Source: Chloroflexota bacterium
Lineage (GTDB): Bacteria > Chloroflexota > UBA11872
NCBI GenBank assembly: GCA_026708035.1
Contig: JAPOVQ010000025.1
Coordinates: 62,001-126,000, forward strand
Direction: 5' to 3'
DNA length: 64,000 nucleotides
Positions 1-64,000 of the stretch are shown here, piece by piece (position 1 is the first letter of the stretch; each line of letters begins with the position of its first letter). The notes beneath the pieces are model-generated. The model did not search any database and was not told the origin of the DNA. It was given only the letters and a program-made list of their open reading frames with translations. The translations under genes were made by a program, and so were the position numbers.

Positions 1-2
1 TC

Positions 3-134
3 AAGGAAGTCGAAGTCGTCAAGGAAGTCCCGAAGGAAGTCGTCAAGGAAGTCGAAGTCATCAAGGAAGTTCCGAAGGAAGTCGTCAAGGAAGTCCTCGT
101 CACGAAGGAAGTCGAGGTCATCAAGGAAGTCACG
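3..134 (+). repeat. In-frame KEV-type short tandem repeat (charged spacer)
   Basis: Imperfect units of 9-24 bases of the type aaggaagtc/gaagtc/gtc encode alternating K-E-V, E-V-I/V and P-K-E-V. This is a low-complexity, charge-alternating spacer between the lost lipoprotein anchor and the binding domain. Such spacers are frequent in Chloroflexota solute-binding proteins (knowledge of the group). Length may vary between strains. Confidence 0.8.
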
Positions 135-1778
135 GCCGAGATGATGATCCCGGAGGGGCCGCTCAGCGGCGGCACGCTGACGCTCAGCGCCAGCCGCGCC
201 AACACGCAGGACATCTTTACTCCGCTGCGGGCCGTCAGCAGCACGCAGGGATTCGTGTTTGGCTACGTCTATGAGCCGCTGTGGATTGGCGACACCTGGG
301 GCATGGGCGAGACGCCGCAGATGACGGGTAACTGGGACGCGGCTCTGGCCAACAGCTGGGAGGAAGTTGAGCAGGACCGGTCCTACATCTTCCATCTCAA
401 CCCGGACATCTGGTGGCACGACCGAACGCGGGTGGTCGACGCCGACGACATCCTGTTCGGCATGGAGATGGCGTTTGACCCGGCCTACAACAACAACAAG
501 CACAAGACGGCCTGGGGCGACATCGAGGGTGTCAAGGCTTGGGCGGAGAACCCGACCGAGAGCATCACGGACGCCTCGGGCGTGACCAAGATCGACGAGA
601 TGACGGTCCAGATCGCGATTGAGAGGCCCGACAACAACTGGTGGGCGTCCGGCAGCAAGGTCTTTGCGATGCCGCGGCACCACTTCGCGGGTCTGGACAA
701 GGCGATCGCGACGGAAGCGCGAGCCGTTGACCTCTTGGGCAACGGTCCGATGATCTTCGAGCGCTACGTCACCCAGCAGTTCGCCGACCTCACGGCGAAC
801 AAGGACTGGGCCTACGGCGCGCCGTATGTGGACGACTACGTCGTGCGCTACGGCGACGGCGCGGCGCTGGACGCGGCCACCGAGGCGAACGAGCAGCCAA
901 ACCCGATCGACTTCCACCGTGCGGCGGGCGGCATCGAGGCCTTCTCGCGACTGGCGGCCCAGGCGCACCTGCGGCCGTTCCCGCAGCGCTCACCGTTCGC
1001 GTCCGGCGTGTTCCTCAACCAGACGGCGGAAATCTTCGACGACATGACCCTCGAGCAGCAGTCGTTGCTGATCGAGGCCATGGTGCTGGCAGTGGACCGC
1101 GAGCAGTTGAACAACGAGCTGCACGGCGGCACGCGGTTCATCTCGGACTACATCTTCGAGCACGTGGCGCTGCTGTCGGATCCGCCCGACGGCACCTTCC
1201 GCGACCTGTCCTACAACCCGGACGCCGCACGTGAGTTGCTGGCGGAGGCGAACTGGGACAACAACAAGGTCATCAAGTGGATGCGCTGGCGAGCGCCGGC
1301 GCCGCGTGATCTGGCGATCAAGGCCTACTGGGACGAGGTCGGAATCCAGACCGAGTTCCTGATCATCGACGGCTCCGCCGTGATCGAGAAGCTCTACCAG
1401 GAGCGGGTGCACGATCTGGTGTTCGCCAACATGGGCGGCGACCAGAACCCCGTGGACGCGTGCCTGCGGATCTGCAGCGACCGGCTGTATGAGCTGGGTG
1501 GCTGGAACCACTCGAACATCAACCGGCCGTGGATCGACGAGGCCTACGCGGCGGTCCTCGGCGCGGCTAACGCCGAAGAGCGGCGCGAAGTGTGGCTGGA
1601 GATGGCAACGCGGTTGCACGCGCGCGGTGAGATGGTCTACGGCCAGTTCTCGCGCGGGTCGCTGCTGAACCTGTACCACCGCCGGGTGAAGGGCGCGTTC
1701 TGGATGCAGAACTACGCCATTCCCGTGCGGTCGCCGATCAACCTGGTGTGGATCGACCCGTACTGGGAAGAGCGGTAG
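3..1778 (+). CDS. ABC transporter solute-binding protein, family 5 (peptide/oligosaccharide type), 5' end outside window
   Basis: The frame is open from the left edge, so the N-terminus (presumably a lipoprotein signal) is missing. The first ATG inside the window (141) is not the start, because the same frame runs upstream through a spacer rich in repeated K-E-V units (about residues 1-44 of the visible part). The globular part (from about MIPEGPLSGG) has the layout of family-5 extracellular solute-binding proteins: an early 'YEPLWIGDTWGMGETPQMTGNW', here described only by its family resemblance, a mid-region 'LAVDREQLNNELHGG', and 'LLAEANWDNN' followed by a second lobe. Such proteins bind peptides or other oligomers outside the cell for an ABC importer. 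No permease gene follows within the window. A strong hairpin at 1825-1860 suggests transcription ends here. The charged spacer probably tethers the binding domain away from the membrane (inference). Substrate unknown. Confidence 0.85.
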   Translation, partial: KEVEVVKEVPKEVVKEVEVIKEVPKEVVKEVLVTKEVEVIKEVTAEMMIPEGPLSGGTLTLSASRANTQDIFTPLRAVSSTQGFVFGYVYEPLWIGDTWGMGETPQMTGNWDAALANSWEEVEQDRSYIFHLNPDIWWHDRTRVVDADDILFGMEMAFDPAYNNNKHKTAWGDIEGVKAWAENPTESITDASGVTKIDEMTVQIAIERPDNNWWASGSKVFAMPRHHFAGLDKAIATEARAVDLLGNGPMIFERYVTQQFADLTANKDWAYGAPYVDDYVVRYGDGAALDAATEANEQPNPIDFHRAAGGIEAFSRLAAQAHLRPFPQRSPFASGVFLNQTAEIFDDMTLEQQSLLIEAMVLAVDREQLNNELHGGTRFISDYIFEHVALLSDPPDGTFRDLSYNPDAARELLAEANWDNNKVIKWMRWRAPAPRDLAIKAYWDEVGIQTEFLIIDGSAVIEKLYQERVHDLVFANMGGDQNPVDACLRICSDRLYELGGWNHSNINRPWIDEAYAAVLGAANAEERREVWLEMATRLHARGEMVYGQFSRGSLLNLYHRRVKGAFWMQNYAIPVRSPINLVWIDPYWEER

Positions 1779-1824
1779 CGCCCACCGCGATGCCCCTGCC
1801 CCGAGCAGCGGCACTCGCGGACAG

Positions 1825-1860
1825 CGAAGAGCCGGCGGTCACTCGACCGCCGGCTCTTCG
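1825..1860 (+). terminator. Strong hairpin terminator after the solute-binding gene
   Basis: The two arms, 1825-1840 and 1845-1860, are perfect 16-bp reverse complements around a 4-base loop (actc). The hairpin begins 47 bp after the stop codon. There is no clear T-run downstream, so it is intrinsic-like rather than canonical. Confidence 0.75.
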
Positions 1861-1980
1861 GCGTATTCCGGCGATTGTGACGCGCCCCGGATTGCCGCCT
1901 CGATCACCGGCATCATGGATAATCGCGGCACTGTTTCCCGCGCCGGCTGACGGCGCGGCGCGATGAAGGAACCTGGCGAC

Positions 1981-2733
1981 ATGCACTTGGTGCGCTACGA
2001 ACTCGACGGCAGCATCCGGCACGGCATCCTGGAAGACGGCTCGATTTCCGAGATCGAGGGCGACTTCTTCGGCGACCGCCAGCGCACCGGCGCGGTGGTG
2101 GCGCTCGACGCGGTTACGCTCAAGTCTCCGACCGCGCCGTCAAAGGTCATCAACGCCGCCGGCAACTACGAGAGCCACATGGCCGGCGCGCCCAAGCCGC
2201 CACGACCTAAGCCGTTCCTGGCGCCCAGCACCTCCGTCACCGACCCCGGCGCCAACGTCGTCATGCCGCGCGAGACGCCGGTGTCCTATGAAGGCGAAAT
2301 GGCCGTCGTCATCAGCAAGCGCGGCCGTCACATTGCCGAAGACGAGGTCTCGGACTACATCCTTGGCGTGTGCTGCGCCAATGACGTCAGCGCCTATGAG
2401 TGGGTCGGCGCCGACAGTGATTGGTTTCGCGGCAAGGGCACGGACACGTTCTCGCCCTTCGGTCCGTGGATCACCCCCGGCCTCGACTACCGCGACCTCC
2501 AGCTCATCACGCGCGTCAACGGCGAGGTGGTCGAGGACACCCGAACCACCAAGATGTTCTACGGCGTCGACGAGCTGGTCAGTTTCGTCTCGCGCTACAT
2601 GACCGTCGAGCCGGGCGATGTCTTCTTCACCGGCACCTCGGGCGAAAGCACGCCGCTCAATGACGGCGACGTGGTGGAGGTCGAGGTCGAAGGCAACGGC
2701 GTCCTCAGCAACACCTTCGTGCTGGCAACTTAG
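1981..2733 (+). CDS. Fumarylacetoacetate hydrolase family protein
   Basis: About 250 residues, the usual length of the single-domain FAH family, which hydrolyses, isomerises or decarboxylates beta-diketo or oxo-enoic acids in catabolism of aromatic and other ring compounds. Family motifs are in order: 'VINAAGNYESH', the metal-binding 'SYEGEMAVVI' with two Glu, 'CCANDVSAYEW' with the third ligand Asp, 'KGTDTFSPFGPW', and 'GDVFFTGTSGES' near the end. I start at ATG 1981 because AAGGA (1966-1970) lies at good spacing; an ATG at 1963 in the same frame has no such site. The gene converges on the next oxygenase gene. The exact substrate cannot be read from sequence. Confidence 0.9.
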   Translation: MHLVRYELDGSIRHGILEDGSISEIEGDFFGDRQRTGAVVALDAVTLKSPTAPSKVINAAGNYESHMAGAPKPPRPKPFLAPSTSVTDPGANVVMPRETPVSYEGEMAVVISKRGRHIAEDEVSDYILGVCCANDVSAYEWVGADSDWFRGKGTDTFSPFGPWITPGLDYRDLQLITRVNGEVVEDTRTTKMFYGVDELVSFVSRYMTVEPGDVFFTGTSGESTPLNDGDVVEVEVEGNGVLSNTFVLAT

Positions 2734-2743
2734 CGGACCTGCT

Positions 2744-2775
2744 CGGGCCGCCGGCTGGTCTCCGCCGGCTGCCCG
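2744..2775. terminator. Bidirectional hairpin between convergent genes
   Basis: Arms cgggc-c-gccggc and gccggc-t-gcccg pair with one internal mismatch around an 8-base loop, between the stops of the FAH-family gene (+) and the dioxygenase gene (-). Probably a shared terminator. Confidence 0.5.
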
Positions 2776-2790
2776 GACCGCCGCTTTGGG

Positions 2791-3540
2791 CTAGTCCGTG
2801 AGTCCCATCAGGGCGCGTCGCCGTGGGTCTGCCTGGCTTGCGATGTAGGCATCGGTGGACTTCATCTCGTCGTGGGATGCGAACTCCACCTGCGACGGCT
2901 TGAAGAGCAGCCAGATCACCCGGCGCGGCCGGTCTGATTCGTTCGGCGTGTTCGTGTGCCAGAGGTTCGTGTTGTTCAGCAGACAGGCGCCCGCCGGTCC
3001 GGTGGCGTGCACCATTCCGGGAAGCAGGCGCGGCTGGCCATCGTGGTTGGCCCACGGCGGCGGCGGCTCCGAGCTCAGGTGACTTCCGGGAAGGAAGGCG
3101 GTCGCGCCATTGTGCTCGGTGATGTCGTCCAGGAAGTAAGTGAGACGGAGGTACGGTCCACCGTCGCGATGCCAAAGCGTCGCCGCCCGTGAACGCGGCG
3201 CCCGGTGGTTCCCCGTCGCATCGCAGCACAGCGTCGCGTCGTGTCCCAGCGCGGCTTGGACGATCGGCAGCACGGTGGGCAGGTCCATGAGGTCCTCGAA
3301 GACCGGGTTTAGTTCGAACAGGCGGTTGATGTCGATGGATCCCGATCCCGGAAGCGACGTCCGCCGATAGTCCTCCACGGCCGTCGGCACGTTGGCGTGG
3401 TCGTGGAAGAGCCCGTCCAGGCGTTTTCGAACCCGTGCGAGGTGAGAGGGAGCAAGGGCCTGCGGCACGAGCGTGAAGCCGGTGAATTCCAGGCGCTTGA
3501 GGTGCAGCGACACGGCGTGAATCTCGGGCACCGGCTCCAT
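2791..3540 (-). CDS. Phytanoyl-CoA dioxygenase (PhyH) family Fe(II)/2-oxoglutarate oxygenase
   Basis: About 249 residues. Family features: the HxD facial triad in 'LWHRDGGPYLR', the distal His in 'NNTNLWHTNTPNES', and an Arg-rich strand after it ('RPRRVIWLLF') that would hold 2-oxoglutarate. 'AFLPGSH' is the typical pre-distal loop. The start is ATG 3540 (protein MEPVPEIH), preceded by GGAG at 7-base spacing; the frame is open 20 codons further upstream without a better site. PhyH-family enzymes in marine and sponge-associated bacteria hydroxylate very diverse small molecules, so the substrate is unknown. A second, distant family member lies at 27077-28000. Confidence 0.88.
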   Translation of the reverse strand: MEPVPEIHAVSLHLKRLEFTGFTLVPQALAPSHLARVRKRLDGLFHDHANVPTAVEDYRRTSLPGSGSIDINRLFELNPVFEDLMDLPTVLPIVQAALGHDATLCCDATGNHRAPRSRAATLWHRDGGPYLRLTYFLDDITEHNGATAFLPGSHLSSEPPPPWANHDGQPRLLPGMVHATGPAGACLLNNTNLWHTNTPNESDRPRRVIWLLFKPSQVEFASHDEMKSTDAYIASQADPRRRALMGLTD

Positions 3541-3706
3541 CGCTGCACTCCATCGAGGACGGTTCACCCCACCGGCGCCACGAGAATAGCGCTGGATCAC
3601 CGAGCGGCCGCGAAGAAGCTGCTTCGTACTCGAAGTTAAACCCCGAACATGCCAAGAAACTCCACCGCAACGACGCTGGTCGCACCCGTGCAGTGGTCAG
3701 GTGTAG

Positions 3707-3726
3707 GGGCGCTTCGCGAAGCGCCC
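3707..3726. repeat. Intergenic palindrome (REP-like, GGGCGCTTCG family)
   Basis: A perfect 20-bp palindrome inside the 274-bp divergent gap between the oxygenase gene and phnA. It sits in the context 'gtagggg...gtgcc', which recurs at 24897-24920 with a different palindrome core. It looks like a dispersed intergenic repeat rather than an operator. The rest of the gap holds nothing else recognisable. Confidence 0.6.
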
Positions 3727-3814
3727 GTGCCCCAGATCAGCTTGGCGGCGGGACCGCCGGCTGATGCCGCCCGTAGACTGGCCTTGAACCCGACTGCCGA
3801 ACGCGAGGCTGCCG

Positions 3815-5011
3815 TTGCCTGAGACCCAACCGCCCGTCGTCGTCATCTGCGCCGACGGCGCCGACCCGGCGTATGTGGACGCGGCCATCGACCACGGGTG
3901 CATGCCCACGCTCGCACGCTTTCAGCGTGAGGGCGCGTACCACCTCGTCCCAGCGGCGATTCCGTCGTTCACGAACCCCAACAACATGACCATCGTCACC
4001 GGCCGGCTGCCCGCCGCGCACGGCATTTCCGGCAACTACTTCTACGACGCCAAGCGCGAGGTGGAAGTAATGATGGATCACCCGCGCTTTCTGCGCTGCG
4101 ACTCGCTCTTCGCCCGATACGGCCGGGAAGGCCGCCGCGTGGCCGCCATCACGGCCAAGGACAAGCTGCGCACCATGCTGGCCACCGGCTGGCGCGGCAT
4201 CTGCTTCTCCGGCGAGCTGGCGCACGCAACGAACGAGGCCGAGCACGGCATCGCGGGAGTCACCCGGCGCATGGGGCAAAACAATCCCGACATCTACTCC
4301 GGCCGCATGAGCGACTTCGTCATGGCCTGCGGCGTCTACCTGGTGCGGGAGCGCCTGGCCGACCTGTGCTATCTCTCGCTAACGGACTTCGTGCAGCACA
4401 CCTACGCGCCCGGATCACCCGAAGCCGACGCCTTCTATACGTCGCTCGACCACCGCCTCGCCGAGCTCGACGCGCTCGGGGCCGCGATCCTGCTGACCGC
4501 CGACCACGGCATGAACGACAAATGCCATCCCGACGGCACGCCCAACATCGTCTATCTGGAAACGCTGCTGGACGGGGCGGTGCCCGGGCCGTTCCGGGTG
4601 GTGCTGCCGGTCACCGATCCGCACGTGACGCACCACGCGGGCCTCGGGTCGTTTGCCACCGTCTACCTCCCGCCCGACCAGGTGGATGCGGCGATCGCGC
4701 GTCTGCGCGACGACCCGCGCATAGACGACGCCCTGCCCCGCAGCGAGGCTGCGAGCAAGTATGAACTGCCGGCCGACCGCATCGGCAGCGTCGTCCTCCT
4801 CAGCGACCGCGGATCCGTCCTGGGTCGAGCGCCCGGCGCACACGATCTATCGGTCCTGAGCGCCTCTCGCCTCCGTTCCCACGGCGGCCTGCACGAAGTA
4901 ACCGTGCCATTCGCGTCGAATCGCCGGCTGACACCTGAAGTTGAAGCGCGAGCGGCCACGCTGCGCAACGCCGACGCTTTCCCGGTCGCAACGGACGGGC
5001 TGCAAACCTAG
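3815..5011 (+). CDS. phnA: Phosphonoacetate hydrolase
   Basis: 398 residues in the alkaline phosphatase superfamily. Phosphonoacetate hydrolase splits phosphonoacetate to acetate and phosphate with two metal ions (usually Zn). Visible signature: metal-binding 'VVVICADGADPAYVD' at the start, nucleophile Thr in 'PSFTNPNNMTIVTGRLP' (the block that distinguishes PhnA from other family members), 'GISGNYFYD', 'ADLCYLSLTDFVQHTYAPG', metal ligands in 'LLTADHGMND', and a C-terminal 'LRSHGGLHEVTVPF' His. The start is TTG 3815, with GAGG six bases upstream. The gene stands alone: no phnX, phnW or C-P lyase gene is nearby, although aminoethylphosphonate genes often accompany phnA. Four ABC exporters begin 61 bp downstream on the same strand. 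Confidence 0.9.
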   Translation: MPETQPPVVVICADGADPAYVDAAIDHGCMPTLARFQREGAYHLVPAAIPSFTNPNNMTIVTGRLPAAHGISGNYFYDAKREVEVMMDHPRFLRCDSLFARYGREGRRVAAITAKDKLRTMLATGWRGICFSGELAHATNEAEHGIAGVTRRMGQNNPDIYSGRMSDFVMACGVYLVRERLADLCYLSLTDFVQHTYAPGSPEADAFYTSLDHRLAELDALGAAILLTADHGMNDKCHPDGTPNIVYLETLLDGAVPGPFRVVLPVTDPHVTHHAGLGSFATVYLPPDQVDAAIARLRDDPRIDDALPRSEAASKYELPADRIGSVVLLSDRGSVLGRAPGAHDLSVLSASRLRSHGGLHEVTVPFASNRRLTPEVEARAATLRNADAFPVATDGLQT

Positions 5012-5072
5012 GCGGGCGCTCACCGCGTGCGTCCCGGCGGCGGTCGTGGCACTCTCGAATGAGGGAGGCACG

Positions 5073-6845
5073 ATGAGCGACGCAGCGTCGGCCCAATCGC
5101 CCGGCACCGTCTGGCTCCTGGGCCGCCTGGCCGCCTACTTGAGACCGCACTGGCGCTGGCAGGCGGCGGCGATCCTGGCGTCGGTGCTCGTTGTGGCCAC
5201 TTTCCTACCCTTCCCCTGGCTCACCAAGATCCTCATCGACGACGTCGTGGGGGCCGGAAACCTGGACCTGCTCGGTCCGGCGGCCGCGGGCATGGTTGCG
5301 GCCGCCGTGGCCACGGCCGCTCTCCTTCTGGGGTCCAACTATCTGTTCACCACCGCCGGCGAGCAGGCGATCAACGACCTCCGCACGCGCCTGATGGACC
5401 ACACGCTGCGGCTGCCGCTCTCCTATTTCCGTCGTCAACGGACCGGCGAGGTCGTGGCCCACTTCACCACCGACTCCGTCGCGGTCACGGGCGTCTATCG
5501 CGCGGCATTTGGCGCCGGCCCGGCCGCCGTGATCGAACTGGCCGCCATGCTGCTGGTGATCGGGCTCATCGACTGGCGCCTTGTCCTGGTGTCTCTTGGC
5601 GTCATTCCGCTCCAAGCGACTCTGCCCGCGCTGCTCGGCCGCCCGCAACGCCGGGCGGCCGAGCGACAGCAAACGGCCATGGCCGCGCTTGGCGGGCTAT
5701 CCACCGAGCTGGTCGCCGGCGCCCGCGAGATCAGGGCCTTTAGCCGGCAGGGCTGGGCGGCGAGCCGTCTGGCAGACGATCTGCGCCGGCTGTTCAGCGC
5801 TCGCCTGCGTGTGGCGGCATTGCGGCAAACTCGACTCTTCGTCGTCCTCACCAATGAGCTGATTCGGGTGGCGATCTTTGCGGTCCTGGCTGGGGCCGTC
5901 CTTGGCGGTGAGATGAAGCTTGGCGTGGTGTTCGCGCTGGCCCAGTACATGGCGTATTTGATTGGGCCGGCATACGCGCTGATGGGCGCTTACGCCGAGA
6001 CCCAGCACGCCCTGGGCGCTGCGGGACGGCTGTTCGCGTTCCTCGACGCGCCCACGGAGGCGGCGAAACCGGACGCCGCGCGCGGCCTGGCGGACATCCG
6101 TGGCGAGATCGACTTCGAGCGCGTCAACGCCGCCTACGAGAGCGGCACGCCCGTGATCCAAGACGTGAGCTTCACGGCGCCCGCCGGTCGGACCACGGCC
6201 TTGGTCGGTCCCAGCGGCTCCGGCAAGACCACCATCGCGAACCTGCTGCTGCGCTTTCTGGAGCCGCAAGGCGGACGCATCCTCGTCGACCGACATGACC
6301 TGGCCACGGTCACCGCGGCCGAGTGGCGGCGCCACGTGGGCGTCGTGTTCCAGGACCCTGTGCTCTTCGCGGGCACGGTGGCCGACAACATCAGGTTTGG
6401 CCGCGACGACATTTCGGAAGCGCGGGTCGTCGAGGCGGCCACCATCGCGAACGCGCACGATTTCATCACCGCCATGCCGCAGGGCTACGCGACCCAGATT
6501 GGCGAACGTGGTTTGCGGCTCTCCGGCGGGCAGGCGCAGCGCATCGCGACTGCCCGGGCCATCGCCGCCGACCCACGCGTCATCGTCCTCGACGAGGCCA
6601 CCTCAGCGCTCGACGCCGAGGCTGAACGGCTAGTGCAATCGGCTTTGGAGCGGGCCGCCGAGGACCGCACCATTCTGGTGATCGCGCACCGGCTGGCGAC
6701 CGTGCGCGGCGCCGACTGCATCGTCGTAATGGACGCGGGCAAGGTCGTGGATACGGGTCGGCACGACGAGCTCTACGGCCGTTGTGATCTCTACCGCGAG
6801 CTCTGCGACCTGCAGATGACTTCCACCGGCACGGTGAATCCATGA
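5073..6845 (+). CDS. ABC exporter half-transporter, pair 1 subunit A
   Basis: About 590 residues: an N-terminal six-helix exporter membrane domain (about 1-330) and a C-terminal ATPase domain. The ATPase has Walker A 'GPSGSGKTT', Q-loop 'FQDPVLF', signature 'LSGGQAQR', Walker B with catalytic Glu 'VLDEATSALD', and H-loop 'IAHRLATVR', so it should be active. It belongs to the MsbA/lipid/multidrug exporter group; the cargo is unknown. ATG 5073 is preceded by GAGGGAGG (5061-5068). The frame is open upstream into phnA but has no comparable site. Its last codons overlap the next gene as ATGA, so the pair is probably translated together as a heterodimer. The N-terminus ('RLAAYLRPHWR') is most like the third exporter. 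Confidence 0.93.
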   Translation: MSDAASAQSPGTVWLLGRLAAYLRPHWRWQAAAILASVLVVATFLPFPWLTKILIDDVVGAGNLDLLGPAAAGMVAAAVATAALLLGSNYLFTTAGEQAINDLRTRLMDHTLRLPLSYFRRQRTGEVVAHFTTDSVAVTGVYRAAFGAGPAAVIELAAMLLVIGLIDWRLVLVSLGVIPLQATLPALLGRPQRRAAERQQTAMAALGGLSTELVAGAREIRAFSRQGWAASRLADDLRRLFSARLRVAALRQTRLFVVLTNELIRVAIFAVLAGAVLGGEMKLGVVFALAQYMAYLIGPAYALMGAYAETQHALGAAGRLFAFLDAPTEAAKPDAARGLADIRGEIDFERVNAAYESGTPVIQDVSFTAPAGRTTALVGPSGSGKTTIANLLLRFLEPQGGRILVDRHDLATVTAAEWRRHVGVVFQDPVLFAGTVADNIRFGRDDISEARVVEAATIANAHDFITAMPQGYATQIGERGLRLSGGQAQRIATARAIAADPRVIVLDEATSALDAEAERLVQSALERAAEDRTILVIAHRLATVRGADCIVVMDAGKVVDTGRHDELYGRCDLYRELCDLQMTSTGTVNP

Positions 6846-8632
6846 GCGCGCCGGCAGCCGCGATGGCCCCGAGTGCGGCCGCCGGGGCCCCGGGCGCCTG
6901 GTCCACGTTCCGGCGCCTGCTGAGCTATGCCCGTCCGTTCTGGTTAATCGGCGTGCTCGCCACGGCGGCGGCGGCTGCTGCTGCGGTGTTTGTGCTCGCC
7001 CGTCCCTGGCTCTTCAAGCTGCTGGTCGACGATGTCTTCGGTCAGGGCAATGAGTCGATGCTCGCGCCAGTGCTTGTCGCCATGTTCACGCTGGAGGTGG
7101 TCGTTGCCGGGCTGGGATACGCCGCCGAGTACGGTTATGCCCGCGTGGGCGAACGCGCCATGAACCTCTTGCGGACGGGCATCCTGCACCACGCGCATCG
7201 CCTGCCCTTGATCAGCTTGCGTCGGTATCGGACCGGCGAAGTGGTGGCGCACTTCACCTCCGACGCCACCGCCATTGGCGGGGTCTACCAGCAGGTGTTC
7301 TCGAACGGCGCTCTTTCGAGCCTTCGGGTGGTGGGTGTGGTGGCCATCATTTTCGCGGTGGACTGGCGCTTCGGCCTTCTCGCCGCGGCCCTCATTCCGT
7401 TCTACGCCTTCCTGCCGGTGCTCATGCAAGGCAGGGTGCAAGGCGCCAGCCAGCGCGTCCAGGAGGCCATGGCCGATCTGTCGGCGCTGCTCACCGAGTT
7501 CGTTGGCGGCGCCCGCGACCTCAAGGCCTTCAATCGCGAGGATTGGGCCGGCCGGCGGCTGCGCGTCGCGGCGCGCCGCCTCTGGCGGGGACGCCTGCGC
7601 CTGGTCGTGGTGCGAGGTGTTGCCTTGGTCCAGTCGGTCGTCTATTGGGGCTCTTTGGCGGCGATCTGGGTCGTGCTGGCCCGCCCGGCGGTCGAGGGCC
7701 AGATCACGCTGGGACTCGTAATGGCGCTGAGCCTTTACTTCCTGATGCTCGAAGCGCCGTCGCGCCTCATCGTGTCCTCATACGTCGAGATCCAGACGGC
7801 TCTGGGAGCTGCGCGTCGCGTCTTCGCCTTCCTGGACACGCCTGAAGAGCCAAGCGGGGCCGCGGCCACGTCGCCCCCGATCCGGGACGGTGAGGTGCGC
7901 TTCGAGCGTGTCACCTTCGGCTACGCCGATGACCAGCCGGTCTTGCGCGAGGTCAGCTTCCACGCGGTGCCCGGCACTACCCTGGCGGTCGTGGGACCGA
8001 GTGGCGCCGGCAAGACGACGCTGATCAACCTGCTGCTCCGCTTTGTCGATCCGGCATCTGGTCGCGTCACCGTTGACGGGCACGACACCGGCGCGGTTGA
8101 TCCCGCGGCGCTGCGCGGATCGTTCGGAGTCGTGTTCCAGGACCCCATGCTGTTCGAGGGCGGCATCGGCGAGAACATTCGCTTCGGCCGTGAGGAGCTA
8201 ACCGATGCGCAGGTCGAGCGCGCGGCCGTCATTGCCAACGCGCACGACTTCATCACCGCCAGCGAGCATGGCTACGCCACCCGCATCGGCGAACGCGGCC
8301 TGCGGCTTTCGGGTGGCCAGGCGCAGCGGGTGGCAATTGCCCGCGCCATTGCCGCCGACCCGCGCATCCTCGTTCTCGACGAGGCCACGTCGGCGCTGGA
8401 CGCCGAGTCCGAACGCCTGGCGCAGGAAGCGCTCGAGCGCGCCGCCGCGGGCCGTACGACCATCGTCATCGCCCACCGGCTGGCCACCGTGCGCCGCGCG
8501 GATTCAATCGTCGTTCTCGACGAAGGCCGGGTGCTCGATATCGGCCGGCATGAGGAGCTCTACGTGCGGTGCGATCTCTACCGGCGGCTCTGCGACTTGC
8601 AGTTTCTAGAGCCGGACACAGGCACGGCATAG
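6842..8632 (+). CDS. ABC exporter half-transporter, pair 1 subunit B
   Basis: 596 residues, with the same two-domain exporter layout. ATPase motifs are 'GPSGAGKTT', 'FQDPMLF', 'LSGGQAQR', 'VLDEATSALD' and 'IAHRL', all canonical. The start overlaps the stop of subunit A (ATGA at 6842-6845). Its N-terminus contains 'LLVDDVFGQGN', shared with the fourth exporter and not with the first or third. A long DNA stretch around 8480-8600 is also close to 12140-12260. This supports its origin, with the fourth gene, from duplication of a two-gene unit. Cargo unknown. Confidence 0.93.
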   Translation: MSAPAAAMAPSAAAGAPGAWSTFRRLLSYARPFWLIGVLATAAAAAAAVFVLARPWLFKLLVDDVFGQGNESMLAPVLVAMFTLEVVVAGLGYAAEYGYARVGERAMNLLRTGILHHAHRLPLISLRRYRTGEVVAHFTSDATAIGGVYQQVFSNGALSSLRVVGVVAIIFAVDWRFGLLAAALIPFYAFLPVLMQGRVQGASQRVQEAMADLSALLTEFVGGARDLKAFNREDWAGRRLRVAARRLWRGRLRLVVVRGVALVQSVVYWGSLAAIWVVLARPAVEGQITLGLVMALSLYFLMLEAPSRLIVSSYVEIQTALGAARRVFAFLDTPEEPSGAAATSPPIRDGEVRFERVTFGYADDQPVLREVSFHAVPGTTLAVVGPSGAGKTTLINLLLRFVDPASGRVTVDGHDTGAVDPAALRGSFGVVFQDPMLFEGGIGENIRFGREELTDAQVERAAVIANAHDFITASEHGYATRIGERGLRLSGGQAQRVAIARAIAADPRILVLDEATSALDAESERLAQEALERAAAGRTTIVIAHRLATVRRADSIVVLDEGRVLDIGRHEELYVRCDLYRRLCDLQFLEPDTGTA

Positions 8633-8745
8633 CCCGCGTCATCTGCTAATCTCTCGCTCCGCCGTGTCGGGCACGCCGCGAAAACGGCCGACGCAGACTT
8701 TTGGTGCGGTCTTGCTTGACCGCCCTGGCGGCCTGAGCGACTCAC

Positions 8746-10503
8746 ATGGAAGCCCCACCACCCAGCACCGCGACGACCGTCCGTCGCCTGGCCGCCTACT
8801 TGCGGCCGCATTGGCGTGCGCAGGCGGGCGCCATCGCCGCCTCCTTGCTGGCGGTGAGCGCCGAGGTTCCGGTCCCGTTGCTCACCAAGGCGCTCGTCGA
8901 CGACGTGGCGATTGCCGGCAAGCTGGAGTTGCTGCCGCCGGTGCTGGCGGCCCTGGGGATTCTGGCGGTGTTGACGGCGGCCCTCTCCATTCTCAGCCGC
9001 TATCTCTTCACGCGCGCGGGCGCCCGCGCCGTCAACGTGCTGCGGGCGCATCTCATGCGGCACTTGTTTCGCCTGCCGCTGACGTATTTCCGGCGGCACC
9101 GTCGGGGCGAGGTCGTTACGCATTTCACGTCGGACGCGGAGGCCGTCCTGACCGCATACCAAGAGTCATACGGTCAAGGAATCGCGTCGGCAATACAGCT
9201 CGTCATCGTAGTCGCGGCAATTGCCGTCTTCGACTGGCGATTTGGGGTCGCGGCGGCGGCGATCGTTCCTGTCTACATGCTCGTGCCCTGGCTGAACCGG
9301 CGTCACCAAGCCCGGGCAAGCCGCCGCATGCAGGACGCCACCGGCCACCTCGGCGGCCTCGCCACGGAACTCGTCGCCGGCACCCGGGATCTCCGGGCAT
9401 TCAATGCGGAGGCCTGGTCCCTCCAGCGCCTGCGTCTGGGCCTACATGCGATGTTGCGCGCGGGCGTCTACCAGGGGACCGTCCGCGGCTGGTCCTACGC
9501 CCTCAATGCCGTGTTTTGGTTGATTCACGCGGGAATCTTCGCCGTGCTGGCCGACGGTATTTTCCAGGGCACGGTCACCATCGGCTTCGCGCTTGCCATG
9601 GTTGGCTACTTTGCCTGGCTGGACTTCTCGGTGTTCCCCCTCACCATCGCGTATGTAGAACTTCAGAACGCCGTTGGCGCAGCCGGACGGCTGTTTGGCT
9701 TCATCGACACATCGAGTGAGCCGACCACGGACCAGGCCTCATCAAAGCTATCCGTGCCGCGCGGCGAGATTGAGTTTCGCGACGTCAGCGTGGCCTTCGC
9801 GTCTGGCCCAAACGTGCTTGAGGGCGTGTCCTTCACGGTGCCCGCTGGGAAGCTGACGGCCCTCGTCGGTCCCACGGGCGCCGGCAAGTCGACGGCCATC
9901 AATGCCCTGCTTGGCTTCGTCCGTCCCCATGAAGGCTCCATCACCATTGACGGGCGCGACATCGCAGAAGCCGGTCCAACGCAGGTGCGGCGCCACGTCG
10001 GCGTCGTGTTCCAGGACCCGGCGCTGTTCACGGGATCGATCGCTGAGAACATCAGCTTCGGCCGCGGCGACATCGACCCCGCGCGCGTCAAGGAAGCGGC
10101 GCGCATCGCGCGCGCCGCGGAGTTCATCGAGGAGCTGCCGGGGGGCTACGAGACCACGCTCGGCGAACGCGGGCTCGGCTTGTCGGGCGGCCAGGTGCAA
10201 CGGATCGCCATCGCGCGCGCCATCGCGCCCGACCCCAAAATCCTCGTACTCGACGAGGCAACCTCCTCGCTCGACGCCGAGGCTGAACGCGCCGTGATGG
10301 CCGCGATGTCGGCAAGCATGGGCGGGCGCACCACGATCGTGATTGCCCACCGGCTGGCAACCGTACGTCGGGCTAACGAGATCGTCGTGCTCGACGCCGG
10401 TCGTGTCGTTGACCGCGGTCGACATGACGAGCTCTACGAGCGGTGCGACTTGTACCGCGATCTTTGCGATCTACAGATGGTGCAGCCGGCGGCCGCCCCA
10501 TGA
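8746..10503 (+). CDS. ABC exporter half-transporter, pair 2 subunit A'
   Basis: 585 residues; membrane domain followed by an ATPase with 'GPTGAGKST', 'FQDPALF', 'LSGGQVQR', 'VLDEATSSLD' and 'IAHRL', all intact. The N-terminus ('RLAAYLRPHWRAQ') matches the first exporter, including 'LTKALVDDV'. It follows a 113-bp gap after pair 1. There is no strong ribosome-binding site at ATG 8746, so read-through from pair 1 is possible. Its stop overlaps the fourth exporter's start. Cargo unknown; it is presumed to pair with the next gene product. Confidence 0.92.
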   Translation: MEAPPPSTATTVRRLAAYLRPHWRAQAGAIAASLLAVSAEVPVPLLTKALVDDVAIAGKLELLPPVLAALGILAVLTAALSILSRYLFTRAGARAVNVLRAHLMRHLFRLPLTYFRRHRRGEVVTHFTSDAEAVLTAYQESYGQGIASAIQLVIVVAAIAVFDWRFGVAAAAIVPVYMLVPWLNRRHQARASRRMQDATGHLGGLATELVAGTRDLRAFNAEAWSLQRLRLGLHAMLRAGVYQGTVRGWSYALNAVFWLIHAGIFAVLADGIFQGTVTIGFALAMVGYFAWLDFSVFPLTIAYVELQNAVGAAGRLFGFIDTSSEPTTDQASSKLSVPRGEIEFRDVSVAFASGPNVLEGVSFTVPAGKLTALVGPTGAGKSTAINALLGFVRPHEGSITIDGRDIAEAGPTQVRRHVGVVFQDPALFTGSIAENISFGRGDIDPARVKEAARIARAAEFIEELPGGYETTLGERGLGLSGGQVQRIAIARAIAPDPKILVLDEATSSLDAEAERAVMAAMSASMGGRTTIVIAHRLATVRRANEIVVLDAGRVVDRGRHDELYERCDLYRDLCDLQMVQPAAAP

Positions 10504-12296
10504 GCACTGCGTTGCCAGCCGACCAGGCCGCGCGTCGCGCGACGGCAGAGCTCTCGGATCGCGAGCTGGTGCGACGCTTGTGGGCCTACATGCGGCCCAG
10601 CGGCTGGGATTACTCGGTGGCCATTGGGGCGACGCTCGGCAACTCGGTGATCTGGATTGTTCGCCCATGGCTGTTGCACCTCATCATCGACGACGTGTTT
10701 GGGCAAGGGAACCGTGGCTTGCTGGTGCCGGTGCTGGTCGCAATCGGCGCCGTTGGCATCGTGACGGCCATCGATGCGACGGTCGGCCACTGGTTCCACG
10801 AGCGCGCCGCCCAGGGCGCGATGCTCAGGCTTCGCGCTGACGTTCTACGGCACGCCCAGCGGATGCCGCTCGGCGAAGTCCGCGCCCGCCGGACTGGCGA
10901 CATCGCAGCACACCTGAGCTCCGACGCCACCGTGATCGCCGGTGTCTTTTTGGATTTCGTCTCGCTGGTGTTCGCCCAGGCGTTCCGTCTGCCGGCGTAT
11001 CTGGCAATCCTCTTTGCCATCGACTGGCGCCTGGGCGTGATTGCGCTCAGTTCGCTGCCACTTCATGCGCTGATGGCGACGAAGCTTCGCGGCACCACGC
11101 GGGCAGCCAGCGGGCGCGTCCAGGATGCTGTCGGGCGGCTGTCTGCCGTGCTTACCGACATGGCCGGGGGAGTGCGCGACATCAAGGCTGCGAACCGCCA
11201 AACCTGGGCCGGCGAGCGTGTCGGCACGGAGGCGGATGGGCTCTGGCGGGCCCAAGTCCATCTGTCGCTGTTCAATAGCCTGCGATGGGCGCCAAATGTC
11301 GTGTATTGGCTGATCTACATCGCAATCTGGGCCGTTCTCGCCGGCGCCGTGGTGGATGGGGCGGTGCAACTGGGAATGCTCGTGGCGGCCGGCCAGTACA
11401 TGCTTCAACTCGGTGCACCGGTAGGCAACGCCGTCTCCGATTTCTCCCGCATGCAGATGGCGGCCGGCGCCGCTCGACGCGTCTTTGCGTTCCTCGACGC
11501 CGGTCCAGCGCCAATGCCTGCGGCAACAACAACCCGACCTCTAGGTGAACGCGGAGAGATTCGCTTCGAGCGTGTGTCGTTCGCCTATGCCGACGGCGAG
11601 CCGGTACTGCGCGACGTGAGCTTTCGCGCCAACCCCGGAGAAACCGTTGCGCTGGTCGGTCCGAGCGGCGCGGGCAAGACGTCGCTCACCAGCCTCTTAC
11701 TCCGGTTCTACGAGCCGACCGGTGGGAGCATCCGCATTGACGGAACCGACATTGCCGGTGTCGATGCTGCCGCGGTTCGGGCGCGCCTTGGTGTGGTGTT
11801 CCAGGACACCGTGCTGTTCGACGGCTCGATCGAGCAGAACATCCGGCTTGGGCGTGACGACCTCGCAAGCGAACGAATGATCGAGGCCGCGACGATTGCC
11901 AATGCGCACGACTTCATCACCGACACCGAGGATGGCTACGACACGCACATCGGTGAGCGTGGATTGCGCCTGTCGGGCGGGCAGATCCAGCGCGTGGCCA
12001 TTGCGCGGGCCATCCTGGGCGACCCGCGCATCCTCATCCTCGACGAGGCCACGTCGTCGCTCGATGCCGAGTCCGAACGGCTGGTGCAGGAAGCGCTCGC
12101 GCGCGCGGCCGCCGGTCGAACGACCCTCGTCATCGCTCACCGGCTGGCCACCGTGCGCCGCGCGGATTCAATCGTGGTGCTTGACGAGGGCCGGGTGCTG
12201 GATACCGGCCGGCACGAAGACCTCTACGAGCGATGTGGTCTTTACCGCCGGCTCTGCGACTTGCAGTTCCTGCAGCCTGACGCCGCCGCGGACTAG
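10500..12296 (+). CDS. ABC exporter half-transporter, pair 2 subunit B'
   Basis: About 598 residues. ATG 10500 overlaps the preceding stop (ATGA, 10500-10503); 19 in-frame codons upstream lie inside the previous gene and are not part of it. ATPase motifs are 'GPSGAGKTS', 'LSGGQIQR', 'ILDEATSSLD' and 'IAHRL'. The Q-loop reads 'FQDTVLF', with Thr where the other three have Pro. The N-terminal 'LIIDDVFGQGN' marks it as the paralogue of the second exporter. All four genes end with a related 'LCDLQ' segment. It is probably the partner of the third exporter. Confidence 0.92.
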   Translation: MSTALPADQAARRATAELSDRELVRRLWAYMRPSGWDYSVAIGATLGNSVIWIVRPWLLHLIIDDVFGQGNRGLLVPVLVAIGAVGIVTAIDATVGHWFHERAAQGAMLRLRADVLRHAQRMPLGEVRARRTGDIAAHLSSDATVIAGVFLDFVSLVFAQAFRLPAYLAILFAIDWRLGVIALSSLPLHALMATKLRGTTRAASGRVQDAVGRLSAVLTDMAGGVRDIKAANRQTWAGERVGTEADGLWRAQVHLSLFNSLRWAPNVVYWLIYIAIWAVLAGAVVDGAVQLGMLVAAGQYMLQLGAPVGNAVSDFSRMQMAAGAARRVFAFLDAGPAPMPAATTTRPLGERGEIRFERVSFAYADGEPVLRDVSFRANPGETVALVGPSGAGKTSLTSLLLRFYEPTGGSIRIDGTDIAGVDAAAVRARLGVVFQDTVLFDGSIEQNIRLGRDDLASERMIEAATIANAHDFITDTEDGYDTHIGERGLRLSGGQIQRVAIARAILGDPRILILDEATSSLDAESERLVQEALARAAAGRTTLVIAHRLATVRRADSIVVLDEGRVLDTGRHEDLYERCGLYRRLCDLQFLQPDAAAD

Positions 12297-12408
12297 ACTA
12301 AAGGCTTTAGTGGCCGGGTCGGCGCCGATGCGATCAGCCCACGCGGGCCGGCGGACACTCGCCCTGCGACAATCGAGGTAGGGCACTGAGAGCGAGCGCG
12401 AGATTCTG

Positions 12409-13854
12409 ATGCAACCGTTGGAATTCGGCAGCCAGAAGCAGCTATTCATCGACGACGTGGTCATCGACGAGGCTGCCGGCGTCACGCGCAATCTGAATCA
12501 ACCCGCGAAGTACGTGGGCAATCCGGTCATGATCCCGATCTATCCCTGGGAGGGCCGGCTCGAGCTCTTCGGCACGGTGTGGCGCGAGCCAGACGGCCTT
12601 TTCCGGATGTGGTACCAGGGCATGGGCGGGATGGGCGTCGCTCGCATGGGCTTGGACCTGCGGGGCACCCAACTCGAGGACCTCAACTTCGACATGAGGA
12701 ACCTCCAGTACAGCATTTGCTACGCCACCTCGCACGGCGGCATCCACTGGGAGCGGCCCAATCTGGGCCTGGTCGAGCACAACGGCGCCACCGACAACAA
12801 CATCGTGATCTCGAACGCGGCGTTTGCCAACGTGATCGAGGACACCCGCGACCCGGATCCAAACCGGCGCTACAAGTCGCTGTTCTTCGAGGATCAGGAC
12901 TGGGTCGCGCTGGGCCCGCTCCACATCGACCAGGGAGTCTCAGTGGCCTTTTCGCCCGACGGGCTGCGCTGGACGAAGCACCCCGGCAATCCCGTTATCA
13001 CCAGGTCCAGCGACAGCCACACGCTTCTGGGCTGGGACGACCTGCACGGCTGCTACGTGGCGTACTGTCGACCGACGATGCGCGAGGGAAACATGACCCG
13101 CCGTATCGGCCGCTGCGTGAGCGACGACTTCGTGAACTGGACCGACCCCGAAGACGTGCTGGCGCCGGATGAGCAAGACCCTCCCGCGGTGGAGTTCTAC
13201 GGCATGCCGGTGTTCCGCTATCAGGGCCACTACCTGGGCCTGCTGTACGTCTTTCACACACGGCCCGAAGAGCCCATCCAGCGCAACTTCCGCAACTTCG
13301 GCCCCATCGACGTCCAGCTCGCCTCAAGTCGGGACGGGATCAATTGGGACCGGGCCGGCGATCGGCAGCCGTTCATTCCCAACGGCCCGCCGGGCAGCAT
13401 CGACGCCGGCGAGATATTCGTCGCGCGCGGCCCCGTGGCTGTGGACGACGAGCTGTGGTTCTACTACTCGCCCAGCGCAACGGAGCACGGCGTCACCGGA
13501 CGCAGCGGACCGATCTGCTTGGCCAAGCTGCGGATGGATGGCTTCGTGTCGGTGGACGGCGGCGACGAGACCGGCACGCTGGTCACCACGGCATTCGTTT
13601 GCGACGGCGGTCCACTGACCATCAACGCTTCCGCGCGCGGAGGCCTCGTCGGCGTCGCGGTCCTCGACGAGAGCGGCACCCAGCACCGCGGATACTCCCG
13701 GCACGAGTGCGCTCTATTCGACGGCGACTCGATCCGCCACCGGATGACCTGGCAGGAGAAGCGCACGCTGGACGAGCTAAAGGGGCAGCACATCCGCCTC
13801 AAGTTCTACCTGCGAAACGCAAAGCTCTTCGCCTTCACCGTCGGCGGGGAGTAG
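12409..13854 (+). CDS. Glycosidase-like five-bladed beta-propeller protein (GH32/43 superfamily type)
   Basis: 481 residues, no signal peptide evident. Repeated blade motifs of the beta-fructosidase/GH43 superfamily are visible: 'DGLFRMWYQG', 'SHGGIHWERPNLG', 'FSPDGLRWTKHPGNPV', 'SDDFVNWTDPEDVL', 'SSRDGINWDRAGD', and a C-terminal beta-sandwich-like part ('LKGQHIRLKFYLRNAKLF'). Such proteins occur next to sugar importers in Planctomycetes and Chloroflexota and are usually annotated as hypothetical or putative glycosyl hydrolases. I cannot assign the catalytic Asp/Glu with confidence. The 112-bp gap upstream has no clear promoter. It converges on the creatininase-family gene through a hairpin at 13866-13886. 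Confidence 0.75.
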   Translation: MQPLEFGSQKQLFIDDVVIDEAAGVTRNLNQPAKYVGNPVMIPIYPWEGRLELFGTVWREPDGLFRMWYQGMGGMGVARMGLDLRGTQLEDLNFDMRNLQYSICYATSHGGIHWERPNLGLVEHNGATDNNIVISNAAFANVIEDTRDPDPNRRYKSLFFEDQDWVALGPLHIDQGVSVAFSPDGLRWTKHPGNPVITRSSDSHTLLGWDDLHGCYVAYCRPTMREGNMTRRIGRCVSDDFVNWTDPEDVLAPDEQDPPAVEFYGMPVFRYQGHYLGLLYVFHTRPEEPIQRNFRNFGPIDVQLASSRDGINWDRAGDRQPFIPNGPPGSIDAGEIFVARGPVAVDDELWFYYSPSATEHGVTGRSGPICLAKLRMDGFVSVDGGDETGTLVTTAFVCDGGPLTINASARGGLVGVAVLDESGTQHRGYSRHECALFDGDSIRHRMTWQEKRTLDELKGQHIRLKFYLRNAKLFAFTVGGE

Positions 13855-13865
13855 CCGTCTACAAG

Positions 13866-13886
13866 CCGCGCGCCGCTAGTGCGCGG
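13866..13886. terminator. Hairpin between convergent genes
   Basis: Eight-bp arms ccgcgcgc / gtgcgcgg (one G-T pair) with a 5-base loop, followed on the plus strand by cggttt. It lies between the stops of the propeller gene and the creatininase-family gene. Confidence 0.5.
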
Positions 13887-13892
13887 CGGTTT

Positions 13893-14573
13893 CTACGCGC
13901 CCGATTGCTCCGCCAGCAGTTCGAGCGCACGATCGGCGATGGTGGCCACGATTTCGTCGAACGCCGCCGCGCCCATCTCGCGTGAGGCCGTCTCAACCGG
14001 ATTCAATCCGAGAATGCCCTGCGCCTCCAGGTCCAGATCGGACCGGACCTTGGTCAGGTCTACGAGCTCCGGGTCCACGTGCCAGAGCACGCTGGTTTCC
14101 CATTTTGCTGCGTGGTCGAAGGGATACTCCTCGTCGTCGATCGCCGCGTTGTCGGGCAGAATCCAAAGCGCGATACCCGCCGCCTCGGCGGCCGGGCGTG
14201 CGCCCCGCTCCAGCGCGGCCAGGTGGTCGGGGTTTCCGTGGCCGGAGATGATGACCACCACGACGAAGCCCTCCTCCGCCAACTGCGCCACGTACTCGTG
14301 CGCCAAGGACTCGAGCGTCCCGGCCGAAATCTCAATGGTGTGACCGAAGCCGGCTTGAGGTTTCATCGTCCCGTGTCCGCAGTACAGCGGCGGCAGCGAG
14401 ATGGCGCCGATGCGGTCGGCCACGGCGTCGGCGAATGCGGCGGCCTTCAGCCCATCGAGTCCAATCGCCGCGTGATAGCCATGCCACTCCAAGGCGCCCC
14501 ACGGGAGCACCGCGACGGGCACCTTGGCGCGTATGGCCTCGATTTCATCCGGTCGCAAGCGTTCGTATTTCAT
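13893..14573 (-). CDS. Creatininase family protein
   Basis: About 226 residues. The creatininase family contains amidohydrolases with two metals (creatininase, formamide hydrolases of cofactor pathways). Visible: 'LPWGALEWHGYH' with metal ligands Glu and His, 'GLDGLKAAAFADAV' with Asp, 'PPLYCGHG', 'IISGHGNPDH' with the conserved His, and a later 'AAKWETSVLWHVDPE' Glu. ATG 14573 has GGAGG at 7-base spacing; the longer open frame to 14780 lacks support. It is divergent from the RraA-family gene across a 142-bp shared promoter region, which suggests common control. The true substrate is unknown. Confidence 0.85.
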   Translation of the reverse strand: MKYERLRPDEIEAIRAKVPVAVLPWGALEWHGYHAAIGLDGLKAAAFADAVADRIGAISLPPLYCGHGTMKPQAGFGHTIEISAGTLESLAHEYVAQLAEEGFVVVVIISGHGNPDHLAALERGARPAAEAAGIALWILPDNAAIDDEEYPFDHAAKWETSVLWHVDPELVDLTKVRSDLDLEAQGILGLNPVETASREMGAAAFDEIVATIADRALELLAEQSGA

Positions 14574-14715
14574 GGGGCGTCCTCCGGCTCCGGCGGCGGG
14601 CCGGGAGCGTATCAGAACTACGGCATGGAACTGCCAAGCGTCGTACTTGCGCGCCGCCGCCGGCGTGCGTAGGTTCGGGGATTCACCGCACCGCCACCAC
14701 GATTCGAGCGAAGCC
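14574..14715. promoter_or_regulatory. Divergent promoter region, creatininase-family / RraA-family genes
   Basis: A 142-bp gap between two gene starts reading outward. It must contain promoters for both genes, but I cannot point to convincing -35/-10 boxes in this GC-rich DNA. Confidence 0.35.
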
Positions 14716-15390
14716 ATGACCGAGCTGGATCCGGCGATCCTCGACGGCCTGCTGGAATACGACACCCCGACCATCTGCAACGCGATCGAAGAGATGGAGG
14801 TGCGCGACCCGGTCGACGGCTACATGGGCTGGGACGTTCGCTGCATGTATCCGGACCTGGGGCGCATGGTGGGCTATGCCGTGACGGCGACGGGCCGCAG
14901 CACCGTGCCTGGCTCGCCGCAGAAAGGCGACGGATTTCCCCAGTGGTTCGAGCTGGTGGAGAAATCTCCCAAGCCGGCGGTGCTCGTGCTGAAGGACGTG
15001 GGGCCGGACCGCTACCGCTCGGCCCACTGCGGCGACGTGATGGTCACGATTTCGTTGGCCCTAGGAGCAATTGGACTGGTGACCGACGGCGGCGTGCGCG
15101 ATTTCGAAACCGTGCATGAGCTTGGCTTTCGCTACTTCGCCTCGGGCCTGGTGGCCGCGCACGGCACGCCCGAGATCGTGCAGGCGGGGCTGGACGTCAC
15201 CATCAGCGGCACGCTCGTGCGCACCGGCGACATCATCCACGCCGATGTGAACGGGGTCGCCGTGCTGCCGCCGGAACATTGCGCCGAGATCCTGGAGCGC
15301 TGCCCCGGCGTGCTCGAGATCGAGGAACGACGACGCGCCCTGGCGAACTCGCCCGGATTCAAGGCGGCGGACCTGCGCAACATGCCCTAG
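14716..15390 (+). CDS. RraA-like / HMG aldolase family protein
   Basis: About 224 residues. The RraA/dimethylmenaquinone-methyltransferase-like fold includes 4-hydroxy-4-methyl-2-oxoglutarate aldolases and oxaloacetate decarboxylases. The diagnostic segment is 'LGAIGLVTDGGVRD' (Asp and Arg of the active site), preceded by 'GDVMVTISLA' and followed by 'VHADVNGVAVLP'-type residues near the end ('HADVNGVAVLPPEH'). The N-terminal 'LLEYDTPTICNAIE' is also typical. The start is ATG 14716 (MTELDP); the frame is open further upstream over the divergent promoter without a better site. An enzymatic role in keto-acid breakdown is more likely than RNase E regulation (inference). Confidence 0.85.
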   Translation: MTELDPAILDGLLEYDTPTICNAIEEMEVRDPVDGYMGWDVRCMYPDLGRMVGYAVTATGRSTVPGSPQKGDGFPQWFELVEKSPKPAVLVLKDVGPDRYRSAHCGDVMVTISLALGAIGLVTDGGVRDFETVHELGFRYFASGLVAAHGTPEIVQAGLDVTISGTLVRTGDIIHADVNGVAVLPPEHCAEILERCPGVLEIEERRRALANSPGFKAADLRNMP

Positions 15391-15403
15391 TCGCGCTCGA
15401 CGG

Positions 15404-16351
15404 TCAGCCTTCCAGCAGACGCCCGCGTATCCGCAAGAACCAGAACACGAAGAACGCCGTAATCAGCAGGATCATCACGGCGGACGCGGCCGAGATGCCG
15501 AAGTTGAAGCCGATGAACGCCTCGCGATAGGTCAGCAGCGGCAGCACCATCGTCGTGTCGCCGGGGCCGCCGCCGGTCGTCAGGAACGGCAGGTCCCAGT
15601 TGCGGAACGTGTAGATCGTGTCGAGCAGCAGGATCGTGAGGATCGTGGGTCCCATGGCGGGAAGCGTGATGTGGCGAAAGCGCCGCCAGCGCCCGGCACC
15701 GTCGACCGAGGCCGCTTCGTAGTGATCCTTGGGAATGCTCTGCAGGCCGGCCAGCCACATAATCATCGTCAGCGGATAGCCGCCCCATCCGTTGGTGGCG
15801 ATGAGCGCGGGCATGGCCAGCGTGAAGTCGCCAAACCACTCCGGCGGCGGGCAGCACTCCACGATGCCGAGGCTCCGCAGCATGCTGTTGAATCCCCCGC
15901 GATGGTCGAGCAGCAGCACCCAGGTGATGGCGACGACCGCCGGGATGATGAGCCAGGGTGTGATGAAGATGGCGCGAAAGAACGTCCGCAGCGACCCGCG
16001 CATGCGCGACGTGAGCAGCAATGCCAGGCCGCCGCCCACGATCTGATGAATGATCAGGCTGGCGACTACGAAGATGATCGAGTTCGCGAGCGCGACCCAA
16101 AAGAGCTCTTTCTGAAACAGATCGGCGTAGTTCTCGAAACCGACGAACTGTTCCCCGACGCGCGAGAACAAGTCTTGAAACAAGCTCATGTGAATCATGC
16201 GGCCCATGGGGAAGACCATCAGGGCCGCCATCACGATCACTGCCGGGGCGACGAACGCATAGGGAAGCAGCGCCCGTCGCATTGACCCGCGACGCTTCGA
16301 GACTGCACCGCTCGATGCGCGCGGCGTTGGCGGGGTTACCGGGTCGGCCAT
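15404..16351 (-). CDS. Carbohydrate ABC transporter permease (MalF type)
   Basis: 315 residues with six predicted membrane segments, the first in 'YAFVAPAVIVMAALMVFPMG'. The cytoplasmic EAA loop that docks the ATPase is 'HYEAASVDGAGRWRRF' followed by 'ITLPAMGPTI'. It is the third gene of a minus-strand operon: MalG-type permease, then binding lipoprotein, then this permease. No ATPase gene is adjacent, so a shared MsmK/UgpC-type ATPase elsewhere is likely. A longer overlapping minus-strand frame (15387-16433) is not coding. Confidence 0.9.
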   Translation of the reverse strand: MADPVTPPTPRASSGAVSKRRGSMRRALLPYAFVAPAVIVMAALMVFPMGRMIHMSLFQDLFSRVGEQFVGFENYADLFQKELFWVALANSIIFVVASLIIHQIVGGGLALLLTSRMRGSLRTFFRAIFITPWLIIPAVVAITWVLLLDHRGGFNSMLRSLGIVECCPPPEWFGDFTLAMPALIATNGWGGYPLTMIMWLAGLQSIPKDHYEAASVDGAGRWRRFRHITLPAMGPTILTILLLDTIYTFRNWDLPFLTTGGGPGDTTMVLPLLTYREAFIGFNFGISAASAVMILLITAFFVFWFLRIRGRLLEG

Positions 16352-16390
16352 GGCGAACGCTAGGTCCTAAGCGCTCTCGCGCGTGGCTCC

Positions 16391-16425
16391 CTTGGGGGGC
16401 GCGGGCTAAAGCCCGCGCCCCCAAG
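16391..16425. repeat. Intergenic hairpin repeat (GCGGGCT..AGCCCGC family)
   Basis: Arms 16391-16407 and 16410-16425 pair almost perfectly (one extra G) with a 2-base loop. It lies between the binding-protein gene and the downstream permease and could attenuate expression of the permease relative to the binding protein. Hairpins of this type are common dispersed intergenic repeats. Confidence 0.55.
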
Positions 16426-16432
16426 AGCCGCA

Positions 16433-16449
16433 CTCGCTTTGAAAGCGAG
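16433..16449. terminator. Second small hairpin downstream of the binding-protein gene
   Basis: ctcgcttt / aaagcgag around one base, immediately beyond the stop of the minus-strand binding protein. With the neighbouring repeat it probably protects the mRNA 3' end or partially terminates transcription. Confidence 0.4.
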
Positions 16450-16457
16450 CGGACGGC

Positions 16458-17777
16458 CTAGCCGCTTACCGATTCGTTCCATTCCGTCTCGGTGCGGTCC
16501 AGGACCTCCTGATAGGAGGCGGTCCCGTTGATGGCGTCGTGGATGTGCCCAACCAAGATCAGGCGCTCATCGCCCAGGCCCTCGGAGCCTTGCGCGCCCT
16601 CAAACGTGGCCCACTTGACCGCCTCGCTGACAAGACCGCTCATCTTGCCCTCCGAGTAGGTGGGCGTCGCGTTCTTGTTCGCGGGAACCTGGTTCCCCAG
16701 TCCTGCGAGCAGCGAATTGCCCTCGACGCCGGCGATCCATGCCAGGAAGTCGAAGGTCTCCTGCGGGTGCTCCGTGCGGTCGGCGATGCTGTTGCGCCAG
16801 CCGAAGGTGAAGCCGGCCCGCTTGGCGGGGCCCTCCAGCGGCGGACCAACGAAGAAGCTGAGATCTTCGCGCTCCAGATAGCCGTTGAAGTGCGCGGAGT
16901 TGTCGTAGAACATGCCGCTCAAGCCCGAGCCGAAGTTCTCGATCAGCGTTTGCTCGGTGCCGTTCAGGCTTCCCGGCGCGACCATGCCTTCCTTGAGCTC
17001 CATGTCGAGCACGTAGCTCAGCGCCGCCAGGCCTTCCGAGGTATTGGCCTCGAAGGTGAGGTCGTCGTCGTTCTCAACCTGTCCGCCCGCCTGCCAGATC
17101 TGCGGGTACAGGTGGCTGTAGACCTGCGGATTCTCCAGGCTCCAGGCGTGCGAGATGCCGTACTGGCCGGCGTCCGGGTTCGTGATCTGCTTGCCGATCT
17201 CGATGTGCTCGTCCCAGTTGTCCGGTGGCCCGTCTACGCCGGCGGCCTCGAACGTACCCTCGTTGTAGTGGGTAAGCCCGGTGATCGTGGACATCGGGAC
17301 GACGACGATCTCGTTCCCGATCCGGTTCTTGAGCGGCTCGGCGTAGTCCGACCAGTCGAAGTTCGCCGCGTTGGCCATGCTCTCGACTTCGCGAATCATG
17401 CCCTGGTCCCAGAAGTCACCGATCTGCCAGAAGCCGATTTGGATGGCGTCCGGCAGGGCTCCGGCGGCGTGCAGGGTGATCATCTTGTCCTGGGCCTGTG
17501 AAAAGCCAAGGTTCTGGGGCTCGACCTGGATGTGGGGCATGGCCGCGTGGAAGGCGTCCAAGATCTCTGCGGCCGGGCCCTCTCCGACCTCGGAGAACGC
17601 CCAGTTCAGGTACTCGATCGTGACGGTTTCCCGTTCGCCGCCGTCCATGGCGGCCTCGGTCATGGTTTCAGCCTCGTCCTCGCCGCAGGCCGCCAGCAGC
17701 GACGCCGTCGCCGCTCCAACGGCTACGCCAAAGCCGGCAGCCATCAGTGAGCGCCGGCTGAATTTGCGTGGACTCAT
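16458..17777 (-). CDS. Sugar ABC transporter substrate-binding lipoprotein (family 1)
   Basis: About 439 residues. The N-terminus carries a twin-arginine-like signal with lipobox: 'FSRRSLMAAGFGVAVG' and then 'LLAAC', so it is exported (possibly folded, via Tat) and lipid-anchored. The mature part resembles family-1 carbohydrate-binding proteins ('TITGLTHYNEGTFEAAGV', 'GFTFGWRNSIADRTEHP', 'ETFDFLAWIAG'). ATG 17777 is preceded by a near-perfect AGGAGGTG, which decides the start over the longer frame to 17861. It is the middle gene between two permease genes. The ligand is probably a mono- or oligosaccharide; not determinable from sequence. Confidence 0.92.
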   Translation of the reverse strand: MSPRKFSRRSLMAAGFGVAVGAATASLLAACGEDEAETMTEAAMDGGERETVTIEYLNWAFSEVGEGPAAEILDAFHAAMPHIQVEPQNLGFSQAQDKMITLHAAGALPDAIQIGFWQIGDFWDQGMIREVESMANAANFDWSDYAEPLKNRIGNEIVVVPMSTITGLTHYNEGTFEAAGVDGPPDNWDEHIEIGKQITNPDAGQYGISHAWSLENPQVYSHLYPQIWQAGGQVENDDDLTFEANTSEGLAALSYVLDMELKEGMVAPGSLNGTEQTLIENFGSGLSGMFYDNSAHFNGYLEREDLSFFVGPPLEGPAKRAGFTFGWRNSIADRTEHPQETFDFLAWIAGVEGNSLLAGLGNQVPANKNATPTYSEGKMSGLVSEAVKWATFEGAQGSEGLGDERLILVGHIHDAINGTASYQEVLDRTETEWNESVSG

Positions 17778-17877
17778 ACACACCTCCTGTCGAACATGGT
17801 TTCGGGCGCTCGGCCCGCGGTGCCCAGCGCCTCCGTCGATCAGCGTTTCCCGATACGCCACCTCCTCACGTGCACGG

Positions 17878-18789
17878 CTACTGCTTGACGGCCCCGAGGG
17901 TCAGTCCCGACACCAGGTACCGCTGCGCCAGGGCGTAGAGCACGAGCAGCGGAATGCTGGCGATGACGGACGCGGCCAGCATCTGATGCCAGTCCACGTT
18001 TTGCTGTCCGATGAGCGTGACGATGCCCAGCGGAATGGTGCGCATGTCGTCGGACACCGTCAGCTGCACGGCAAACAGCAAATCCTGGAACGAGAGAATG
18101 AAGGCGAAGACCCCGGTGGCCACGATTCCCGGCAAGGCCAGGGGGCGCATGATCGTCCAGAGCATGCGCAACCGGCCTGCGCCGTCGATGAACGCGGACT
18201 CTTCCAGCTCGATCGGAATGGTGGCGAAGTAGGTCGTCAACATGAGGATGGCCAGCGGCAGGGCAAACGCGGCGTAGGTGATGATCAGCGCCAGGTGGGT
18301 GTCGTAGAGCCCAAACTGCCGCACCAGCGCAAAAAACGGGATGATCATGGCGACCGGCGGAATCTGCTGCGTGCCCACGACAAAGAACTCCAGCAGTCGT
18401 TTGCCGCGAAAGGCAAAGCGCGACATGCCGTAGGCCGCAAGCGCTCCCAGGGTGATTGCAAGCAGGGTGGTAGCGCCGGCCACGAAATAGCTGTTGAGAA
18501 AGATTCGAAGCCACAGGCCCTTGCCGAATACCTTGCCATAGGCCTCGAGGGTCGGAGTCGGCGGCAGCCACTCGGCCGGATGCTTGAAGATTTCCCCGTT
18601 GGGCCGAATCGAGTTGGTGATCAGCCAGAAAATCGGATACAGCACGACGACGGCGAGGGCGAGAAGAATCAGTCCCCGGATGATGATTTCGAAATGGGAC
18701 GGCCAGCGGCGCAACGCCCCCCGGCCGGCTGCCGGTGCCCCGCCGGCGCCAGGTTGTCGAGCGACTGCATTGCGGATCATGGTGCACAC
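17878..18789 (-). CDS. Carbohydrate ABC transporter permease (MalG type)
   Basis: About 303 residues, six membrane segments, first at 'LILLALAVVVLYPIFWLI'. EAA loop: 'IELEESAFIDGAGRLRM' followed by 'PLALPGIVATGVFAFI'. The C-terminal 'QRYLVSGLTLGAVKQ' is the classical MalG-type ending. It is the first gene of the minus-strand importer operon. The start is either GTG 18789 or ATG 18780; neither has a strong ribosome-binding site. The 166-bp region upstream is shared with the divergent Gfo/Idh/MocA gene, which may act on the same sugar (inference). Confidence 0.9.
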   Translation of the reverse strand: MCTMIRNAVARQPGAGGAPAAGRGALRRWPSHFEIIIRGLILLALAVVVLYPIFWLITNSIRPNGEIFKHPAEWLPPTPTLEAYGKVFGKGLWLRIFLNSYFVAGATTLLAITLGALAAYGMSRFAFRGKRLLEFFVVGTQQIPPVAMIIPFFALVRQFGLYDTHLALIITYAAFALPLAILMLTTYFATIPIELEESAFIDGAGRLRMLWTIMRPLALPGIVATGVFAFILSFQDLLFAVQLTVSDDMRTIPLGIVTLIGQQNVDWHQMLAASVIASIPLLVLYALAQRYLVSGLTLGAVKQ

Positions 18790-18955
18790 CCACGATCACC
18801 AAAGCTCGCCGCTGAGCCCGGGATCAACCCCCCTGCAGACGGCGCGAGTATACGCCGGGTGCCAACTAGCTGCGAACGAACTGCCCAGAGGCTGAAACTG
18901 CGGCCCCGTACAATGCGGACTCGCCGTCCGGCGGACACATCCGAGGAGTTCCACC

Positions 18956-20107
18956 TTGGCGCGCAGGGTCAGCGTCGGCGTCTTGGGCATTGGGACAGTC
19001 GCCGAGCTGTTCTATCTGGAAGCCATCGTCAAGCATGGCGATCGCGCGGAGCTGACAGCGCTTTGCGACGTCGTGCCGGGCCGGGCGCAGGCCGCCGCCG
19101 ACAAGTGGGGCGCCAGGGCCGCGTTCACCGACCTGGGGGAGATGCTCGCGTCAACCGACGTCGAGGCGGTGCTGGTGCTGACCAAGCACAGCCAGCACTA
19201 CGCCCACGCCAAGCAGGTGCTCGAAGCCGGTCGGCATCTGGGCATTGAAAAGCCCATTGCGGCGACGTTCGAGCAGGCGACCGAGATCGTGGAATTGGCG
19301 GAAGCGCGGGGTCTCAAGCTGGCGGCGGCGCCGGCGATGGCCTTCGAGCCGGTGGCGCGTCGCGCCGAGGCCCTAGTCGCGGGAGGCGCCATCGGCCGGG
19401 TGGCCGCGGTGCGCACCCACATGACCGCCAATCCCGCCGACCGGGAAACCGAGTGGCGGCGGATTGGGCCCAACCTGGCCCGGATCGATACGCCGCCAAC
19501 CGATCAGACGTGGATGTACCAAGCCGGTGAGGGCGGTCCGCTCTTCGACCTGACGCCCTATCAGCTCATTCCGCCCACGCGGCTCCTGGGTCCGATCAAG
19601 CGCGTGGGCGCGCTCGCCGGCATCGCCGTTCCGGAGCGAGTTTCCGGGAGCGGACCCACAAGAGGGGAGCGGTTCGCCACGACGGCCCCGGACAACGTCG
19701 TGATGCTGCTCGACTGGGGCGACGACCGCTTCGGCACGGTCTATTCGGGATACCTGCCGGCGAACTTCCGCGGGCCGCACACCGAGTACTACGGCGACGC
19801 GGGGGTCCTCGCGGTGAACGGCGGCACCGGCGTCGACAACCTCGAGCTCTACCGCACCGTCTCCGGCGGCCGTGAGAGCCGTTGGGAGGCGGTGGGCGAG
19901 CCGAACGACGGCTGGGACGTCGTGGAGCGCGCGGGCGCGATCACGCATCTGGTCGATTGCATCGCGGACGATGCCGAGGTGCAGCTCTCCGCCCGCCAGG
20001 CGTTGCACATCCTCGAAGTGATCGCCTTGGTGCACGAGTCGAGCGCCAGCGGCCAGTTTCTACCGACGACCACGACGTTCGAGTTGCCGGGGACTATTTC
20101 CGCCTAG
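18956..20107 (+). CDS. Gfo/Idh/MocA family oxidoreductase
   Basis: 383 residues. N-terminal Rossmann domain with 'GVLGIGTVAELFYLEAIV' (dinucleotide-binding glycine motif) and the family hallmark 'GIEKPIA' containing the catalytic-loop Lys; the C-terminal domain carries the substrate site. Start is TTG 18956, with GAGGAG seven bases upstream. These NAD(P)-dependent enzymes oxidise or epimerise sugars, inositols and related polyols. It is divergent from the sugar importer operon, so it may process the imported sugar. Substrate unknown. Confidence 0.9.
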   Translation: MARRVSVGVLGIGTVAELFYLEAIVKHGDRAELTALCDVVPGRAQAAADKWGARAAFTDLGEMLASTDVEAVLVLTKHSQHYAHAKQVLEAGRHLGIEKPIAATFEQATEIVELAEARGLKLAAAPAMAFEPVARRAEALVAGGAIGRVAAVRTHMTANPADRETEWRRIGPNLARIDTPPTDQTWMYQAGEGGPLFDLTPYQLIPPTRLLGPIKRVGALAGIAVPERVSGSGPTRGERFATTAPDNVVMLLDWGDDRFGTVYSGYLPANFRGPHTEYYGDAGVLAVNGGTGVDNLELYRTVSGGRESRWEAVGEPNDGWDVVERAGAITHLVDCIADDAEVQLSARQALHILEVIALVHESSASGQFLPTTTTFELPGTISA

Positions 20108-20131
20108 GCTGTCGGGCCCGGCGACTCGACG

Positions 20132-20902
20132 CTACGCGCGCGAGTCTTCGTGGACGTAGACCGAGACGTGCTTGGTGCTGGAGGCGTCGAATGGCGACCG
20201 GCTCCAATTCGCCCAGCGCGCGTGCAACCGCAGCCCCGCGAGCTGAGCCATCAGGTCGAGCTCCGACGGCCAGGCGTACCGGATCTGAATGGGTCGCATG
20301 TCAATTGATCCGTCCGACATGAAGATGACTTGGCTAGTGATGCGCTGGGCCACTGGGTCGTGGCTGGCGGCATCCAGCCGGACGTGATCGAGGCCGACCT
20401 CTCCGACGCTGAGCGATCGGTTGCGTTGAAACCGCGCCAGGTCCGGCACGAACGCCTCGATCACGAACGCCCCATCCGGCTTGAGGCGCTCTGCCACGTT
20501 GCCGAAGCAGCGCACCTGGTCCGCCTGCTTCAGCAGCACGTAGAACGTGTTGAACACAACGAAGATGAGGTCGAACGGTCCCGGACGACCGACATCGGCG
20601 AAGTCGCCCATCGTGACCGGAATGTCCGCGCCGCACGGCTTTTCCCGCAGCTTCGCCACCATGCCTTCCGACAAATCGATGCCCTCGACGGCCACTCCCT
20701 CGGCCGCCAGCGGGAGCGCGAAGCGACCGGTTCCGATCCCCAGCTCGAGCGCACGGCCTCCACGAGCGAGGTCGGCGAGAACCGCGATTTCGGACGAATT
20801 GGCCGCTGGGTGGATGTCGTCGTAGATCTCGGCCCACTGGTCGCCGTAGATCTCGGCCCACTGGTCGCCGTAGATCGCCGGATCGACTGATTCGTTGGAC
20901 AT
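20132..20902 (-). CDS. Class I SAM-dependent methyltransferase with N-terminal in-frame duplication
   Basis: 256 residues. SAM-binding motif I is 'ALELGIGTGRFALPLA', followed by 'VEGIDLSEGMVAKL' (acidic residue for the ribose), 'MGDFADV', and 'FDLIFVVFNTFYVLL'. The substrate is unknown. Near the N-terminus eight residues (YGDQWAEI) occur twice in a row, followed by a third partial copy (YDDI). The DNA shows an exact 24-bp tandem duplication at 20822-20869. The gene lies convergent to the Gfo/Idh/MocA gene and divergent from the M19 peptidase gene. Confidence 0.88.
   Translation of the reverse strand: MSNESVDPAIYGDQWAEIYGDQWAEIYDDIHPAANSSEIAVLADLARGGRALELGIGTGRFALPLAAEGVAVEGIDLSEGMVAKLREKPCGADIPVTMGDFADVGRPGPFDLIFVVFNTFYVLLKQADQVRCFGNVAERLKPDGAFVIEAFVPDLARFQRNRSLSVGEVGLDHVRLDAASHDPVAQRITSQVIFMSDGSIDMRPIQIRYAWPSELDLMAQLAGLRLHARWANWSRSPFDASSTKHVSVYVHEDSRA
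20822..20869. repeat. Exact 24-bp tandem duplication in the methyltransferase gene
   Basis: Units 20822-20845 and 20846-20869 are identical and in frame, adding eight residues near the protein N-terminus. The perfect match means it is recent or slippage-prone. Confidence 0.9.
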
Positions 20903-20993
20903 AGCTGTTCCCGATTATGCGGCACTCTCGATCGGCGCTACGCCCATGGCGCGCGTCTGCGATGCTTAGTCAAGCGGACCGAGGAGCAGCATC

Positions 20994-22031
20994 ATGTCCA
21001 CCGATACGCCTCCGCAGCGGCCCGGCGGATCGCCGCCCGTGCTGAGCGACGGTCCGGTCATCGACCTGCTCGGTGGCAACCTCGGCTCGGTCATCCCCCC
21101 GAGTGACGCGCCGGCGGCCTACGGGGACCACGTCAGGCGCGGCGGCGTGAACGTGATTCACGTCACCTTGGGGCTCTACGCGCGCGATATCGAGCACCTG
21201 CTCGACGACTTCTTCGACGCCTTCAATCTCTGCGAGCAGATGGACCACAAGCTCATGCTCATTGAGCGGATGGCCGACATCCACGCGGCCCATGTCTCGG
21301 GAAGACTGGGGCTGATCCTTGGGTTCCAGGGTTTGGACGTTTTCCGTCACAACACCCAGTTCATCCCGATATTTCACCGACTTGGCCTGCGAGTGGCTGC
21401 CCTCACCTACAACGAGGTGAACCAGCTGGGCGCGGGCTGTCTCGAGCCGCGAGACGACGGCCTAACCCTCCTAGGGATTCGCATGGTGCGCGAGCTGCGG
21501 CGCGCGGGGATCGTGTTGGACCTGTCGCACGCGGGCGTCCGAACGTCGCTGGAGGCCATCGAACGCTACGACGGCCCCGTGATGTTCACGCATTCGAACG
21601 CCGACGCCGTCACGCCCAACCCGCGCAACCTGACCGATGATCAAATCCGCGCCGCGGCCGCCACGGGCGGCGTCGTGGGCTTGGCGTCCTATGCCCCGTT
21701 CTGCCACCAGGACGACAAGGACACCCTTGACTTGGACGACTTCTTCCGCCACATCGACTACATCTGCGAGCTGGTGGGACCGGAGCACGCGGCCATCGGG
21801 TCGGATATCACGCCGCAATCGAAGGTGAAGTGGGAAAACGCCACCAAGCGCATGTACCCGGACATGGTCGGACGCTACGTGCTGGAGACCGAATACGTGG
21901 AAGGGCTCCACACCCACGCGGAGTTCCCGGCCATCCGCGAGGGTCTGCGGAAGCGTGGGTATGCGGAGGACGAGATTCGGGGAATCCTGGGAGGAAACGC
22001 CGCCCGTGTGCTCGAGCAGATCTGGGGCTAG
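20994..22031 (+). CDS. Membrane dipeptidase family (M19) protein, atypical active site
   Basis: 345 residues. The M19 fold is supported by 'IVLDLSHAGVRTS', 'VMFTHSNADAVTPNPRNLTD' (metal-binding His residues), 'GSDITPQ' and the C-terminal 'GILGGNAARV'. Two conserved metal sites seem altered. The usual N-terminal His-x-Asp (as in 'DGHND') is replaced by 'VIDLLGGN', and the bridging Glu of 'EGG' is replaced by Gln in 'LGFQGLD'. It may therefore bind metal differently or be non-peptidolytic (inference). GAGGAG precedes ATG 20994. It is first in a plus-strand run with an M24 peptidase. Confidence 0.82.
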   Translation: MSTDTPPQRPGGSPPVLSDGPVIDLLGGNLGSVIPPSDAPAAYGDHVRRGGVNVIHVTLGLYARDIEHLLDDFFDAFNLCEQMDHKLMLIERMADIHAAHVSGRLGLILGFQGLDVFRHNTQFIPIFHRLGLRVAALTYNEVNQLGAGCLEPRDDGLTLLGIRMVRELRRAGIVLDLSHAGVRTSLEAIERYDGPVMFTHSNADAVTPNPRNLTDDQIRAAAATGGVVGLASYAPFCHQDDKDTLDLDDFFRHIDYICELVGPEHAAIGSDITPQSKVKWENATKRMYPDMVGRYVLETEYVEGLHTHAEFPAIREGLRKRGYAEDEIRGILGGNAARVLEQIWG

Positions 22032-22072
22032 GCCCCCGACGACAGACGAACCGTAGGCGCAAGGACCGTCCC

Positions 22073-23209
22073 GTGCTGCTCAACCACGCTCGCGCCCTGG
22101 AGTTGATGAGTCTTGACGGCGTCGACGTCCTGGTCCTGACGCAGCCCAACAACTTCCTCTACTTCTCGGGCTTCACTCAGGTCAACTCGTTCTCGTTCAT
22201 TGATCGCCCGGCCATCTGCCTCTTCTTTGCTGATGCCGCGATCGATCCAGTCGCCATCATTCCGCGCTGGAACTATGAGGCATTCGTCAGGACCAGTTGG
22301 ATTGGCGACGTCGTGGTCTACGCCGAGCACGCCGCCCCGGGCAGTCGCGCCGAGGCCGGCGGCTGGCGGCGGGCGCTGCGCACCGCGCTTACCGATTGCA
22401 CCGACGCGCGGTCGGTGGGCGTGGAAGAGAAGGCGATCCCCAAGTGGATCATGGACGAGGTGACGGCGGCCTGCGCCGACCGCGCGGTGCGCGACTGTAG
22501 CGAGCTGATCCGGCGCATCCGCGCCGTCAAGACCGCCGACGAACTTGGGCACCTGCACGCGGCGGCGGGAGTCTTGGACGCCGCCACCGCCGACATGCTG
22601 GCGGCCGCCCACACCGGGGTCAGTGAGGCCGAGTTGGCGGCTGCGTTTCGAGCCAGCGTCGGGCGGCAGGGCGCGGAAGGCATCAAGAACTTCGTGCTTG
22701 GGTTCGGCCGCGAAACGGTCATCACGCACAAGCTGCCCGGAAGCCGCCGACTGGCCGACGGCGACCTGATCCGCTTCGACCTGGGCGCGTTGGTTCACGG
22801 CTACCACGCCGACAATGCGCGCTCCCATGTGTGGGGAGCGCCGAGCGCCGCGCAGGAGGGTCTCTACGCGGCCGTGATGAAGGGCCAGACCCAAGGCGAG
22901 GCCCTGCTGCGGCCGGGCGTGACCGCGGGCGAGATCTACGCCGCCACGGTGGACGGCCTGCGGCAGTCATTGCCCGATGCGCGCCCGGAGCACGTGGGGC
23001 ACGGGATCGGCGTGGAGCACCACGAAAGCCCGGCGCTGATCCACGGCAACACGCAGGCGCTGGAACCGAACATGGTCATCAACCTCGAGACCCTCTACCA
23101 CGACGCCGAGTACGGGGCATTCGCGGTCGAGGACACGTATCTGATCACGGCGGACGGCCACGAGCGATGGACGCATCTGTCCCGAGAGCTGGGCCTGGCG
23201 GCGGCCTGA
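22073..23209 (+). CDS. M24 family metallopeptidase (Xaa-Pro aminopeptidase/creatinase type)
   Basis: About 378 residues: an N-terminal creatinase-like domain and a C-terminal pita-bread domain. Metal ligands are visible as 'IRFDLGALVHGYHADNARS' (two Asp), 'VGHGIGVEHHESP' (His), 'MVINLETLYHD' (Glu) and 'FAVEDTYLI' (Glu), all intact. Start is GTG 22073, with AAGGA seven bases upstream; the frame is open far upstream inside the M19 gene and that part is not coding. These enzymes cleave X-Pro peptides or small amidines such as creatine. It lies 41 bp after the M19 gene and 2 bp before the YesL-like gene, so a co-transcribed unit is likely. Confidence 0.9.
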   Translation: MLLNHARALELMSLDGVDVLVLTQPNNFLYFSGFTQVNSFSFIDRPAICLFFADAAIDPVAIIPRWNYEAFVRTSWIGDVVVYAEHAAPGSRAEAGGWRRALRTALTDCTDARSVGVEEKAIPKWIMDEVTAACADRAVRDCSELIRRIRAVKTADELGHLHAAAGVLDAATADMLAAAHTGVSEAELAAAFRASVGRQGAEGIKNFVLGFGRETVITHKLPGSRRLADGDLIRFDLGALVHGYHADNARSHVWGAPSAAQEGLYAAVMKGQTQGEALLRPGVTAGEIYAATVDGLRQSLPDARPEHVGHGIGVEHHESPALIHGNTQALEPNMVINLETLYHDAEYGAFAVEDTYLITADGHERWTHLSRELGLAAA

Positions 23210-23211
23210 CG

Positions 23212-23994
23212 GTGGGCCGGGTTTTCGGGCATGCGGGCTGGGCGGTCATGCAAGTGGTCCGCAACTTCGGCACGCTTGGCCTCCGGCTGAATCTCCTCTG
23301 GTTTCTCGCCGCGCTGCCGTTGCTTCCGGCGGTTGGCGTTCCGGTCGCGATTGCAGTGCAACAAGCCGCAAGCGGCTTCGACTCGCCGCAAACTCCGCTG
23401 ATTCTGGCCCTCGCACTGCTTGGCGCCACGGTCGCGGCGTGCCTGTCGGCCGGACCCGCGACGATGGCGCTCGTTCAGTCCGCGGCGCGCTTCGTGCAGG
23501 GCGACGAGATTGGCATCGCCGATTTCTGGCGGGCCCTGCGGCGCCATTGGCCGCGAGGCTGGCTGGTGCTCTACGCGGACCTCCTGGTGCTCTACGCGCT
23601 GGTCTTCGGTTTCTACTTCTACTTGAATTCCGGGCAGCTTCCGTTGCAAGCGCTGGCATTCGTGGCGCTGTACCTGACGCTCGTCTGGGTCGGCGCGCAG
23701 GCCTATCTGTTTCCCCTGGTCATTCGGCCCGAGGTATCGCTGCAGCATGCGTTTCTGGGCGCGTTTGCGATGGCTCTCGGTCGCGTCGGGCCGTCCGCCG
23801 CGTTCGTGGTGGTCGCCACTGTGGCCATTGGCGTGAGCGTGGCCTTTGTGCTCCCGCTGATGGTCTTGGCGCCGGTTACCCTGGCCTTGGTCGGACATCG
23901 AATGGCGCACGACCGGTTTGGCGGGCCGTTAGGCGAAACGCCGGAGACTGAGCCCGGCTATTCACGGCCCGCAGCCGCAGGAGGTAGGCAATGA
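23212..23994 (+). CDS. YesL-like (DUF624) integral membrane protein
   Basis: About 260 residues with five or six hydrophobic segments (for example 'LLWFLAALPLLPAVGVPVAI', 'FVVVATVAIGVSVAFVLPLM'). The N-terminal 'LRLNLLWFLAALP' matches the YesL/DUF624 pattern; members often sit with sugar-uptake genes and have no proven function. I prefer GTG 23212, two bases after the previous stop, because the family usually has residues before the first helix; ATG 23248 is the alternative. The stop overlaps the SMP-30 start (ATGA at 23991-23994). Confidence 0.75.
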   Translation: MGRVFGHAGWAVMQVVRNFGTLGLRLNLLWFLAALPLLPAVGVPVAIAVQQAASGFDSPQTPLILALALLGATVAACLSAGPATMALVQSAARFVQGDEIGIADFWRALRRHWPRGWLVLYADLLVLYALVFGFYFYLNSGQLPLQALAFVALYLTLVWVGAQAYLFPLVIRPEVSLQHAFLGAFAMALGRVGPSAAFVVVATVAIGVSVAFVLPLMVLAPVTLALVGHRMAHDRFGGPLGETPETEPGYSRPAAAGGRQ

Positions 23995-24869
23995 GTGAAT
24001 CCACGGCAGTCGAGCTGGTGGCCGACGCGCATGCGATCGTCGGCGAGGGTCCGGTGTGGGACGCCTCCACGGGCCTCCTGGTCTGGGTCGACATCGAGGG
24101 CAAGCGCATTCACGAGTTCGACCCGGCAACGGGCACGAACCGGGAGATCGAGGTCCCGCAGTGTCCCGGCGCCGTGGTGCGCCGTGCGTCGGGCGGCTAT
24201 ATGGCCGCAGTGACCAATGGCTTCGCCTCCATCGATCGCGACGGCCGGTTCGAGCTGGTCGTGCCGGTCGAGGCCGACTTGGCCGAGAACCGCATGAACG
24301 ACGGCAAGTGCGACCCGCAGGGACGGTTCTGGGCCGGCACGACGCGCATGACCCACGACGCCCCGATCGGCGTGCTCCACCGGCTGGACACCGACCTGTC
24401 GCTGCATCCCATGGTCGACGAGCTCTGGGTGTCCAATGGGCTCGACTGGACCGACGACGAGCGGCACATGTACTTCATCGATTCGTTTGGGGGGAGCGTG
24501 GACGTCTTCGACTTCGACGCCGCAACCGGCGATATCGCCAATCGCCGTCCGCTCATCGATGTGCCGGAGTCATGGGGCACGCCCGACGGCATGACGCTCG
24601 ACGCCGAGGGCTATCTCTGGGTGGCGTTCTGGGGCAGCAGCCGCGTGCGGCGATTTGATCCAAAGGGCCGGTTGGACCGCGAGATCACGCTGCCCGTCAC
24701 GCAGGTCACAAGCTGCGCCTTCGGCGGACCTGATCTGCGCGATCTCTACATCACCAGCGGAGCGCGGGGGCTCGACGCCGAGGCGCTCGAGCGCGAGCCG
24801 CATGCGGGCGGTCTATTCCGCGCGCGGCCGGGGGTTCAGGGGCGTCCGGCGTTCGAGTTCCGGGGATAA
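23991..24869 (+). CDS. SMP-30/gluconolactonase family lactonase
   Basis: 292 residues, six-bladed propeller. Metal and active-site motifs: 'GEGPVWDAS' (Glu ligand), 'RMNDGKCDPQGRFWAGT', 'SNGLDWTDDE' (Asn ligand) and 'GTPDGMTLDAEG' (Asp ligand). The family hydrolyses sugar-acid lactones such as gluconolactone or arabinonolactone in oxidative sugar catabolism. It is translationally coupled to the YesL-like gene (ATGA overlap). Its stop codon is TAA, which shows that TAA is a normal stop in this genome. A REP-like palindrome follows at 24897-24920. Confidence 0.92.
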   Translation: MSESTAVELVADAHAIVGEGPVWDASTGLLVWVDIEGKRIHEFDPATGTNREIEVPQCPGAVVRRASGGYMAAVTNGFASIDRDGRFELVVPVEADLAENRMNDGKCDPQGRFWAGTTRMTHDAPIGVLHRLDTDLSLHPMVDELWVSNGLDWTDDERHMYFIDSFGGSVDVFDFDAATGDIANRRPLIDVPESWGTPDGMTLDAEGYLWVAFWGSSRVRRFDPKGRLDREITLPVTQVTSCAFGGPDLRDLYITSGARGLDAEALEREPHAGGLFRARPGVQGRPAFEFRG

Positions 24870-24896
24870 CGTCCCGGGGCAGACGCAAGATCGCGT

Positions 24897-24920
24897 AGGG
24901 GCGGTTCGCGAACCGCCCCT
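24897..24920. repeat. Intergenic palindrome (AGGGGCGGTTCG family)
   Basis: A perfect 24-bp palindrome between two convergent genes, preceded by 'gt' and followed by 'gcc', the same outer context as the element at 3707-3726. It may act as a bidirectional terminator and belongs to a dispersed intergenic repeat family. Confidence 0.65.
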
Positions 24921-24970
24921 GCCAGGCACGCGCGGCCCGTGAAGTGCAGACGCCCGCTCGACGCGCCCCG

Positions 24971-26011
24971 CTACCCGCCCTTGGCGCCGGCGACGTCCTT
25001 GCGCTGGAACAGTATGAAGGCGAGGCCGCCGAGGATGACGATATATCCCAGCATCACCATCGCGGCGGGCAGAGGGTCGGGCATTTCGCCGACGCCCCCC
25101 GCGCCAAACGAGAAGTCGCCGAGTTCCAACCAACCGCTGGTCACGCGCCCGAGGACAAAGTTGGAGATTCCCTCAAACCAATCGAAGTTGACCAGGATGC
25201 CGACGACGATTGACTCAATGACGTAGTAGCCGACGCCGATTGCAATGCCCATTCCCGACGATGAAGTCAGCACCGACATCAGCACGGCCAATGCCACATA
25301 CGGCAAATAGGTATAGATGAGCTTGCCGAACGCGATGGCAAAGTCGGACCATTCCCCGGCCCCAGCCAGCTCGCCGCCTTCCAGCGTGAGGGACGCGATC
25401 ACGCTGGCAACGCCGACGGTTGCCAAAACGGCGGCGCTCAGGCCGGCGCTCGCGAGCATGATCACCAGTGTCTTGGCCGCGAGCAGCTGCCACCTGCCGA
25501 CCCCCTTCACCAGGACGGTGCGCAGGGTCCCCCAGCCGTATTCGGTTCCGGCTGTCGACGCCGCCAGAATCATCATGAGAATGACGCCGAAGAAGGCCAA
25601 CGAACTGGCCAAGGCAAATGTGAGGCTGTTGGGAAGCAACAGGGCTTCCCGGATGTCGTTGGAGTCCTCGTTGACGGATTCACAGCGTTCGGCAAACTCC
25701 TGCAGGCCCCTGGCGATGTTCTGCTGTTCCTCCCGGGAGAATCGCTCGATGTCGATGGGGATTTCGCCCCCCTCCATGTCGCGAAGATCAGCGCAGGTGA
25801 ACTCGATCTCGACGGTTTCCCCAGCCGTATCGGTTGCGTCGAACGAAATGCTCGATTGATTGGCGGGCCCTCCGCTTTGGGCGAAGGCGTAGGTGCTCCA
25901 GAAGATGAGCTGCGAAATGGCCACGCCGATGATCAGCAGAATCCACGGCATCCGGCGGCGGTGCAGCTTGAACCACTCCCAGCGCGTGAGCCTGAGGACG
26001 TGCCCGATCAT
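24971..26011 (-). CDS. ABC-2 type transporter permease
   Basis: 346 residues. The N-terminal 'RLTRWEWFKLHRRRMPWILL' leads into the first helix, typical of ABC-2 permeases. An extracytoplasmic loop of about 90 residues follows (acidic, around residues 50-135), then a block of membrane segments ('FFGVILMMILAAS', 'LVIMLASAGLSAAVLAT', 'GYIVILGGLAFILF'). 'GTEYGWGTLRTVLVKGVGR' resembles the conserved cytoplasmic loop of bacitracin/lantibiotic-type exporters. It overlaps the ATPase gene by ATGA (26008-26011), so the two form one exporter. Cargo unknown. Confidence 0.85.
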   Translation of the reverse strand: MIGHVLRLTRWEWFKLHRRRMPWILLIIGVAISQLIFWSTYAFAQSGGPANQSSISFDATDTAGETVEIEFTCADLRDMEGGEIPIDIERFSREEQQNIARGLQEFAERCESVNEDSNDIREALLLPNSLTFALASSLAFFGVILMMILAASTAGTEYGWGTLRTVLVKGVGRWQLLAAKTLVIMLASAGLSAAVLATVGVASVIASLTLEGGELAGAGEWSDFAIAFGKLIYTYLPYVALAVLMSVLTSSSGMGIAIGVGYYVIESIVVGILVNFDWFEGISNFVLGRVTSGWLELGDFSFGAGGVGEMPDPLPAAMVMLGYIVILGGLAFILFQRKDVAGAKGG

Positions 26012-26922
26012 TGGATCTCACCCGCGACATCACCGGTGACTTCGAGGAAATACTGCTCCAGCGACACTTGGAGCGGCGTGATCTCCGAGATATAGACTCC
26101 CGCTCGGCCCAATGCCTCGCTCAACTCAGGCGTTCGGTCGTGCGGCGCCGTCACGATCAGCGCCTCGCCCTCGATCCGCACGTCCTCCACCCAATCCAGC
26201 GCCGCGAGAACCTCGACCGCCTTTGCGTCGTCGGATGTCCGCAGGCGGACTTGCTCCTGCGGCTGCAGCAGGTCGCCGACGGCGCCCTGGGCGATCACCT
26301 TGCCCTTGGACAGGATGGCGACGCTGTCGCAGATTTGCTCCACCTCGTTGAGCAGGTGGCTGGAGAGCAGCACCGTGCGGTCGGCGCTTCCCAGGCTGCG
26401 AATCAGGTCGCGCACTTCCGCCATGCCCGCCGGGTCCATGCCGTTGGTCGGTTCGTCCAGGATCAACAGCTCGGGATTGCCCAGCAGGGTGTAGGCCAAG
26501 CCCAGCCGTTGCTTCATGCCCAGCGAGTAGGTCTGGAAGCGGTCGCCCGCGCGGTCGGCCAGCCCGACTTGCTCGAGCAGATCGTCCAGCTCCTTGGGCG
26601 AGCCGCGTCCAGAGATGCCCTGGAAATAGGCCAGGTTGCGGCGACCGGAGAGATACGGATAGAAGTACGGCTGCTCGACAATGGCGCCCACGCGATGCAG
26701 GGCCTCGGCGTGGCTCGTCCCTGAGCCCAGCAGGCTGAAGCTGCCCGAGGTCGGACGCACCAGGCCCAGCAGCATGCCGATGGTGGTGGTCTTGCCCGAC
26801 CCGTTGGGCCCAAGGAGACCAAAGATGCGCCCGCGGGGCACTTCCAGCGAGAGTTGGTCCACGGCCAGGATGTGACCGTAGCGCTTCGTCAGGGCATCGG
26901 TCTGGATGACGAGGTTGTTCAA
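26008..26922 (-). CDS. ABC transporter ATP-binding protein (ABC-2 exporter partner)
   Basis: 304 residues. Walker A 'GPNGSGKTTTIGMLLG', signature 'YSLGMKQRLGLA', Walker B 'LLILDEPTNGMDP' and H-loop 'LLSSHLLNEVEQICD' are intact. The C-terminal extension (about 215-304) is of the CcmA/BcrA type. It is upstream of, and overlaps, the permease gene. The product would power an exporter for lipids, antibiotics or peptides; the substrate cannot be inferred. The 154-bp gap upstream toward 27077 contains no gene I can support. Confidence 0.92.
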   Translation of the reverse strand: MNNLVIQTDALTKRYGHILAVDQLSLEVPRGRIFGLLGPNGSGKTTTIGMLLGLVRPTSGSFSLLGSGTSHAEALHRVGAIVEQPYFYPYLSGRRNLAYFQGISGRGSPKELDDLLEQVGLADRAGDRFQTYSLGMKQRLGLAYTLLGNPELLILDEPTNGMDPAGMAEVRDLIRSLGSADRTVLLSSHLLNEVEQICDSVAILSKGKVIAQGAVGDLLQPQEQVRLRTSDDAKAVEVLAALDWVEDVRIEGEALIVTAPHDRTPELSEALGRAGVYISEITPLQVSLEQYFLEVTGDVAGEIQ

Positions 26923-27076
26923 GACGGTCCTGTTCGCGTCAACGAGATTTCCCGGAAAGACGCCACATCATACGAGGTCAAGACGAATCCATGTGAAGGA
27001 ATGCATATGCTGGACGCGGCATCGGTCACCGGCAAGAGTTCGCCCGCCTCAGCGAGCCGGACTCCGCCCTCAGCAG

Positions 27077-28000
27077 CTACAGCGCGAAGGTGTCGGGGCC
27101 GGTTCGGCGCCAGTCGGGGCGGTAGCCCTCTTTGGCGTTGAATCCCATGGACGGGAACACCTGTTGCGGCGTGCGCCACGGCCATGCCTGCCCGCCGATG
27201 ACGCGGTAGTCGTCGTCCCTGCCGCACAGCCAATAGAACATGTGCGCCACGAAGATTGCCGTGCGGTGGCCGCCGTAGTAGGCGGTGTGAAAGTCGAAGT
27301 CGTCTTCCACGATCCAGTCCCGCTGCGGCTCCGCCGAGCGCCAGTAGTTGTATTTCAGCATCCGCCGTCGGCCGGTCGAGGTGGAGACGCCGCGCCGGTG
27401 CAGGATGCTCTGGTGGTGGATGCCGATCGTCCCGGCGGGTCCTTCGAGCAGGACGCCTTGCTCCTCGAAGTCGCGCTTGTTGGGTCCGATGTGGGTGCCG
27501 GGAAAAACCTCCGTGGGCCCCATCCCGGCGGGCGTGTCCTGAGGAAAGTAGAAGACTTCCAAGAATTTGAGCTCGGGGCCGAAGATGTGATCCGCGTCCT
27601 GATGCCAGCCCTGCGCCGGCATGGGGCACTCGGCCAGATGGTGGCTGGTGATCACCGGCAGGCCGACGCCGGCGCCCAGCAGGGATCGCAGCGCGCCCGC
27701 GAGCTGCGGATTCAGCAGCACGTGCTCGATGAACCAGTCCTCGAGCAGGATCGAGCTGGGTTCGTGCGAGTCGCGGATGCGCTCCAACTCCTCCAGCGTC
27801 AACCCCGGCGGCATCTTGAACGGGTTCAGCGGAATCTTGCCGTCCAAGTAGTCGCAGCATTTCTGGTTGATCTCGTCCGGCACGACGCCCTCGAGGAGCA
27901 GGTGCCCGTCGCGGCAAAACTCAAGCACCTGGCTGTCGGTGAGGGTGGGCGCGCAGTCGAACGTGCGGGCTTCGCTGTCGTACTCGACGTTGGATGACAT
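27077..28000 (-). CDS. Phytanoyl-CoA dioxygenase family protein, second copy
   Basis: 307 residues. HxD metal motif in 'QGWHQDADHIFGP', 'TEVFPGTHIGPN', and the distal His in 'IHHQSILHRRG' followed by Arg residues for 2-oxoglutarate. It is only distantly similar to the first copy at 2791-3540, so the two probably have different substrates. It lies immediately left of the tRNA-Lys fragment. If the 24-kb interval to the right is an island, this was the original gene downstream of tRNA-Lys. Confidence 0.87.
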   Translation of the reverse strand: MSSNVEYDSEARTFDCAPTLTDSQVLEFCRDGHLLLEGVVPDEINQKCCDYLDGKIPLNPFKMPPGLTLEELERIRDSHEPSSILLEDWFIEHVLLNPQLAGALRSLLGAGVGLPVITSHHLAECPMPAQGWHQDADHIFGPELKFLEVFYFPQDTPAGMGPTEVFPGTHIGPNKRDFEEQGVLLEGPAGTIGIHHQSILHRRGVSTSTGRRRMLKYNYWRSAEPQRDWIVEDDFDFHTAYYGGHRTAIFVAHMFYWLCGRDDDYRVIGGQAWPWRTPQQVFPSMGFNAKEGYRPDWRRTGPDTFAL

Positions 28001-28135
28001 GGGCGACGGTACCCGGTGTGGCCGTGGTGGCCCATTTTATGCAGCTTTGCGGGTGCGCGGAGCCTCCGGCGGCGGCTCGGAGTGAAGCTGTTGGGTGTCC
28101 GGCGCCCAACGCCGGACCAAAGCTGCTGCCTAGCC

Positions 28136-28183
28136 TGGTACCCCCGGTAGGAATCGAACCTACAACCTTCGGATTAAGAGTCC
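28136..28183 (-). pseudogene. tRNA-Lys(CTT) 3' fragment (putative attachment-site copy)
   Basis: 48 bases identical to the 3' part of the complete tRNA-Lys gene at 52572-52619, from encoded CCA through T-arm, variable loop and into the anticodon loop/stem. Identity extends 2 bases beyond the CCA (28134-28135). The D-arm and 5' acceptor strand are missing, so it cannot form a tRNA. Orientation matches the complete gene. This is the classical footprint of integration at a tRNA 3' end. Confidence 0.88.
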
Positions 28184-28298
28184 AGAGTCTCGGGTGCTCG
28201 GGAGCTTTCCCCGGCGGGGACCAACCCCTGCCACACCTGTAATCCGCTGCGCCGAGTGTCGCGCCAGGGCGCCCAGCGGGGCGCAAAGTGGGCCCAGA

Positions 28299-28318
28299 TG
28301 TTGGCAGGACGTTGGCAG
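28299..28318 (+). repeat. Left GTTGGCAG direct-repeat pair (possible integrase arm site)
   Basis: TGTTGGCAG (28299) and CGTTGGCAG (28310), 11 bp apart. A matching pair occurs near the right island end at 52504-52521. Functional assignment is inference. Confidence 0.4.
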
Positions 28319-28636
28319 CCCGGGTCGCGTGGAGCGCGGAGCGTCCGCTGCAAGGCAGTCTGTCCGCTGGCCCCAACGAGGAAGCGGAGGAAACGTCGCG
28401 TCGCTTGGCGACTGGCGGGTGCTGGCTCGCCTGGTCTGGCGGCGGCTCGGCTGCCGGCCGACGCGGAAGGTCTGGCTTGGCAGTTTGCCGCGAGTGGCTG
28501 TGCTTCGTCACGGAGGTTGGTGGAGCGGCCAGCAGGCCGGTTGCGTGAGGCTCAGTGCCTGCGGCCGTTCGTCGCACGACGGGTCCGTCGGTGGCCATAG
28601 CCAGCAACGGCCTGGCCGCCGATTGGCGAGTTTCCC

Positions 28637-29770
28637 TTAGGGCGGCGTTGCTCGGCCGAGCGCGTCGTAGCCCCAGCAGACCACGGCGCCGTCGGTGGTC
28701 ACGCCGCAGGTGTGCCCAATCCCCGCGCTGACGGCGACGAATTCTCCGTCCGGCGGCGTGGCCTGGCCGGCGGCGTACTTGGGTGCTTCTTCGTCGGGAC
28801 CGGCGCGGTCAGGCGCGAGGGAACCACCGCTTCGATCCACCCTGGCGGTGCTGAGGAGATCAACGTTGGAACCCCAACAGGCCACGGAGCCGTCGGCTCT
28901 GACCCCGCAGGTGTGCACCCCACCGGCGCTGACCGAGTCGAACTTCCCCGTGGGCGGTGCGGATTCGCCGAATTCGTTACGTCCCCAGCATGCGACCGTA
29001 CCTTCCGCTCTCACTCCACAGGTATGCGACCCGCCGGCGCTGACGGAGGCGAACTCCCCCGCGGGCGGCGTGGCTTGCCCGTGGTCGTCATTGCCCCAGC
29101 AGACGACCAGACCGTTAGTCGTGATACCGCAGGTGTGCACCCCGCCGGCGCTGACGGAGGCAAACGCTCCGTCGGGCGGCGTGCTCTGGCCAAACTTGTC
29201 ATTGCCGCGGCAGGCGGTGCTGCCATCGGTTCTCACCCCACATGTGTGCGTTCCGCCAGCGCTGACGGCCGCGAATTGCCCCCAGGCCGAAAAATTACGA
29301 TTGCCCCAGCAGACGACGCTCCCGCCGGTCTTGACTCCGCAGGTGTGTGTCCACCCGGCGCTTACGGAGATGAACTTGTCCCTGGGTGGCTTGGATCGGG
29401 CCCAGGGCTCGAATCGGTCGTATCCCCAGCAGACGACGGAACGGTCGGCCTTTACGCCACAGGTGTGCACGCTCCCGGCACTCACGGAATCGAACTTCAC
29501 CCCAGGCCGGCTAGAGCGGGTCGATGACGGCTGGTTCTCGGATGGCGAGGTGTCGTTTTCGGCGGCCACAGCGCGGCGGTCCGCGACGGTCGCAGAGGTA
29601 TCACCGGAGCTGCCGTTGCCACAGGCGGGTAGAGCGCAGGCGATGAAAAGCGTGGTTAGAGCAAGAGTCCAAACCGGCCGGCGCCACCGCCGACGGCTAG
29701 GTGGCCTGTTCACTGACGGCGCCGGCGAACTCAATGAGATGAGCACTAGCGCGGTGCGACGAAGCGTCAC
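28637..29770 (-). CDS. RCC1-repeat lipoprotein (seven propeller repeats)
   Basis: About 377 residues. The N-terminus has a hydrophobic segment with lipobox ('TTLFIACALPACGNG'), so it is exported and probably lipid-anchored. After a Ser/Thr-rich linker come seven repeats of the pattern F-x-S-V-S-A-G-x-x-H-T-C-G-V...V-x-C-W-G...(Q)x-T-P-P, i.e. the RCC1/BLIP-II seven-bladed propeller. Each repeat has two Cys that could form disulfides outside the cell. The sixth repeat carries an insertion of about 25 residues. I choose GTG 29770 because GGAGG lies eight bases upstream; another GTG at 29800 is in frame without such a site. It is divergent from the LRR lipoprotein gene. A binding or adhesion role is inference. 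Confidence 0.85.
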   Translation of the reverse strand: MTLRRTALVLISLSSPAPSVNRPPSRRRWRRPVWTLALTTLFIACALPACGNGSSGDTSATVADRRAVAAENDTSPSENQPSSTRSSRPGVKFDSVSAGSVHTCGVKADRSVVCWGYDRFEPWARSKPPRDKFISVSAGWTHTCGVKTGGSVVCWGNRNFSAWGQFAAVSAGGTHTCGVRTDGSTACRGNDKFGQSTPPDGAFASVSAGGVHTCGITTNGLVVCWGNDDHGQATPPAGEFASVSAGGSHTCGVRAEGTVACWGRNEFGESAPPTGKFDSVSAGGVHTCGVRADGSVACWGSNVDLLSTARVDRSGGSLAPDRAGPDEEAPKYAAGQATPPDGEFVAVSAGIGHTCGVTTDGAVVCWGYDALGRATPP

Positions 29771-30553
29771 TGCGACGGCCTCCTGCCGAAATTTTCGCAC
29801 GTTGATCTGCGCCCGGGTCCGAGATTCTCGTGAAATGTCGATACCATCACGATCTCTCCAGATCGATTAGTCTGCTCCATATCATCTCCGTGCGGATGTG
29901 CGCGGATCTGCGCGCCTTGAGCCAGGTCCGTGGGTGCCCGCGACTTCCAACTAACCACAAGCGGACAGTGGGCGAAGCGGCTTGCGAAACCTATCGGTGC
30001 GGCCGATTCCGGAAAAAGGCTGGCGGCCCGAGTGCCGCCGGCGCCATCCGACGGGCCAGGCAAGACCGCGTCATCCGGCGTTGACGGCGGGCCAGCCCGG
30101 TGACAGTATTCCCGCACATCGATCCATTCGTGAGTGAATCTTCCTATTGAAAGCTGAGGCCTCATTCGCAGGCGAGATGCGCTTCTCCCTGAGGCAGTCG
30201 CGATTCGGGGACCGGAGACGCTGACCGACCATCTGGTTTGGGCCGCACGCCGGAAGAGGTTCCGCGCGCGTGACTACGCCCAACGGGCTGGTGCCGAATG
30301 GTGTTGGCGACCGAATCCTGAGAAAACCGGGCGACCTACCCGAGTTGCGGCCCGCTTCCGATACCAGACATCGGCACCACCGTTCGATTCGGGAATGGAT
30401 TTGCGGGCCGCCCGCCTGAAAACTCCTCAGCTGTCTTATCGCCAGCTCACTGGATTGACGCGCACGGGACTGGGGGAGAGTCGGTGCGAAAGACTTTAGC
30501 CGACTCGGGCTGCCGGATTGCACGTGCATAGCGTCAAGTCGGCGCTGCTTGGC
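29771..30553. other. 783-bp divergent intergenic region (RCC1 / LRR genes)
   Basis: No gene supported. It holds one diverged copy (about 30078-30165) of a repeat that occurs twice more before the giant gene at 34541-34850. It must contain promoters for both flanking genes; none is clear enough to mark. Confidence 0.55.
30078..30165 (+). repeat. Upstream repeat family, copy 1 (partial)
   Basis: The stretch with core 'gtgacagtattcccgcac' and end 'gaaagctgaggc' matches, with substitutions, the 3' part of the unit ending at about 34850 ('gtgacagtatccacgcac', 'ggaagctgaggc'). All copies lie upstream of secreted repeat-protein genes of the island. Confidence 0.6.
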
Positions 30554-33500
30554 ATGGAATCGGCGCCCTGCCGCATGCTGGCATCCGCCCGCCGATGGTC
30601 TATGGGACACGTCGGATGGGTCGCGCTTCCGGGTGTCACCCTGATTCTCGCCATTGCGGGCTGTGATGGCTCCGAGCCGACCGGGGAAGCTCCGCCCGTC
30701 CCCACGACCGCCGCGCACGTGGACACGGCGGCGGTCGTGGCCGTCGGCACGCCGACCCGGACGGTGTCGCCCATACCAACACCCGATACAGCGGCCCCGA
30801 CCGAGTCGCCCACGCCCGGTCCCAACCCTGACCGGAAAGTCCTGGTCGCGCTCTATCACGCGACGGACGGCCCAAATTGGCGCAAGAGCGCCAACTGGCT
30901 CAGCGAGACGCCCTTGGATGAGTGGCACGGCGTCACCACGGACGCCGATGGCCGGGTCACGGACTTGCGGCTCTTCCAGAACTGGCTACGCGGTGAAATC
31001 CCGCCCGAAATAGGACGCCTTACTCGGCTGCGCTGGCTCTCTCTTGTAGACAATGAATTGCGGGGAGCCATACCACCTGAGCTGAGCCGTCTTGCCAGCT
31101 TGGAGTATCTATGGCTCGACCACAACGAGCTCACGGGGGCGCTGCCACCCGAGCTGGGCGAGCTTCCCAAACTGAGAGTGCTGAGTGCACTTGGCAATGG
31201 CCTGACTGGACCGATTCCGCCGGAATTCGGCAGCCTTGCCAATCTGGACGCCCTGGATCTGCGGGGCAACGGGCTGAGTGGGGCGATTCCGCCCGACCTC
31301 GGCAAGCTCGCCCGGCTCTCGGAGCTGAACCTCGGGTATAACCAACTCAGCGGGCCGATCCCGCCCGAGCTCGGCGAACTCGCCCGGCTCGCGGAGCTGG
31401 ATCTCGCGCACAACCAGCTCAGCGGGCCAATCCCGCCGGAACTCGGCCGCCTCGCGAACCTGCAACAGCTGGACCTCTCGGGCAACCGGCTCAGTGGAGA
31501 GATCCCAGGCGAATTGGGCAGCCTCGGAAAGCTGACCTGGCTGTACCTCAACGGCGGCAATCGGTTCACGGGGTGCGTCCTCAAGGAAATCCGGGACATT
31601 CCGGGCGACGCTGCCAAAGTCAATTTGCCAGTGTGCCTGGACAGCATCAGCCCGCGCCCCACTCCGGCAGCGACGCCCACGCTCGCCCCACCACCGGTCG
31701 CCTCGGTGACGTCGGCGCCGGCCCCTGCCCCGGGCGTCGCCGAGGACCGAGAGGCGCTCATCGCGTTCTACCACGCAACCGACGGACCGAACTGGGTCGA
31801 CAACACCAACTGGCTGAGCGATGCGCCGCTCGGCGAATGGCGCGGGGTCACGACCGACTCGGAGGGCCGGGTCACGGAAATAGAGCTCGGGAGTAGTCGC
31901 TTGAGCGGCGAACTTCCCCCCGAGCTCGGCCGTCTTGCCAAGTTGGAACGGCTGACCCTCCCCGGCAACCAGCTGAGCGGAGCGATTCCGCCGGCACTGG
32001 CTCGGCTCTCCAACCTCAAGTCCCTGAGTCTTGCCGTCAACGGGCTCCGTGGGCCGATCCCTCCCTCGCTTCGCCACCTGGTGGCGTTGGAAGTGTTGCT
32101 CCTCGGCGGCAACAGTCTCGTTGGGGAAATTCCACCCGAGCTAAGTCAGCTGTCCAACATGAAGGCTGTGAGCCTGGCGGGCAATCAGCTGATTGGGCCG
32201 ATCCCGCCGTCGTTGGGCCGCCTTGCTGACCTGCGAGTGTTGAAACTCGACGGCAACCGGCTACGCGGAGCGATACCCCCCGAACTGGGCCAACTCTCGA
32301 AATTGCGGGAACTGACCCTTTCGGGAAATCAGCTGGATGGCGCGATCCCTGCCGCGCTGGGTCGCCTCGCCGAGTTGGAAGCGCTGGTGCTGAGCGGCAA
32401 CAACCTGAGCGGGGCTATTCCACCCTTCCTCGGCCAGCTCACCAACCTTGTCGTGCTGAGTCTCGCGTTCAACAATCTCAGTGGGGCAATTCCGCCGGAG
32501 TTGGGCGGCCTCTTCAAGCTGTGGTCGCTGGATCTCCGGAGCAATCGGCTCGACGGATCGATCCCCCAGGAGTTGGATGGCCTGGAAATGCTGTCGAAGC
32601 TGCTTCTTGGCCAAGGCAACAACTTCACGGGCTGCATCCCCGCGGGACTGCGCGATGTATCCCGCAACGACCTCGTCGCGCTCGCCCTGCCATTCTGTAG
32701 CGCCACCGAGGTCTCAGGCATCGAGGCGGCGCGGCCCGCGATCGTCTCCGACCGCGACGTCCTCGTTGCGCTCTTCCACGCAACCGACGGGCCGAACTGG
32801 GTCCGCATCACGAAATGGCTGACCGACGCGCCGCTCGGCGAGTGGCATGGGGTCACGACGGATTCAACCGGTGCGGTCACGGCGCTGCGGCTCAACGACA
32901 ACCAGTTGAAGGGGGAGATCCCCCCGGAGCTCGGCCTTCTCTCCGCGCTCGAGGAGCTGTCGCTCGGCCAGGATCGGCTATATGGAGCGACACCAACCGA
33001 GTCGGTCGGCTTCCATGAGTCGATATCAGGCGGGCCGGGCACGAGCCGACTGAGTGGGCCAATCCCGACCGAGCTGGGCCAGCTGGTCAACCTGCAGCGG
33101 CTGAATCTTTCGGGCAACCAGCTCAGCGGGCCAATCCCGACCGAGCTGGGACAGCTGAACAACCTGCGGGGACTCTACCTCGACGAAAACCAGTTAAGCG
33201 GGGCGATCCCGCCGGAGCTTGGCCTCCTGGTCAACCTGACGACGCTGTCGCTTGGCGCGAATCAGTTCAGTGGCCAGATCCCATCGGAGCTCGGAAACCT
33301 CTCCAAGCTCCGGACTCTGGGCCTATATCGGAACCAGCTTAGTGGGGGAATTCCGTCGGAACTCGGCCGTCTCTCCGCACTCGAGGTGCTTTCGATCAGT
33401 CAAAACCAGTTAGACGGAAAGATGCCATCCGAGTTGGGCGGCCTCACGAACCTGCGAGAGTTGAGACTCTATGAAAACCAGTTGGACGGCGCGATCCCGC

Positions 33501-34216
33501 CGGAGCTGGGTCAGCTGGTCAGCCTGCAGTGGCTTTTCCTGGGCGAGAACCAGCTGAGCGGGACAATCCCGTCGGAGTTTGGCCTCCTTATCAACCTGAC
33601 GACGCTGTCGCTCTCTGGAAACCGGCTCAGCGGCCAGATCCCACCGGAGCTCCGAGGTCTCTCTAATCTCCGACGGCTGGGCCTTTCGTCGAACCAGCTC
33701 AGCGGGGAGATTCCGTCGGAACTCGGCCGTCTCTCCGCACTTGAGGCGCTTTCGCTCAGCGACAACCAACTGGATGGAGAGATTCCATCCGAGCTGGGCG
33801 GCCTCGCCAACCTGGAAATGCTCGAACTCAACACGAATCAACTGAGCGGGCCAATCCCGTCCGAGCTGGGCCAGTTGGTCAACCTGTCGGCGCTTGTCCT
33901 GGGCGCGAACCAACTGACCGGGCCAATCCCGACCGAGTTGGGCCAGTTGGTCAACCTGTCGGCGCTTGTCCTGGGCGCGAACCAGTTGAGCGGGGCGATC
34001 CCGCCCGACTTGGGCGGCCTGAGCCGCCTTCGTTATCTCGATCTCTCGGAGAATCAACTGACTGGGGAGATTCCGACAGCGTTGGGCAACCTGGACCTAA
34101 CGAATCTGCGCCTCGGCGGCAACGACCAGCTGACCGGTTGCATCCCCGGTGGGCTTCGGGATGTCTTTTTCATCGACTTTGCCGAACTCGGACTGCCGTT
34201 CTGCGCGGATAGCTGA
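30554..34216 (+). CDS. Three-module secreted leucine-rich-repeat lipoprotein
   Basis: About 1,220 residues. Signal with lipobox 'VTLILAIAGC', then a Thr/Pro-rich linker. Three LRR modules follow, each opened by the same cap ('LYHATDGPNW', 'FYHATDGPNW', 'LFHATDGPNW', then 'EWHGVTTD' or similar) and closed by a two-Cys cap ('RFTGCV...LPVC', 'NFTGCIP...LPFC', 'QLTGCIP...LPFC'). Repeats are plant-type 24-mers (L-x-x-N-x-L-S-G-x-I-P-P-E-L-G). Module 3 has an irregular insert near 'SVGFHESISGGPG', a 360-bp super-repeat and a 72-bp exact-like tandem unit, so it evolves by internal duplication. Start uncertain: ATG 30554 is used; TTG 30518, ATG 30575 and ATG 30602 are in frame, none with a strong ribosome-binding site. 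Surface binding role inferred. Confidence 0.88.
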   Translation: MESAPCRMLASARRWSMGHVGWVALPGVTLILAIAGCDGSEPTGEAPPVPTTAAHVDTAAVVAVGTPTRTVSPIPTPDTAAPTESPTPGPNPDRKVLVALYHATDGPNWRKSANWLSETPLDEWHGVTTDADGRVTDLRLFQNWLRGEIPPEIGRLTRLRWLSLVDNELRGAIPPELSRLASLEYLWLDHNELTGALPPELGELPKLRVLSALGNGLTGPIPPEFGSLANLDALDLRGNGLSGAIPPDLGKLARLSELNLGYNQLSGPIPPELGELARLAELDLAHNQLSGPIPPELGRLANLQQLDLSGNRLSGEIPGELGSLGKLTWLYLNGGNRFTGCVLKEIRDIPGDAAKVNLPVCLDSISPRPTPAATPTLAPPPVASVTSAPAPAPGVAEDREALIAFYHATDGPNWVDNTNWLSDAPLGEWRGVTTDSEGRVTEIELGSSRLSGELPPELGRLAKLERLTLPGNQLSGAIPPALARLSNLKSLSLAVNGLRGPIPPSLRHLVALEVLLLGGNSLVGEIPPELSQLSNMKAVSLAGNQLIGPIPPSLGRLADLRVLKLDGNRLRGAIPPELGQLSKLRELTLSGNQLDGAIPAALGRLAELEALVLSGNNLSGAIPPFLGQLTNLVVLSLAFNNLSGAIPPELGGLFKLWSLDLRSNRLDGSIPQELDGLEMLSKLLLGQGNNFTGCIPAGLRDVSRNDLVALALPFCSATEVSGIEAARPAIVSDRDVLVALFHATDGPNWVRITKWLTDAPLGEWHGVTTDSTGAVTALRLNDNQLKGEIPPELGLLSALEELSLGQDRLYGATPTESVGFHESISGGPGTSRLSGPIPTELGQLVNLQRLNLSGNQLSGPIPTELGQLNNLRGLYLDENQLSGAIPPELGLLVNLTTLSLGANQFSGQIPSELGNLSKLRTLGLYRNQLSGGIPSELGRLSALEVLSISQNQLDGKMPSELGGLTNLRELRLYENQLDGAIPPELGQLVSLQWLFLGENQLSGTIPSEFGLLINLTTLSLSGNRLSGQIPPELRGLSNLRRLGLSSNQLSGEIPSELGRLSALEALSLSDNQLDGEIPSELGGLANLEMLELNTNQLSGPIPSELGQLVNLSALVLGANQLTGPIPTELGQLVNLSALVLGANQLSGAIPPDLGGLSRLRYLDLSENQLTGEIPTALGNLDLTNLRLGGNDQLTGCIPGGLRDVFFIDFAELGLPFCADS
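33870..34013 (+). repeat. 72-bp tandem LRR unit duplication
   Basis: Units 33870-33941 and 33942-34013 are nearly identical DNA (one LRR each), far closer than neighbouring LRRs, so the duplication is recent. Confidence 0.75.
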
Positions 34217-35035
34217 GGCCGGGGACATCCCGCGTCGGCCGGGTTTTCATGCCGCGTGTCGCGCGGCCCGGCAATGCCGGTCGAGTTGGTCGGGGGCCAC
34301 GCGTCGCGACCGCACGCCGCGCCCAATGAAGCTGGTCTGCTGGAACCTGGCCCACCCTCGAAAGTCATGGAAACCGCTGGTCCAGATGGACGAAGGGACC
34401 GCGGTGGCGGCGAAATGGCAAAGGTCGGACCGGATGCTGCCGGAGCCATCCCGCGGCCCGGTTAAGCCCGCGTCGTCCGGCGGAACCGCCCTGTTGCGCG
34501 ATCGGTCGACTCGCAAGCTCGCGGTGTTGCCGAACCGAGCCTAGTAGCGTCGCGGCGGGCGCAACCAAGGCCAGACCGCAGGGAGGACCGCCAACGAGAG
34601 CTGAGCCGCGGCGGCCGACGCTGACAGCGAGCCGGTAACGTGAAAATATCCCCGTACCTCAATCACTTCATGAATAATCCTTCGTAACAGAACTAGTGAC
34701 GTCGCGGCAGGTGCAACTAAATTCAGACCTGGAGGGAGGACTGACAACGAGAACCGAGCCGGGATCGTCGACGTTGACAGCAGGCGAGCAGAGTGACAGT
34801 ATCCACGCACTTCGGTCGATTTATGAATAATTCTTCGTAACGGAAGCTGAGGCGGGATCCGTGAGTGGGCTGCACCGATTGAGTTCACGAAAGGCGAGGC
34901 CAAGGTCCGAATCCAGACCTGAACGGGCTGGGGCCGGCTCAATTTGACGGCGCCTGGTTTCACGGACTGTCGATCCGCGTCGATATTCCCGAGGGCGTTC
35001 GCGCCATCGGAAATCCCGCGATCTGACGCCGGCTG
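34217..35035. other. 819-bp intergenic region with tandem repeats before the giant gene
   Basis: No supported gene. It contains two tandem diverged units (34541-34692 and 34693-34850). A further weaker match to sequence near 30040 lies at about 34436-34485 ('gccatcccgcggcccgg' against 'gccatccgacgggccagg'). The promoter for the giant gene must lie here or within the repeats. Confidence 0.55.
34541..34850 (+). repeat. Two tandem ~152-bp units of the upstream repeat family
   Basis: Unit 1 starts at 34541 (ctagtagcgtcgcggc) and unit 2 at 34693 (ctagtgacgtcgcggc). Both run through 'gggaggac', 'caacgaga', 'gacagc', an AT-rich 'tatgaataatTcttcgtaac'-type block, and end near 'gaagct'. They are diverged (about three-quarters identical by eye). 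Function unknown; a regulatory or structured-RNA element is possible. Confidence 0.65.
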
Positions 35036-38000
35036 ATGGCGTCCCCGGCGGCAATGATCACCGAGCTGCGGCGCCAGCCGCGATGGCTGCGGGTGGCCAG
35101 TGCCGTGCTGACGGTGCTGTTCCTGCTGACCTTTGCCGTCACGAGCTATGGACCACTGGTGATGGCGCAGGAGGGCGGCGAAGAGGCGGGAGTCCGGCCT
35201 CGCGACGATGCGCCGTCCGGGTGTTACCGGGAGCCGGACGCGGGAAACATCATCGTCTGTCCGTCGGTGGACATCAGAGTCTCAGATTCCGCGATCGACA
35301 TTGGCGGCTCCACCACCCTCAGCTGGAGCAGCACCTGGACGACCAGACGCTCCATCAACCAGGGAATCGGGAGCGTTGATCCCAACGACAGCCGCACCAT
35401 CCGCCCCACCAGCAATACGCAATACACGATCACGGCCTATAGCCCGGCCGGTTCGCACACGGACAGCGTCTCGGTCACGGTCCGACAGCTTCCACCGGCC
35501 CCATCGGGATTCAGCGCGGAGGCGATCAGCGATAGCCAAATCAAGCTGACATGGAGCGACGTGCGCAGCGTTGAGGTCTACCACGTGAAGGGCCGAAGCA
35601 GCAGCATCACCAGCACTGAGCTAACGGTGGGAGGGCTTGCATGCAACACCAAGTACGACTTCAAAGTGCGGGCGCACGGGGACGGGTCGACCTGGGCGAA
35701 TAAGTGGGGCCCATATGCCGAAACATCGGGGACGACCGCGGCCTGCCCTACCCCGACCCCAACGCCAGCGCCGACCGCAACGCCAACCGCAACGCCAACA
35801 GAACCGCCAACCGGAGGCCCGACTCTCGACAAGCCGCCCGCACCGTCCGGATTCAGCGCAAGCGCCGGAGGCAGGACCAGCATCAATCTGAATTGGAGCT
35901 CTCGGAGCGGCATCAGTAGATATGAGGTAGAGCACCGCAAGAGCGACATCTCGGGTTCAAGCACCAGCTATAGGGTGTCGGGCCTGACATGCAACACGTC
36001 GTACAGCTTCAAGCTGCGGGCGCGCGGCGACGGATCGACGTACGCGCCTAGTTGGAGCGCGTGGGCCTCCGCCTCGGCGACCACCAACGCGTGCGACTCG
36101 CAGTTGGCGGGGAGCATCGCGATTACCTCCGGTAAGCCAACGCACCTGACGCCCCCAAATCCGGACTGCACCAACATTACCTGGACCACTACCGATGCCG
36201 AGTCAGCAAGCGTTGATTCCAAGATCAAGACAACGTCGAGTGCGGTTACAAGCACCAATATCAGCACGAGTCTCAATGGGACTGACGAAGAAGTCTGTCC
36301 TGAGCGAACCACCACGTACACGCTCACCGCATCCAAGGGGAGTCAAACAATCACTGCCCAAGTGGATGTAACTGTATCTAATGGACATGTCGAGGTGAAC
36401 CCATCGGAGATCTATGTTGGTAACCGTGCGATCGTAAGCTGGTGGACCAGTGCCCTCAACAACCCGTCCATTGGCCTCGATACAGGAGACCCTAACATCG
36501 GCGCTATCGAGGTTGTCGGGAGCCGGCGAGTCTGTCCCACCGCCACAACCAAGTACACCCTCACGGGTAGCAGCCAAGTCGCTGCTAGTAGCAGCCAGGC
36601 TGGCGGTAGCAGCCAGGCTCGATCGACAGCTGCGGGCAACGCGGCAGCTGCTTCGACGACCAGCGTTTCAAAGAGTGCCACGCTGACGGTTCATGCATCG
36701 TGTTCAGACAAGCCAGGCGACCTGTGCGAGGTTCAAGCACTAACGGTCTCGCTCGGCAACGGCGATCCTGGATCGGCCGATGGTCCGGATACGTTGGTGG
36801 CAAAATGGACTGGGCCCGCATTGCCGCTCGGAGGCGGAAAAGGATACTTTGTTCAGTACAAACGCAAAGGCCAAACGTTCCAATCAAGTGGCCATCCGTC
36901 CGGTTCCGGCACCTTATCTTGGCCAATCGCTACCACCAGTACAGCACAGCAAGCGCCGCTGAGGGAATTCAGAATTCCTGAGTCGCAGCTAACCGGCGGA
37001 ACTGAATATCTCATTCGAGTCGCGACTTGCCAAACTCACGCGAATCCACTCAATTGTGGCCCGTGGCGGACGACTAGCACCATAATAGCTGCCGAGTGCG
37101 ATACGCATAATTTTGTAGTTGACAAAGATCGTCTAAAGCCAGACGGTGCCACCGTGATTGAAGACGAGCTTTGGAGTAAAATCGAAGAATATTTGTCATT
37201 GCTTGGCATTCTCGACGACGTATTTGGACGCACGGCTGGGCCACCGGACCCTTGGCATGTAACATCCATCACTCATTTCTGTTTCAATGGCACAAATATA
37301 GTCGGCGACGTGGCATTCGAGATTCCGGCTGATTCTGGAGGCCACAGGATACTCAAAGGTAAAAGCGGGTCGTGGACAGACTACATCTATAAGATCGGCT
37401 CGCGTGAAATTGTCTCGTCAATCGCGTCTGAAAACCCGAAACTGCACAAAGATAGTCTTACGTTCCACTATAGATTTGCGACTTCTGCATTTTCGATTTC
37501 TTGTGCTGAAGGCCCTGGGAATTTCACGGAAGATTTTGAATTTGGTGGTACTCCCGAGGGATGCAACTGGTCGTTAGTAAATACCGATGACAGTAATCGT
37601 GTGGGGGTGATCGAAAAATATCAACAAGGGTCCGGGAAAAAGTGTGGGCGCGTGTCCATGCTACCTCCTCACTTTGTGGTAGGTGCGGATGAATCTACAT
37701 GGTATTGCGATCGCAGCAATTCGGAATCTGCTAGTGCGACGGCGGATGCATCGCAAAACAGCCGGGTGCCAATCGATCACGTGGATGAATCTGAGTCGCG
37801 AAATCCCAGGGCGGCTCGGTCCGCCCAGGGCGTTGTCGCTCAACGGGCGGAGGAACAGAGGGTGAGAGAGCGGCTCAAATCCTTGGGCGAAGAGCTCAAT
37901 CTGGGTGCGCGGCAGAGGCTGACATGGGTATCGTCTGGCGGAGGCTTTGATATCTATCGAAGTGGCCGTGATTGGTCATTTGTGAAAATTGGAGACTGCC

Positions 38001-41000
38001 TACAACAGGACAGGGTGAATCCATTCTTTGTCCAGGTGACACCTAGCGACGTCAGCGATCTTCCGGCAGGTCGGCGGTCGATAGGATACGAAGTGACTGA
38101 ATTCACGTTGAATCAACGTGGTGCCGTCGATAATGATACGTGTTATACGATGGTTAGGGTCCCGGAATATGATATTGGCAAAATATCTATAGGCCAATTT
38201 GGGGCGGGTAGCCGTGCGAAAACATGGGAAGTCGGCTATGTATCTGGCAATGCAATTCCGGAATTTTCTGAAGATGTGTATACATTCGAGGTTATCGCGA
38301 TCGCCGCCGCTGGTACCGTAGTTGGGGCATTGGAGGCGTCTGACGTGGACGGCGATTCGGTGAGCTATGCAATCACCCATGGCAATGACGCCGGAAAACT
38401 CGCGATCAATGCAACCTCAGGCGCATTGTCGGTAGCCGGGTCGCTTGCAGGGGGCTCAGCGTCGGTCTACGAGTTGACGGTTGCAGCGAGCGATGCGTCC
38501 GGCGGCATGAGCTCAGTCGGTGTGACGGTGAAGCTGATTGGGCCAGACTGTGGCAATGGCACGGTGATACCGAATCCGGAGAGCAATCAGGCGTTGGTAG
38601 CGGACTGCCGCGTCCTGAGCGCGGCGAAAGCGCTTCTGGAAGGCGCGAGCGGTGACGCCCTCGACTGGAGCGCTGCGACTGCGATCACCCAGCGGGAGGG
38701 GGTCACAACCGGTGGCACGCCAAGTCGCGTGACGGGGCTCGACCTCTCGAGCAAGAAGCTTGCCGGGACCATCCCGGCCGCGCTTGGGACGCTGACCGCG
38801 CTGACGACGTTGGACCTGAGTTCCAACAAACTCGCGGGGACGATTCCTGCCGAGCTAGGAAGTCTCGCTCGTCTGAGCACTCTGGGTCTCAGCGGAAATC
38901 AGTTCAGCGGATGCGTCCCGACCGCCTTGCGCAGCCTGGGGACGGCGATTGACGGTCGCAGCGGATCGCAGGATCTCGCCCAACTATCGTTGCCCTACTG
39001 CGACGCGACCGCACCGGCGCCAACAAGCCTGAGCGCCTCGTCTCCAACCGAGACTGGTGTCACCTTGACGTGGGTGGGTGCCGCAAATGATGTGACCCCG
39101 ACCTATCGCGTCGACTACCGCGTCTCCGGTTCGAATGCGGAGTGGCTGATCGACGCCTTCGACCTCAGCGCCGTGACCCATGAGGTTGACGGCTTGGTCT
39201 GTGGAACCTCGTATGAGTTTCGGGTGAGCGCCTTCGGCGATGGGACGTCGACCGTGCTTGCGTGGGGCGAGCCGTCGACATCCTTGACCACGGACACGAG
39301 CGCTTGCACGCCGCCCACGTTCGGGGCCGAGAGCTACACCTTCACGGTGAGGGAGCGCGCGGCGATAGGCGCCGTGGTGGGCACGGTCTCGGCGACGGAC
39401 GCCGATCCGGTGACCTATGCAATCACTGCCGGGAATGAGGCGGGAACATTCGCGATCAACGAGACCAGCGGGTCTATCACGCTCGCGGCGGCGTTGGACT
39501 ACGACACGACCTCTCGCTATGCCCTGACGGTTTCGGCGACCGATGCGGCCGGCGGCGCCGCGGCGGTGCCGGTGACGATTACGGTGACCGAATTCGACGG
39601 CGAGTACGACGCAGACGACGACGGGCTGATAGAGGTGAGGAGTCTGGCGCAGCTTCACGCCATCCGCTGGGATCTGGATGGTGACGGGACCTCCACCCAC
39701 CCGAGGTTCGCGCTGGCCTTCAACGACGCCCTGACCGGGATGGGCTGTCCCACCACCGGCTGCGTCGGCTATGAGTTGATCGCGGACCTGGACTTCGACA
39801 CGAACGGCAATGGCGCGGTGGATGTGGCCGACGCCTACTGGAACGACGGGGCGGGGTGGGTGCCCATTGGCACCGGCCACCCGGGATTCACGGCGACGTT
39901 CGAGGGGAACGGGCACACGATCGCCAACCTGCGGATTGCGCGGGCGTCCACGAACGACGTGGGGCTGTTTGGCCGCATCGGCACGGGGAGCGTGATCCGC
40001 AATGTCGGGCTGCGGGCGGTGGACGTTGCGGGGCGGGAAGACACCGGGAGCCTGGTGGGCGAGAACTACCGGGGAAGGATCCAGGCCAGCTATGCGACCG
40101 GCGCGGTGGCGGCTCGCGGCAGCAACAGCGGGGGGCTGGTGGGGCGGAACAGCGGCACGATCGAGACGAGCTATGCCCGGGTCGCCGTGGCGGGTGTGAG
40201 ATTCACGGGCGGCTTGGTGGGCGAGAACGCGGGCACGATCCAAGCGAGCTATGCAACGGGCGCGGTCAGGGGCACGGACGACGTTGGAGGCCTGGCGGGG
40301 CGGATTGGGGGATCGGTCACCGCGAGCTATTCGACCGGCACGGTGACCGGCAACAGCCGCGTCGGCGGCCTGGTTGGTGATCGCACGAGCAGAGTGACGG
40401 CGGGCTACTGGGACACGGCGACGAGCGGGCAGAGCCGGAGCGGCGGGGGCGTGGCCAAGACCACGAGCGAGCTGCAGACGCCCACCGCTTACGCCGGCAT
40501 CTACGCGGACTGGAACCTGGACCTGGACGGGGAGACGGGCGGGGAGAACCCGTGGCACTTCGGGACAACGAGCCAGTACCCCGCGCTGCAGGTGGACTTC
40601 GACGGTGACGGCACGGCGAGTTGGGCCGAGTTTGGCGAGCAGCGCCCGGCGCCCGACGCGTCGCGGGTGGACTACGACGCGGATGACGACGGGTTGATCG
40701 AGGTGGCGAACCTGGCGCAGCTCAACGCGATCCGTTGGGACCCGGACGGCAATGGGTTCGCCACCGATCCCGGCTACGCGGCGGCGTTCCCGCGCGCGCC
40801 GCCGGGCATGGGCTGCGCGACCAATTGCACGGGCTATGAGCTGACGGCGGACCTGGACTTCGACACCAACGGCAACGGCCTGGTCGACCTCAATGAAGCC
40901 TACTGGAACGACGGGGCGGGTTGGGAGCCAATCGGCGCCTCCCGCCCGAGATTCGCCGCGACATTCGAAGGCAACGGGCACGTGATCGCCAACTTGCGGA

Positions 41001-43393
41001 TCGCGCGGGCGTCGACCAACGACGTGGGGCTGTTCGGCTTTGTTGACCGGATCGGCGTGGTGCGCAACGTCGGGCTCGTCGGGATCGACGTGCGCGGGAA
41101 CAGCGATGTCGGCGGATTGGTGGGGGAGAACGCCGGCACGATCCAAGCCAGCTACGCGACGGGCGCGGTGGTGGCGGGGGGCGCGAACAGCGGCGGCCTC
41201 GCGGGGCGGAGCTACGGCACGATCCAGACCAGCTATGCCCGGGTCGCGGTGACGGGCACGGACGACGTTGGCGGCTTGGTGGGCGAGAACGCGGGCGCGA
41301 TCCAAGCGAGCTACGCGACGGGCGCGGTCGGGGGCACCCGTAACGTTGGCGGCCTGGTGGGAGAAAAGACGGGCAGCGGAACGATCAGCGCCAGCTACGC
41401 GACGGGGGCGGTGACGGGCGACCACGGGACTGGGGGACTGATCGGGACGAACACGAGCGCGATCACGGCGAGCTACTGGGACACGGCGACGAGCGGGCAG
41501 AGCCGGATCGGTGGGGGCGAAGGAAAGACGACGAGCGAGCTGCAGACGCCGACGGGGTACAGCGGCATCTACGCGGCCTGGAACGTGGACCTGGACGGGG
41601 AGACGGGCGGAGAGGACCCGTGGCAGTTCGGGACGACGAGCCAGTATCCCGCGCTGCAGGTGGACTTCAACGGCGACGGGACGGTGAGTTGGACGGAGTT
41701 TGGGGACCAGCGCCCGGCGCCGAATACCGCCCAAGTCGACTACGACGCGGACGACGACGGCTTGATCGAGGTGGGGAACCTGGCGCAGCTGCATGCGATC
41801 CGGTGGGACCTGGACGGCAATGGATTCGCGACGGAGGCGGGCTATGCCGCGGCGTTCCCGCGGGCGCCGCCGGGGATGGGCTGCGCCACCGGCTGCACGG
41901 GGTATGAGTTGATCGCGGACCTGGACTTCGACACGAACGGCAACGGCGTGGTGGATGTTGCCGACGCCTACTGGAACGACGGCGCGGGGTGGGTGCCCAT
42001 TGGCACCGGCCCCCCGGGATTCACGGCGACGTTCGAGGGCAACGGGCACACGATCGCCAAACTGCGGATCGTGCGGGCGTCCACGGACGAGGTAGGGCTG
42101 TTCGGGCGCATTGGCAGGGAGAGCGTGATTCGTCGCGTGGGGCTGCGGGCGGTCGACGTCACGGGGCGGGATGAGACCGGGGCCCTGGTGGGCGAGAACG
42201 ACCGAGGGACGATCCAAGCGAGCTACGTGACGGGGCGCGTGGCGGGGCGGACGCGGGTCGGCGGGATGGTGGGGAAGATCCACCAGGGCGCGATAAGCGC
42301 CAGCTACGCGGCGAGCGCGGTGACGGGCAGCGACTGGGACATCGGCGGGCTGGTGGGGCGCAATGACCGGGGCACGATCAGCGCCAGCTACGCGACGGGG
42401 GCGGTGACGAACCAGCATCGGGTGGCGGGGCTGGTGGGCATGAACAGCGGCGGGACGATCACGGCGAGCTACGCGACGGGGGTGGTCCGCGGCGAGCGCA
42501 ACCTGGGCGGCCTGGTGGGCGAAAGCAGCGGGACGATCACGGCGAGCTACTGGGACACGGCGACGAGCGGGCAAAGCCGGAGCCGTGGGGGTGTGGGCCA
42601 GACGACGAGCGCGTTGCAGACGCCGACGGGATACAGCGGCATCTACGCGGCCTGGAACGTGGATCTGGATGGGGAGACGGGCGGGGACGACCCGTGGCAG
42701 TTCGGGACGACGAGCCAGTATCCCGCGCTGCAGGTGGACTTCAACGGCGACGGGACGGTGAGTTGGACGGAGTTTGGGGACCAGCGCCCGGCGCCGAATA
42801 CCGCCCAAGTCGACTACGACGCGGACGACGACGGCTTGATCGAGGTGGGGAACCTGGCGCAGCTGCATGCGATCCGGTGGGACCTGGACGGCAATGGATT
42901 CGCGACGGAGGCGGGCTATGCCGCGGCGTTCCCGCGGGCGCCGCCGGGGATGGGCTGCGCCACCGGCTGCACGGGGTATGAGTTGATCGCGGACCTGGAC
43001 TTCGACACGAACGGCAACGGCGTGGTGGATGTTGCCGACGCCTACTGGAACGACGGCGCGGGGTGGGTGCCCATTGGCACCGGCCCCCCGGGATTCACGG
43101 CGACGTTCGAGGGCAACGGGCACACGATCGCCAAACTGCGGATCGTGCGGGCGTCCACGGACGAGGTAGGGCTGTTCGGGCGCATTGGCAGGGAGAGCGT
43201 GATTCGTCGCGTGGGGCTGCGGGCGGTCGACGTCACGGGGCGACCTATGTCGGGGGGCTGGTGGGGGAGAACCTGGGCACTATCCGGGCCAGCTACACGT
43301 CGGGCGCGGTGGCGGCGCGAGGGATCAACAGCGGCGGGCTGGTGGGGCGGAACACCGGCACGATCCAGACGAGCTATGCCCGGGTCGCCGTGA
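35036..43393 (+). CDS. Giant repeat protein, part 1 (signal peptide to fourth GLUG module)
   Basis: 2,785 codons; the last about 50 (from 43241) are out of frame. ATG 35036 starts a long signal peptide ('[16 protein letters not shown]', likely cut after 'PLVMA'). Then approximately: Ig-like 75-150; FnIII 152-235; Thr/Pro linker; FnIII 263-352; Ig-like 357-555; FnIII-like 560-690; unknown 690-1080; cadherin 1084-1175; four short LRRs about 1210-1310 with terminal Cys cap; FnIII 1322-1420; cadherin 1425-1520; GLUG modules starting at about residues 1523, 1878, 2234 and 2592. GLUG repeats read G-G-L-V-G-x-N-x-G-T-I-x-A-S-Y-A-T-G-x-V. Calcium-binding-like loops recur in each module. Secreted; adhesion role inferred. 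Confidence 0.8.
37080..38330 (+). other. AT-richer segment of unknown function inside the giant gene
   Basis: Codons 682-1098. The DNA is visibly richer in A and T, with third-position A/T unlike the flanking modules. The protein shows no repeat I recognise; it contains a helical, charged stretch ('[20 protein letters not shown]') and several Cys. It may be an acquired domain or the functional head of the protein. Confidence 0.55.
41617..42168 (+). repeat. 552-bp exact repeat, copy 1 (GLUG module 3 start)
   Basis: Identical to 42691-43242 (offset 1,074 bp, in frame) as far as I can compare by eye. It covers the end of module 2, the EF-hand-like loops, and the opening of module 3. Confidence 0.88.
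42691..43242 (+). repeat. 552-bp exact repeat, copy 2, ending at the frameshift
   Basis: Identical to 41617-42168. The match stops at base 43242, and the reading frame breaks at exactly that point. This suggests either a recombination junction or a misassembled repeat. Confidence 0.88.
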
Positions 43394-46300
43394 CGGGCGC
43401 CCACTTCACGGGCGGATTGGTGGGCGAGCACTTCCGGGGCGCGATCCAAGCCAGCTATGCGACGGGCACGGTTACGGGCACAAACAACGTTGGGGGCCTG
43501 GTGGGTCGGATCGCGCGAACGGTCGACACCAGCTACGCGACGGGGGCGGTGACGGGCGACAGTACCTATGGAGGGCTGACCGGGGCGCACACGAGCGCGG
43601 TGACGGCGAGCTACTGGGACACGGCGACGAGCGGCCAGAGCCGGAGCGGCGGGGGCGTGGGTAAGACGACGAGCGAGTTGCAGACGCCCACGGGGTACAC
43701 GGGCATCTACGCGGACTGGAACGTGGACCTCGACGGGGTGACGGGCGGCGAGGACCCGTGGCAGTTCGGCAGCAGCAGCCAGTACCCGGTGCTGCAAGTC
43801 GACTTCGACGGCGACGGGACGGCCACCTGGACCGAGTTTGGCGATCAGCGGCCCTTGCCAGGCGCACCGGTGAGTTTCAGCGGCACCGCTGGAAACACAC
43901 GGGCAGTGCTCGCTTGGATGCCACCACCCGCGTACACGATCGATCAGTACCCGATCAGCAAATACCAATATCGGCAGAACGGTGGGACGTGGACGGACAT
44001 TCCAAATAGCGCGGCGGGTGGGGCCAATTCCACGTCATTCGCCGTCACCGGCCTGGCCAACGGCACGTCGTATAGCTTTGCCATCCGCGCGATCAACGCA
44101 AATGGAACCGGCGCCGCGTCGGCGACCGTTTCGGTGACTCCCGCGACGGGGGACTACGACGCCGACAACGACGGGTTGATCGAGGTGAGAAGCCTGGCCC
44201 AGCTACATGCGATTCGCTGGGACCTTGACGGAGACGGCACATCCACTGATTCCGGCTACGCCGCGGCGTTCCTCGACGCCTCGACCGGAATGGGCTGTCC
44301 CACCACCGGCTGCACGGGGTATGAGTTGACGGCGGACCTGGACTTCGACACCAACGGCAATGGTGTGGCGGACGCGGGGGACGCGTACTGGAACGGCGGC
44401 GCGGGGTGGGAGCCCATCGGCACGCACGCCCGAAAGTTCACCGCGACCTTCGAGGGCAACGGGCACGAAATCGCCAACCTCTTCATCGATCGGCCGACGA
44501 CCGACGATATTGGCCTGTTTGGAGTCACCAGCGCGTCTGGCGTCGTCCGACACGTGGGACTGCGCGGCGTGGACGTGCGCGGCCGCTACGACGTCGGCGG
44601 GCTGGTCGGCGACAACGATGGGACCATCGCCGCCAGCTATGCCGGCGGCACGGTGCGCGGCAGCCTTGACGCCATCGGCGGGCTGGTGGGGCGCAACGAC
44701 GGCACCGTGACTACCAGCTACGCCAGTGGCGCGGTGACGGGCCGCTACTCGGTCGGCGGGCTGGCGGGGGGCAACTACCGCCAAATCACGGCGAGCTATG
44801 CCACCGGCGCGGTGTCGTCGCACCTGGCCGCCGGCGAGCGCCTGGGAAGCCTGGTGGGCCACAACTACGCCAATGGCCGCATCACCGCCAGCTACGGGCG
44901 GGGCCCCGTGACGGGGTCCCGCGACAGCATTGGTGGACTGGTCGGCAAGCATGACAGCGGCGCCCGCGTGACGGCGAGCTACTGGGACACGGCGACGAGC
45001 GGACAGAGCGCGAGCCGTGGCGGCACCGGCAAGACCACCGCCGAGTTGCAGACGCCGACGGGCTACACCGACATCTACGCCGATTGGAACGTGGACGTGG
45101 ATGGGGAGACGGGTGGGGACGATCCCTGGCACTTCGGGACCGGCAGCCAATATCCGGTGCTCAAGGTCGATTTCAACGGCGATGGGACGGCCACGTGGGA
45201 AGAGTTTGGCGACCAGCGCCCGGCGCCGCCCGCGTCGCAGATGGACTACGACGCGGACAACGACGGATTGATCGAGGTGGCGAACCTGGCGCAGTTGCAC
45301 GCGATGCGGTGGGACCTGGACGGGAACGGGTTCGCGACGGAGGCGGGATATGCGGCGGCGTTCCCGAACGCGCCGTCGGGGATGGGGTGCCGGACGGGCT
45401 GCACGGGCTACGAGTTGATGGGGAACCTAGATTTTGACACCAACGGCAACGGCGTGGCGGACGCGGGGGACGCGTACTGGAACGGCGGCGCGGGCTGGGA
45501 ACCGATTGGCACACAGTCGCGGCCGTTCACCGCGACGTTCGAGGGCAACGGGCACACCCTGGCCAACCTGTTCATCGCACGTGGCGCTACGAACGATGTG
45601 GGGCTCTTCGGCCGCGTCGGCTCAGACGGCGTCGTCCGCAATGTCGGTCTGCACGGTGTGGAGGTGCGGGGACAGCACGAAGTCGGCGGGCTGGTGGGGG
45701 ACAACGACGGTGCGGTGACGGCGAGCTACGCGAGCGGGACGGTGCGGGGAACCGGCGACGCCATCGGCGGCTTGGTGGGGCGCAACAACGGCCACATCCG
45801 GGCGAGCTATGCGAGCGGCGCAGTGGCCGGCGACGACTTCATCGGCGGGCTGGTGGGGCGCAATCACCGCCAAATCACGGCGAGCTACGCGACCGGCGCG
45901 GTGACGGGAGGCGTGGACGGCACCAGTGCGGAGCACCTGGGGGGCCTCGTAGGCCGCAACTACTCGAGCGGCCGCATCAGCGCCAGCTACGCCCGGGGCC
46001 CGGTGGCCGAGACCCGCGGCAGCATCGGCGGACTGGTGGGGAGCCACGAGAGGGGCGCCCGCGAAACGGCCAGCTATTGGGACACGGCGACGAGCGGACA
46101 GACGCGGAGCGCCCAGGGCGTGGGCAAGACGACGGCCGAGTTGCAGACGCCGACGGGGTACGCCGACGTCTACGCGGACTGGAACGTGGACCTGGACGGC
46201 GAGACCGGCGGGGACGACCCCTGGCACTTCGGGACGAACGCCCAGTACCCGGTGCTGCGGGTGGACTTCAACGGCGACGGGACGGCGAGTTGGGAAGAGT

Positions 46301-47337
46301 TTGGGGACCAGCGCCCGGCGCCGCCCGCGTCGCAGGTGGACTACGACGTGGACAACGACGGGCTGATCGAAGTGGCGAACCTGGCGCAGTTGCACGCGAT
46401 CCGCTGGGACCTGGACGGGAACGGGTTCGCGCCGGAGGCGGGGTATGCGGCGGCGTTCCCGAATGCGCCGTCGGGGATGGGGTGCCGGACGGGCTGCACG
46501 GGGTACGAGTTGACGGGCGACCTGGACGTTGACACGAACGGGAACGGCGTGGCGGATGCGGGTGACGCGTACTGGAACAACGGCGCGGGGTGGGAGCCGA
46601 TCGGCGCGGGCTCCCGGCAATTCACCGCAATCTTCGAGGGCAACGGGCACGTGATCGCCAACCTGTTCATCGCGCGCGGCGAGACCGAGGACGTTGGGCT
46701 CTTTGGCCGCACCGGCACGGGCGGCGTGATTCGCAACGTCGGGCTGCGCGGCGCGAATGTCACCGGCTGGAACGACACCGGGGGGCTGGTCGGCGAAAAC
46801 AACTCGGGGACGATCCAGGCCAGTTACGTGAGCGGCACGGTGACGGGCAATGACTACATCGGCGGGCTGGTGGGGCGCAATCACGGCCAGATCCGGGCGA
46901 GCTATGCCAGCGGCGCGGTGGAAGGGGACGACCGTGTGGGTGGACTGGCGGGGTACAGCAGCGGGGCGAGCACGATTACGGCGAGCTATGCCAGCAGCAG
47001 CGTGACGGGGGTCAGGTCTGAAAGCTACGAAAGTCACGGTGGTCTGGTCGGCCGCAACGACGGGCGGATCACGGCCAGCTACGCGTGGGGCCGGGTGACG
47101 GAGATGCACGGCACGGCGGGCGGGCTGGTGGGGAGCAAGCACAGCAACGCCCGGGTGACGGCGAGCTACTGGGACACGGCGACGAGCGGGCAGACGCGGA
47201 GCAGCGGAGGTGTGGGCAAGACGACCGCCGAGCTCCAAACGCCGACGGGCTACACCGGCATCTACGCCGACTGGAACGTGGATATCGACGGCGCCACGGG
47301 CAACGACGATCCGTGGCACTTCGGCACCACCAGCTAA
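43240..47337 (+). CDS. Giant repeat protein, part 2 (rest of GLUG module 4 to module 7)
   Basis: Begins in frame as '[18 protein letters not shown]', the natural continuation of module 4. An FnIII domain (about 43870-44150, '[17 protein letters not shown]') lies between modules 4 and 5. Modules 5, 6 and 7 open at 44152, 45244 and 46339 with '[12 protein letters not shown]' or '[12 protein letters not shown]'. A start codon of its own is not convincing: any upstream ATG lies in the wrong-frame shadow of part 1. It ends at TAA 47335, in place of the Gln codon seen in sister modules. Unless restarted, this part is probably not translated alone. Confidence 0.7.
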
Positions 47338-50300
47338 TATCCGGTGCTCAAGGTGGATGTCGACGGGGACGGAACCGCCACCTGGCGGGAGTTGGGCCAG
47401 CAGTACCCGAACGTCCCGCCGGCGTTCGCGGAAGGCGAGACGGCCACGCGCTCGGTGGACGAGAACACGGCGACGGGGCAGGACATCGGCGCGCCGGTGA
47501 CGGCCACGGACGCCGACGAAGGCGACGTGGTGACCTACGCGCTGGGCGGGACGGATGCGGCCAGCTTCGATCTCGACACGGCCACGGGGCAACTGCGGAC
47601 GAGCGCGGCGTTGGACTACGAGACACAGGCCGACTACGAGGTAACCATCACCGCCAGCGACGACCACGGCGACGGCTCGAGCATCACGGTCACGATCACC
47701 GTGGGCGATCTGGTGGACTCGCCGCCCGCGCCGGCGAACCTGGCGGCGGGGACGGTGACGGCGAGCACCGTGCCGTTGAGCTGGGATGCGGTGACCGGCG
47801 CGGCGAAGTATCGGGTCGAGTACCGCGTGAAAGACGCCGAGACCTGGACGACGGACGACGAGACCCTGACGACCGCGACCCATACCGTGGATGAGCTCTA
47901 CTGCGGGACGGCCTACGAGTTCCGGGTCAGCACCTACGGCGACGGCACGACCCATACCGCGGAATGGAGCGCGCCGTCGGGGACGGTCGCAGCGGCGACG
48001 AGCGCCTGCCCGGCGCCGGTGTTCGGGGACGAGACCTACGCCTTCAGTCTGGCGGAGGACGCCGCCACGGACGCCGACGTGGGGACGATCACCGCCACCA
48101 TCACGGGCGGCCCGCCGGTGACCTACGCCATCACGGCGGGCAACACGGCTGGCGCCTTCGCGATCGACGCGGCCAGCGGCGAGCTTACGGTGGCCAAGGC
48201 GCTGGACTACGAGACCACGGCGAGCTACGCGCTGACGGTGACGGCCAGCTACGGGGCCAGCACGGCGACGGCCGCGGTCGCCATCACCGTCACCAACGTC
48301 GTGGAGCCTCCGGTGTTCGGCGCGGCGAGCTACGCCTTCACCGTGGCCGAGGACGCGGGGATCAGCACGACGATCGGGACCGTGGCGGCCACCGACCCCG
48401 AGGGCGGGACGGTGATCTACTACGACATTACGGCGGGGGACGACGACAGCCTGTTTGCGGTGGACGTGCTGGCGGGGCGCCTCGTAGTGGCCGTCCCGCT
48501 GGACTACGAGAGCACGGCGAGCCACACGCTGACGGTGCGGGCCAGTACGCCTGATGATGCCGAGACGACCGTGACGGTCACTGTCACGGTGACGGACGTC
48601 GCCGAGCCACCGGTCTTCGGGGCGGAGAGCTATGCCTTCAGCGTGGCGGGAGACGCGGCGTTGGAGGCCGACGTGGGGACAGTGACGGCCACCGTTCGCG
48701 CCAATGGGGCGGTGAGCTACTCAATCTCGGCAGGCGACGAGAACGGCGCGTTCACCATCGATGACGCGACGGGAGAGCTGACGGTGGCGGCGGCGCTGGA
48801 CTATGCAACCACGGCGAGCTATGCGCTGACGGTGACGGCGAGCCATGGGGTGAGCACGACCACGGTGCCGGTCGCTATCACGATCACGGCACCGACGCCG
48901 GTCTTCGACGAGGCCAGCTATGCCTTTGGCGTGGCCGACGACGCGGTCGTCGGGACCGCGGTGGGCACGGTCGCGGCCTCCGTTGTCGGCAGTTCGGCGA
49001 TCGCGCACACCATAACGGCGGGCAATACCGGTGACGCCTTCGCCATCGCCCAAGCCAGCGGCCAGCTCACGGTGGCCGCCGCGCTCGACGCGGACACGGT
49101 GTCAACCTACACGCTCACCGTGCAGGCGAGCGTCGGCAGCGGCGACGACGTGAAGACCGCCACGACCACCGTCACGCTGACCGTGCAGGGGGCACCGCCC
49201 GCGCCGGCGAACCTCACGGCAGGCACGCTCACTCAAACCAGTGTCCCGCTGAGCTGGGACGCGGTGACCGGAGCGGCGAAATATCGCGTCGAGTACCGCG
49301 CGACGGCTACGGAATCGGAGGAGTCGGAGACTGGGGAGTCTGGGACTGAGGAGTCGGACGAGGAGGAGACGGTCAGCTGGATCACCGACGACGAGACGCT
49401 CACGGGCACCACCCACACGGTGGACGAGCTGACCTGCGGCACGGCCTACGAGTTCCGGGTCACCGCGTTCGGGGATCAGGTGGTGCACACGGCGGCGTGG
49501 GGCACGCCGGCGACCGCGGTGTCGGCGACGACGGCCATCTGCCCGCCCCCGGCCCCCGACAATCTGGCCGCGGGCACGGTTGGGAAAACCAGCATCCCGC
49601 TCACGTGGGACGCCGTGACCGGCGCCGCCAAGTACCGTCTGGAGTATCGCGTCAGCGACACCGATACCTGGTCGAGCGCCAGCGATGCGATCACCGCGGC
49701 GGCGTACACGGTGGACGACCTCACCTGCGGCACGTCGTATGAAGTCCAAGTGAGCGCCTTCGGCGACGGCGTTTCGCTTGTCGCCGAATGGGGTGCGGCC
49801 TCAACGGTTGTCACGGCTGCAACGGCCTTGTGCGCGCCCCCGGCCCCGACAAACGTCGCCGCGGGCACGGTTGGGAAAACCAGCATCCCGCTCACGTGGG
49901 ACGCCGTGACCGGCGCCGCGAAGTACCGCGTCGAGTACCGCGTCAGCGGCGCCGACACCTGGACGACCGCCAGCGACTCGATCACCGGGGAGGCGTACAC
50001 GGTGGAGGAACTCACTTGTGGCACGTCGTACGCGGTTCAAGTGAGTGCCTTTGGGGACGGCGCCTCGCTTGCGGCCGAATGGGGCGCGGCCTCCGCGGCT
50101 CTCACGGCGGCGACGGCTTTGTGCGCGCCCCCGGCCCCGACCAAACTGGCCGCGGGCACGGTTGGGAAAACCAGCATCCCGCTCACGTGGGACGCCGTGA
50201 CCGGCGCCGCGAAGTACCGCGTCGAGTACCGCGTCAGCGACACCGAGACCTGGACGACCGCCAGCGACGCGATCACCGCTGCGGCATACACGGTGGAGGA

Positions 50301-52239
50301 ACTCACCTGCGGCACGGCCTATGAGTTCCGTGTGAGCATCTACGGCGACGGCTCCACCTTGGCCGCCGCGTGGGGGGCGGCTTCCACCGCCCTCGCCGCC
50401 AGCACCGGCGCCTGCGACCCCTGCGACCCGCTGGCCGTCGTCGACGCCACGCTGACGAAGGTCACCGGGACAACGGAGGTCAAATTCAATTGGGCCTATG
50501 GCAACGGATGCACCGAGTTCGAGGCGGCGCGGTATCACGTTGGCTACGCCGTAGAGTACGCCGATGGCACCAAGTCCACCGGTGAGTATCAGTCCATCAC
50601 GGCTCCGCCCCTCACCTTCCGGCCGAAAATGACGCATGAGACCTCCGGGTCGCCGCTGGTGCGCTTCCGGTGGACCGATTTGGACTTTGTGCTCGAGGAG
50701 GGTGACGACCCGTCCGAGAACCTGACCTTCAGCTTCGATCCGGCGCCCAGCTTGGTCTACAACTGGCCGCCGGCGTTCGGGAAGGCCAGCTACGCGTTCA
50801 CGCTGGCGGAAGACGCGGCGGTTGCCGCGGCGGTCGGCAGTGTGAGCGCCTCCGACCCCAACGACGGCGACACCGTGACCTATGCGATCACCGCAGGCAA
50901 CACCGGCGACGCATTTGCGATCAACGCTGCGAACGGCGCGATCACGGTGGCGGGCGCGCTGGACTACGAGACCACGTCGACCTATTCCCTCACCGTCCAG
51001 GCGAGCGACTCGGAGAGCGCCGCCACAACCGTGACGGTCACCGTCACCGTGACGGACGTGGCCGAGCCGCCGGTGTTTGGCGCGGCCAGCTATGCCTTCT
51101 CCGTGGCCGAGGACGCGGCCGAGGCCGCCGCGGTGGGGACGGTCGGCGCGACGGTGCGCGCCAACGGCGCGGTGGCCTACGCGATCACGGCGGGCAACGA
51201 CGCCGGCGGCTTTGCCATTGACACCAGCTCGGGCGCCATCACGGTGGCCGGCGCGCTGGACTACGAGGGCACGACGAGCTACGCGCTGACGGTGACGGCC
51301 AGTCACGGGGTGAGCACATCGACGGTCGCGGTGGCCATCACGGTGACGGACGTGGCCGAGCCGCCGGACTTCGGGGAGTCCAGCTACGCCTTCAGCGTTG
51401 CGGAAGACGCGGCGGAGGACGCTGCCGTGGGGACGATCGGCGCGACGGTGCGCGCCAATGGCGCGGTGAGCTACGCGATCACGGCGGGCAACGATGCCGG
51501 CGCCTTTGCCATCGATGCTAGCTCGGGCGCCATCACGGTGGACGGCGCGCTGGACTACGAGACCACCACGAGCTACGCGCTGACGGTGACGGCCAGTCAC
51601 GGGGTGAGCACGTCGACGGTCTCGGTTGCGATCACGGTGACGGACGTGGCCGAGCCGCCGGTGTTCGGCGCGGCGAGCTATGCCTTCTCAGTGGCCGAGG
51701 ACGCGGCGGAGGACGCCGCCGTGGGGACGGTCGGTGCGACGGTGCGCGCCAATGGCGCGGTGAGCTACGCGATCACGGCGGGCAACGATGCCGGCGCCTT
51801 TGCCATCGATGCTAGCTCGGGCGCCATCACGGTGGACGGCGCGCTGGACTACGAGACCACCACGAGCTACGCGCTGACGGTGACGGCCAGTCACGGGGTG
51901 AGCACGTCGACGGTCGCGGTGGCCATCACGGTCACGGACGTCGTGGACACCCGTCCGGCGAAGCCGACGAATCTGACGGCGACGGTGAATACCGCCGGCT
52001 CGATCACCTTGAGCTGGGACGATCCCGGTGACGAATCGATCACCGGCTACCAGATCCTGCGGAGGCGGCCCAGCGAGGGTGAAAAGACGTTGCTGGTCTA
52101 CGTGAAAAACACGGGCAGCAGCAGCACCACGTACACCGACACGAGCGTGACCGATGGCGTGCGCCATGTCTACCGGATCAAGGCGATCAACGCCGTCGGC
52201 CTGAGCGAAATCTCCCACTTCGTGCGCGTCGACCCCTAG
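47338..52239 (+). CDS. Giant repeat protein, part 3 (cadherin/FnIII array)
   Basis: Same frame as part 2, separated only by TAA. About 1,633 codons; a GTG at 47344 could serve as start but has no ribosome-binding site. Order: end of GLUG module 7 with a calcium-like '[10 protein letters not shown]', cadherin-like ('VTYALGGTDAASFDLD'), FnIII, four cadherin-like repeats (48010-49190), four FnIII (49197-50417, the first with an acidic insert at 49311-49375), an unknown 340-bp part, four cadherin-like repeats (50770-51945), final FnIII. Cadherin repeats read F-x-x-x-S-Y-A-F-S-V-A-E-D-A. No C-terminal anchor is seen. The last domains are highly homogenised DNA repeats. Confidence 0.75.
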   Translation, partial: YPVLKVDVDGDGTATWRELGQQYPNVPPAFAEGETATRSVDENTATGQDIGAPVTATDADEGDVVTYALGGTDAASFDLDTATGQLRTSAALDYETQADYEVTITASDDHGDGSSITVTITVGDLVDSPPAPANLAAGTVTASTVPLSWDAVTGAAKYRVEYRVKDAETWTTDDETLTTATHTVDELYCGTAYEFRVSTYGDGTTHTAEWSAPSGTVAAATSACPAPVFGDETYAFSLAEDAATDADVGTITATITGGPPVTYAITAGNTAGAFAIDAASGELTVAKALDYETTASYALTVTASYGASTATAAVAITVTNVVEPPVFGAASYAFTVAEDAGISTTIGTVAATDPEGGTVIYYDITAGDDDSLFAVDVLAGRLVVAVPLDYESTASHTLTVRASTPDDAETTVTVTVTVTDVAEPPVFGAESYAFSVAGDAALEADVGTVTATVRANGAVSYSISAGDENGAFTIDDATGELTVAAALDYATTASYALTVTASHGVSTTTVPVAITITAPTPVFDEASYAFGVADDAVVGTAVGTVAASVVGSSAIAHTITAGNTGDAFAIAQASGQLTVAAALDADTVSTYTLTVQASVGSGDDVKTATTTVTLTVQGAPPAPANLTAGTLTQTSVPLSWDAVTGAAKYRVEYRATATESEESETGESGTEESDEEETVSWITDDETLTGTTHTVDELTCGTAYEFRVTAFGDQVVHTAAWGTPATAVSATTAICPPPAPDNLAAGTVGKTSIPLTWDAVTGAAKYRLEYRVSDTDTWSSASDAITAAAYTVDDLTCGTSYEVQVSAFGDGVSLVAEWGAASTVVTAATALCAPPAPTNVAAGTVGKTSIPLTWDAVTGAAKYRVEYRVSGADTWTTASDSITGEAYTVEELTCGTSYAVQVSAFGDGASLAAEWGAASAALTAATALCAPPAPTKLAAGTVGKTSIPLTWDAVTGAAKYRVEYRVSDTETWTTASDAITAAAYTVEELTCGTAYEFRVSIYGDGSTLAAAWGAASTALAASTGACDPCDPLAVVDATLTKVTGTTEVKFNWAYGNGCTEFEAARYHVGYAVEYADGTKSTGEYQSITAPPLTFRPKMTHETSGSPLVRFRWTDLDFVLEEGDDPSENLTFSFDPAPSLVYNWPPAFGKASYAFTLAEDAAVAAAVGSVSASDPNDGDTVTYAITAGNTGDAFAINAANGAITVAGALDYETTSTYSLTVQASDSESAATTVTVTVTVTDVAEPPVFGAASYAFSVAEDAAEAAAVGTVGATVRANGAVAYAITAGNDAGGFAIDTSSGAITVAGALDYEGTTSYALTVTASHGVSTSTVAVAITVTDVAEPPDFGESSYAFSVAEDAAEDAAVGTIGATVRANGAVSYAITAGNDAGAFAIDASSGAITVDGALDYETTTSYALTVTASHGVSTSTVSVAITVTDVAEPPVFGAASYAFSVAEDAAEDAAVGTVGATVRANGAVSYAITAGNDAGAFAIDASSGAITVDGALDYETTTSYALTVTASHGVSTSTVAVAITVTDVVDTRPAKPTNLTATVNTAGSITLSWDDPGDESITGYQILRRRPSEGEKTLLVYVKNTGSSSTTYTDTSVTDGVRHVYRIKAINAVGLSEISHFVRVDP
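49551..50420 (+). repeat. Three 291-bp FnIII tandem repeats
   Basis: The segment 'ttgggaaaac' recurs at 49580, 49871 and 50162, exactly 291 bp (97 codons) apart, within long near-identical stretches. Recent duplication or gene conversion. Confidence 0.85.
51064..51945 (+). repeat. Three 294-bp cadherin-like tandem repeats
   Basis: 'gagccgccgg' recurs at 51064, 51358 and 51652, 294 bp (98 codons) apart. The last two units are almost identical over about 180 bp. Confidence 0.85.
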
Positions 52240-52571
52240 GAGCGCCGAATCCACAGCTTCACCGCAATGACCAGAGTGGCTCGCACATGCGATTCCCAAG
52301 GCCAGTCGGACGAGGCTGGGGTGTGGCCCACCGGCACGTGGAGCAGACGCAACAGTTGATTTCACATGTGACATCGCCGCCTCATCGGCCGAGTCGGAGG
52401 GTGCCCACATCGAACATCGGCACCTGGCAGAGCCTTAGACGTTGGTGGCGGCTGTGGAGATGTTGCCGCGACGGCTCCGGCCGGGCCGAACGGCCGACAG
52501 AAACGTTGGCAGACGTTGGCAAAACGCCAAAAGACGAGCGTTTCGGGGCGGCGAAAACCGGCTCCCAAACC
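52240..52571. other. 332-bp intergenic stretch at right island boundary
   Basis: No gene. It contains the right GTTGGCAG repeat pair (52504-52521) and an adjoining ttggc/gccaa inverted pair (52516-52530), then the tRNA-Lys 3' end. Confidence 0.6.
52504..52521 (+). repeat. Right GTTGGCAG direct-repeat pair (possible integrase arm site)
   Basis: CGTTGGCAG (52504) and CGTTGGCA (52514), 10 bp apart, same orientation as the left pair at 28299-28318. About 50 bp from the tRNA 3' end. Function is inference. Confidence 0.4.
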
Positions 52572-52647
52572 TGGTACCCCCGGTAGGAATCGAACCTACA
52601 ACCTTCGGATTAAGAGTCCGCTGCTCTGCCAATTGAGCTACGGAGGC
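52572..52647 (-). tRNA. tRNA-Lys (anticodon CTT)
   Basis: Read on the minus strand: acceptor GCCTCCG pairs with CGGGGGT (first pair G-T), D-arm GCTC/GAGC, anticodon loop CTCTTAA giving CTT, T-arm gtagg-ttcgaat-cctac, discriminator A and encoded CCA. Length 76. The 27-43 pair is mismatched. Its 3' 48 bases are duplicated at 28136-28183, making it the likely integration target of the island to its left. It is divergent from the small ORF/membrane protein genes at 52727. Confidence 0.95.
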
Positions 52648-52726
52648 CGGTTGCCCAGTCTACTGGCGCGGTGCTGGCGGGCTCAATGATCGGGCGCCGA
52701 CGGCGACATGAATTAAGCTGGACGGC

Positions 52727-52849
52727 ATGAGCAGCGACGCCCCGCAAGAGCCCCTGGATCTGAAACGTGAAGGACGACGCTGGCGGCTCGCATCCACGCC
52801 GACCCCTCAAGTGTCCACGATGACCGCCCGCGCCGCCCCGCCCGAATGA
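52727..52849 (+). CDS. Possible small ORF (40 residues) overlapping the next gene
   Basis: ATG 52727 to TGA 52847-52849, reading 'MSSDAPQEPLDLKREGRRWR' and on to a Pro/Ala-rich end. The stop overlaps the start of the following membrane-protein gene as ATGA, the same coupling seen in several gene pairs here, which is the main support. The ribosome-binding site is weak and no family is recognised. It could equally be leader sequence of the downstream gene. Confidence 0.35.
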   Translation: MSSDAPQEPLDLKREGRRWRLASTPTPQVSTMTARAAPPE

Positions 52850-53478
52850 CGATCCTGCGACACATTGCCGACGTTCCGCTCTATGCGGCGATCGGCGTCG
52901 GGCCGCTGGTGGCCGGGCGGACGGTCATCGATGGATTTATCGGTGTCCAGGGCGATCCTTGGCTCGGGCGCACGTCGCTCACCATCGAGTGGCTGGCATT
53001 TGTGGTGCTCGGCTACTTCTTCACGCGAACCATGGTTGGGCTGGCGTTGGACTACGAGGCCTTCTGGCGCGTGCCGGGTCGGGTGAGCGAGTTTGCCGCG
53101 CTGCTGGCGGTGGAGACGACCCCCGGGCCACTGCATGCGCACGTGGAGCGCGCCGGGGGCGACGTTTCGGCGGCGCTTCACGCCCGAGCGCTGCGTGAAG
53201 CGGGCATCGGCGGAGGACCGCTCGGTCGGCTGAACTATTCCTACATCGCCATCCGGGCGGGCTGCCTCGGGGCCTTGGTTGCGCTGGTCTGCCTGGTTGT
53301 GGAGCTGCTGCGACGGGCGGCGAGCGGCGAACAAGACGTGCTGCTCATCGGGATTCTCGCGGCCGGCGCGGCGGCGGCGGTGCTTGTCGCATCGTTTGCC
53401 AGCCGGATTATCGGCCGCGGCGTCGCCTACTACGCCGCTCGTGGGATTCGGAAGCAGGCGGTGACGGCTTCAGCCTGA
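52846..53478 (+). CDS. Hypothetical integral membrane protein
   Basis: 210 residues, family not recognised. Hydrophobic segments are visible near residues 7-25, 45-65 ('LTIEWLAFVVLGYFFTR'), 135-155 ('CLGALVALVCLVVELL') and 165-185 ('VLLIGILAAGAAAAVLVASF'); a soluble stretch of about 60 residues lies in the middle. The C-terminus is basic. The start at ATG 52846 overlaps the preceding small ORF. It converges on the NIF3-like gene. No function proposed. Confidence 0.75.
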   Translation: MTILRHIADVPLYAAIGVGPLVAGRTVIDGFIGVQGDPWLGRTSLTIEWLAFVVLGYFFTRTMVGLALDYEAFWRVPGRVSEFAALLAVETTPGPLHAHVERAGGDVSAALHARALREAGIGGGPLGRLNYSYIAIRAGCLGALVALVCLVVELLRRAASGEQDVLLIGILAAGAAAAVLVASFASRIIGRGVAYYAARGIRKQAVTASA

Positions 53479-53519
53479 GTCTGCCGAGGTCCGGTCGCGA
53501 GCCAACTCTGCCGGCCGGG

Positions 53520-54284
53520 CTAAGCGATCGTTGGCAGGTCGAGGAACTTTGCCTCGCAGTTGCGCCGCTCGGCGATGAGATCGGCCAGGGCGCGTACCCC
53601 GAACACCTCAGTTGCATAGTGCCCGGCGGCGATGAAGTGGATGCCAAGTTCGCGCGCGAGCATCTCCGCCGGCTCGGCCATGTCGCCCGTGAGCAACACG
53701 TCGGCCCCAAGAGCCTGGGCTTCCTGAAGAAAGGACGAGCCGCTACCGCTGCACACGGCGACGCGCCGAATCGAGGCCGATCCGTGCAGGAATGTCGCGT
53801 GCGGACGGCCAATGGCGGCTTCCACGCGCTCCACCAGCGCCGACGGTGACAGCGGCTGGGGCGCGCGGCCAATCTTGCCGATGGCCTGACCGCCGCTGAG
53901 GGCGAACGGCGTGGACTCCGGTTCGAGCCCGAGCGCCCGCACGATTTGCGCGTTGTTGCCCAGGCTGGCGTGCGCGTCCAACGCCAGGTGGTAGGCGGCC
54001 AGGCTGATATCGGCGTCGAACAGCGCGCGCAGTCGCTCACGCATGACGCGAGTGACCACGCGGCTTTCACGGTCCCAGAAGAGCCCGTGGTGCACGACGA
54101 CAAGCTGCGCGCCAGCCCGCGCGGCTTGCCCAAACAGCGCCAGGCTGGAGCTGACGGCGGTGACCACCCGCTCGACGCGCTTGCTTCCGACTACCTGCAA
54201 GCCCATGGGCCCATAGTCGGGAAACGCGGCCGCCTCCAGCGTGTCGTCCAGAAACGCGATCAGGTCGTCGCGGCGCTCGGACAC
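53520..54284 (-). CDS. NIF3-like dinuclear metal-binding protein (DUF34)
   Basis: About 254 residues, the usual bacterial length. Metal-site motifs: 'VVVHHGLFWD' (His-His), 'SLAAYHLALDAH', 'DVLLTGDMAEP' and 'FIAAGHYATEVFG'. NIF3/DUF34 proteins form hexamers with two-metal sites; one proposed role is GTP cyclohydrolase I type 2, and the true role is unsettled. Start is GTG 54284, seven bases after the DUF5069 gene stop, implying coupling; the longer frame to 54488 would overlap that gene and is rejected. No strong ribosome-binding site is seen. Confidence 0.88.
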   Translation of the reverse strand: MSERRDDLIAFLDDTLEAAAFPDYGPMGLQVVGSKRVERVVTAVSSSLALFGQAARAGAQLVVVHHGLFWDRESRVVTRVMRERLRALFDADISLAAYHLALDAHASLGNNAQIVRALGLEPESTPFALSGGQAIGKIGRAPQPLSPSALVERVEAAIGRPHATFLHGSASIRRVAVCSGSGSSFLQEAQALGADVLLTGDMAEPAEMLARELGIHFIAAGHYATEVFGVRALADLIAERRNCEAKFLDLPTIA

Positions 54285-54291
54285 CCGGCGG

Positions 54292-54546
54292 CTAGCTGAC
54301 GGCCTTGCTTGCCTCGCGCACCTGATCGACCAGCTCGCCGTCGGTGTCGCTGGTCGTGGCGATGCGCATGAACTCATCCGCCGAGATCCCCAGCTCGCCC
54401 AGCACGCGCTTGTCGATGGGGCACGGGTAGATGTAGTCGTCGATGGTCCCGTCGGCCTTGGCCCGGGCCTTGTCCGACATGCGGGCAATCCAGGGAATGC
54501 CGCCGATCACCAGGTCACGAGATCGCGGCTGGAAGCCTTCGCTCAT
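54292..54546 (-). CDS. DUF5069 family small protein
   Basis: 84 residues. The N-terminus matches the DUF5069 pattern ('GGIPWIARMSDKARAK', then 'DGTIDDYIYPCPIDKRVL' and 'LGISADEFM'). Family function unknown. It is upstream of, and 7 bp from, the NIF3-like gene, so the two are probably co-translated. No signal peptide or membrane segment. Confidence 0.8.
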   Translation of the reverse strand: MSEGFQPRSRDLVIGGIPWIARMSDKARAKADGTIDDYIYPCPIDKRVLGELGISADEFMRIATTSDTDGELVDQVREASKAVS

Positions 54547-54576
54547 AGGTCAATCCCCTGTGTCGTGTACCAGAGT

Positions 54577-55482
54577 CTAGACCAGCACGGAGGCAAGATG
54601 CCGAACATTTGGCGTGCAGGCGCTCAACTCCCGGACAAGCGTCAAACCGGCCGGATGGGCAGGCTCGGAACGCCAGATTCCCGCGGCGTCGGCGAGGGCG
54701 AGGAGAAGGGCGCCGCTCAGCGGCCGTGCGTCTGCGATTGGACGCGGAACGTCCACCTGGCCGGCCAGGAGGGACTGCCCGGCGCGACCGGACGTCGGAT
54801 CGTGCGGCAGCATCGTGGTTTTACATAACGACCACTCGGCAAAGTCAAGGCCAAAGGCTTCCAGGTCAACGAAAACGATCCCGTCGGAGCCAAGGACCAC
54901 GTTGCCTGGATTCAGATCGAGCGGCACCGTCCGCATGGGGGCGGAACCGATGGTGTCGACAAGCTGGCGAATCTCCTCTGCGACTGCCTCCCCTGCCGGA
55001 TCTTCTTTCCGAACAAGGCCCGAGGCGACCACCGACTCCGCGACTGCCGCGATTTCCGACAGGCGGAGGCTGCGCGCCCGCTCGACGCGCGCGGGGTCCA
55101 TCGCGTTGGTCCAGGCATCGAGCGCCGCGAGCAACGCGTCCCAGGCAGCCGATACTTGCTCCCACGCGGGTCGGGCCGCTTCGCCGCGCAAGGCCTGTGC
55201 CAGGGTGGGGCCGTCAACCCACTCGCGGACCACGGCCGCGTTGGAATCGTCCACCGCCAGCAGCCGTGGCACGGGCGCGCCCCGCGCGGCAAGTGCGGAG
55301 TAGGCGCCGCTCTCCGTGCGCGCCCGCTCGCCGGCTTGGGTCCCGTCAAAGAGCTTGCAGGCAAGGAATCGGGAGCCGTCCCGCACCCGGTATGTCCCAC
55401 GCGCGATGTGTTCGATCCGCGATGGTTCCACGGGGGAGACGCCGGCCGCACCCAATGCGGCACGAACCCTGGAGGCGCTCAA
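54577..55482 (-). CDS. Aminoglycoside phosphotransferase-like kinase (APH/choline kinase fold)
   Basis: About 301 residues. Kinase fold: 'FLACKLFDGTQAGERARTES' (ATP-binding Lys region), 'VVREWVDGPTLAQAL', catalytic segment 'TVPLDLNPGNVVL' and Mg-binding 'VFVDLEAF'. The catalytic motif normally starts with His (H-x-D); here Leu occupies that place while Asp and Asn are kept. TTG 55482 overlaps the stop of the DUF2344 gene (TTGA, 55479-55482); a longer frame to 55908 lies in that gene and is not coding. Substrate unknown; antibiotic resistance is not implied. Confidence 0.8.
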   Translation of the reverse strand: MSASRVRAALGAAGVSPVEPSRIEHIARGTYRVRDGSRFLACKLFDGTQAGERARTESGAYSALAARGAPVPRLLAVDDSNAAVVREWVDGPTLAQALRGEAARPAWEQVSAAWDALLAALDAWTNAMDPARVERARSLRLSEIAAVAESVVASGLVRKEDPAGEAVAEEIRQLVDTIGSAPMRTVPLDLNPGNVVLGSDGIVFVDLEAFGLDFAEWSLCKTTMLPHDPTSGRAGQSLLAGQVDVPRPIADARPLSGALLLALADAAGIWRSEPAHPAGLTLVRELSACTPNVRHLASVLV

Positions 55483-56120
55483 TCGGGCAGCTCGGTCTCG
55501 ATCTCGGTCCTGACGACGGTGTCGAATACGACGCCCAGCGCCGACGCGAGATCGCGCGGCGTCACGATTGACGGGTCGCGCAGGCTCAGGCGTGCGTGCA
55601 AATGCGTTTCCGGCCCAACCGCAAGCTCCATCACCCCGGGTCGAATGTCGCGTGTCCGGGAGGGTCGACCTCCGCGGTCGTCGCGTTGAACCGCGACGGT
55701 GGGCGCCGCGAGCAGGCGCTCGACGCGATCGGCAAGGTCGTCCGGCGGCTCCTCCAACTTCAGGCAATAGGTCGCCCAGGTCGTCTTGAACTTGCGGCGC
55801 GCGACCCGGCGGATCTCGCCGACGGCCAGCCCGTCGGCGGTCGCGGAAGCCAGTCGCTCGCGGACCGAGTCCGGCGGCACGTCCTCCCGCAGCGACAGCA
55901 CCACGCACTCGCGCAGACCCTCGGCGCCCACGGCGAGCGGCGGGCCGAAGGTCAGCCGTGGCTTGGGGCGAAATCCCCGGCTATAGGCCAGTGGCAATCC
56001 GGCGCGGCGCGTGGCGCGCTCCCACGCCCGGCGCACGTCGTGCAGCGACAGGTACCGCGCGTCGCCCGTCTTGGCGTAGCGGAGGAGGTAGTGGTGCTCG
56101 GCGGGTGCTTCTTGGTCCAT
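55479..56120 (-). CDS. DUF2344 / TIGR03936 family protein
   Basis: 213 residues. The N-terminal 'YLLRYAKTGDARYLSLHDV' and 'AGLPLAYSRGFRPKPRLTFG' with 'PPLAVGAEGLRE' are diagnostic of the DUF2344 family. Its members are usually fused to, or encoded beside, a B12-binding radical SAM protein of the TIGR03960 type; no such gene is in the window. It is the first gene of a pair with the APH-like kinase (TTGA overlap). It is divergent from the HNH gene across 86 bp. Function unknown. Confidence 0.82.
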   Translation of the reverse strand: MDQEAPAEHHYLLRYAKTGDARYLSLHDVRRAWERATRRAGLPLAYSRGFRPKPRLTFGPPLAVGAEGLRECVVLSLREDVPPDSVRERLASATADGLAVGEIRRVARRKFKTTWATYCLKLEEPPDDLADRVERLLAAPTVAVQRDDRGGRPSRTRDIRPGVMELAVGPETHLHARLSLRDPSIVTPRDLASALGVVFDTVVRTEIETELPD

Positions 56121-56206
56121 GCGGCGAAGTCGGGTCGCGGTCGGCCGCCTGCGCGTGCCGTGCCTTGTAGCATAGGCGCGCTGAGTGACGCCGAGCGTGC
56201 GGACCA

Positions 56207-56731
56207 GTGAACGAACCGGTTCTGCTTCTCAATCAAAACTACGAGCCGCTCAACGTCTGCCGCACGCGTCGCGCCATCGTGTTGCTCAGCAAGGGCAAGG
56301 CCGAGCTGCTGGAGAACGGGCGGGCGCCGATCTACAGCGTGCGTCAGCACTACCCGCGGCCGTCGGTGATTCGCATGCTCTACCACGTCCGCCGCCCGCG
56401 TCCGACGGTGCGGCTCAGCCGGCGTGAGGTATTCGTGCGCGATCGATATCGCTGTCAATACTGCGCCGAGACGATTATCGAGCCGACCGTGGATCACGTC
56501 GTACCGCGGCGGCTTGGCGGTCGACGACGCTGGGAGAACCTTGTGACCGCGTGCCGCCGCTGCAATCTGCGCAAGGCCGGACGCACGCCGCGCGAGGCGG
56601 GCATGCGCCTCCTGCGCCAGCCGCGCCGCCCGAAATCGGCGATCGCCCACCTGGTCTGGCACGTGGCCGGAGGCAGCGTCGATCCAACCTGGCAGCCCTA
56701 CCTTCCCCAGTTGGAGCTGGCTGCCGGCTGA
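56207..56731 (+). CDS. HNH endonuclease
   Basis: 174 residues. HNH core: zinc-type Cys pair 'YRCQYCAE', 'TVDHVVPRRLGG' (first His), 'WENLVTACRRCNLRKAGRTP' (Asn/Cys and basic end). The N-terminal 'VLLLNQNYEPLNVCRTRRAI' is conserved in this widespread chromosomal HNH subfamily, which is not a homing enzyme and is found in many actinobacteria and Chloroflexota. The start is GTG 56207 with only a weak GGA upstream. Biological role unknown; DNA nicking or cleavage is the family activity. Confidence 0.88.
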   Translation: MNEPVLLLNQNYEPLNVCRTRRAIVLLSKGKAELLENGRAPIYSVRQHYPRPSVIRMLYHVRRPRPTVRLSRREVFVRDRYRCQYCAETIIEPTVDHVVPRRLGGRRRWENLVTACRRCNLRKAGRTPREAGMRLLRQPRRPKSAIAHLVWHVAGGSVDPTWQPYLPQLELAAG

Positions 56732-56755
56732 CCCTCGGGCTGGGGACGGCCGGGC

Positions 56756-59047
56756 TTAGCCGGCGGCGTGTTCGCGCAACAGGTTGAGGGCCGACCCGGC
56801 CCAGAACCACTCGATCTGGTCGGCGGTCAGGGTGTGATCGAGCCGGATGTCTTCCTGGGAGCCGTCCGCATGGTCGATACGTGCCGAGATGGGCCGGCCG
56901 GGGGCCAGTCGATCAATGTCCTCGAGGCTCACCCGGTCGTCGGCCTGAAAGCGGTCGTAGTCGGCGGGATTCGCGAAGGTCAGCGGCAAGATGCCTTGCT
57001 TCTTGAGATTCGTCTCGTGGATGCGCGCGAAGCTGCGCACGACCACCGCGCCCGCGCCCAGCAAGCGCGGCGACATGGCCGCGTGCTCGCGGCTGCTGCC
57101 CTCGCCGTAGTTCGAGTCGCCCACGGCCACCCAGGTCAGCCCGGCGGCGGCATAGTCCGTGGCAATCGCCGCCAGCGGCTGCTCGGAAGCGCCGGTGAGC
57201 GCGTTGCGTCCGGCGCCCGGTGCGTCCGCAAAGGCATTGTTGGCGCCGGTGAACATGTTGTCGCTGATGCGGGCGAGATGGCCGCGATAGCGCAGCCAGG
57301 GTCCCGCCGGCGATATGGCGTCGGTGGTGCACTGCCCCACGGCTCGAAGCAACACCGGCATGGACCGGAACTGCTCTGCCGATCGCGCGTCGAACGGCGT
57401 CAGTCGCTCCAGCCGTTCGCTGTCCGCGGCGATCGAGACTTCGACCCCAGCGGCGTCCGCCGGTGGCGGCACATAGCCATAGCGCCGGCCGGTGAAGCCG
57501 TCCGCCGGAACGTCGGGCGCCGGTTCGGGCGGGTCGAGATGCAGTCCGTTGCCGTCGAGCGAATCGGTCAGCGGATTGAATGAGAGCCGCCCGCTAAGCG
57601 CGAACGCCACCGTGAGCTCGGGGCTGGTGATGAACGCCTGGGTGTTGGGGCTGCCGTCGTTGCGCCGGGGGAAGTTGCGATTGAAGGACGTGACGATGGA
57701 GTTGGTGGCCAGGGCCTTGCCGCCGGCGGCATCCGGCTCGATATCTTCCCGGCGCCATTGGCCGATGCAGGGGCCGCAGGCGTTGGCGAGCACGCTTCCG
57801 CCAATGGCCTCCAGGTCCGCTAGCTGACCGTCGCGCTCAATCGTCGCGCGCACCATCTCGGATCCCGGTGTGACCAAGAACGGCACGGATGCGCGCACAC
57901 CGGCGGCGGATGCCTGCCGGGCCACGTCGGCGGCGCGCGTGATGTCTTCGTAGGAGGAGTTGGTGCAGCTGCCCAGCAGGGCGGCCGAGATCTGCTCGGC
58001 GAAACCCTCGGACTCGACCTCGGCACTCAGCGCGGAAACCGGGCGCGCGCGGTCGGGTCGGTGCGGCCCCACGACGTGCGGCTCAAGCTCCGACAAGTCG
58101 ATTTCCACCACCTGCTCGTAGAACGATGCGGGATCGCTCTCGACCTCGGCGTCGGCGCACAGCAGATCCTGGTTCGCGTCGGCCAGATCGGCCAACTCGG
58201 CGCGTTCCGTGGCGCGCAGATACGTGGCCATGCGCTCGTCGTAGGCGAACACGGACGTCGTCGCGCCCAGCTCGGCGCCCATGTTGGTGATGGTGGACTT
58301 GCCGGTGCATGCCAGCGCGCGCGTGCCGGGTCCAAAGTATTCGATGATCCGGTTCGTGCCGCCGCTGGTGGTGAGGATTCCCGCGAGCTTCAGGATCACG
58401 TCCTTGGGTGCGGTCCAGCCGTTGAGCTCGCCCGTGAGCCGCACGCCGATGACGTGGGGTTGCAGCGTCTCCCAGGGCAGATCGACCATCACGTCGACGG
58501 CGTCCGCGCCGCCCACGCCGATCGCCAGCATTCCCAGGCCGCCGGCGTTGGGCGTGTGGGAATCGGTGCCGATGATCAGTCCGCCCGGAAACGCATAGTT
58601 TTCCAGGATGACCTGGTGAATGATCCCCGAGCCTGGCGCCCAGAAGCCGATGCCGTATCGTGCACTGACTGATTTGAGAAAGGCATAGACCTCGTTGTTC
58701 TCGAGCAACGCCGTTTGAAGATCAGCGTCGGCGCCCACGTGCGCCCGGATCAGGTGATCGCAATGCACGGTCGAGGGAACCGCCACCGTGTCGCGACCCG
58801 CGAGCATGAACTGCAGCAGGGCCATCTGCGCGGTCGCGTCCTGCATCGCCACGCGGTCGGGACGAATCTGCAAGTAGCTTTCCAGCGGCGTCAGGTCTTG
58901 GGTAGACGGGTCGTCGAGGTGGCCGAAGAGCAGCTTTTCGGCCAGCGTGAGCGGGCGGTCGAGTCGTTCACGGACAGTGGCCAGGCGTGCGCGCGCACGC
59001 GCGTAGGATTCTGCGACCAGCGCGGGGGTCGACTCGATCACCGTCAC
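56756..59047 (-). CDS. acn: Aconitate hydratase (ACO2/mitochondrial-like type)
   Basis: 763 residues, close to the length of mitochondrial-type aconitases. Converts citrate to isocitrate in the TCA cycle using a 4Fe-4S cluster. Cluster Cys are in 'LLGSCTNSSYED' and 'ANACGPCIGQW'. Other signatures: 'IIGTDSHTPNAGGLGMLAIG', 'TSFNRNFPRRNDG', and the swivelling domain 'GDSNYGEGSSREHAAM'. The start is GTG 59047, preceded by GAGGAGA at good spacing. It converges on the HNH gene and is divergent from the prenyltransferase-like gene (116-bp gap). Confidence 0.95.
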   Translation of the reverse strand: MTVIESTPALVAESYARARARLATVRERLDRPLTLAEKLLFGHLDDPSTQDLTPLESYLQIRPDRVAMQDATAQMALLQFMLAGRDTVAVPSTVHCDHLIRAHVGADADLQTALLENNEVYAFLKSVSARYGIGFWAPGSGIIHQVILENYAFPGGLIIGTDSHTPNAGGLGMLAIGVGGADAVDVMVDLPWETLQPHVIGVRLTGELNGWTAPKDVILKLAGILTTSGGTNRIIEYFGPGTRALACTGKSTITNMGAELGATTSVFAYDERMATYLRATERAELADLADANQDLLCADAEVESDPASFYEQVVEIDLSELEPHVVGPHRPDRARPVSALSAEVESEGFAEQISAALLGSCTNSSYEDITRAADVARQASAAGVRASVPFLVTPGSEMVRATIERDGQLADLEAIGGSVLANACGPCIGQWRREDIEPDAAGGKALATNSIVTSFNRNFPRRNDGSPNTQAFITSPELTVAFALSGRLSFNPLTDSLDGNGLHLDPPEPAPDVPADGFTGRRYGYVPPPADAAGVEVSIAADSERLERLTPFDARSAEQFRSMPVLLRAVGQCTTDAISPAGPWLRYRGHLARISDNMFTGANNAFADAPGAGRNALTGASEQPLAAIATDYAAAGLTWVAVGDSNYGEGSSREHAAMSPRLLGAGAVVVRSFARIHETNLKKQGILPLTFANPADYDRFQADDRVSLEDIDRLAPGRPISARIDHADGSQEDIRLDHTLTADQIEWFWAGSALNLLREHAAG

Positions 59048-59163
59048 AAGGTTCTCCTCTCGGCGCCTGTCCGGCGGCCGGTACGGGTGATTGCCCGGAT
59101 CCTATCCTTACCCAACTATCGCGCATTTGCGCGCGGTCGCGGGAACAAGGCCGTCAGGGCTTC

Positions 59164-60072
59164 ATGATCCAGCAACTCGCCGCACTGCTGTCGACCGCCC
59201 GGCCCGCCCAGTGGCTGAAGAACGTCGTCGTGTTCGCGCCGCTCGTATTCGCGCAGCGGCTCACCGACGGTGGCGACGTGCTGCGCGCCGTGGCCATGTT
59301 CGCCATCTTCTGCGCGTTGGCGTCCGGGGTCTACTTCATCAATGACGCGATTGACGCCGAACGCGACCGTCGAAACCCGCACAAGGCCCGCCGGCCGGTG
59401 GCCGCGGGACGTCTGAGCCGCGCCACTGCCGTCGCAACCGGTGTTGTGTTGGGGGCGCTGGCCGTCGGGCTGTCGGCGCTGCTCGGCACGGGGGTGGTGA
59501 TCGTCCTCGGTAGCTACTTCGCGCTCAACGTGATTTACAGCCTGTGGCTCTCGCGAGTGGCGTTCCTGGACGGCATGGCGGTTGCCGCGGGATTCGTCCT
59601 GCGGGCAATTGCCGGGGCGGTCGTCATTTCGGTGCCGTTCTCCGGCTGGCTCATCCTGTGCACGTTTCTCTTGACGCTCCTGATCTCGCTGGGCAAGCGG
59701 CGTGCCGAATTGACGCAGGCGGACGCGCAGGCTCGCGGCCTCCGGCGGACCTGGAACGACGTGCCGCCGGAGGTAGTCGACGCCGTGATCGTCCTGGTGG
59801 GCGCGACGGTAGTCGTCTGTTACGCGATTTACAGCCTCGCGCCGGAGACGGCGGAGCAGTTTGGTGGCCGCGGACTTGTTTTCACGGTGCCGTTCGTGCT
59901 GTACGGCATCACGCGGTTCATGCTGCGCGCCTTCAGCGGCGAAGGCGTGTGGGACCCGACGACCGTGCTGCTGCGGGACCGCGGAATCCTGACCGCCGTG
60001 GTCGGCTGGCTGGCCGCCGCGGTGATCATCATCTACTGGGCCGGCCCGTGGCTGAGTGATCTGGTTTCTTGA
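59164..60072 (+). CDS. UbiA-family decaprenyl-phosphate phosphoribosyltransferase-like membrane protein
   Basis: About 302 residues with eight or nine membrane segments. The opening 'ARPAQWLKNVVVFAPLVFAQ' and the polyprenyl-site motif 'YFINDAIDAERDRRNP' followed by 'HKARRPVAAGRL' match the Rv3806c-like (5-phosphoribosyl-1-diphosphate to decaprenyl phosphate) branch of the UbiA superfamily, which makes the arabinose or ribose donor for cell-surface glycans. ATG 59164 is the first Met before that opening; upstream frame to 58987 overlaps aconitase DNA and is rejected. The stop overlaps the next gene's TTG start (TTGA), coupling it to a secreted LRR protein. Confidence 0.85.
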   Translation: MIQQLAALLSTARPAQWLKNVVVFAPLVFAQRLTDGGDVLRAVAMFAIFCALASGVYFINDAIDAERDRRNPHKARRPVAAGRLSRATAVATGVVLGALAVGLSALLGTGVVIVLGSYFALNVIYSLWLSRVAFLDGMAVAAGFVLRAIAGAVVISVPFSGWLILCTFLLTLLISLGKRRAELTQADAQARGLRRTWNDVPPEVVDAVIVLVGATVVVCYAIYSLAPETAEQFGGRGLVFTVPFVLYGITRFMLRAFSGEGVWDPTTVLLRDRGILTAVVGWLAAAVIIIYWAGPWLSDLVS

Positions 60073-61928
60073 GCGACCGGAGGCGACGCCTGCGTGCCGT
60101 ACTCGCAGTGCTTGCCATTACCACTGCGGCCGCCCTGTCCGTCTGGCCGTCGGCGGCGGCGTTGGAGTGCGACGGCATCGCCCTGGACGAAGGCTGTCTG
60201 TTCACCATCACCGGCGGCGATACGAGTGATCCCGACGACGGTTTCGCCGTCACCAACGCCGACGGCGTGCCGCTGTGGGACTTCGTGCGGGAGCGGGATC
60301 TGCAGGCCATCGGCTATCCCATCAGCCAGCGCTGGGTCAACGGTCCTTTCACCCTCCAGGCCTTCCAGAAGGTGATCCTGCAGTGGGATCCGGGCAAGCA
60401 GCGCATGAACTACTACAACACGCTCGACGTGCTGGCGAACCGGTATCCCGAGGTGGAGCTGCCCAACGTCCCGGCGCATCTCGTATTGGAGGCGGACCGG
60501 GGCGCCGACTTTGCCACGATCAAGCGAAACCACCTGTTGCTCTTGGATCAGAATCCAGCCATCAAGATGCGATTCCGCAGCGAGCCCGACTGGCTGAACC
60601 TCTACGGGCTGCCAATCCGCTACGAGGAGAGGGACGTCAACGGCCACCCGCGGGGCCTTCAGATGCTGCGGGCGCAGCGCACGGTGTTCGTGATCTGGAA
60701 CGTGCCGGCGCCGGGCACCACGGTCGGTCGGGTGAACCTGCAAAACGTGCCCGATAAGGTGAAGAAGCTGAGCAACGTGATCATTCCGGACGCGGCCGAG
60801 GCGCCGGTGCTGCGAGCTGAGATCTCGAGCTTGCCGGCGTTTACCCTGCCCACGCCCACGCCGGTCCCCGCGCCCACGCCAACTCCCGCATCGACGCCGG
60901 CCCCCACCCCGGCATCCGCCCCAACGCCCGCTCCTGAGCCTCGCCCTGCCTGGCTGCCTAATTGGCAGGTGCTGATCGACCTTTACCACGCCACCGATGG
61001 TCCCAACTGGTCGAACAACACCAACTGGTTGAGCGCAAAGCCAATTGGTGAGTGGCACGGCGTCAGCGCGTCGGGTGACCGGGTCACAAGGCTATCGCTC
61101 GCGGACAACAACCTCAGTGGAGCGATCCCGTGGCAACTGGGCTACCTAGCCAGCCTGGAAAGACTGTCGCTCGGCGAGAACTTCTTGCAGGGGCCGATCC
61201 CACCGGACTTGGGTCGCCTCACCAATCTGAAATGGCTGGGGCTCGCCGACAACCTCTTGAGCGGGGCAATTCCCCCTGAACTGGGCAACCTTGGCAATCT
61301 GAGCGCGCTTCATCTCAACAACAACATCTTGACTGGGCCAATCCCACCCGCGTTGGGGAGCCTTGTCAGGCTGACGGATCTCCGACTCGAAGACAACCAG
61401 CTGTGGGGTTCCATCCCACACGAGCTCGGTGGGCTCGCCAGCTTGAATGACCTGGAACTCCAAGACAATCAGCTCAGTGGGGCCATTCCGCCCGCCCTGG
61501 GTCGTCTCTCCAACCTGGTCTGGCTGGGGCTGGGCTTCAACCGGCTCAGCGGGGCAATTCCGGCCGAGTTGGGTAATCTCACCAGGCTGCAAGTGCTGGG
61601 GCTCCAAGACAACCGATTGACCGGGCTGATCCCGCCGGAAATTGGCCGCCTCGCCAGTCTGGATTGGGCGTGGCTCAACGGCAATGAGTTGAGCGGACCG
61701 ATTCCGCCTGAGCTGGGGAATCTGACCAATCTGACCTTCCTGCGGCTCGACGGCAATCAGCTTAGTGGTGCGATTCCGGCGGAGCTTGGGCGGCTGCCAA
61801 AACTGAAGTGGCTATACCTCGGCGGCGACAACCGGTTCACGGGATGTGTCCCCAACGAGTTGTCTGGCATCGAAAACAATGACGTTGAAGAGCTCGGGTT
61901 ACCGGTTTGCGTGGCCGCCAAACCGTGA
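60069..61928 (+). CDS. Secreted LRR protein with N-terminal 'GYPISQ' domain, copy 1
   Basis: 619 residues. TTG 60069 overlaps the preceding TGA. Basic N-terminus ('SDRRRRLRAVLAVLAITTAA') and hydrophobic core end at 'WPSAAALEC', a probable signal-peptidase I site. Residues about 30-255 form a domain found in Chloroflexota secreted proteins, with 'LQAIGYPISQRWVNGPFTL' and 'FQKVILQWDPG'; its function is unknown. A Pro/Thr linker (about 262-300) leads to the LRR cap 'LYHATDGPNWSNNTNWLS' and about eleven 24-residue plant-type LRRs, closed by 'RFTGCVPNEL...LPVC'. The cap is shared with the island LRR protein. Paralogue follows at 62121. Confidence 0.88.
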   Translation: MSDRRRRLRAVLAVLAITTAAALSVWPSAAALECDGIALDEGCLFTITGGDTSDPDDGFAVTNADGVPLWDFVRERDLQAIGYPISQRWVNGPFTLQAFQKVILQWDPGKQRMNYYNTLDVLANRYPEVELPNVPAHLVLEADRGADFATIKRNHLLLLDQNPAIKMRFRSEPDWLNLYGLPIRYEERDVNGHPRGLQMLRAQRTVFVIWNVPAPGTTVGRVNLQNVPDKVKKLSNVIIPDAAEAPVLRAEISSLPAFTLPTPTPVPAPTPTPASTPAPTPASAPTPAPEPRPAWLPNWQVLIDLYHATDGPNWSNNTNWLSAKPIGEWHGVSASGDRVTRLSLADNNLSGAIPWQLGYLASLERLSLGENFLQGPIPPDLGRLTNLKWLGLADNLLSGAIPPELGNLGNLSALHLNNNILTGPIPPALGSLVRLTDLRLEDNQLWGSIPHELGGLASLNDLELQDNQLSGAIPPALGRLSNLVWLGLGFNRLSGAIPAELGNLTRLQVLGLQDNRLTGLIPPEIGRLASLDWAWLNGNELSGPIPPELGNLTNLTFLRLDGNQLSGAIPAELGRLPKLKWLYLGGDNRFTGCVPNELSGIENNDVEELGLPVCVAAKP

Positions 61929-62120
61929 AGCCCTGGTGTGCCAGGCACTGAGGCGCCGTCCGACCCGCTCATTCGCCGACCCGATCTGAAGCGGGGCGGA
62001 CACGTGAAGTAGATTGGCGCTGCCCGGGCCGACGGGCGGTGTGCCGCGGGCATCCGGGCCGCCCGCCGGTGAGTGGGGGGCCTGGTGCGAAGACTCCGAC
62101 TGCATGTTCGGCGACCGGCT

Positions 62121-64000
62121 ATGCGTATGGCACTCGCAGGGCTGGTCATTGCCGCTTCCGCGGCCCTGGCCGTGTGGCCGTCGGCCGCGGCGCTGGAGTG
62201 TGAGGGAATCCCCCTCGTCGAAGGCTGTCTTTTCACCATTACCGGCGGGGATACGGCCGAGCCCGACGACGGCTTCTCCCTGTCCAATGCGGACGGCGTG
62301 CCGTTGTGGGACTTCGCGCGCGAGCGCGACCTCCAGGCCATCGGCTATCCCATCAGCCAGCGCTGGGTTAATGGCCCCTTCACCCTGCAGGCCTTCCAAA
62401 AGGTCATTCTGCAGTGGGATCCCGGCAAGCAGCGCATGAACTACTACAACACCCTCGACGTGCTGGCGAATCGCTATCCGGAGGTGGAGCTCCCAAACGT
62501 CCCGCCGCATCAGGTGCTCGAAGCCGATCGCGATGCCGACTTCGCCACCATCACGCGGAACCACCTGGCGCTGCTGGAGCGAAATGCGGCGATCAAAGAA
62601 CGGTTCCTCAGCGAGCCCGACTGGCTGAATCTCTACGGCCTGCCGATCCGCTACGAGGAGCGCGCGGTCAACGGCAATCTTCAGGGCCTGCAGATGCTGC
62701 GGACGCAGCGGACGGTGTTCGTGGTCTGGAACGTGCCGGCGCCGGGGACGACGGTGGGCCGGGTGAACCTGCAGAACGTACCGGACAAGGTGAAGCGCCT
62801 GAGTAACGTCATCATCCCGGATGCGGCCAAGGCCCCGGTGACGCGCGATGCGCTGGCCGGCTTGTCGGCATTTACCCTTCCCACTCCCGTGCCGGCGCAG
62901 ACGCCCACGCCGGCACCCGCGCACACTCCTGCGCCACCCCCGCCGCCTCCGGCGCCGCCGCCGGAAGACGACCGCGAGGCGCTCATCCGGCTCTACCACG
63001 CCACCGACGGTCCTAACTGGACGAACAACGGCAATTGGCTGAGCGAGGCGCCGTTGAACGACTGGTATGGCGTTACGACGGACGATCACAAGCAGGTCAT
63101 TGAGTTGCGGCTGGGCGGCAACGGATTGCGCGGGACCATTCCGCCCGCCTTGGGATATCTCGGCAAGCTGACAACCCTCGATCTTTGGCAAAACCAGCTG
63201 CACGGTGTGATTCCACCCGACATGCGCAACCTTGCAAGCCTGGAGACCCTGTGGCTCGGAGACAACCAGCTCCAAGGGACGATCCCACCTGGGTTGGGGC
63301 GGCTGACCAATCTATGGTGGCTGAGTCTCACTTCTAACCAGTTGGTCGGCGGAATCCCGCCGGAGCTCGGCAACCTCCGCAGCCTGATATTCCTGGAGTT
63401 GGACTCGAACCAGCTCACCGGGGCAATACCGGCGACGCTGGGTCATCTTGACAGGCTGAGGAATCTGAATCTCGGGTGGAACCGCCTGAGCGGATCTATC
63501 CCGCCTGAGCTTGGGAACCTCGTCCGAATGGAAGTGCTGTGGCTCCTTGCCAATCAGTTGAGCGGATCGATCCCGCCCGAGTTGGGCCGCCTGGGCAACC
63601 TTCGCCAGCTCTACCTGTCGGACAACCAGCTAAGCGGGGCAATTCCGCCAGAGCTGGGTCGCCTCGGCAAGCTGGAGAGGCTATCCGCCGACGGCAATCA
63701 GTTGAGTGGTGCGCTTCCACCCGACTTGGGCGGCCTTAGCAAGCTGGAGGAGTTGTCGCTCTCCAACAACCAGTTGAGCGGATCGATCCCGCCCGAGTTG
63801 GGCCGTCTCGGCAGCCTGAAGGAAATGTGGCTCGCCAACAATGAATTGAGCGGTGCGCTCCCCCCCGAATTGGGCCGAATCGCTTTCCTCAGAACCATTG
63901 ACCTCGACGACAACCGCCTGAGCGGTCCGATCCCGCCTGAATTGGGTGTACTCGGCAGCCTCGAGCGGCTGTCGGTCGCAAACAACCGCCTCAGCGGCGC
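62121..64000 (+). CDS. Secreted LRR protein with 'GYPISQ' domain, copy 2, 3' end outside window
   Basis: The frame is open to the right edge. ATG 62121 begins a signal peptide ('MRMALAGLVIAASAALAV', cut near 'PSAAA'); GTG 62085 in the same frame gives a more basic N-terminus like copy 1 and is a serious alternative. The domain after the signal is very close to copy 1 ('LECEGIPLVEGCLFTITGGD', 'GYPISQRWVNGPFTL', 'WNVPAPGTTVGRVNLQNVP'). Then come a Pro-rich linker, the cap 'LYHATDGPNWTNNGNWLS', and at least fourteen LRRs. DNA similarity to copy 1 is high over 62190-62830, so the two arose by tandem duplication. Gap 61929-62120 shows nothing but short GC inverted repeats. Confidence 0.85.
   Translation, partial: MRMALAGLVIAASAALAVWPSAAALECEGIPLVEGCLFTITGGDTAEPDDGFSLSNADGVPLWDFARERDLQAIGYPISQRWVNGPFTLQAFQKVILQWDPGKQRMNYYNTLDVLANRYPEVELPNVPPHQVLEADRDADFATITRNHLALLERNAAIKERFLSEPDWLNLYGLPIRYEERAVNGNLQGLQMLRTQRTVFVVWNVPAPGTTVGRVNLQNVPDKVKRLSNVIIPDAAKAPVTRDALAGLSAFTLPTPVPAQTPTPAPAHTPAPPPPPPAPPPEDDREALIRLYHATDGPNWTNNGNWLSEAPLNDWYGVTTDDHKQVIELRLGGNGLRGTIPPALGYLGKLTTLDLWQNQLHGVIPPDMRNLASLETLWLGDNQLQGTIPPGLGRLTNLWWLSLTSNQLVGGIPPELGNLRSLIFLELDSNQLTGAIPATLGHLDRLRNLNLGWNRLSGSIPPELGNLVRMEVLWLLANQLSGSIPPELGRLGNLRQLYLSDNQLSGAIPPELGRLGKLERLSADGNQLSGALPPDLGGLSKLEELSLSNNQLSGSIPPELGRLGSLKEMWLANNELSGALPPELGRIAFLRTIDLDDNRLSGPIPPELGVLGSLERLSVANNRLSG

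Follow-up and report, generated by a model that had tools for sequence, protein, structure and literature searches.

Elements that have lost their integration and transfer genes and retain both attachment sites, attL and attR, are defined as CIMEs (cis-mobilisable elements), and the gene for tRNA-Lys(CTT) of Streptococcus agalactiae is already known to harbor ICEs, IMEs and CIMEs (PMC5704250). Islands at an RNA gene are also known in Chloroflexota: those of Dehalococcoides are ssrA-specific, targeting tmRNA via another integration module, and carry reductive dehalogenases (PMC3146451). Actinomycete integrative and conjugative elements (AICEs) of the pSAM2 type likewise target tRNA genes (PMC3218068). 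For sponge symbionts, lateral transfer of cadherin, fn3 and LRR genes has been inferred from similarity, and mobile carriers are only suspected (PMC8163846).

Here we describe a 24-kb block at 28134-52619 of a 64,000-nucleotide stretch of DNA (the window; G000:C25:62001-126000) from a 3.46-Mb draft genome of 36 contigs and ~96% completeness. The isolate name COS3 and the cargo suggest that this genome may be linked to a sponge. The locus was compared with five genomes of the same genus (G001-G005); the relatives are Chloroflexi MAGs. The block is very probably a site-specifically integrated island, cargo-only and CIME-like, placed by a tyrosine integrase that is most likely of the type we call P0006. 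Like the S. agalactiae CIMEs, it is flanked by attL and attR, has no integration or transfer genes, occupies tRNA-Lys(CTT) and has autonomous relatives at the same gene; it differs in belonging to Chloroflexota, in its unrelated RCC1/LRR/cadherin cargo and in that its mobilisation is putative. With the Dehalococcoides islands it has in common the phylum, site specificity for an RNA gene and strain-variable cargo, whereas target, type of cargo and integration module differ. The cargo classes are those of the sponge symbionts, and in both cases transfer is inferred; there the vehicle is only suggested, whereas here it comes with its attachment sites, with empty sites for comparison and with a related integrase. 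As far as the literature shows, the element family, the layout of its attachment sites and the host-type repeat proteins that it carries are new.

The tRNA-Lys duplication and the site in related genomes

The only tRNA gene that ARAGORN calls in the window is an intact tRNA-Lys(CTT) at 52572-52647 on the minus strand (Rfam, 69.2 bits), interpreted as the target gene restored by insertion. Its 3' part is duplicated, on the same strand and in the same orientation, at the far end of the block. This copy (28134-28183, the left attachment site core) is identical at 50 of 50 bases to 52570-52619, the right core within the intact gene, and comprises tRNA positions 29-76 plus 2 bp past the encoded CCA. 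Both the complete tRNA and the exact copy had been recognized in the initial annotation. An apparent second tRNA at 28139-28205 (Rfam, 32.3 bits) was rejected, because the hit derives chiefly from the genuine 3' half and ARAGORN makes no call there. Searching the 3' fragment against the whole genome (3.46 Mb, 36 contigs) returned one further match, at 85%, which is itself an intact tRNA-Lys(TTT). The copy at 28134-28183 is therefore not one of many dispersed tRNA fragments, an origin that would have spoken against an island and was discarded.

The chromosomal flanks of the block are a PhyH-family gene on the left (27077-28000, minus strand; PF05721) and a single-copy gene for a small membrane protein on the right (52846-53478, plus strand), both outside the island. 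The two genes are syntenic in all five congeners, phyH at 91-94% DNA identity and the membrane protein gene at 75-92% identity, and in each they bracket the same tRNA-Lys. Alignment across this pair, as had been proposed, shows that the site is empty in G001, G002 and G004, where a single tRNA-Lys stands without insert and the two genes are separated by 942, 923 and 937 bp, respectively. When the flanks of the window are joined in silico, one complete tRNA-Lys is restored, and the joined sequence aligns from phyH through the tRNA with the empty sites at 87-89%.

The sites of the other two congeners are filled differently. G005 has a 7.4-kb insert encoding a histidine kinase and an LRR protein, and its left tRNA fragment has mismatches at 8 of 50 positions. 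The 43.4-kb insert of G003 is bounded by exactly the same 50-bp duplication as the window block. With the window block, the tRNA-Lys site has three different occupants. The earlier proposal of site-specific integration at a tRNA, which would have failed had all relatives carried the block in place, is thus borne out by three empty and two otherwise filled sites among five congeners. Base composition gives no sign of a foreign origin: GC is 0.663, 0.662 and 0.668 in the left flank, block and right flank, and this line of evidence was dropped.

A cargo of large repeat proteins

The block encodes an RCC1-repeat protein with a lipoprotein-like N terminus (28637-29800, minus strand; Pfam RCC1_2, E=3.5e-48) and a leucine-rich-repeat protein with a lipoprotein-like signal, LAIAGC (30518-34216, plus strand; LRR_1, E=8e-106), whose relatives at 38-55% identity lie in elements of G005 and G011. 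It also contains a giant fn3/LRR/cadherin/GLUG gene (35036-52239, plus strand). The initial annotation listed giant cadherin/GLUG proteins in the plural; Pfam, the translations and inspection of the junctions instead indicate one frame, broken by a frameshift at ~43232-43237 and an in-frame TAA at 47335-47337. Assembly error might account for these breaks. The cargo is best explained as large secreted or surface repeat proteins.

Within the genus, significant GLUG matches are confined to the window block and G004. The homologue on contig C45 of G004 matches 44675-51647 at 87% identity over 7 kb and has an open frame of 3665 aa. It occupies a second site in the chromosome, and the right flank there is shared with contig C2 of G005 (94% over 4.3 kb). 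The tRNA-Lys site of G004 itself is empty, so that sister species have a related giant gene, and likewise related left ends, at two different sites. Judging from the contig ends, C59 and C45 of G004 probably form one island. The source genome also has a degraded second cargo set on its contig C10, with a cadherin end 94-98% identical to that in the window.

The description of the gene content as unlike both flanks holds only in part. A further LRR gene lies outside the block at 60069-61928, and RCC1-type genes are numerous in the source genome and across the family, so this class of cargo is not foreign there. The remark that such cargo is unusual for an island is similarly tempered, as these genomes commonly encode eukaryotic-like proteins of this sort and the related elements repeatedly carry LRR genes.

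Attachment sites and the integrase of related elements

We identified no integrase, excisionase or transfer gene in the block using Pfam and tblastn, and there is no Phage_integrase-family gene on the window's contig. The G003 insert at the same tRNA does encode recombination genes: P0006, a 366-aa tyrosine integrase (Phage_integrase, E=2.5e-24) with a SAM-like N-terminal domain, and P0007, an excisionase-like HTH_17 gene that ends a few bases upstream of it. Neither has a tblastn match in the window, and a hidden or degenerate integrase was discounted. These results uphold the earlier view that the island is cargo-only or decayed, and this relative, which has the same attachment-site architecture, indicates what class of integrase placed it.

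The G003 insert further encodes a Replic_Relax protein and a HerA/TraG-like ATPase, and also carries defence genes. Adjacent xis and int, the replication-type gene, the ATPase and the targeting of a tRNA are shared with AICEs of the pSAM2 type (PMC3218068), and distant integrase relatives (34%) occur on Streptomyces plasmids. The element departs from the AICE plan in the position of int, ~14 kb away from the closer end, and in that it yielded no identifiable FtsK/SpoIIIE Tra. The xis-int, Replic_Relax and HerA/TraG-like genes are all absent from the window block.

Close relatives of P0006 (85-86% identical) are present in G005, G007 and G011. In G005 (C7) the integrase element sits at tRNA-Lys(TTT) and has the same arms as the window block. 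The G011 integrase (C9) shares its contig with a left end of the tRNA-Lys(TTT) type, again with the same arms, and the right end is at tRNA-Lys(TTT) on a different contig. The G007 integrase is likewise associated with an element at tRNA-Lys(TTT) that has these arms, but here int and the two ends are on separate contigs. No viral contigs encoding P0006 or the unique segment of the giant gene were found.

These arms emerged from comparison of element ends as a paired repeat, AYGTTGGC-N2/3-AYGTTGGC. The window contains only two such pairs, both on the plus strand: ATGTTGGCAGGACGTTGGC at 28298-28316 and ACGTTGGCAGACGTTGGC at 52503-52520, the latter aligning with the right ends of the G003, G005:C7, G007:C48 and G011:C48 elements. 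The left pair is 115 bp inside the core and the right repeats start 67 and 57 bp inside it, almost the same spacing as in G003 (117 bp on the left, 58-79 bp on the right). None of 300 simulated 64-kb windows contained a pair. A search of 19 genomes gave 15 occurrences of the pattern, spread over 6 of them, and none of the reversed control; 12 of the 15 pairs are at tRNA-Lys element ends and the other 3 in related left-end modules. The 7.4-kb insert of G005 has degenerate arm repeats at its left end and none at its right, a pattern that fits an older insertion in decay. By their placement, the paired repeats are putative arm-type binding sites of a tyrosine integrase.

The DNA between left core and arms (28184-28297) aligns with the left ends of seven other family elements or modules. 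The segment 28166-28318 is 95% identical to G004:C59 7645-7797 and is related to sequence on G005:C2 and on contig C10 of the source genome. Outside the core, these three carry a homologue of P0007, an HTH gene, instead of tRNA sequence, and in G004 and G005 the next ~70 bp can be aligned with the start of int (an int stub), so the homology begins at TCGGATTAAGAGTCC (28169-28183). This supports a crossover within the anticodon stem-loop (28166-28183), close to where it had been predicted from the window. Target use in a sister genus (g2) provides independent backing. There the anticodon stem of tRNA-Lys(CTT) is TGACTCTTAATCAG, versus GGACTCTTAATCCG; none of 11 g2 tRNA-Lys(CTT) loci, each covered for ~10-20 kb beyond the tRNA, has a tRNA fragment or arm pair, and the g2 elements are located at tRNA-Lys(TTT). 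This is a correlation between two genera rather than a causal test.

Origin of the block and its implications

The block has a core and a pair of putative integrase sites at each end but lacks genes for integration or transfer. By the published definition (PMC5704250) this is the anatomy of a CIME, and we describe the block as a CIME-like remnant. Two other kinds of element were considered and set aside. Pfam shows only RCC1, LRR, fn3, cadherin and GLUG domains and no structural phage genes, which speaks against a prophage, as does the viral-contig result above, and the block has no integrase, replication or transfer genes of its own as an autonomous ICE or AICE would.

We propose that a circular element entered the chromosome by recombination between its core and the matching anticodon stem-loop of tRNA-Lys(CTT). 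The enzyme would have been a tyrosine integrase, most likely similar to that of the G003 element, with subunits bound to the core and to the paired arm sites flanking it. As the incoming DNA would have supplied a new 3' half, the tRNA gene would have remained whole, with its former 3' half ending up beside phyH. The block could move again only with a related integrase, acting in trans or supplied in cis by an incoming relative, and is probably immobile at present. The source genome's own integrases were rejected as the cognate enzyme: the best P0006 match, beside a tRNA-Gly, is just 37% identical, so the actual integrase was not identified in the same genome, although in a draft of 36 contigs and ~96% completeness one encoded elsewhere could be missed. 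The left end of the window block groups with modules whose own integrase is truncated, and a related but different integrase may therefore have acted.

An integrase-bearing relative occupies the same site, and we tentatively favor loss of int after insertion over insertion in trans. The block contains no remnant of an integrase or excisionase gene, and it is possible, if less probable, that int was never part of it and that a P0006-type element mobilised it in trans, as a satellite. The intact arm sites at both ends and the perfect 50-bp copy suggest that the insertion is recent and has not undergone long decay. However, left-end modules in three genomes adjoin an excisionase-like gene (with the int stub in G004 and G005) and so document decay of int-bearing elements, and the giant gene of the block is itself broken. 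The ends may also derive from different elements. The left inner end is of the G004:C59, G005:C2 and G000:C10 type and the right end aligns with integrase-bearing elements; similarity to the G004 cargo extends no further than 52319, which is 250 bp short of the core; and accretion at tRNA-Lys is known from other bacteria (PMC5704250). This arrangement could arise if two elements had inserted in tandem at tRNA-Lys and the middle, with the integrase, had then been deleted. No internal attachment-site remnant was found, and core and arm pairs occur only at the block ends, which speaks against such a history; it too is possible, if less probable.

It is highly improbable that the tRNA fragment was duplicated by chance or by a non-mobile process and that the block is ancestral chromosome lost in the other species. 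In its favor, the cargo families are widespread in the family and the GC content equals that of the flanks. Against it stand the three clean empty sites, the presence of three different occupants, the arm sites at either end and an integrase-bearing element with an identical footprint. The empty sites together with the integrase-bearing occupant already contradict this explanation.

Integration of the block as an island at tRNA-Lys remains our reading, and it details one carrier to the base, including target, core, arm-type sites, related integrase, empty sites and other occupants. Mobility is thus testable in metagenomes by one PCR or long-read query. Since one tRNA differs in its anticodon stem between the two genera and insertions are absent where it is changed, the pair constitutes a natural test of target choice. 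Tentatively, the tRNA-Lys element family could be a dedicated shuttle that carries host-facing LRR, RCC1 and cadherin/fn3/GLUG proteins between sites and species. If so, surface or adhesion repertoires would be exchanged among these bacteria as site-specific cassettes.

The giant gene and its antisense frames

Part of the giant fn3/LRR/cadherin/GLUG gene (window 36713-38363) is low in GC, at about 0.54. No match to the first ~400 aa of this segment was found among 60 relatives, and a Pfam search of the segment gave no significant match. Opposite this repeat-rich gene, on the (-) strand, lie two very long open frames, one of 1379 aa (window 38984-43123) and the other of 967 aa (window 45622-48525), which probably result from the high GC and the repeats rather than being genes in their own right.

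Sequences at the two island ends

At the left end, Rfam scores window 28139-28205, composed of the tRNA-Lys fragment and neighbouring island DNA, as a full-length tRNA (32.3 bits; cut-off 29); ARAGORN called no tRNA at these positions. On the right flank, genomes in which the site is empty carry a gene of ~208 aa between tRNA-Lys and the membrane gene, and a short remnant at window 52728-52840 is what is left of that gene here.

Related elements, half-sites and a second integrase type

The 43-kb element found at the same tRNA of a same-genus genome (L064-L066, G003:C48:29500-79000) includes an Hma-like set of HmaA, HmaB, and HmaC. Also encoded on this element are a CBASS-like E1-E2/JAB gene and a capP-like peptidase, and a patatin-like gene lies nearby.

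Elsewhere, an excisionase-like gene is joined to a left att half-site, in the same-genus genomes G004 (L127:7111-7800, on G004:C59) and G005 (L125, on G005:C2) and in the genome under study, G000 (L123, on G000:C10). The G004 and G005 modules additionally contain a truncated integrase gene, of which the initial ~70 bp are present, and a 662-bp unit is common to both, with flanks that differ between the two. A second integrase type adjoins tRNA-Thr(GGT) in two genomes (L127:4882-6063 on G004:C59, and G000:C11:19711), and a near-exact 3' fragment of tRNA-Thr(GGT) is present on G000:C10.
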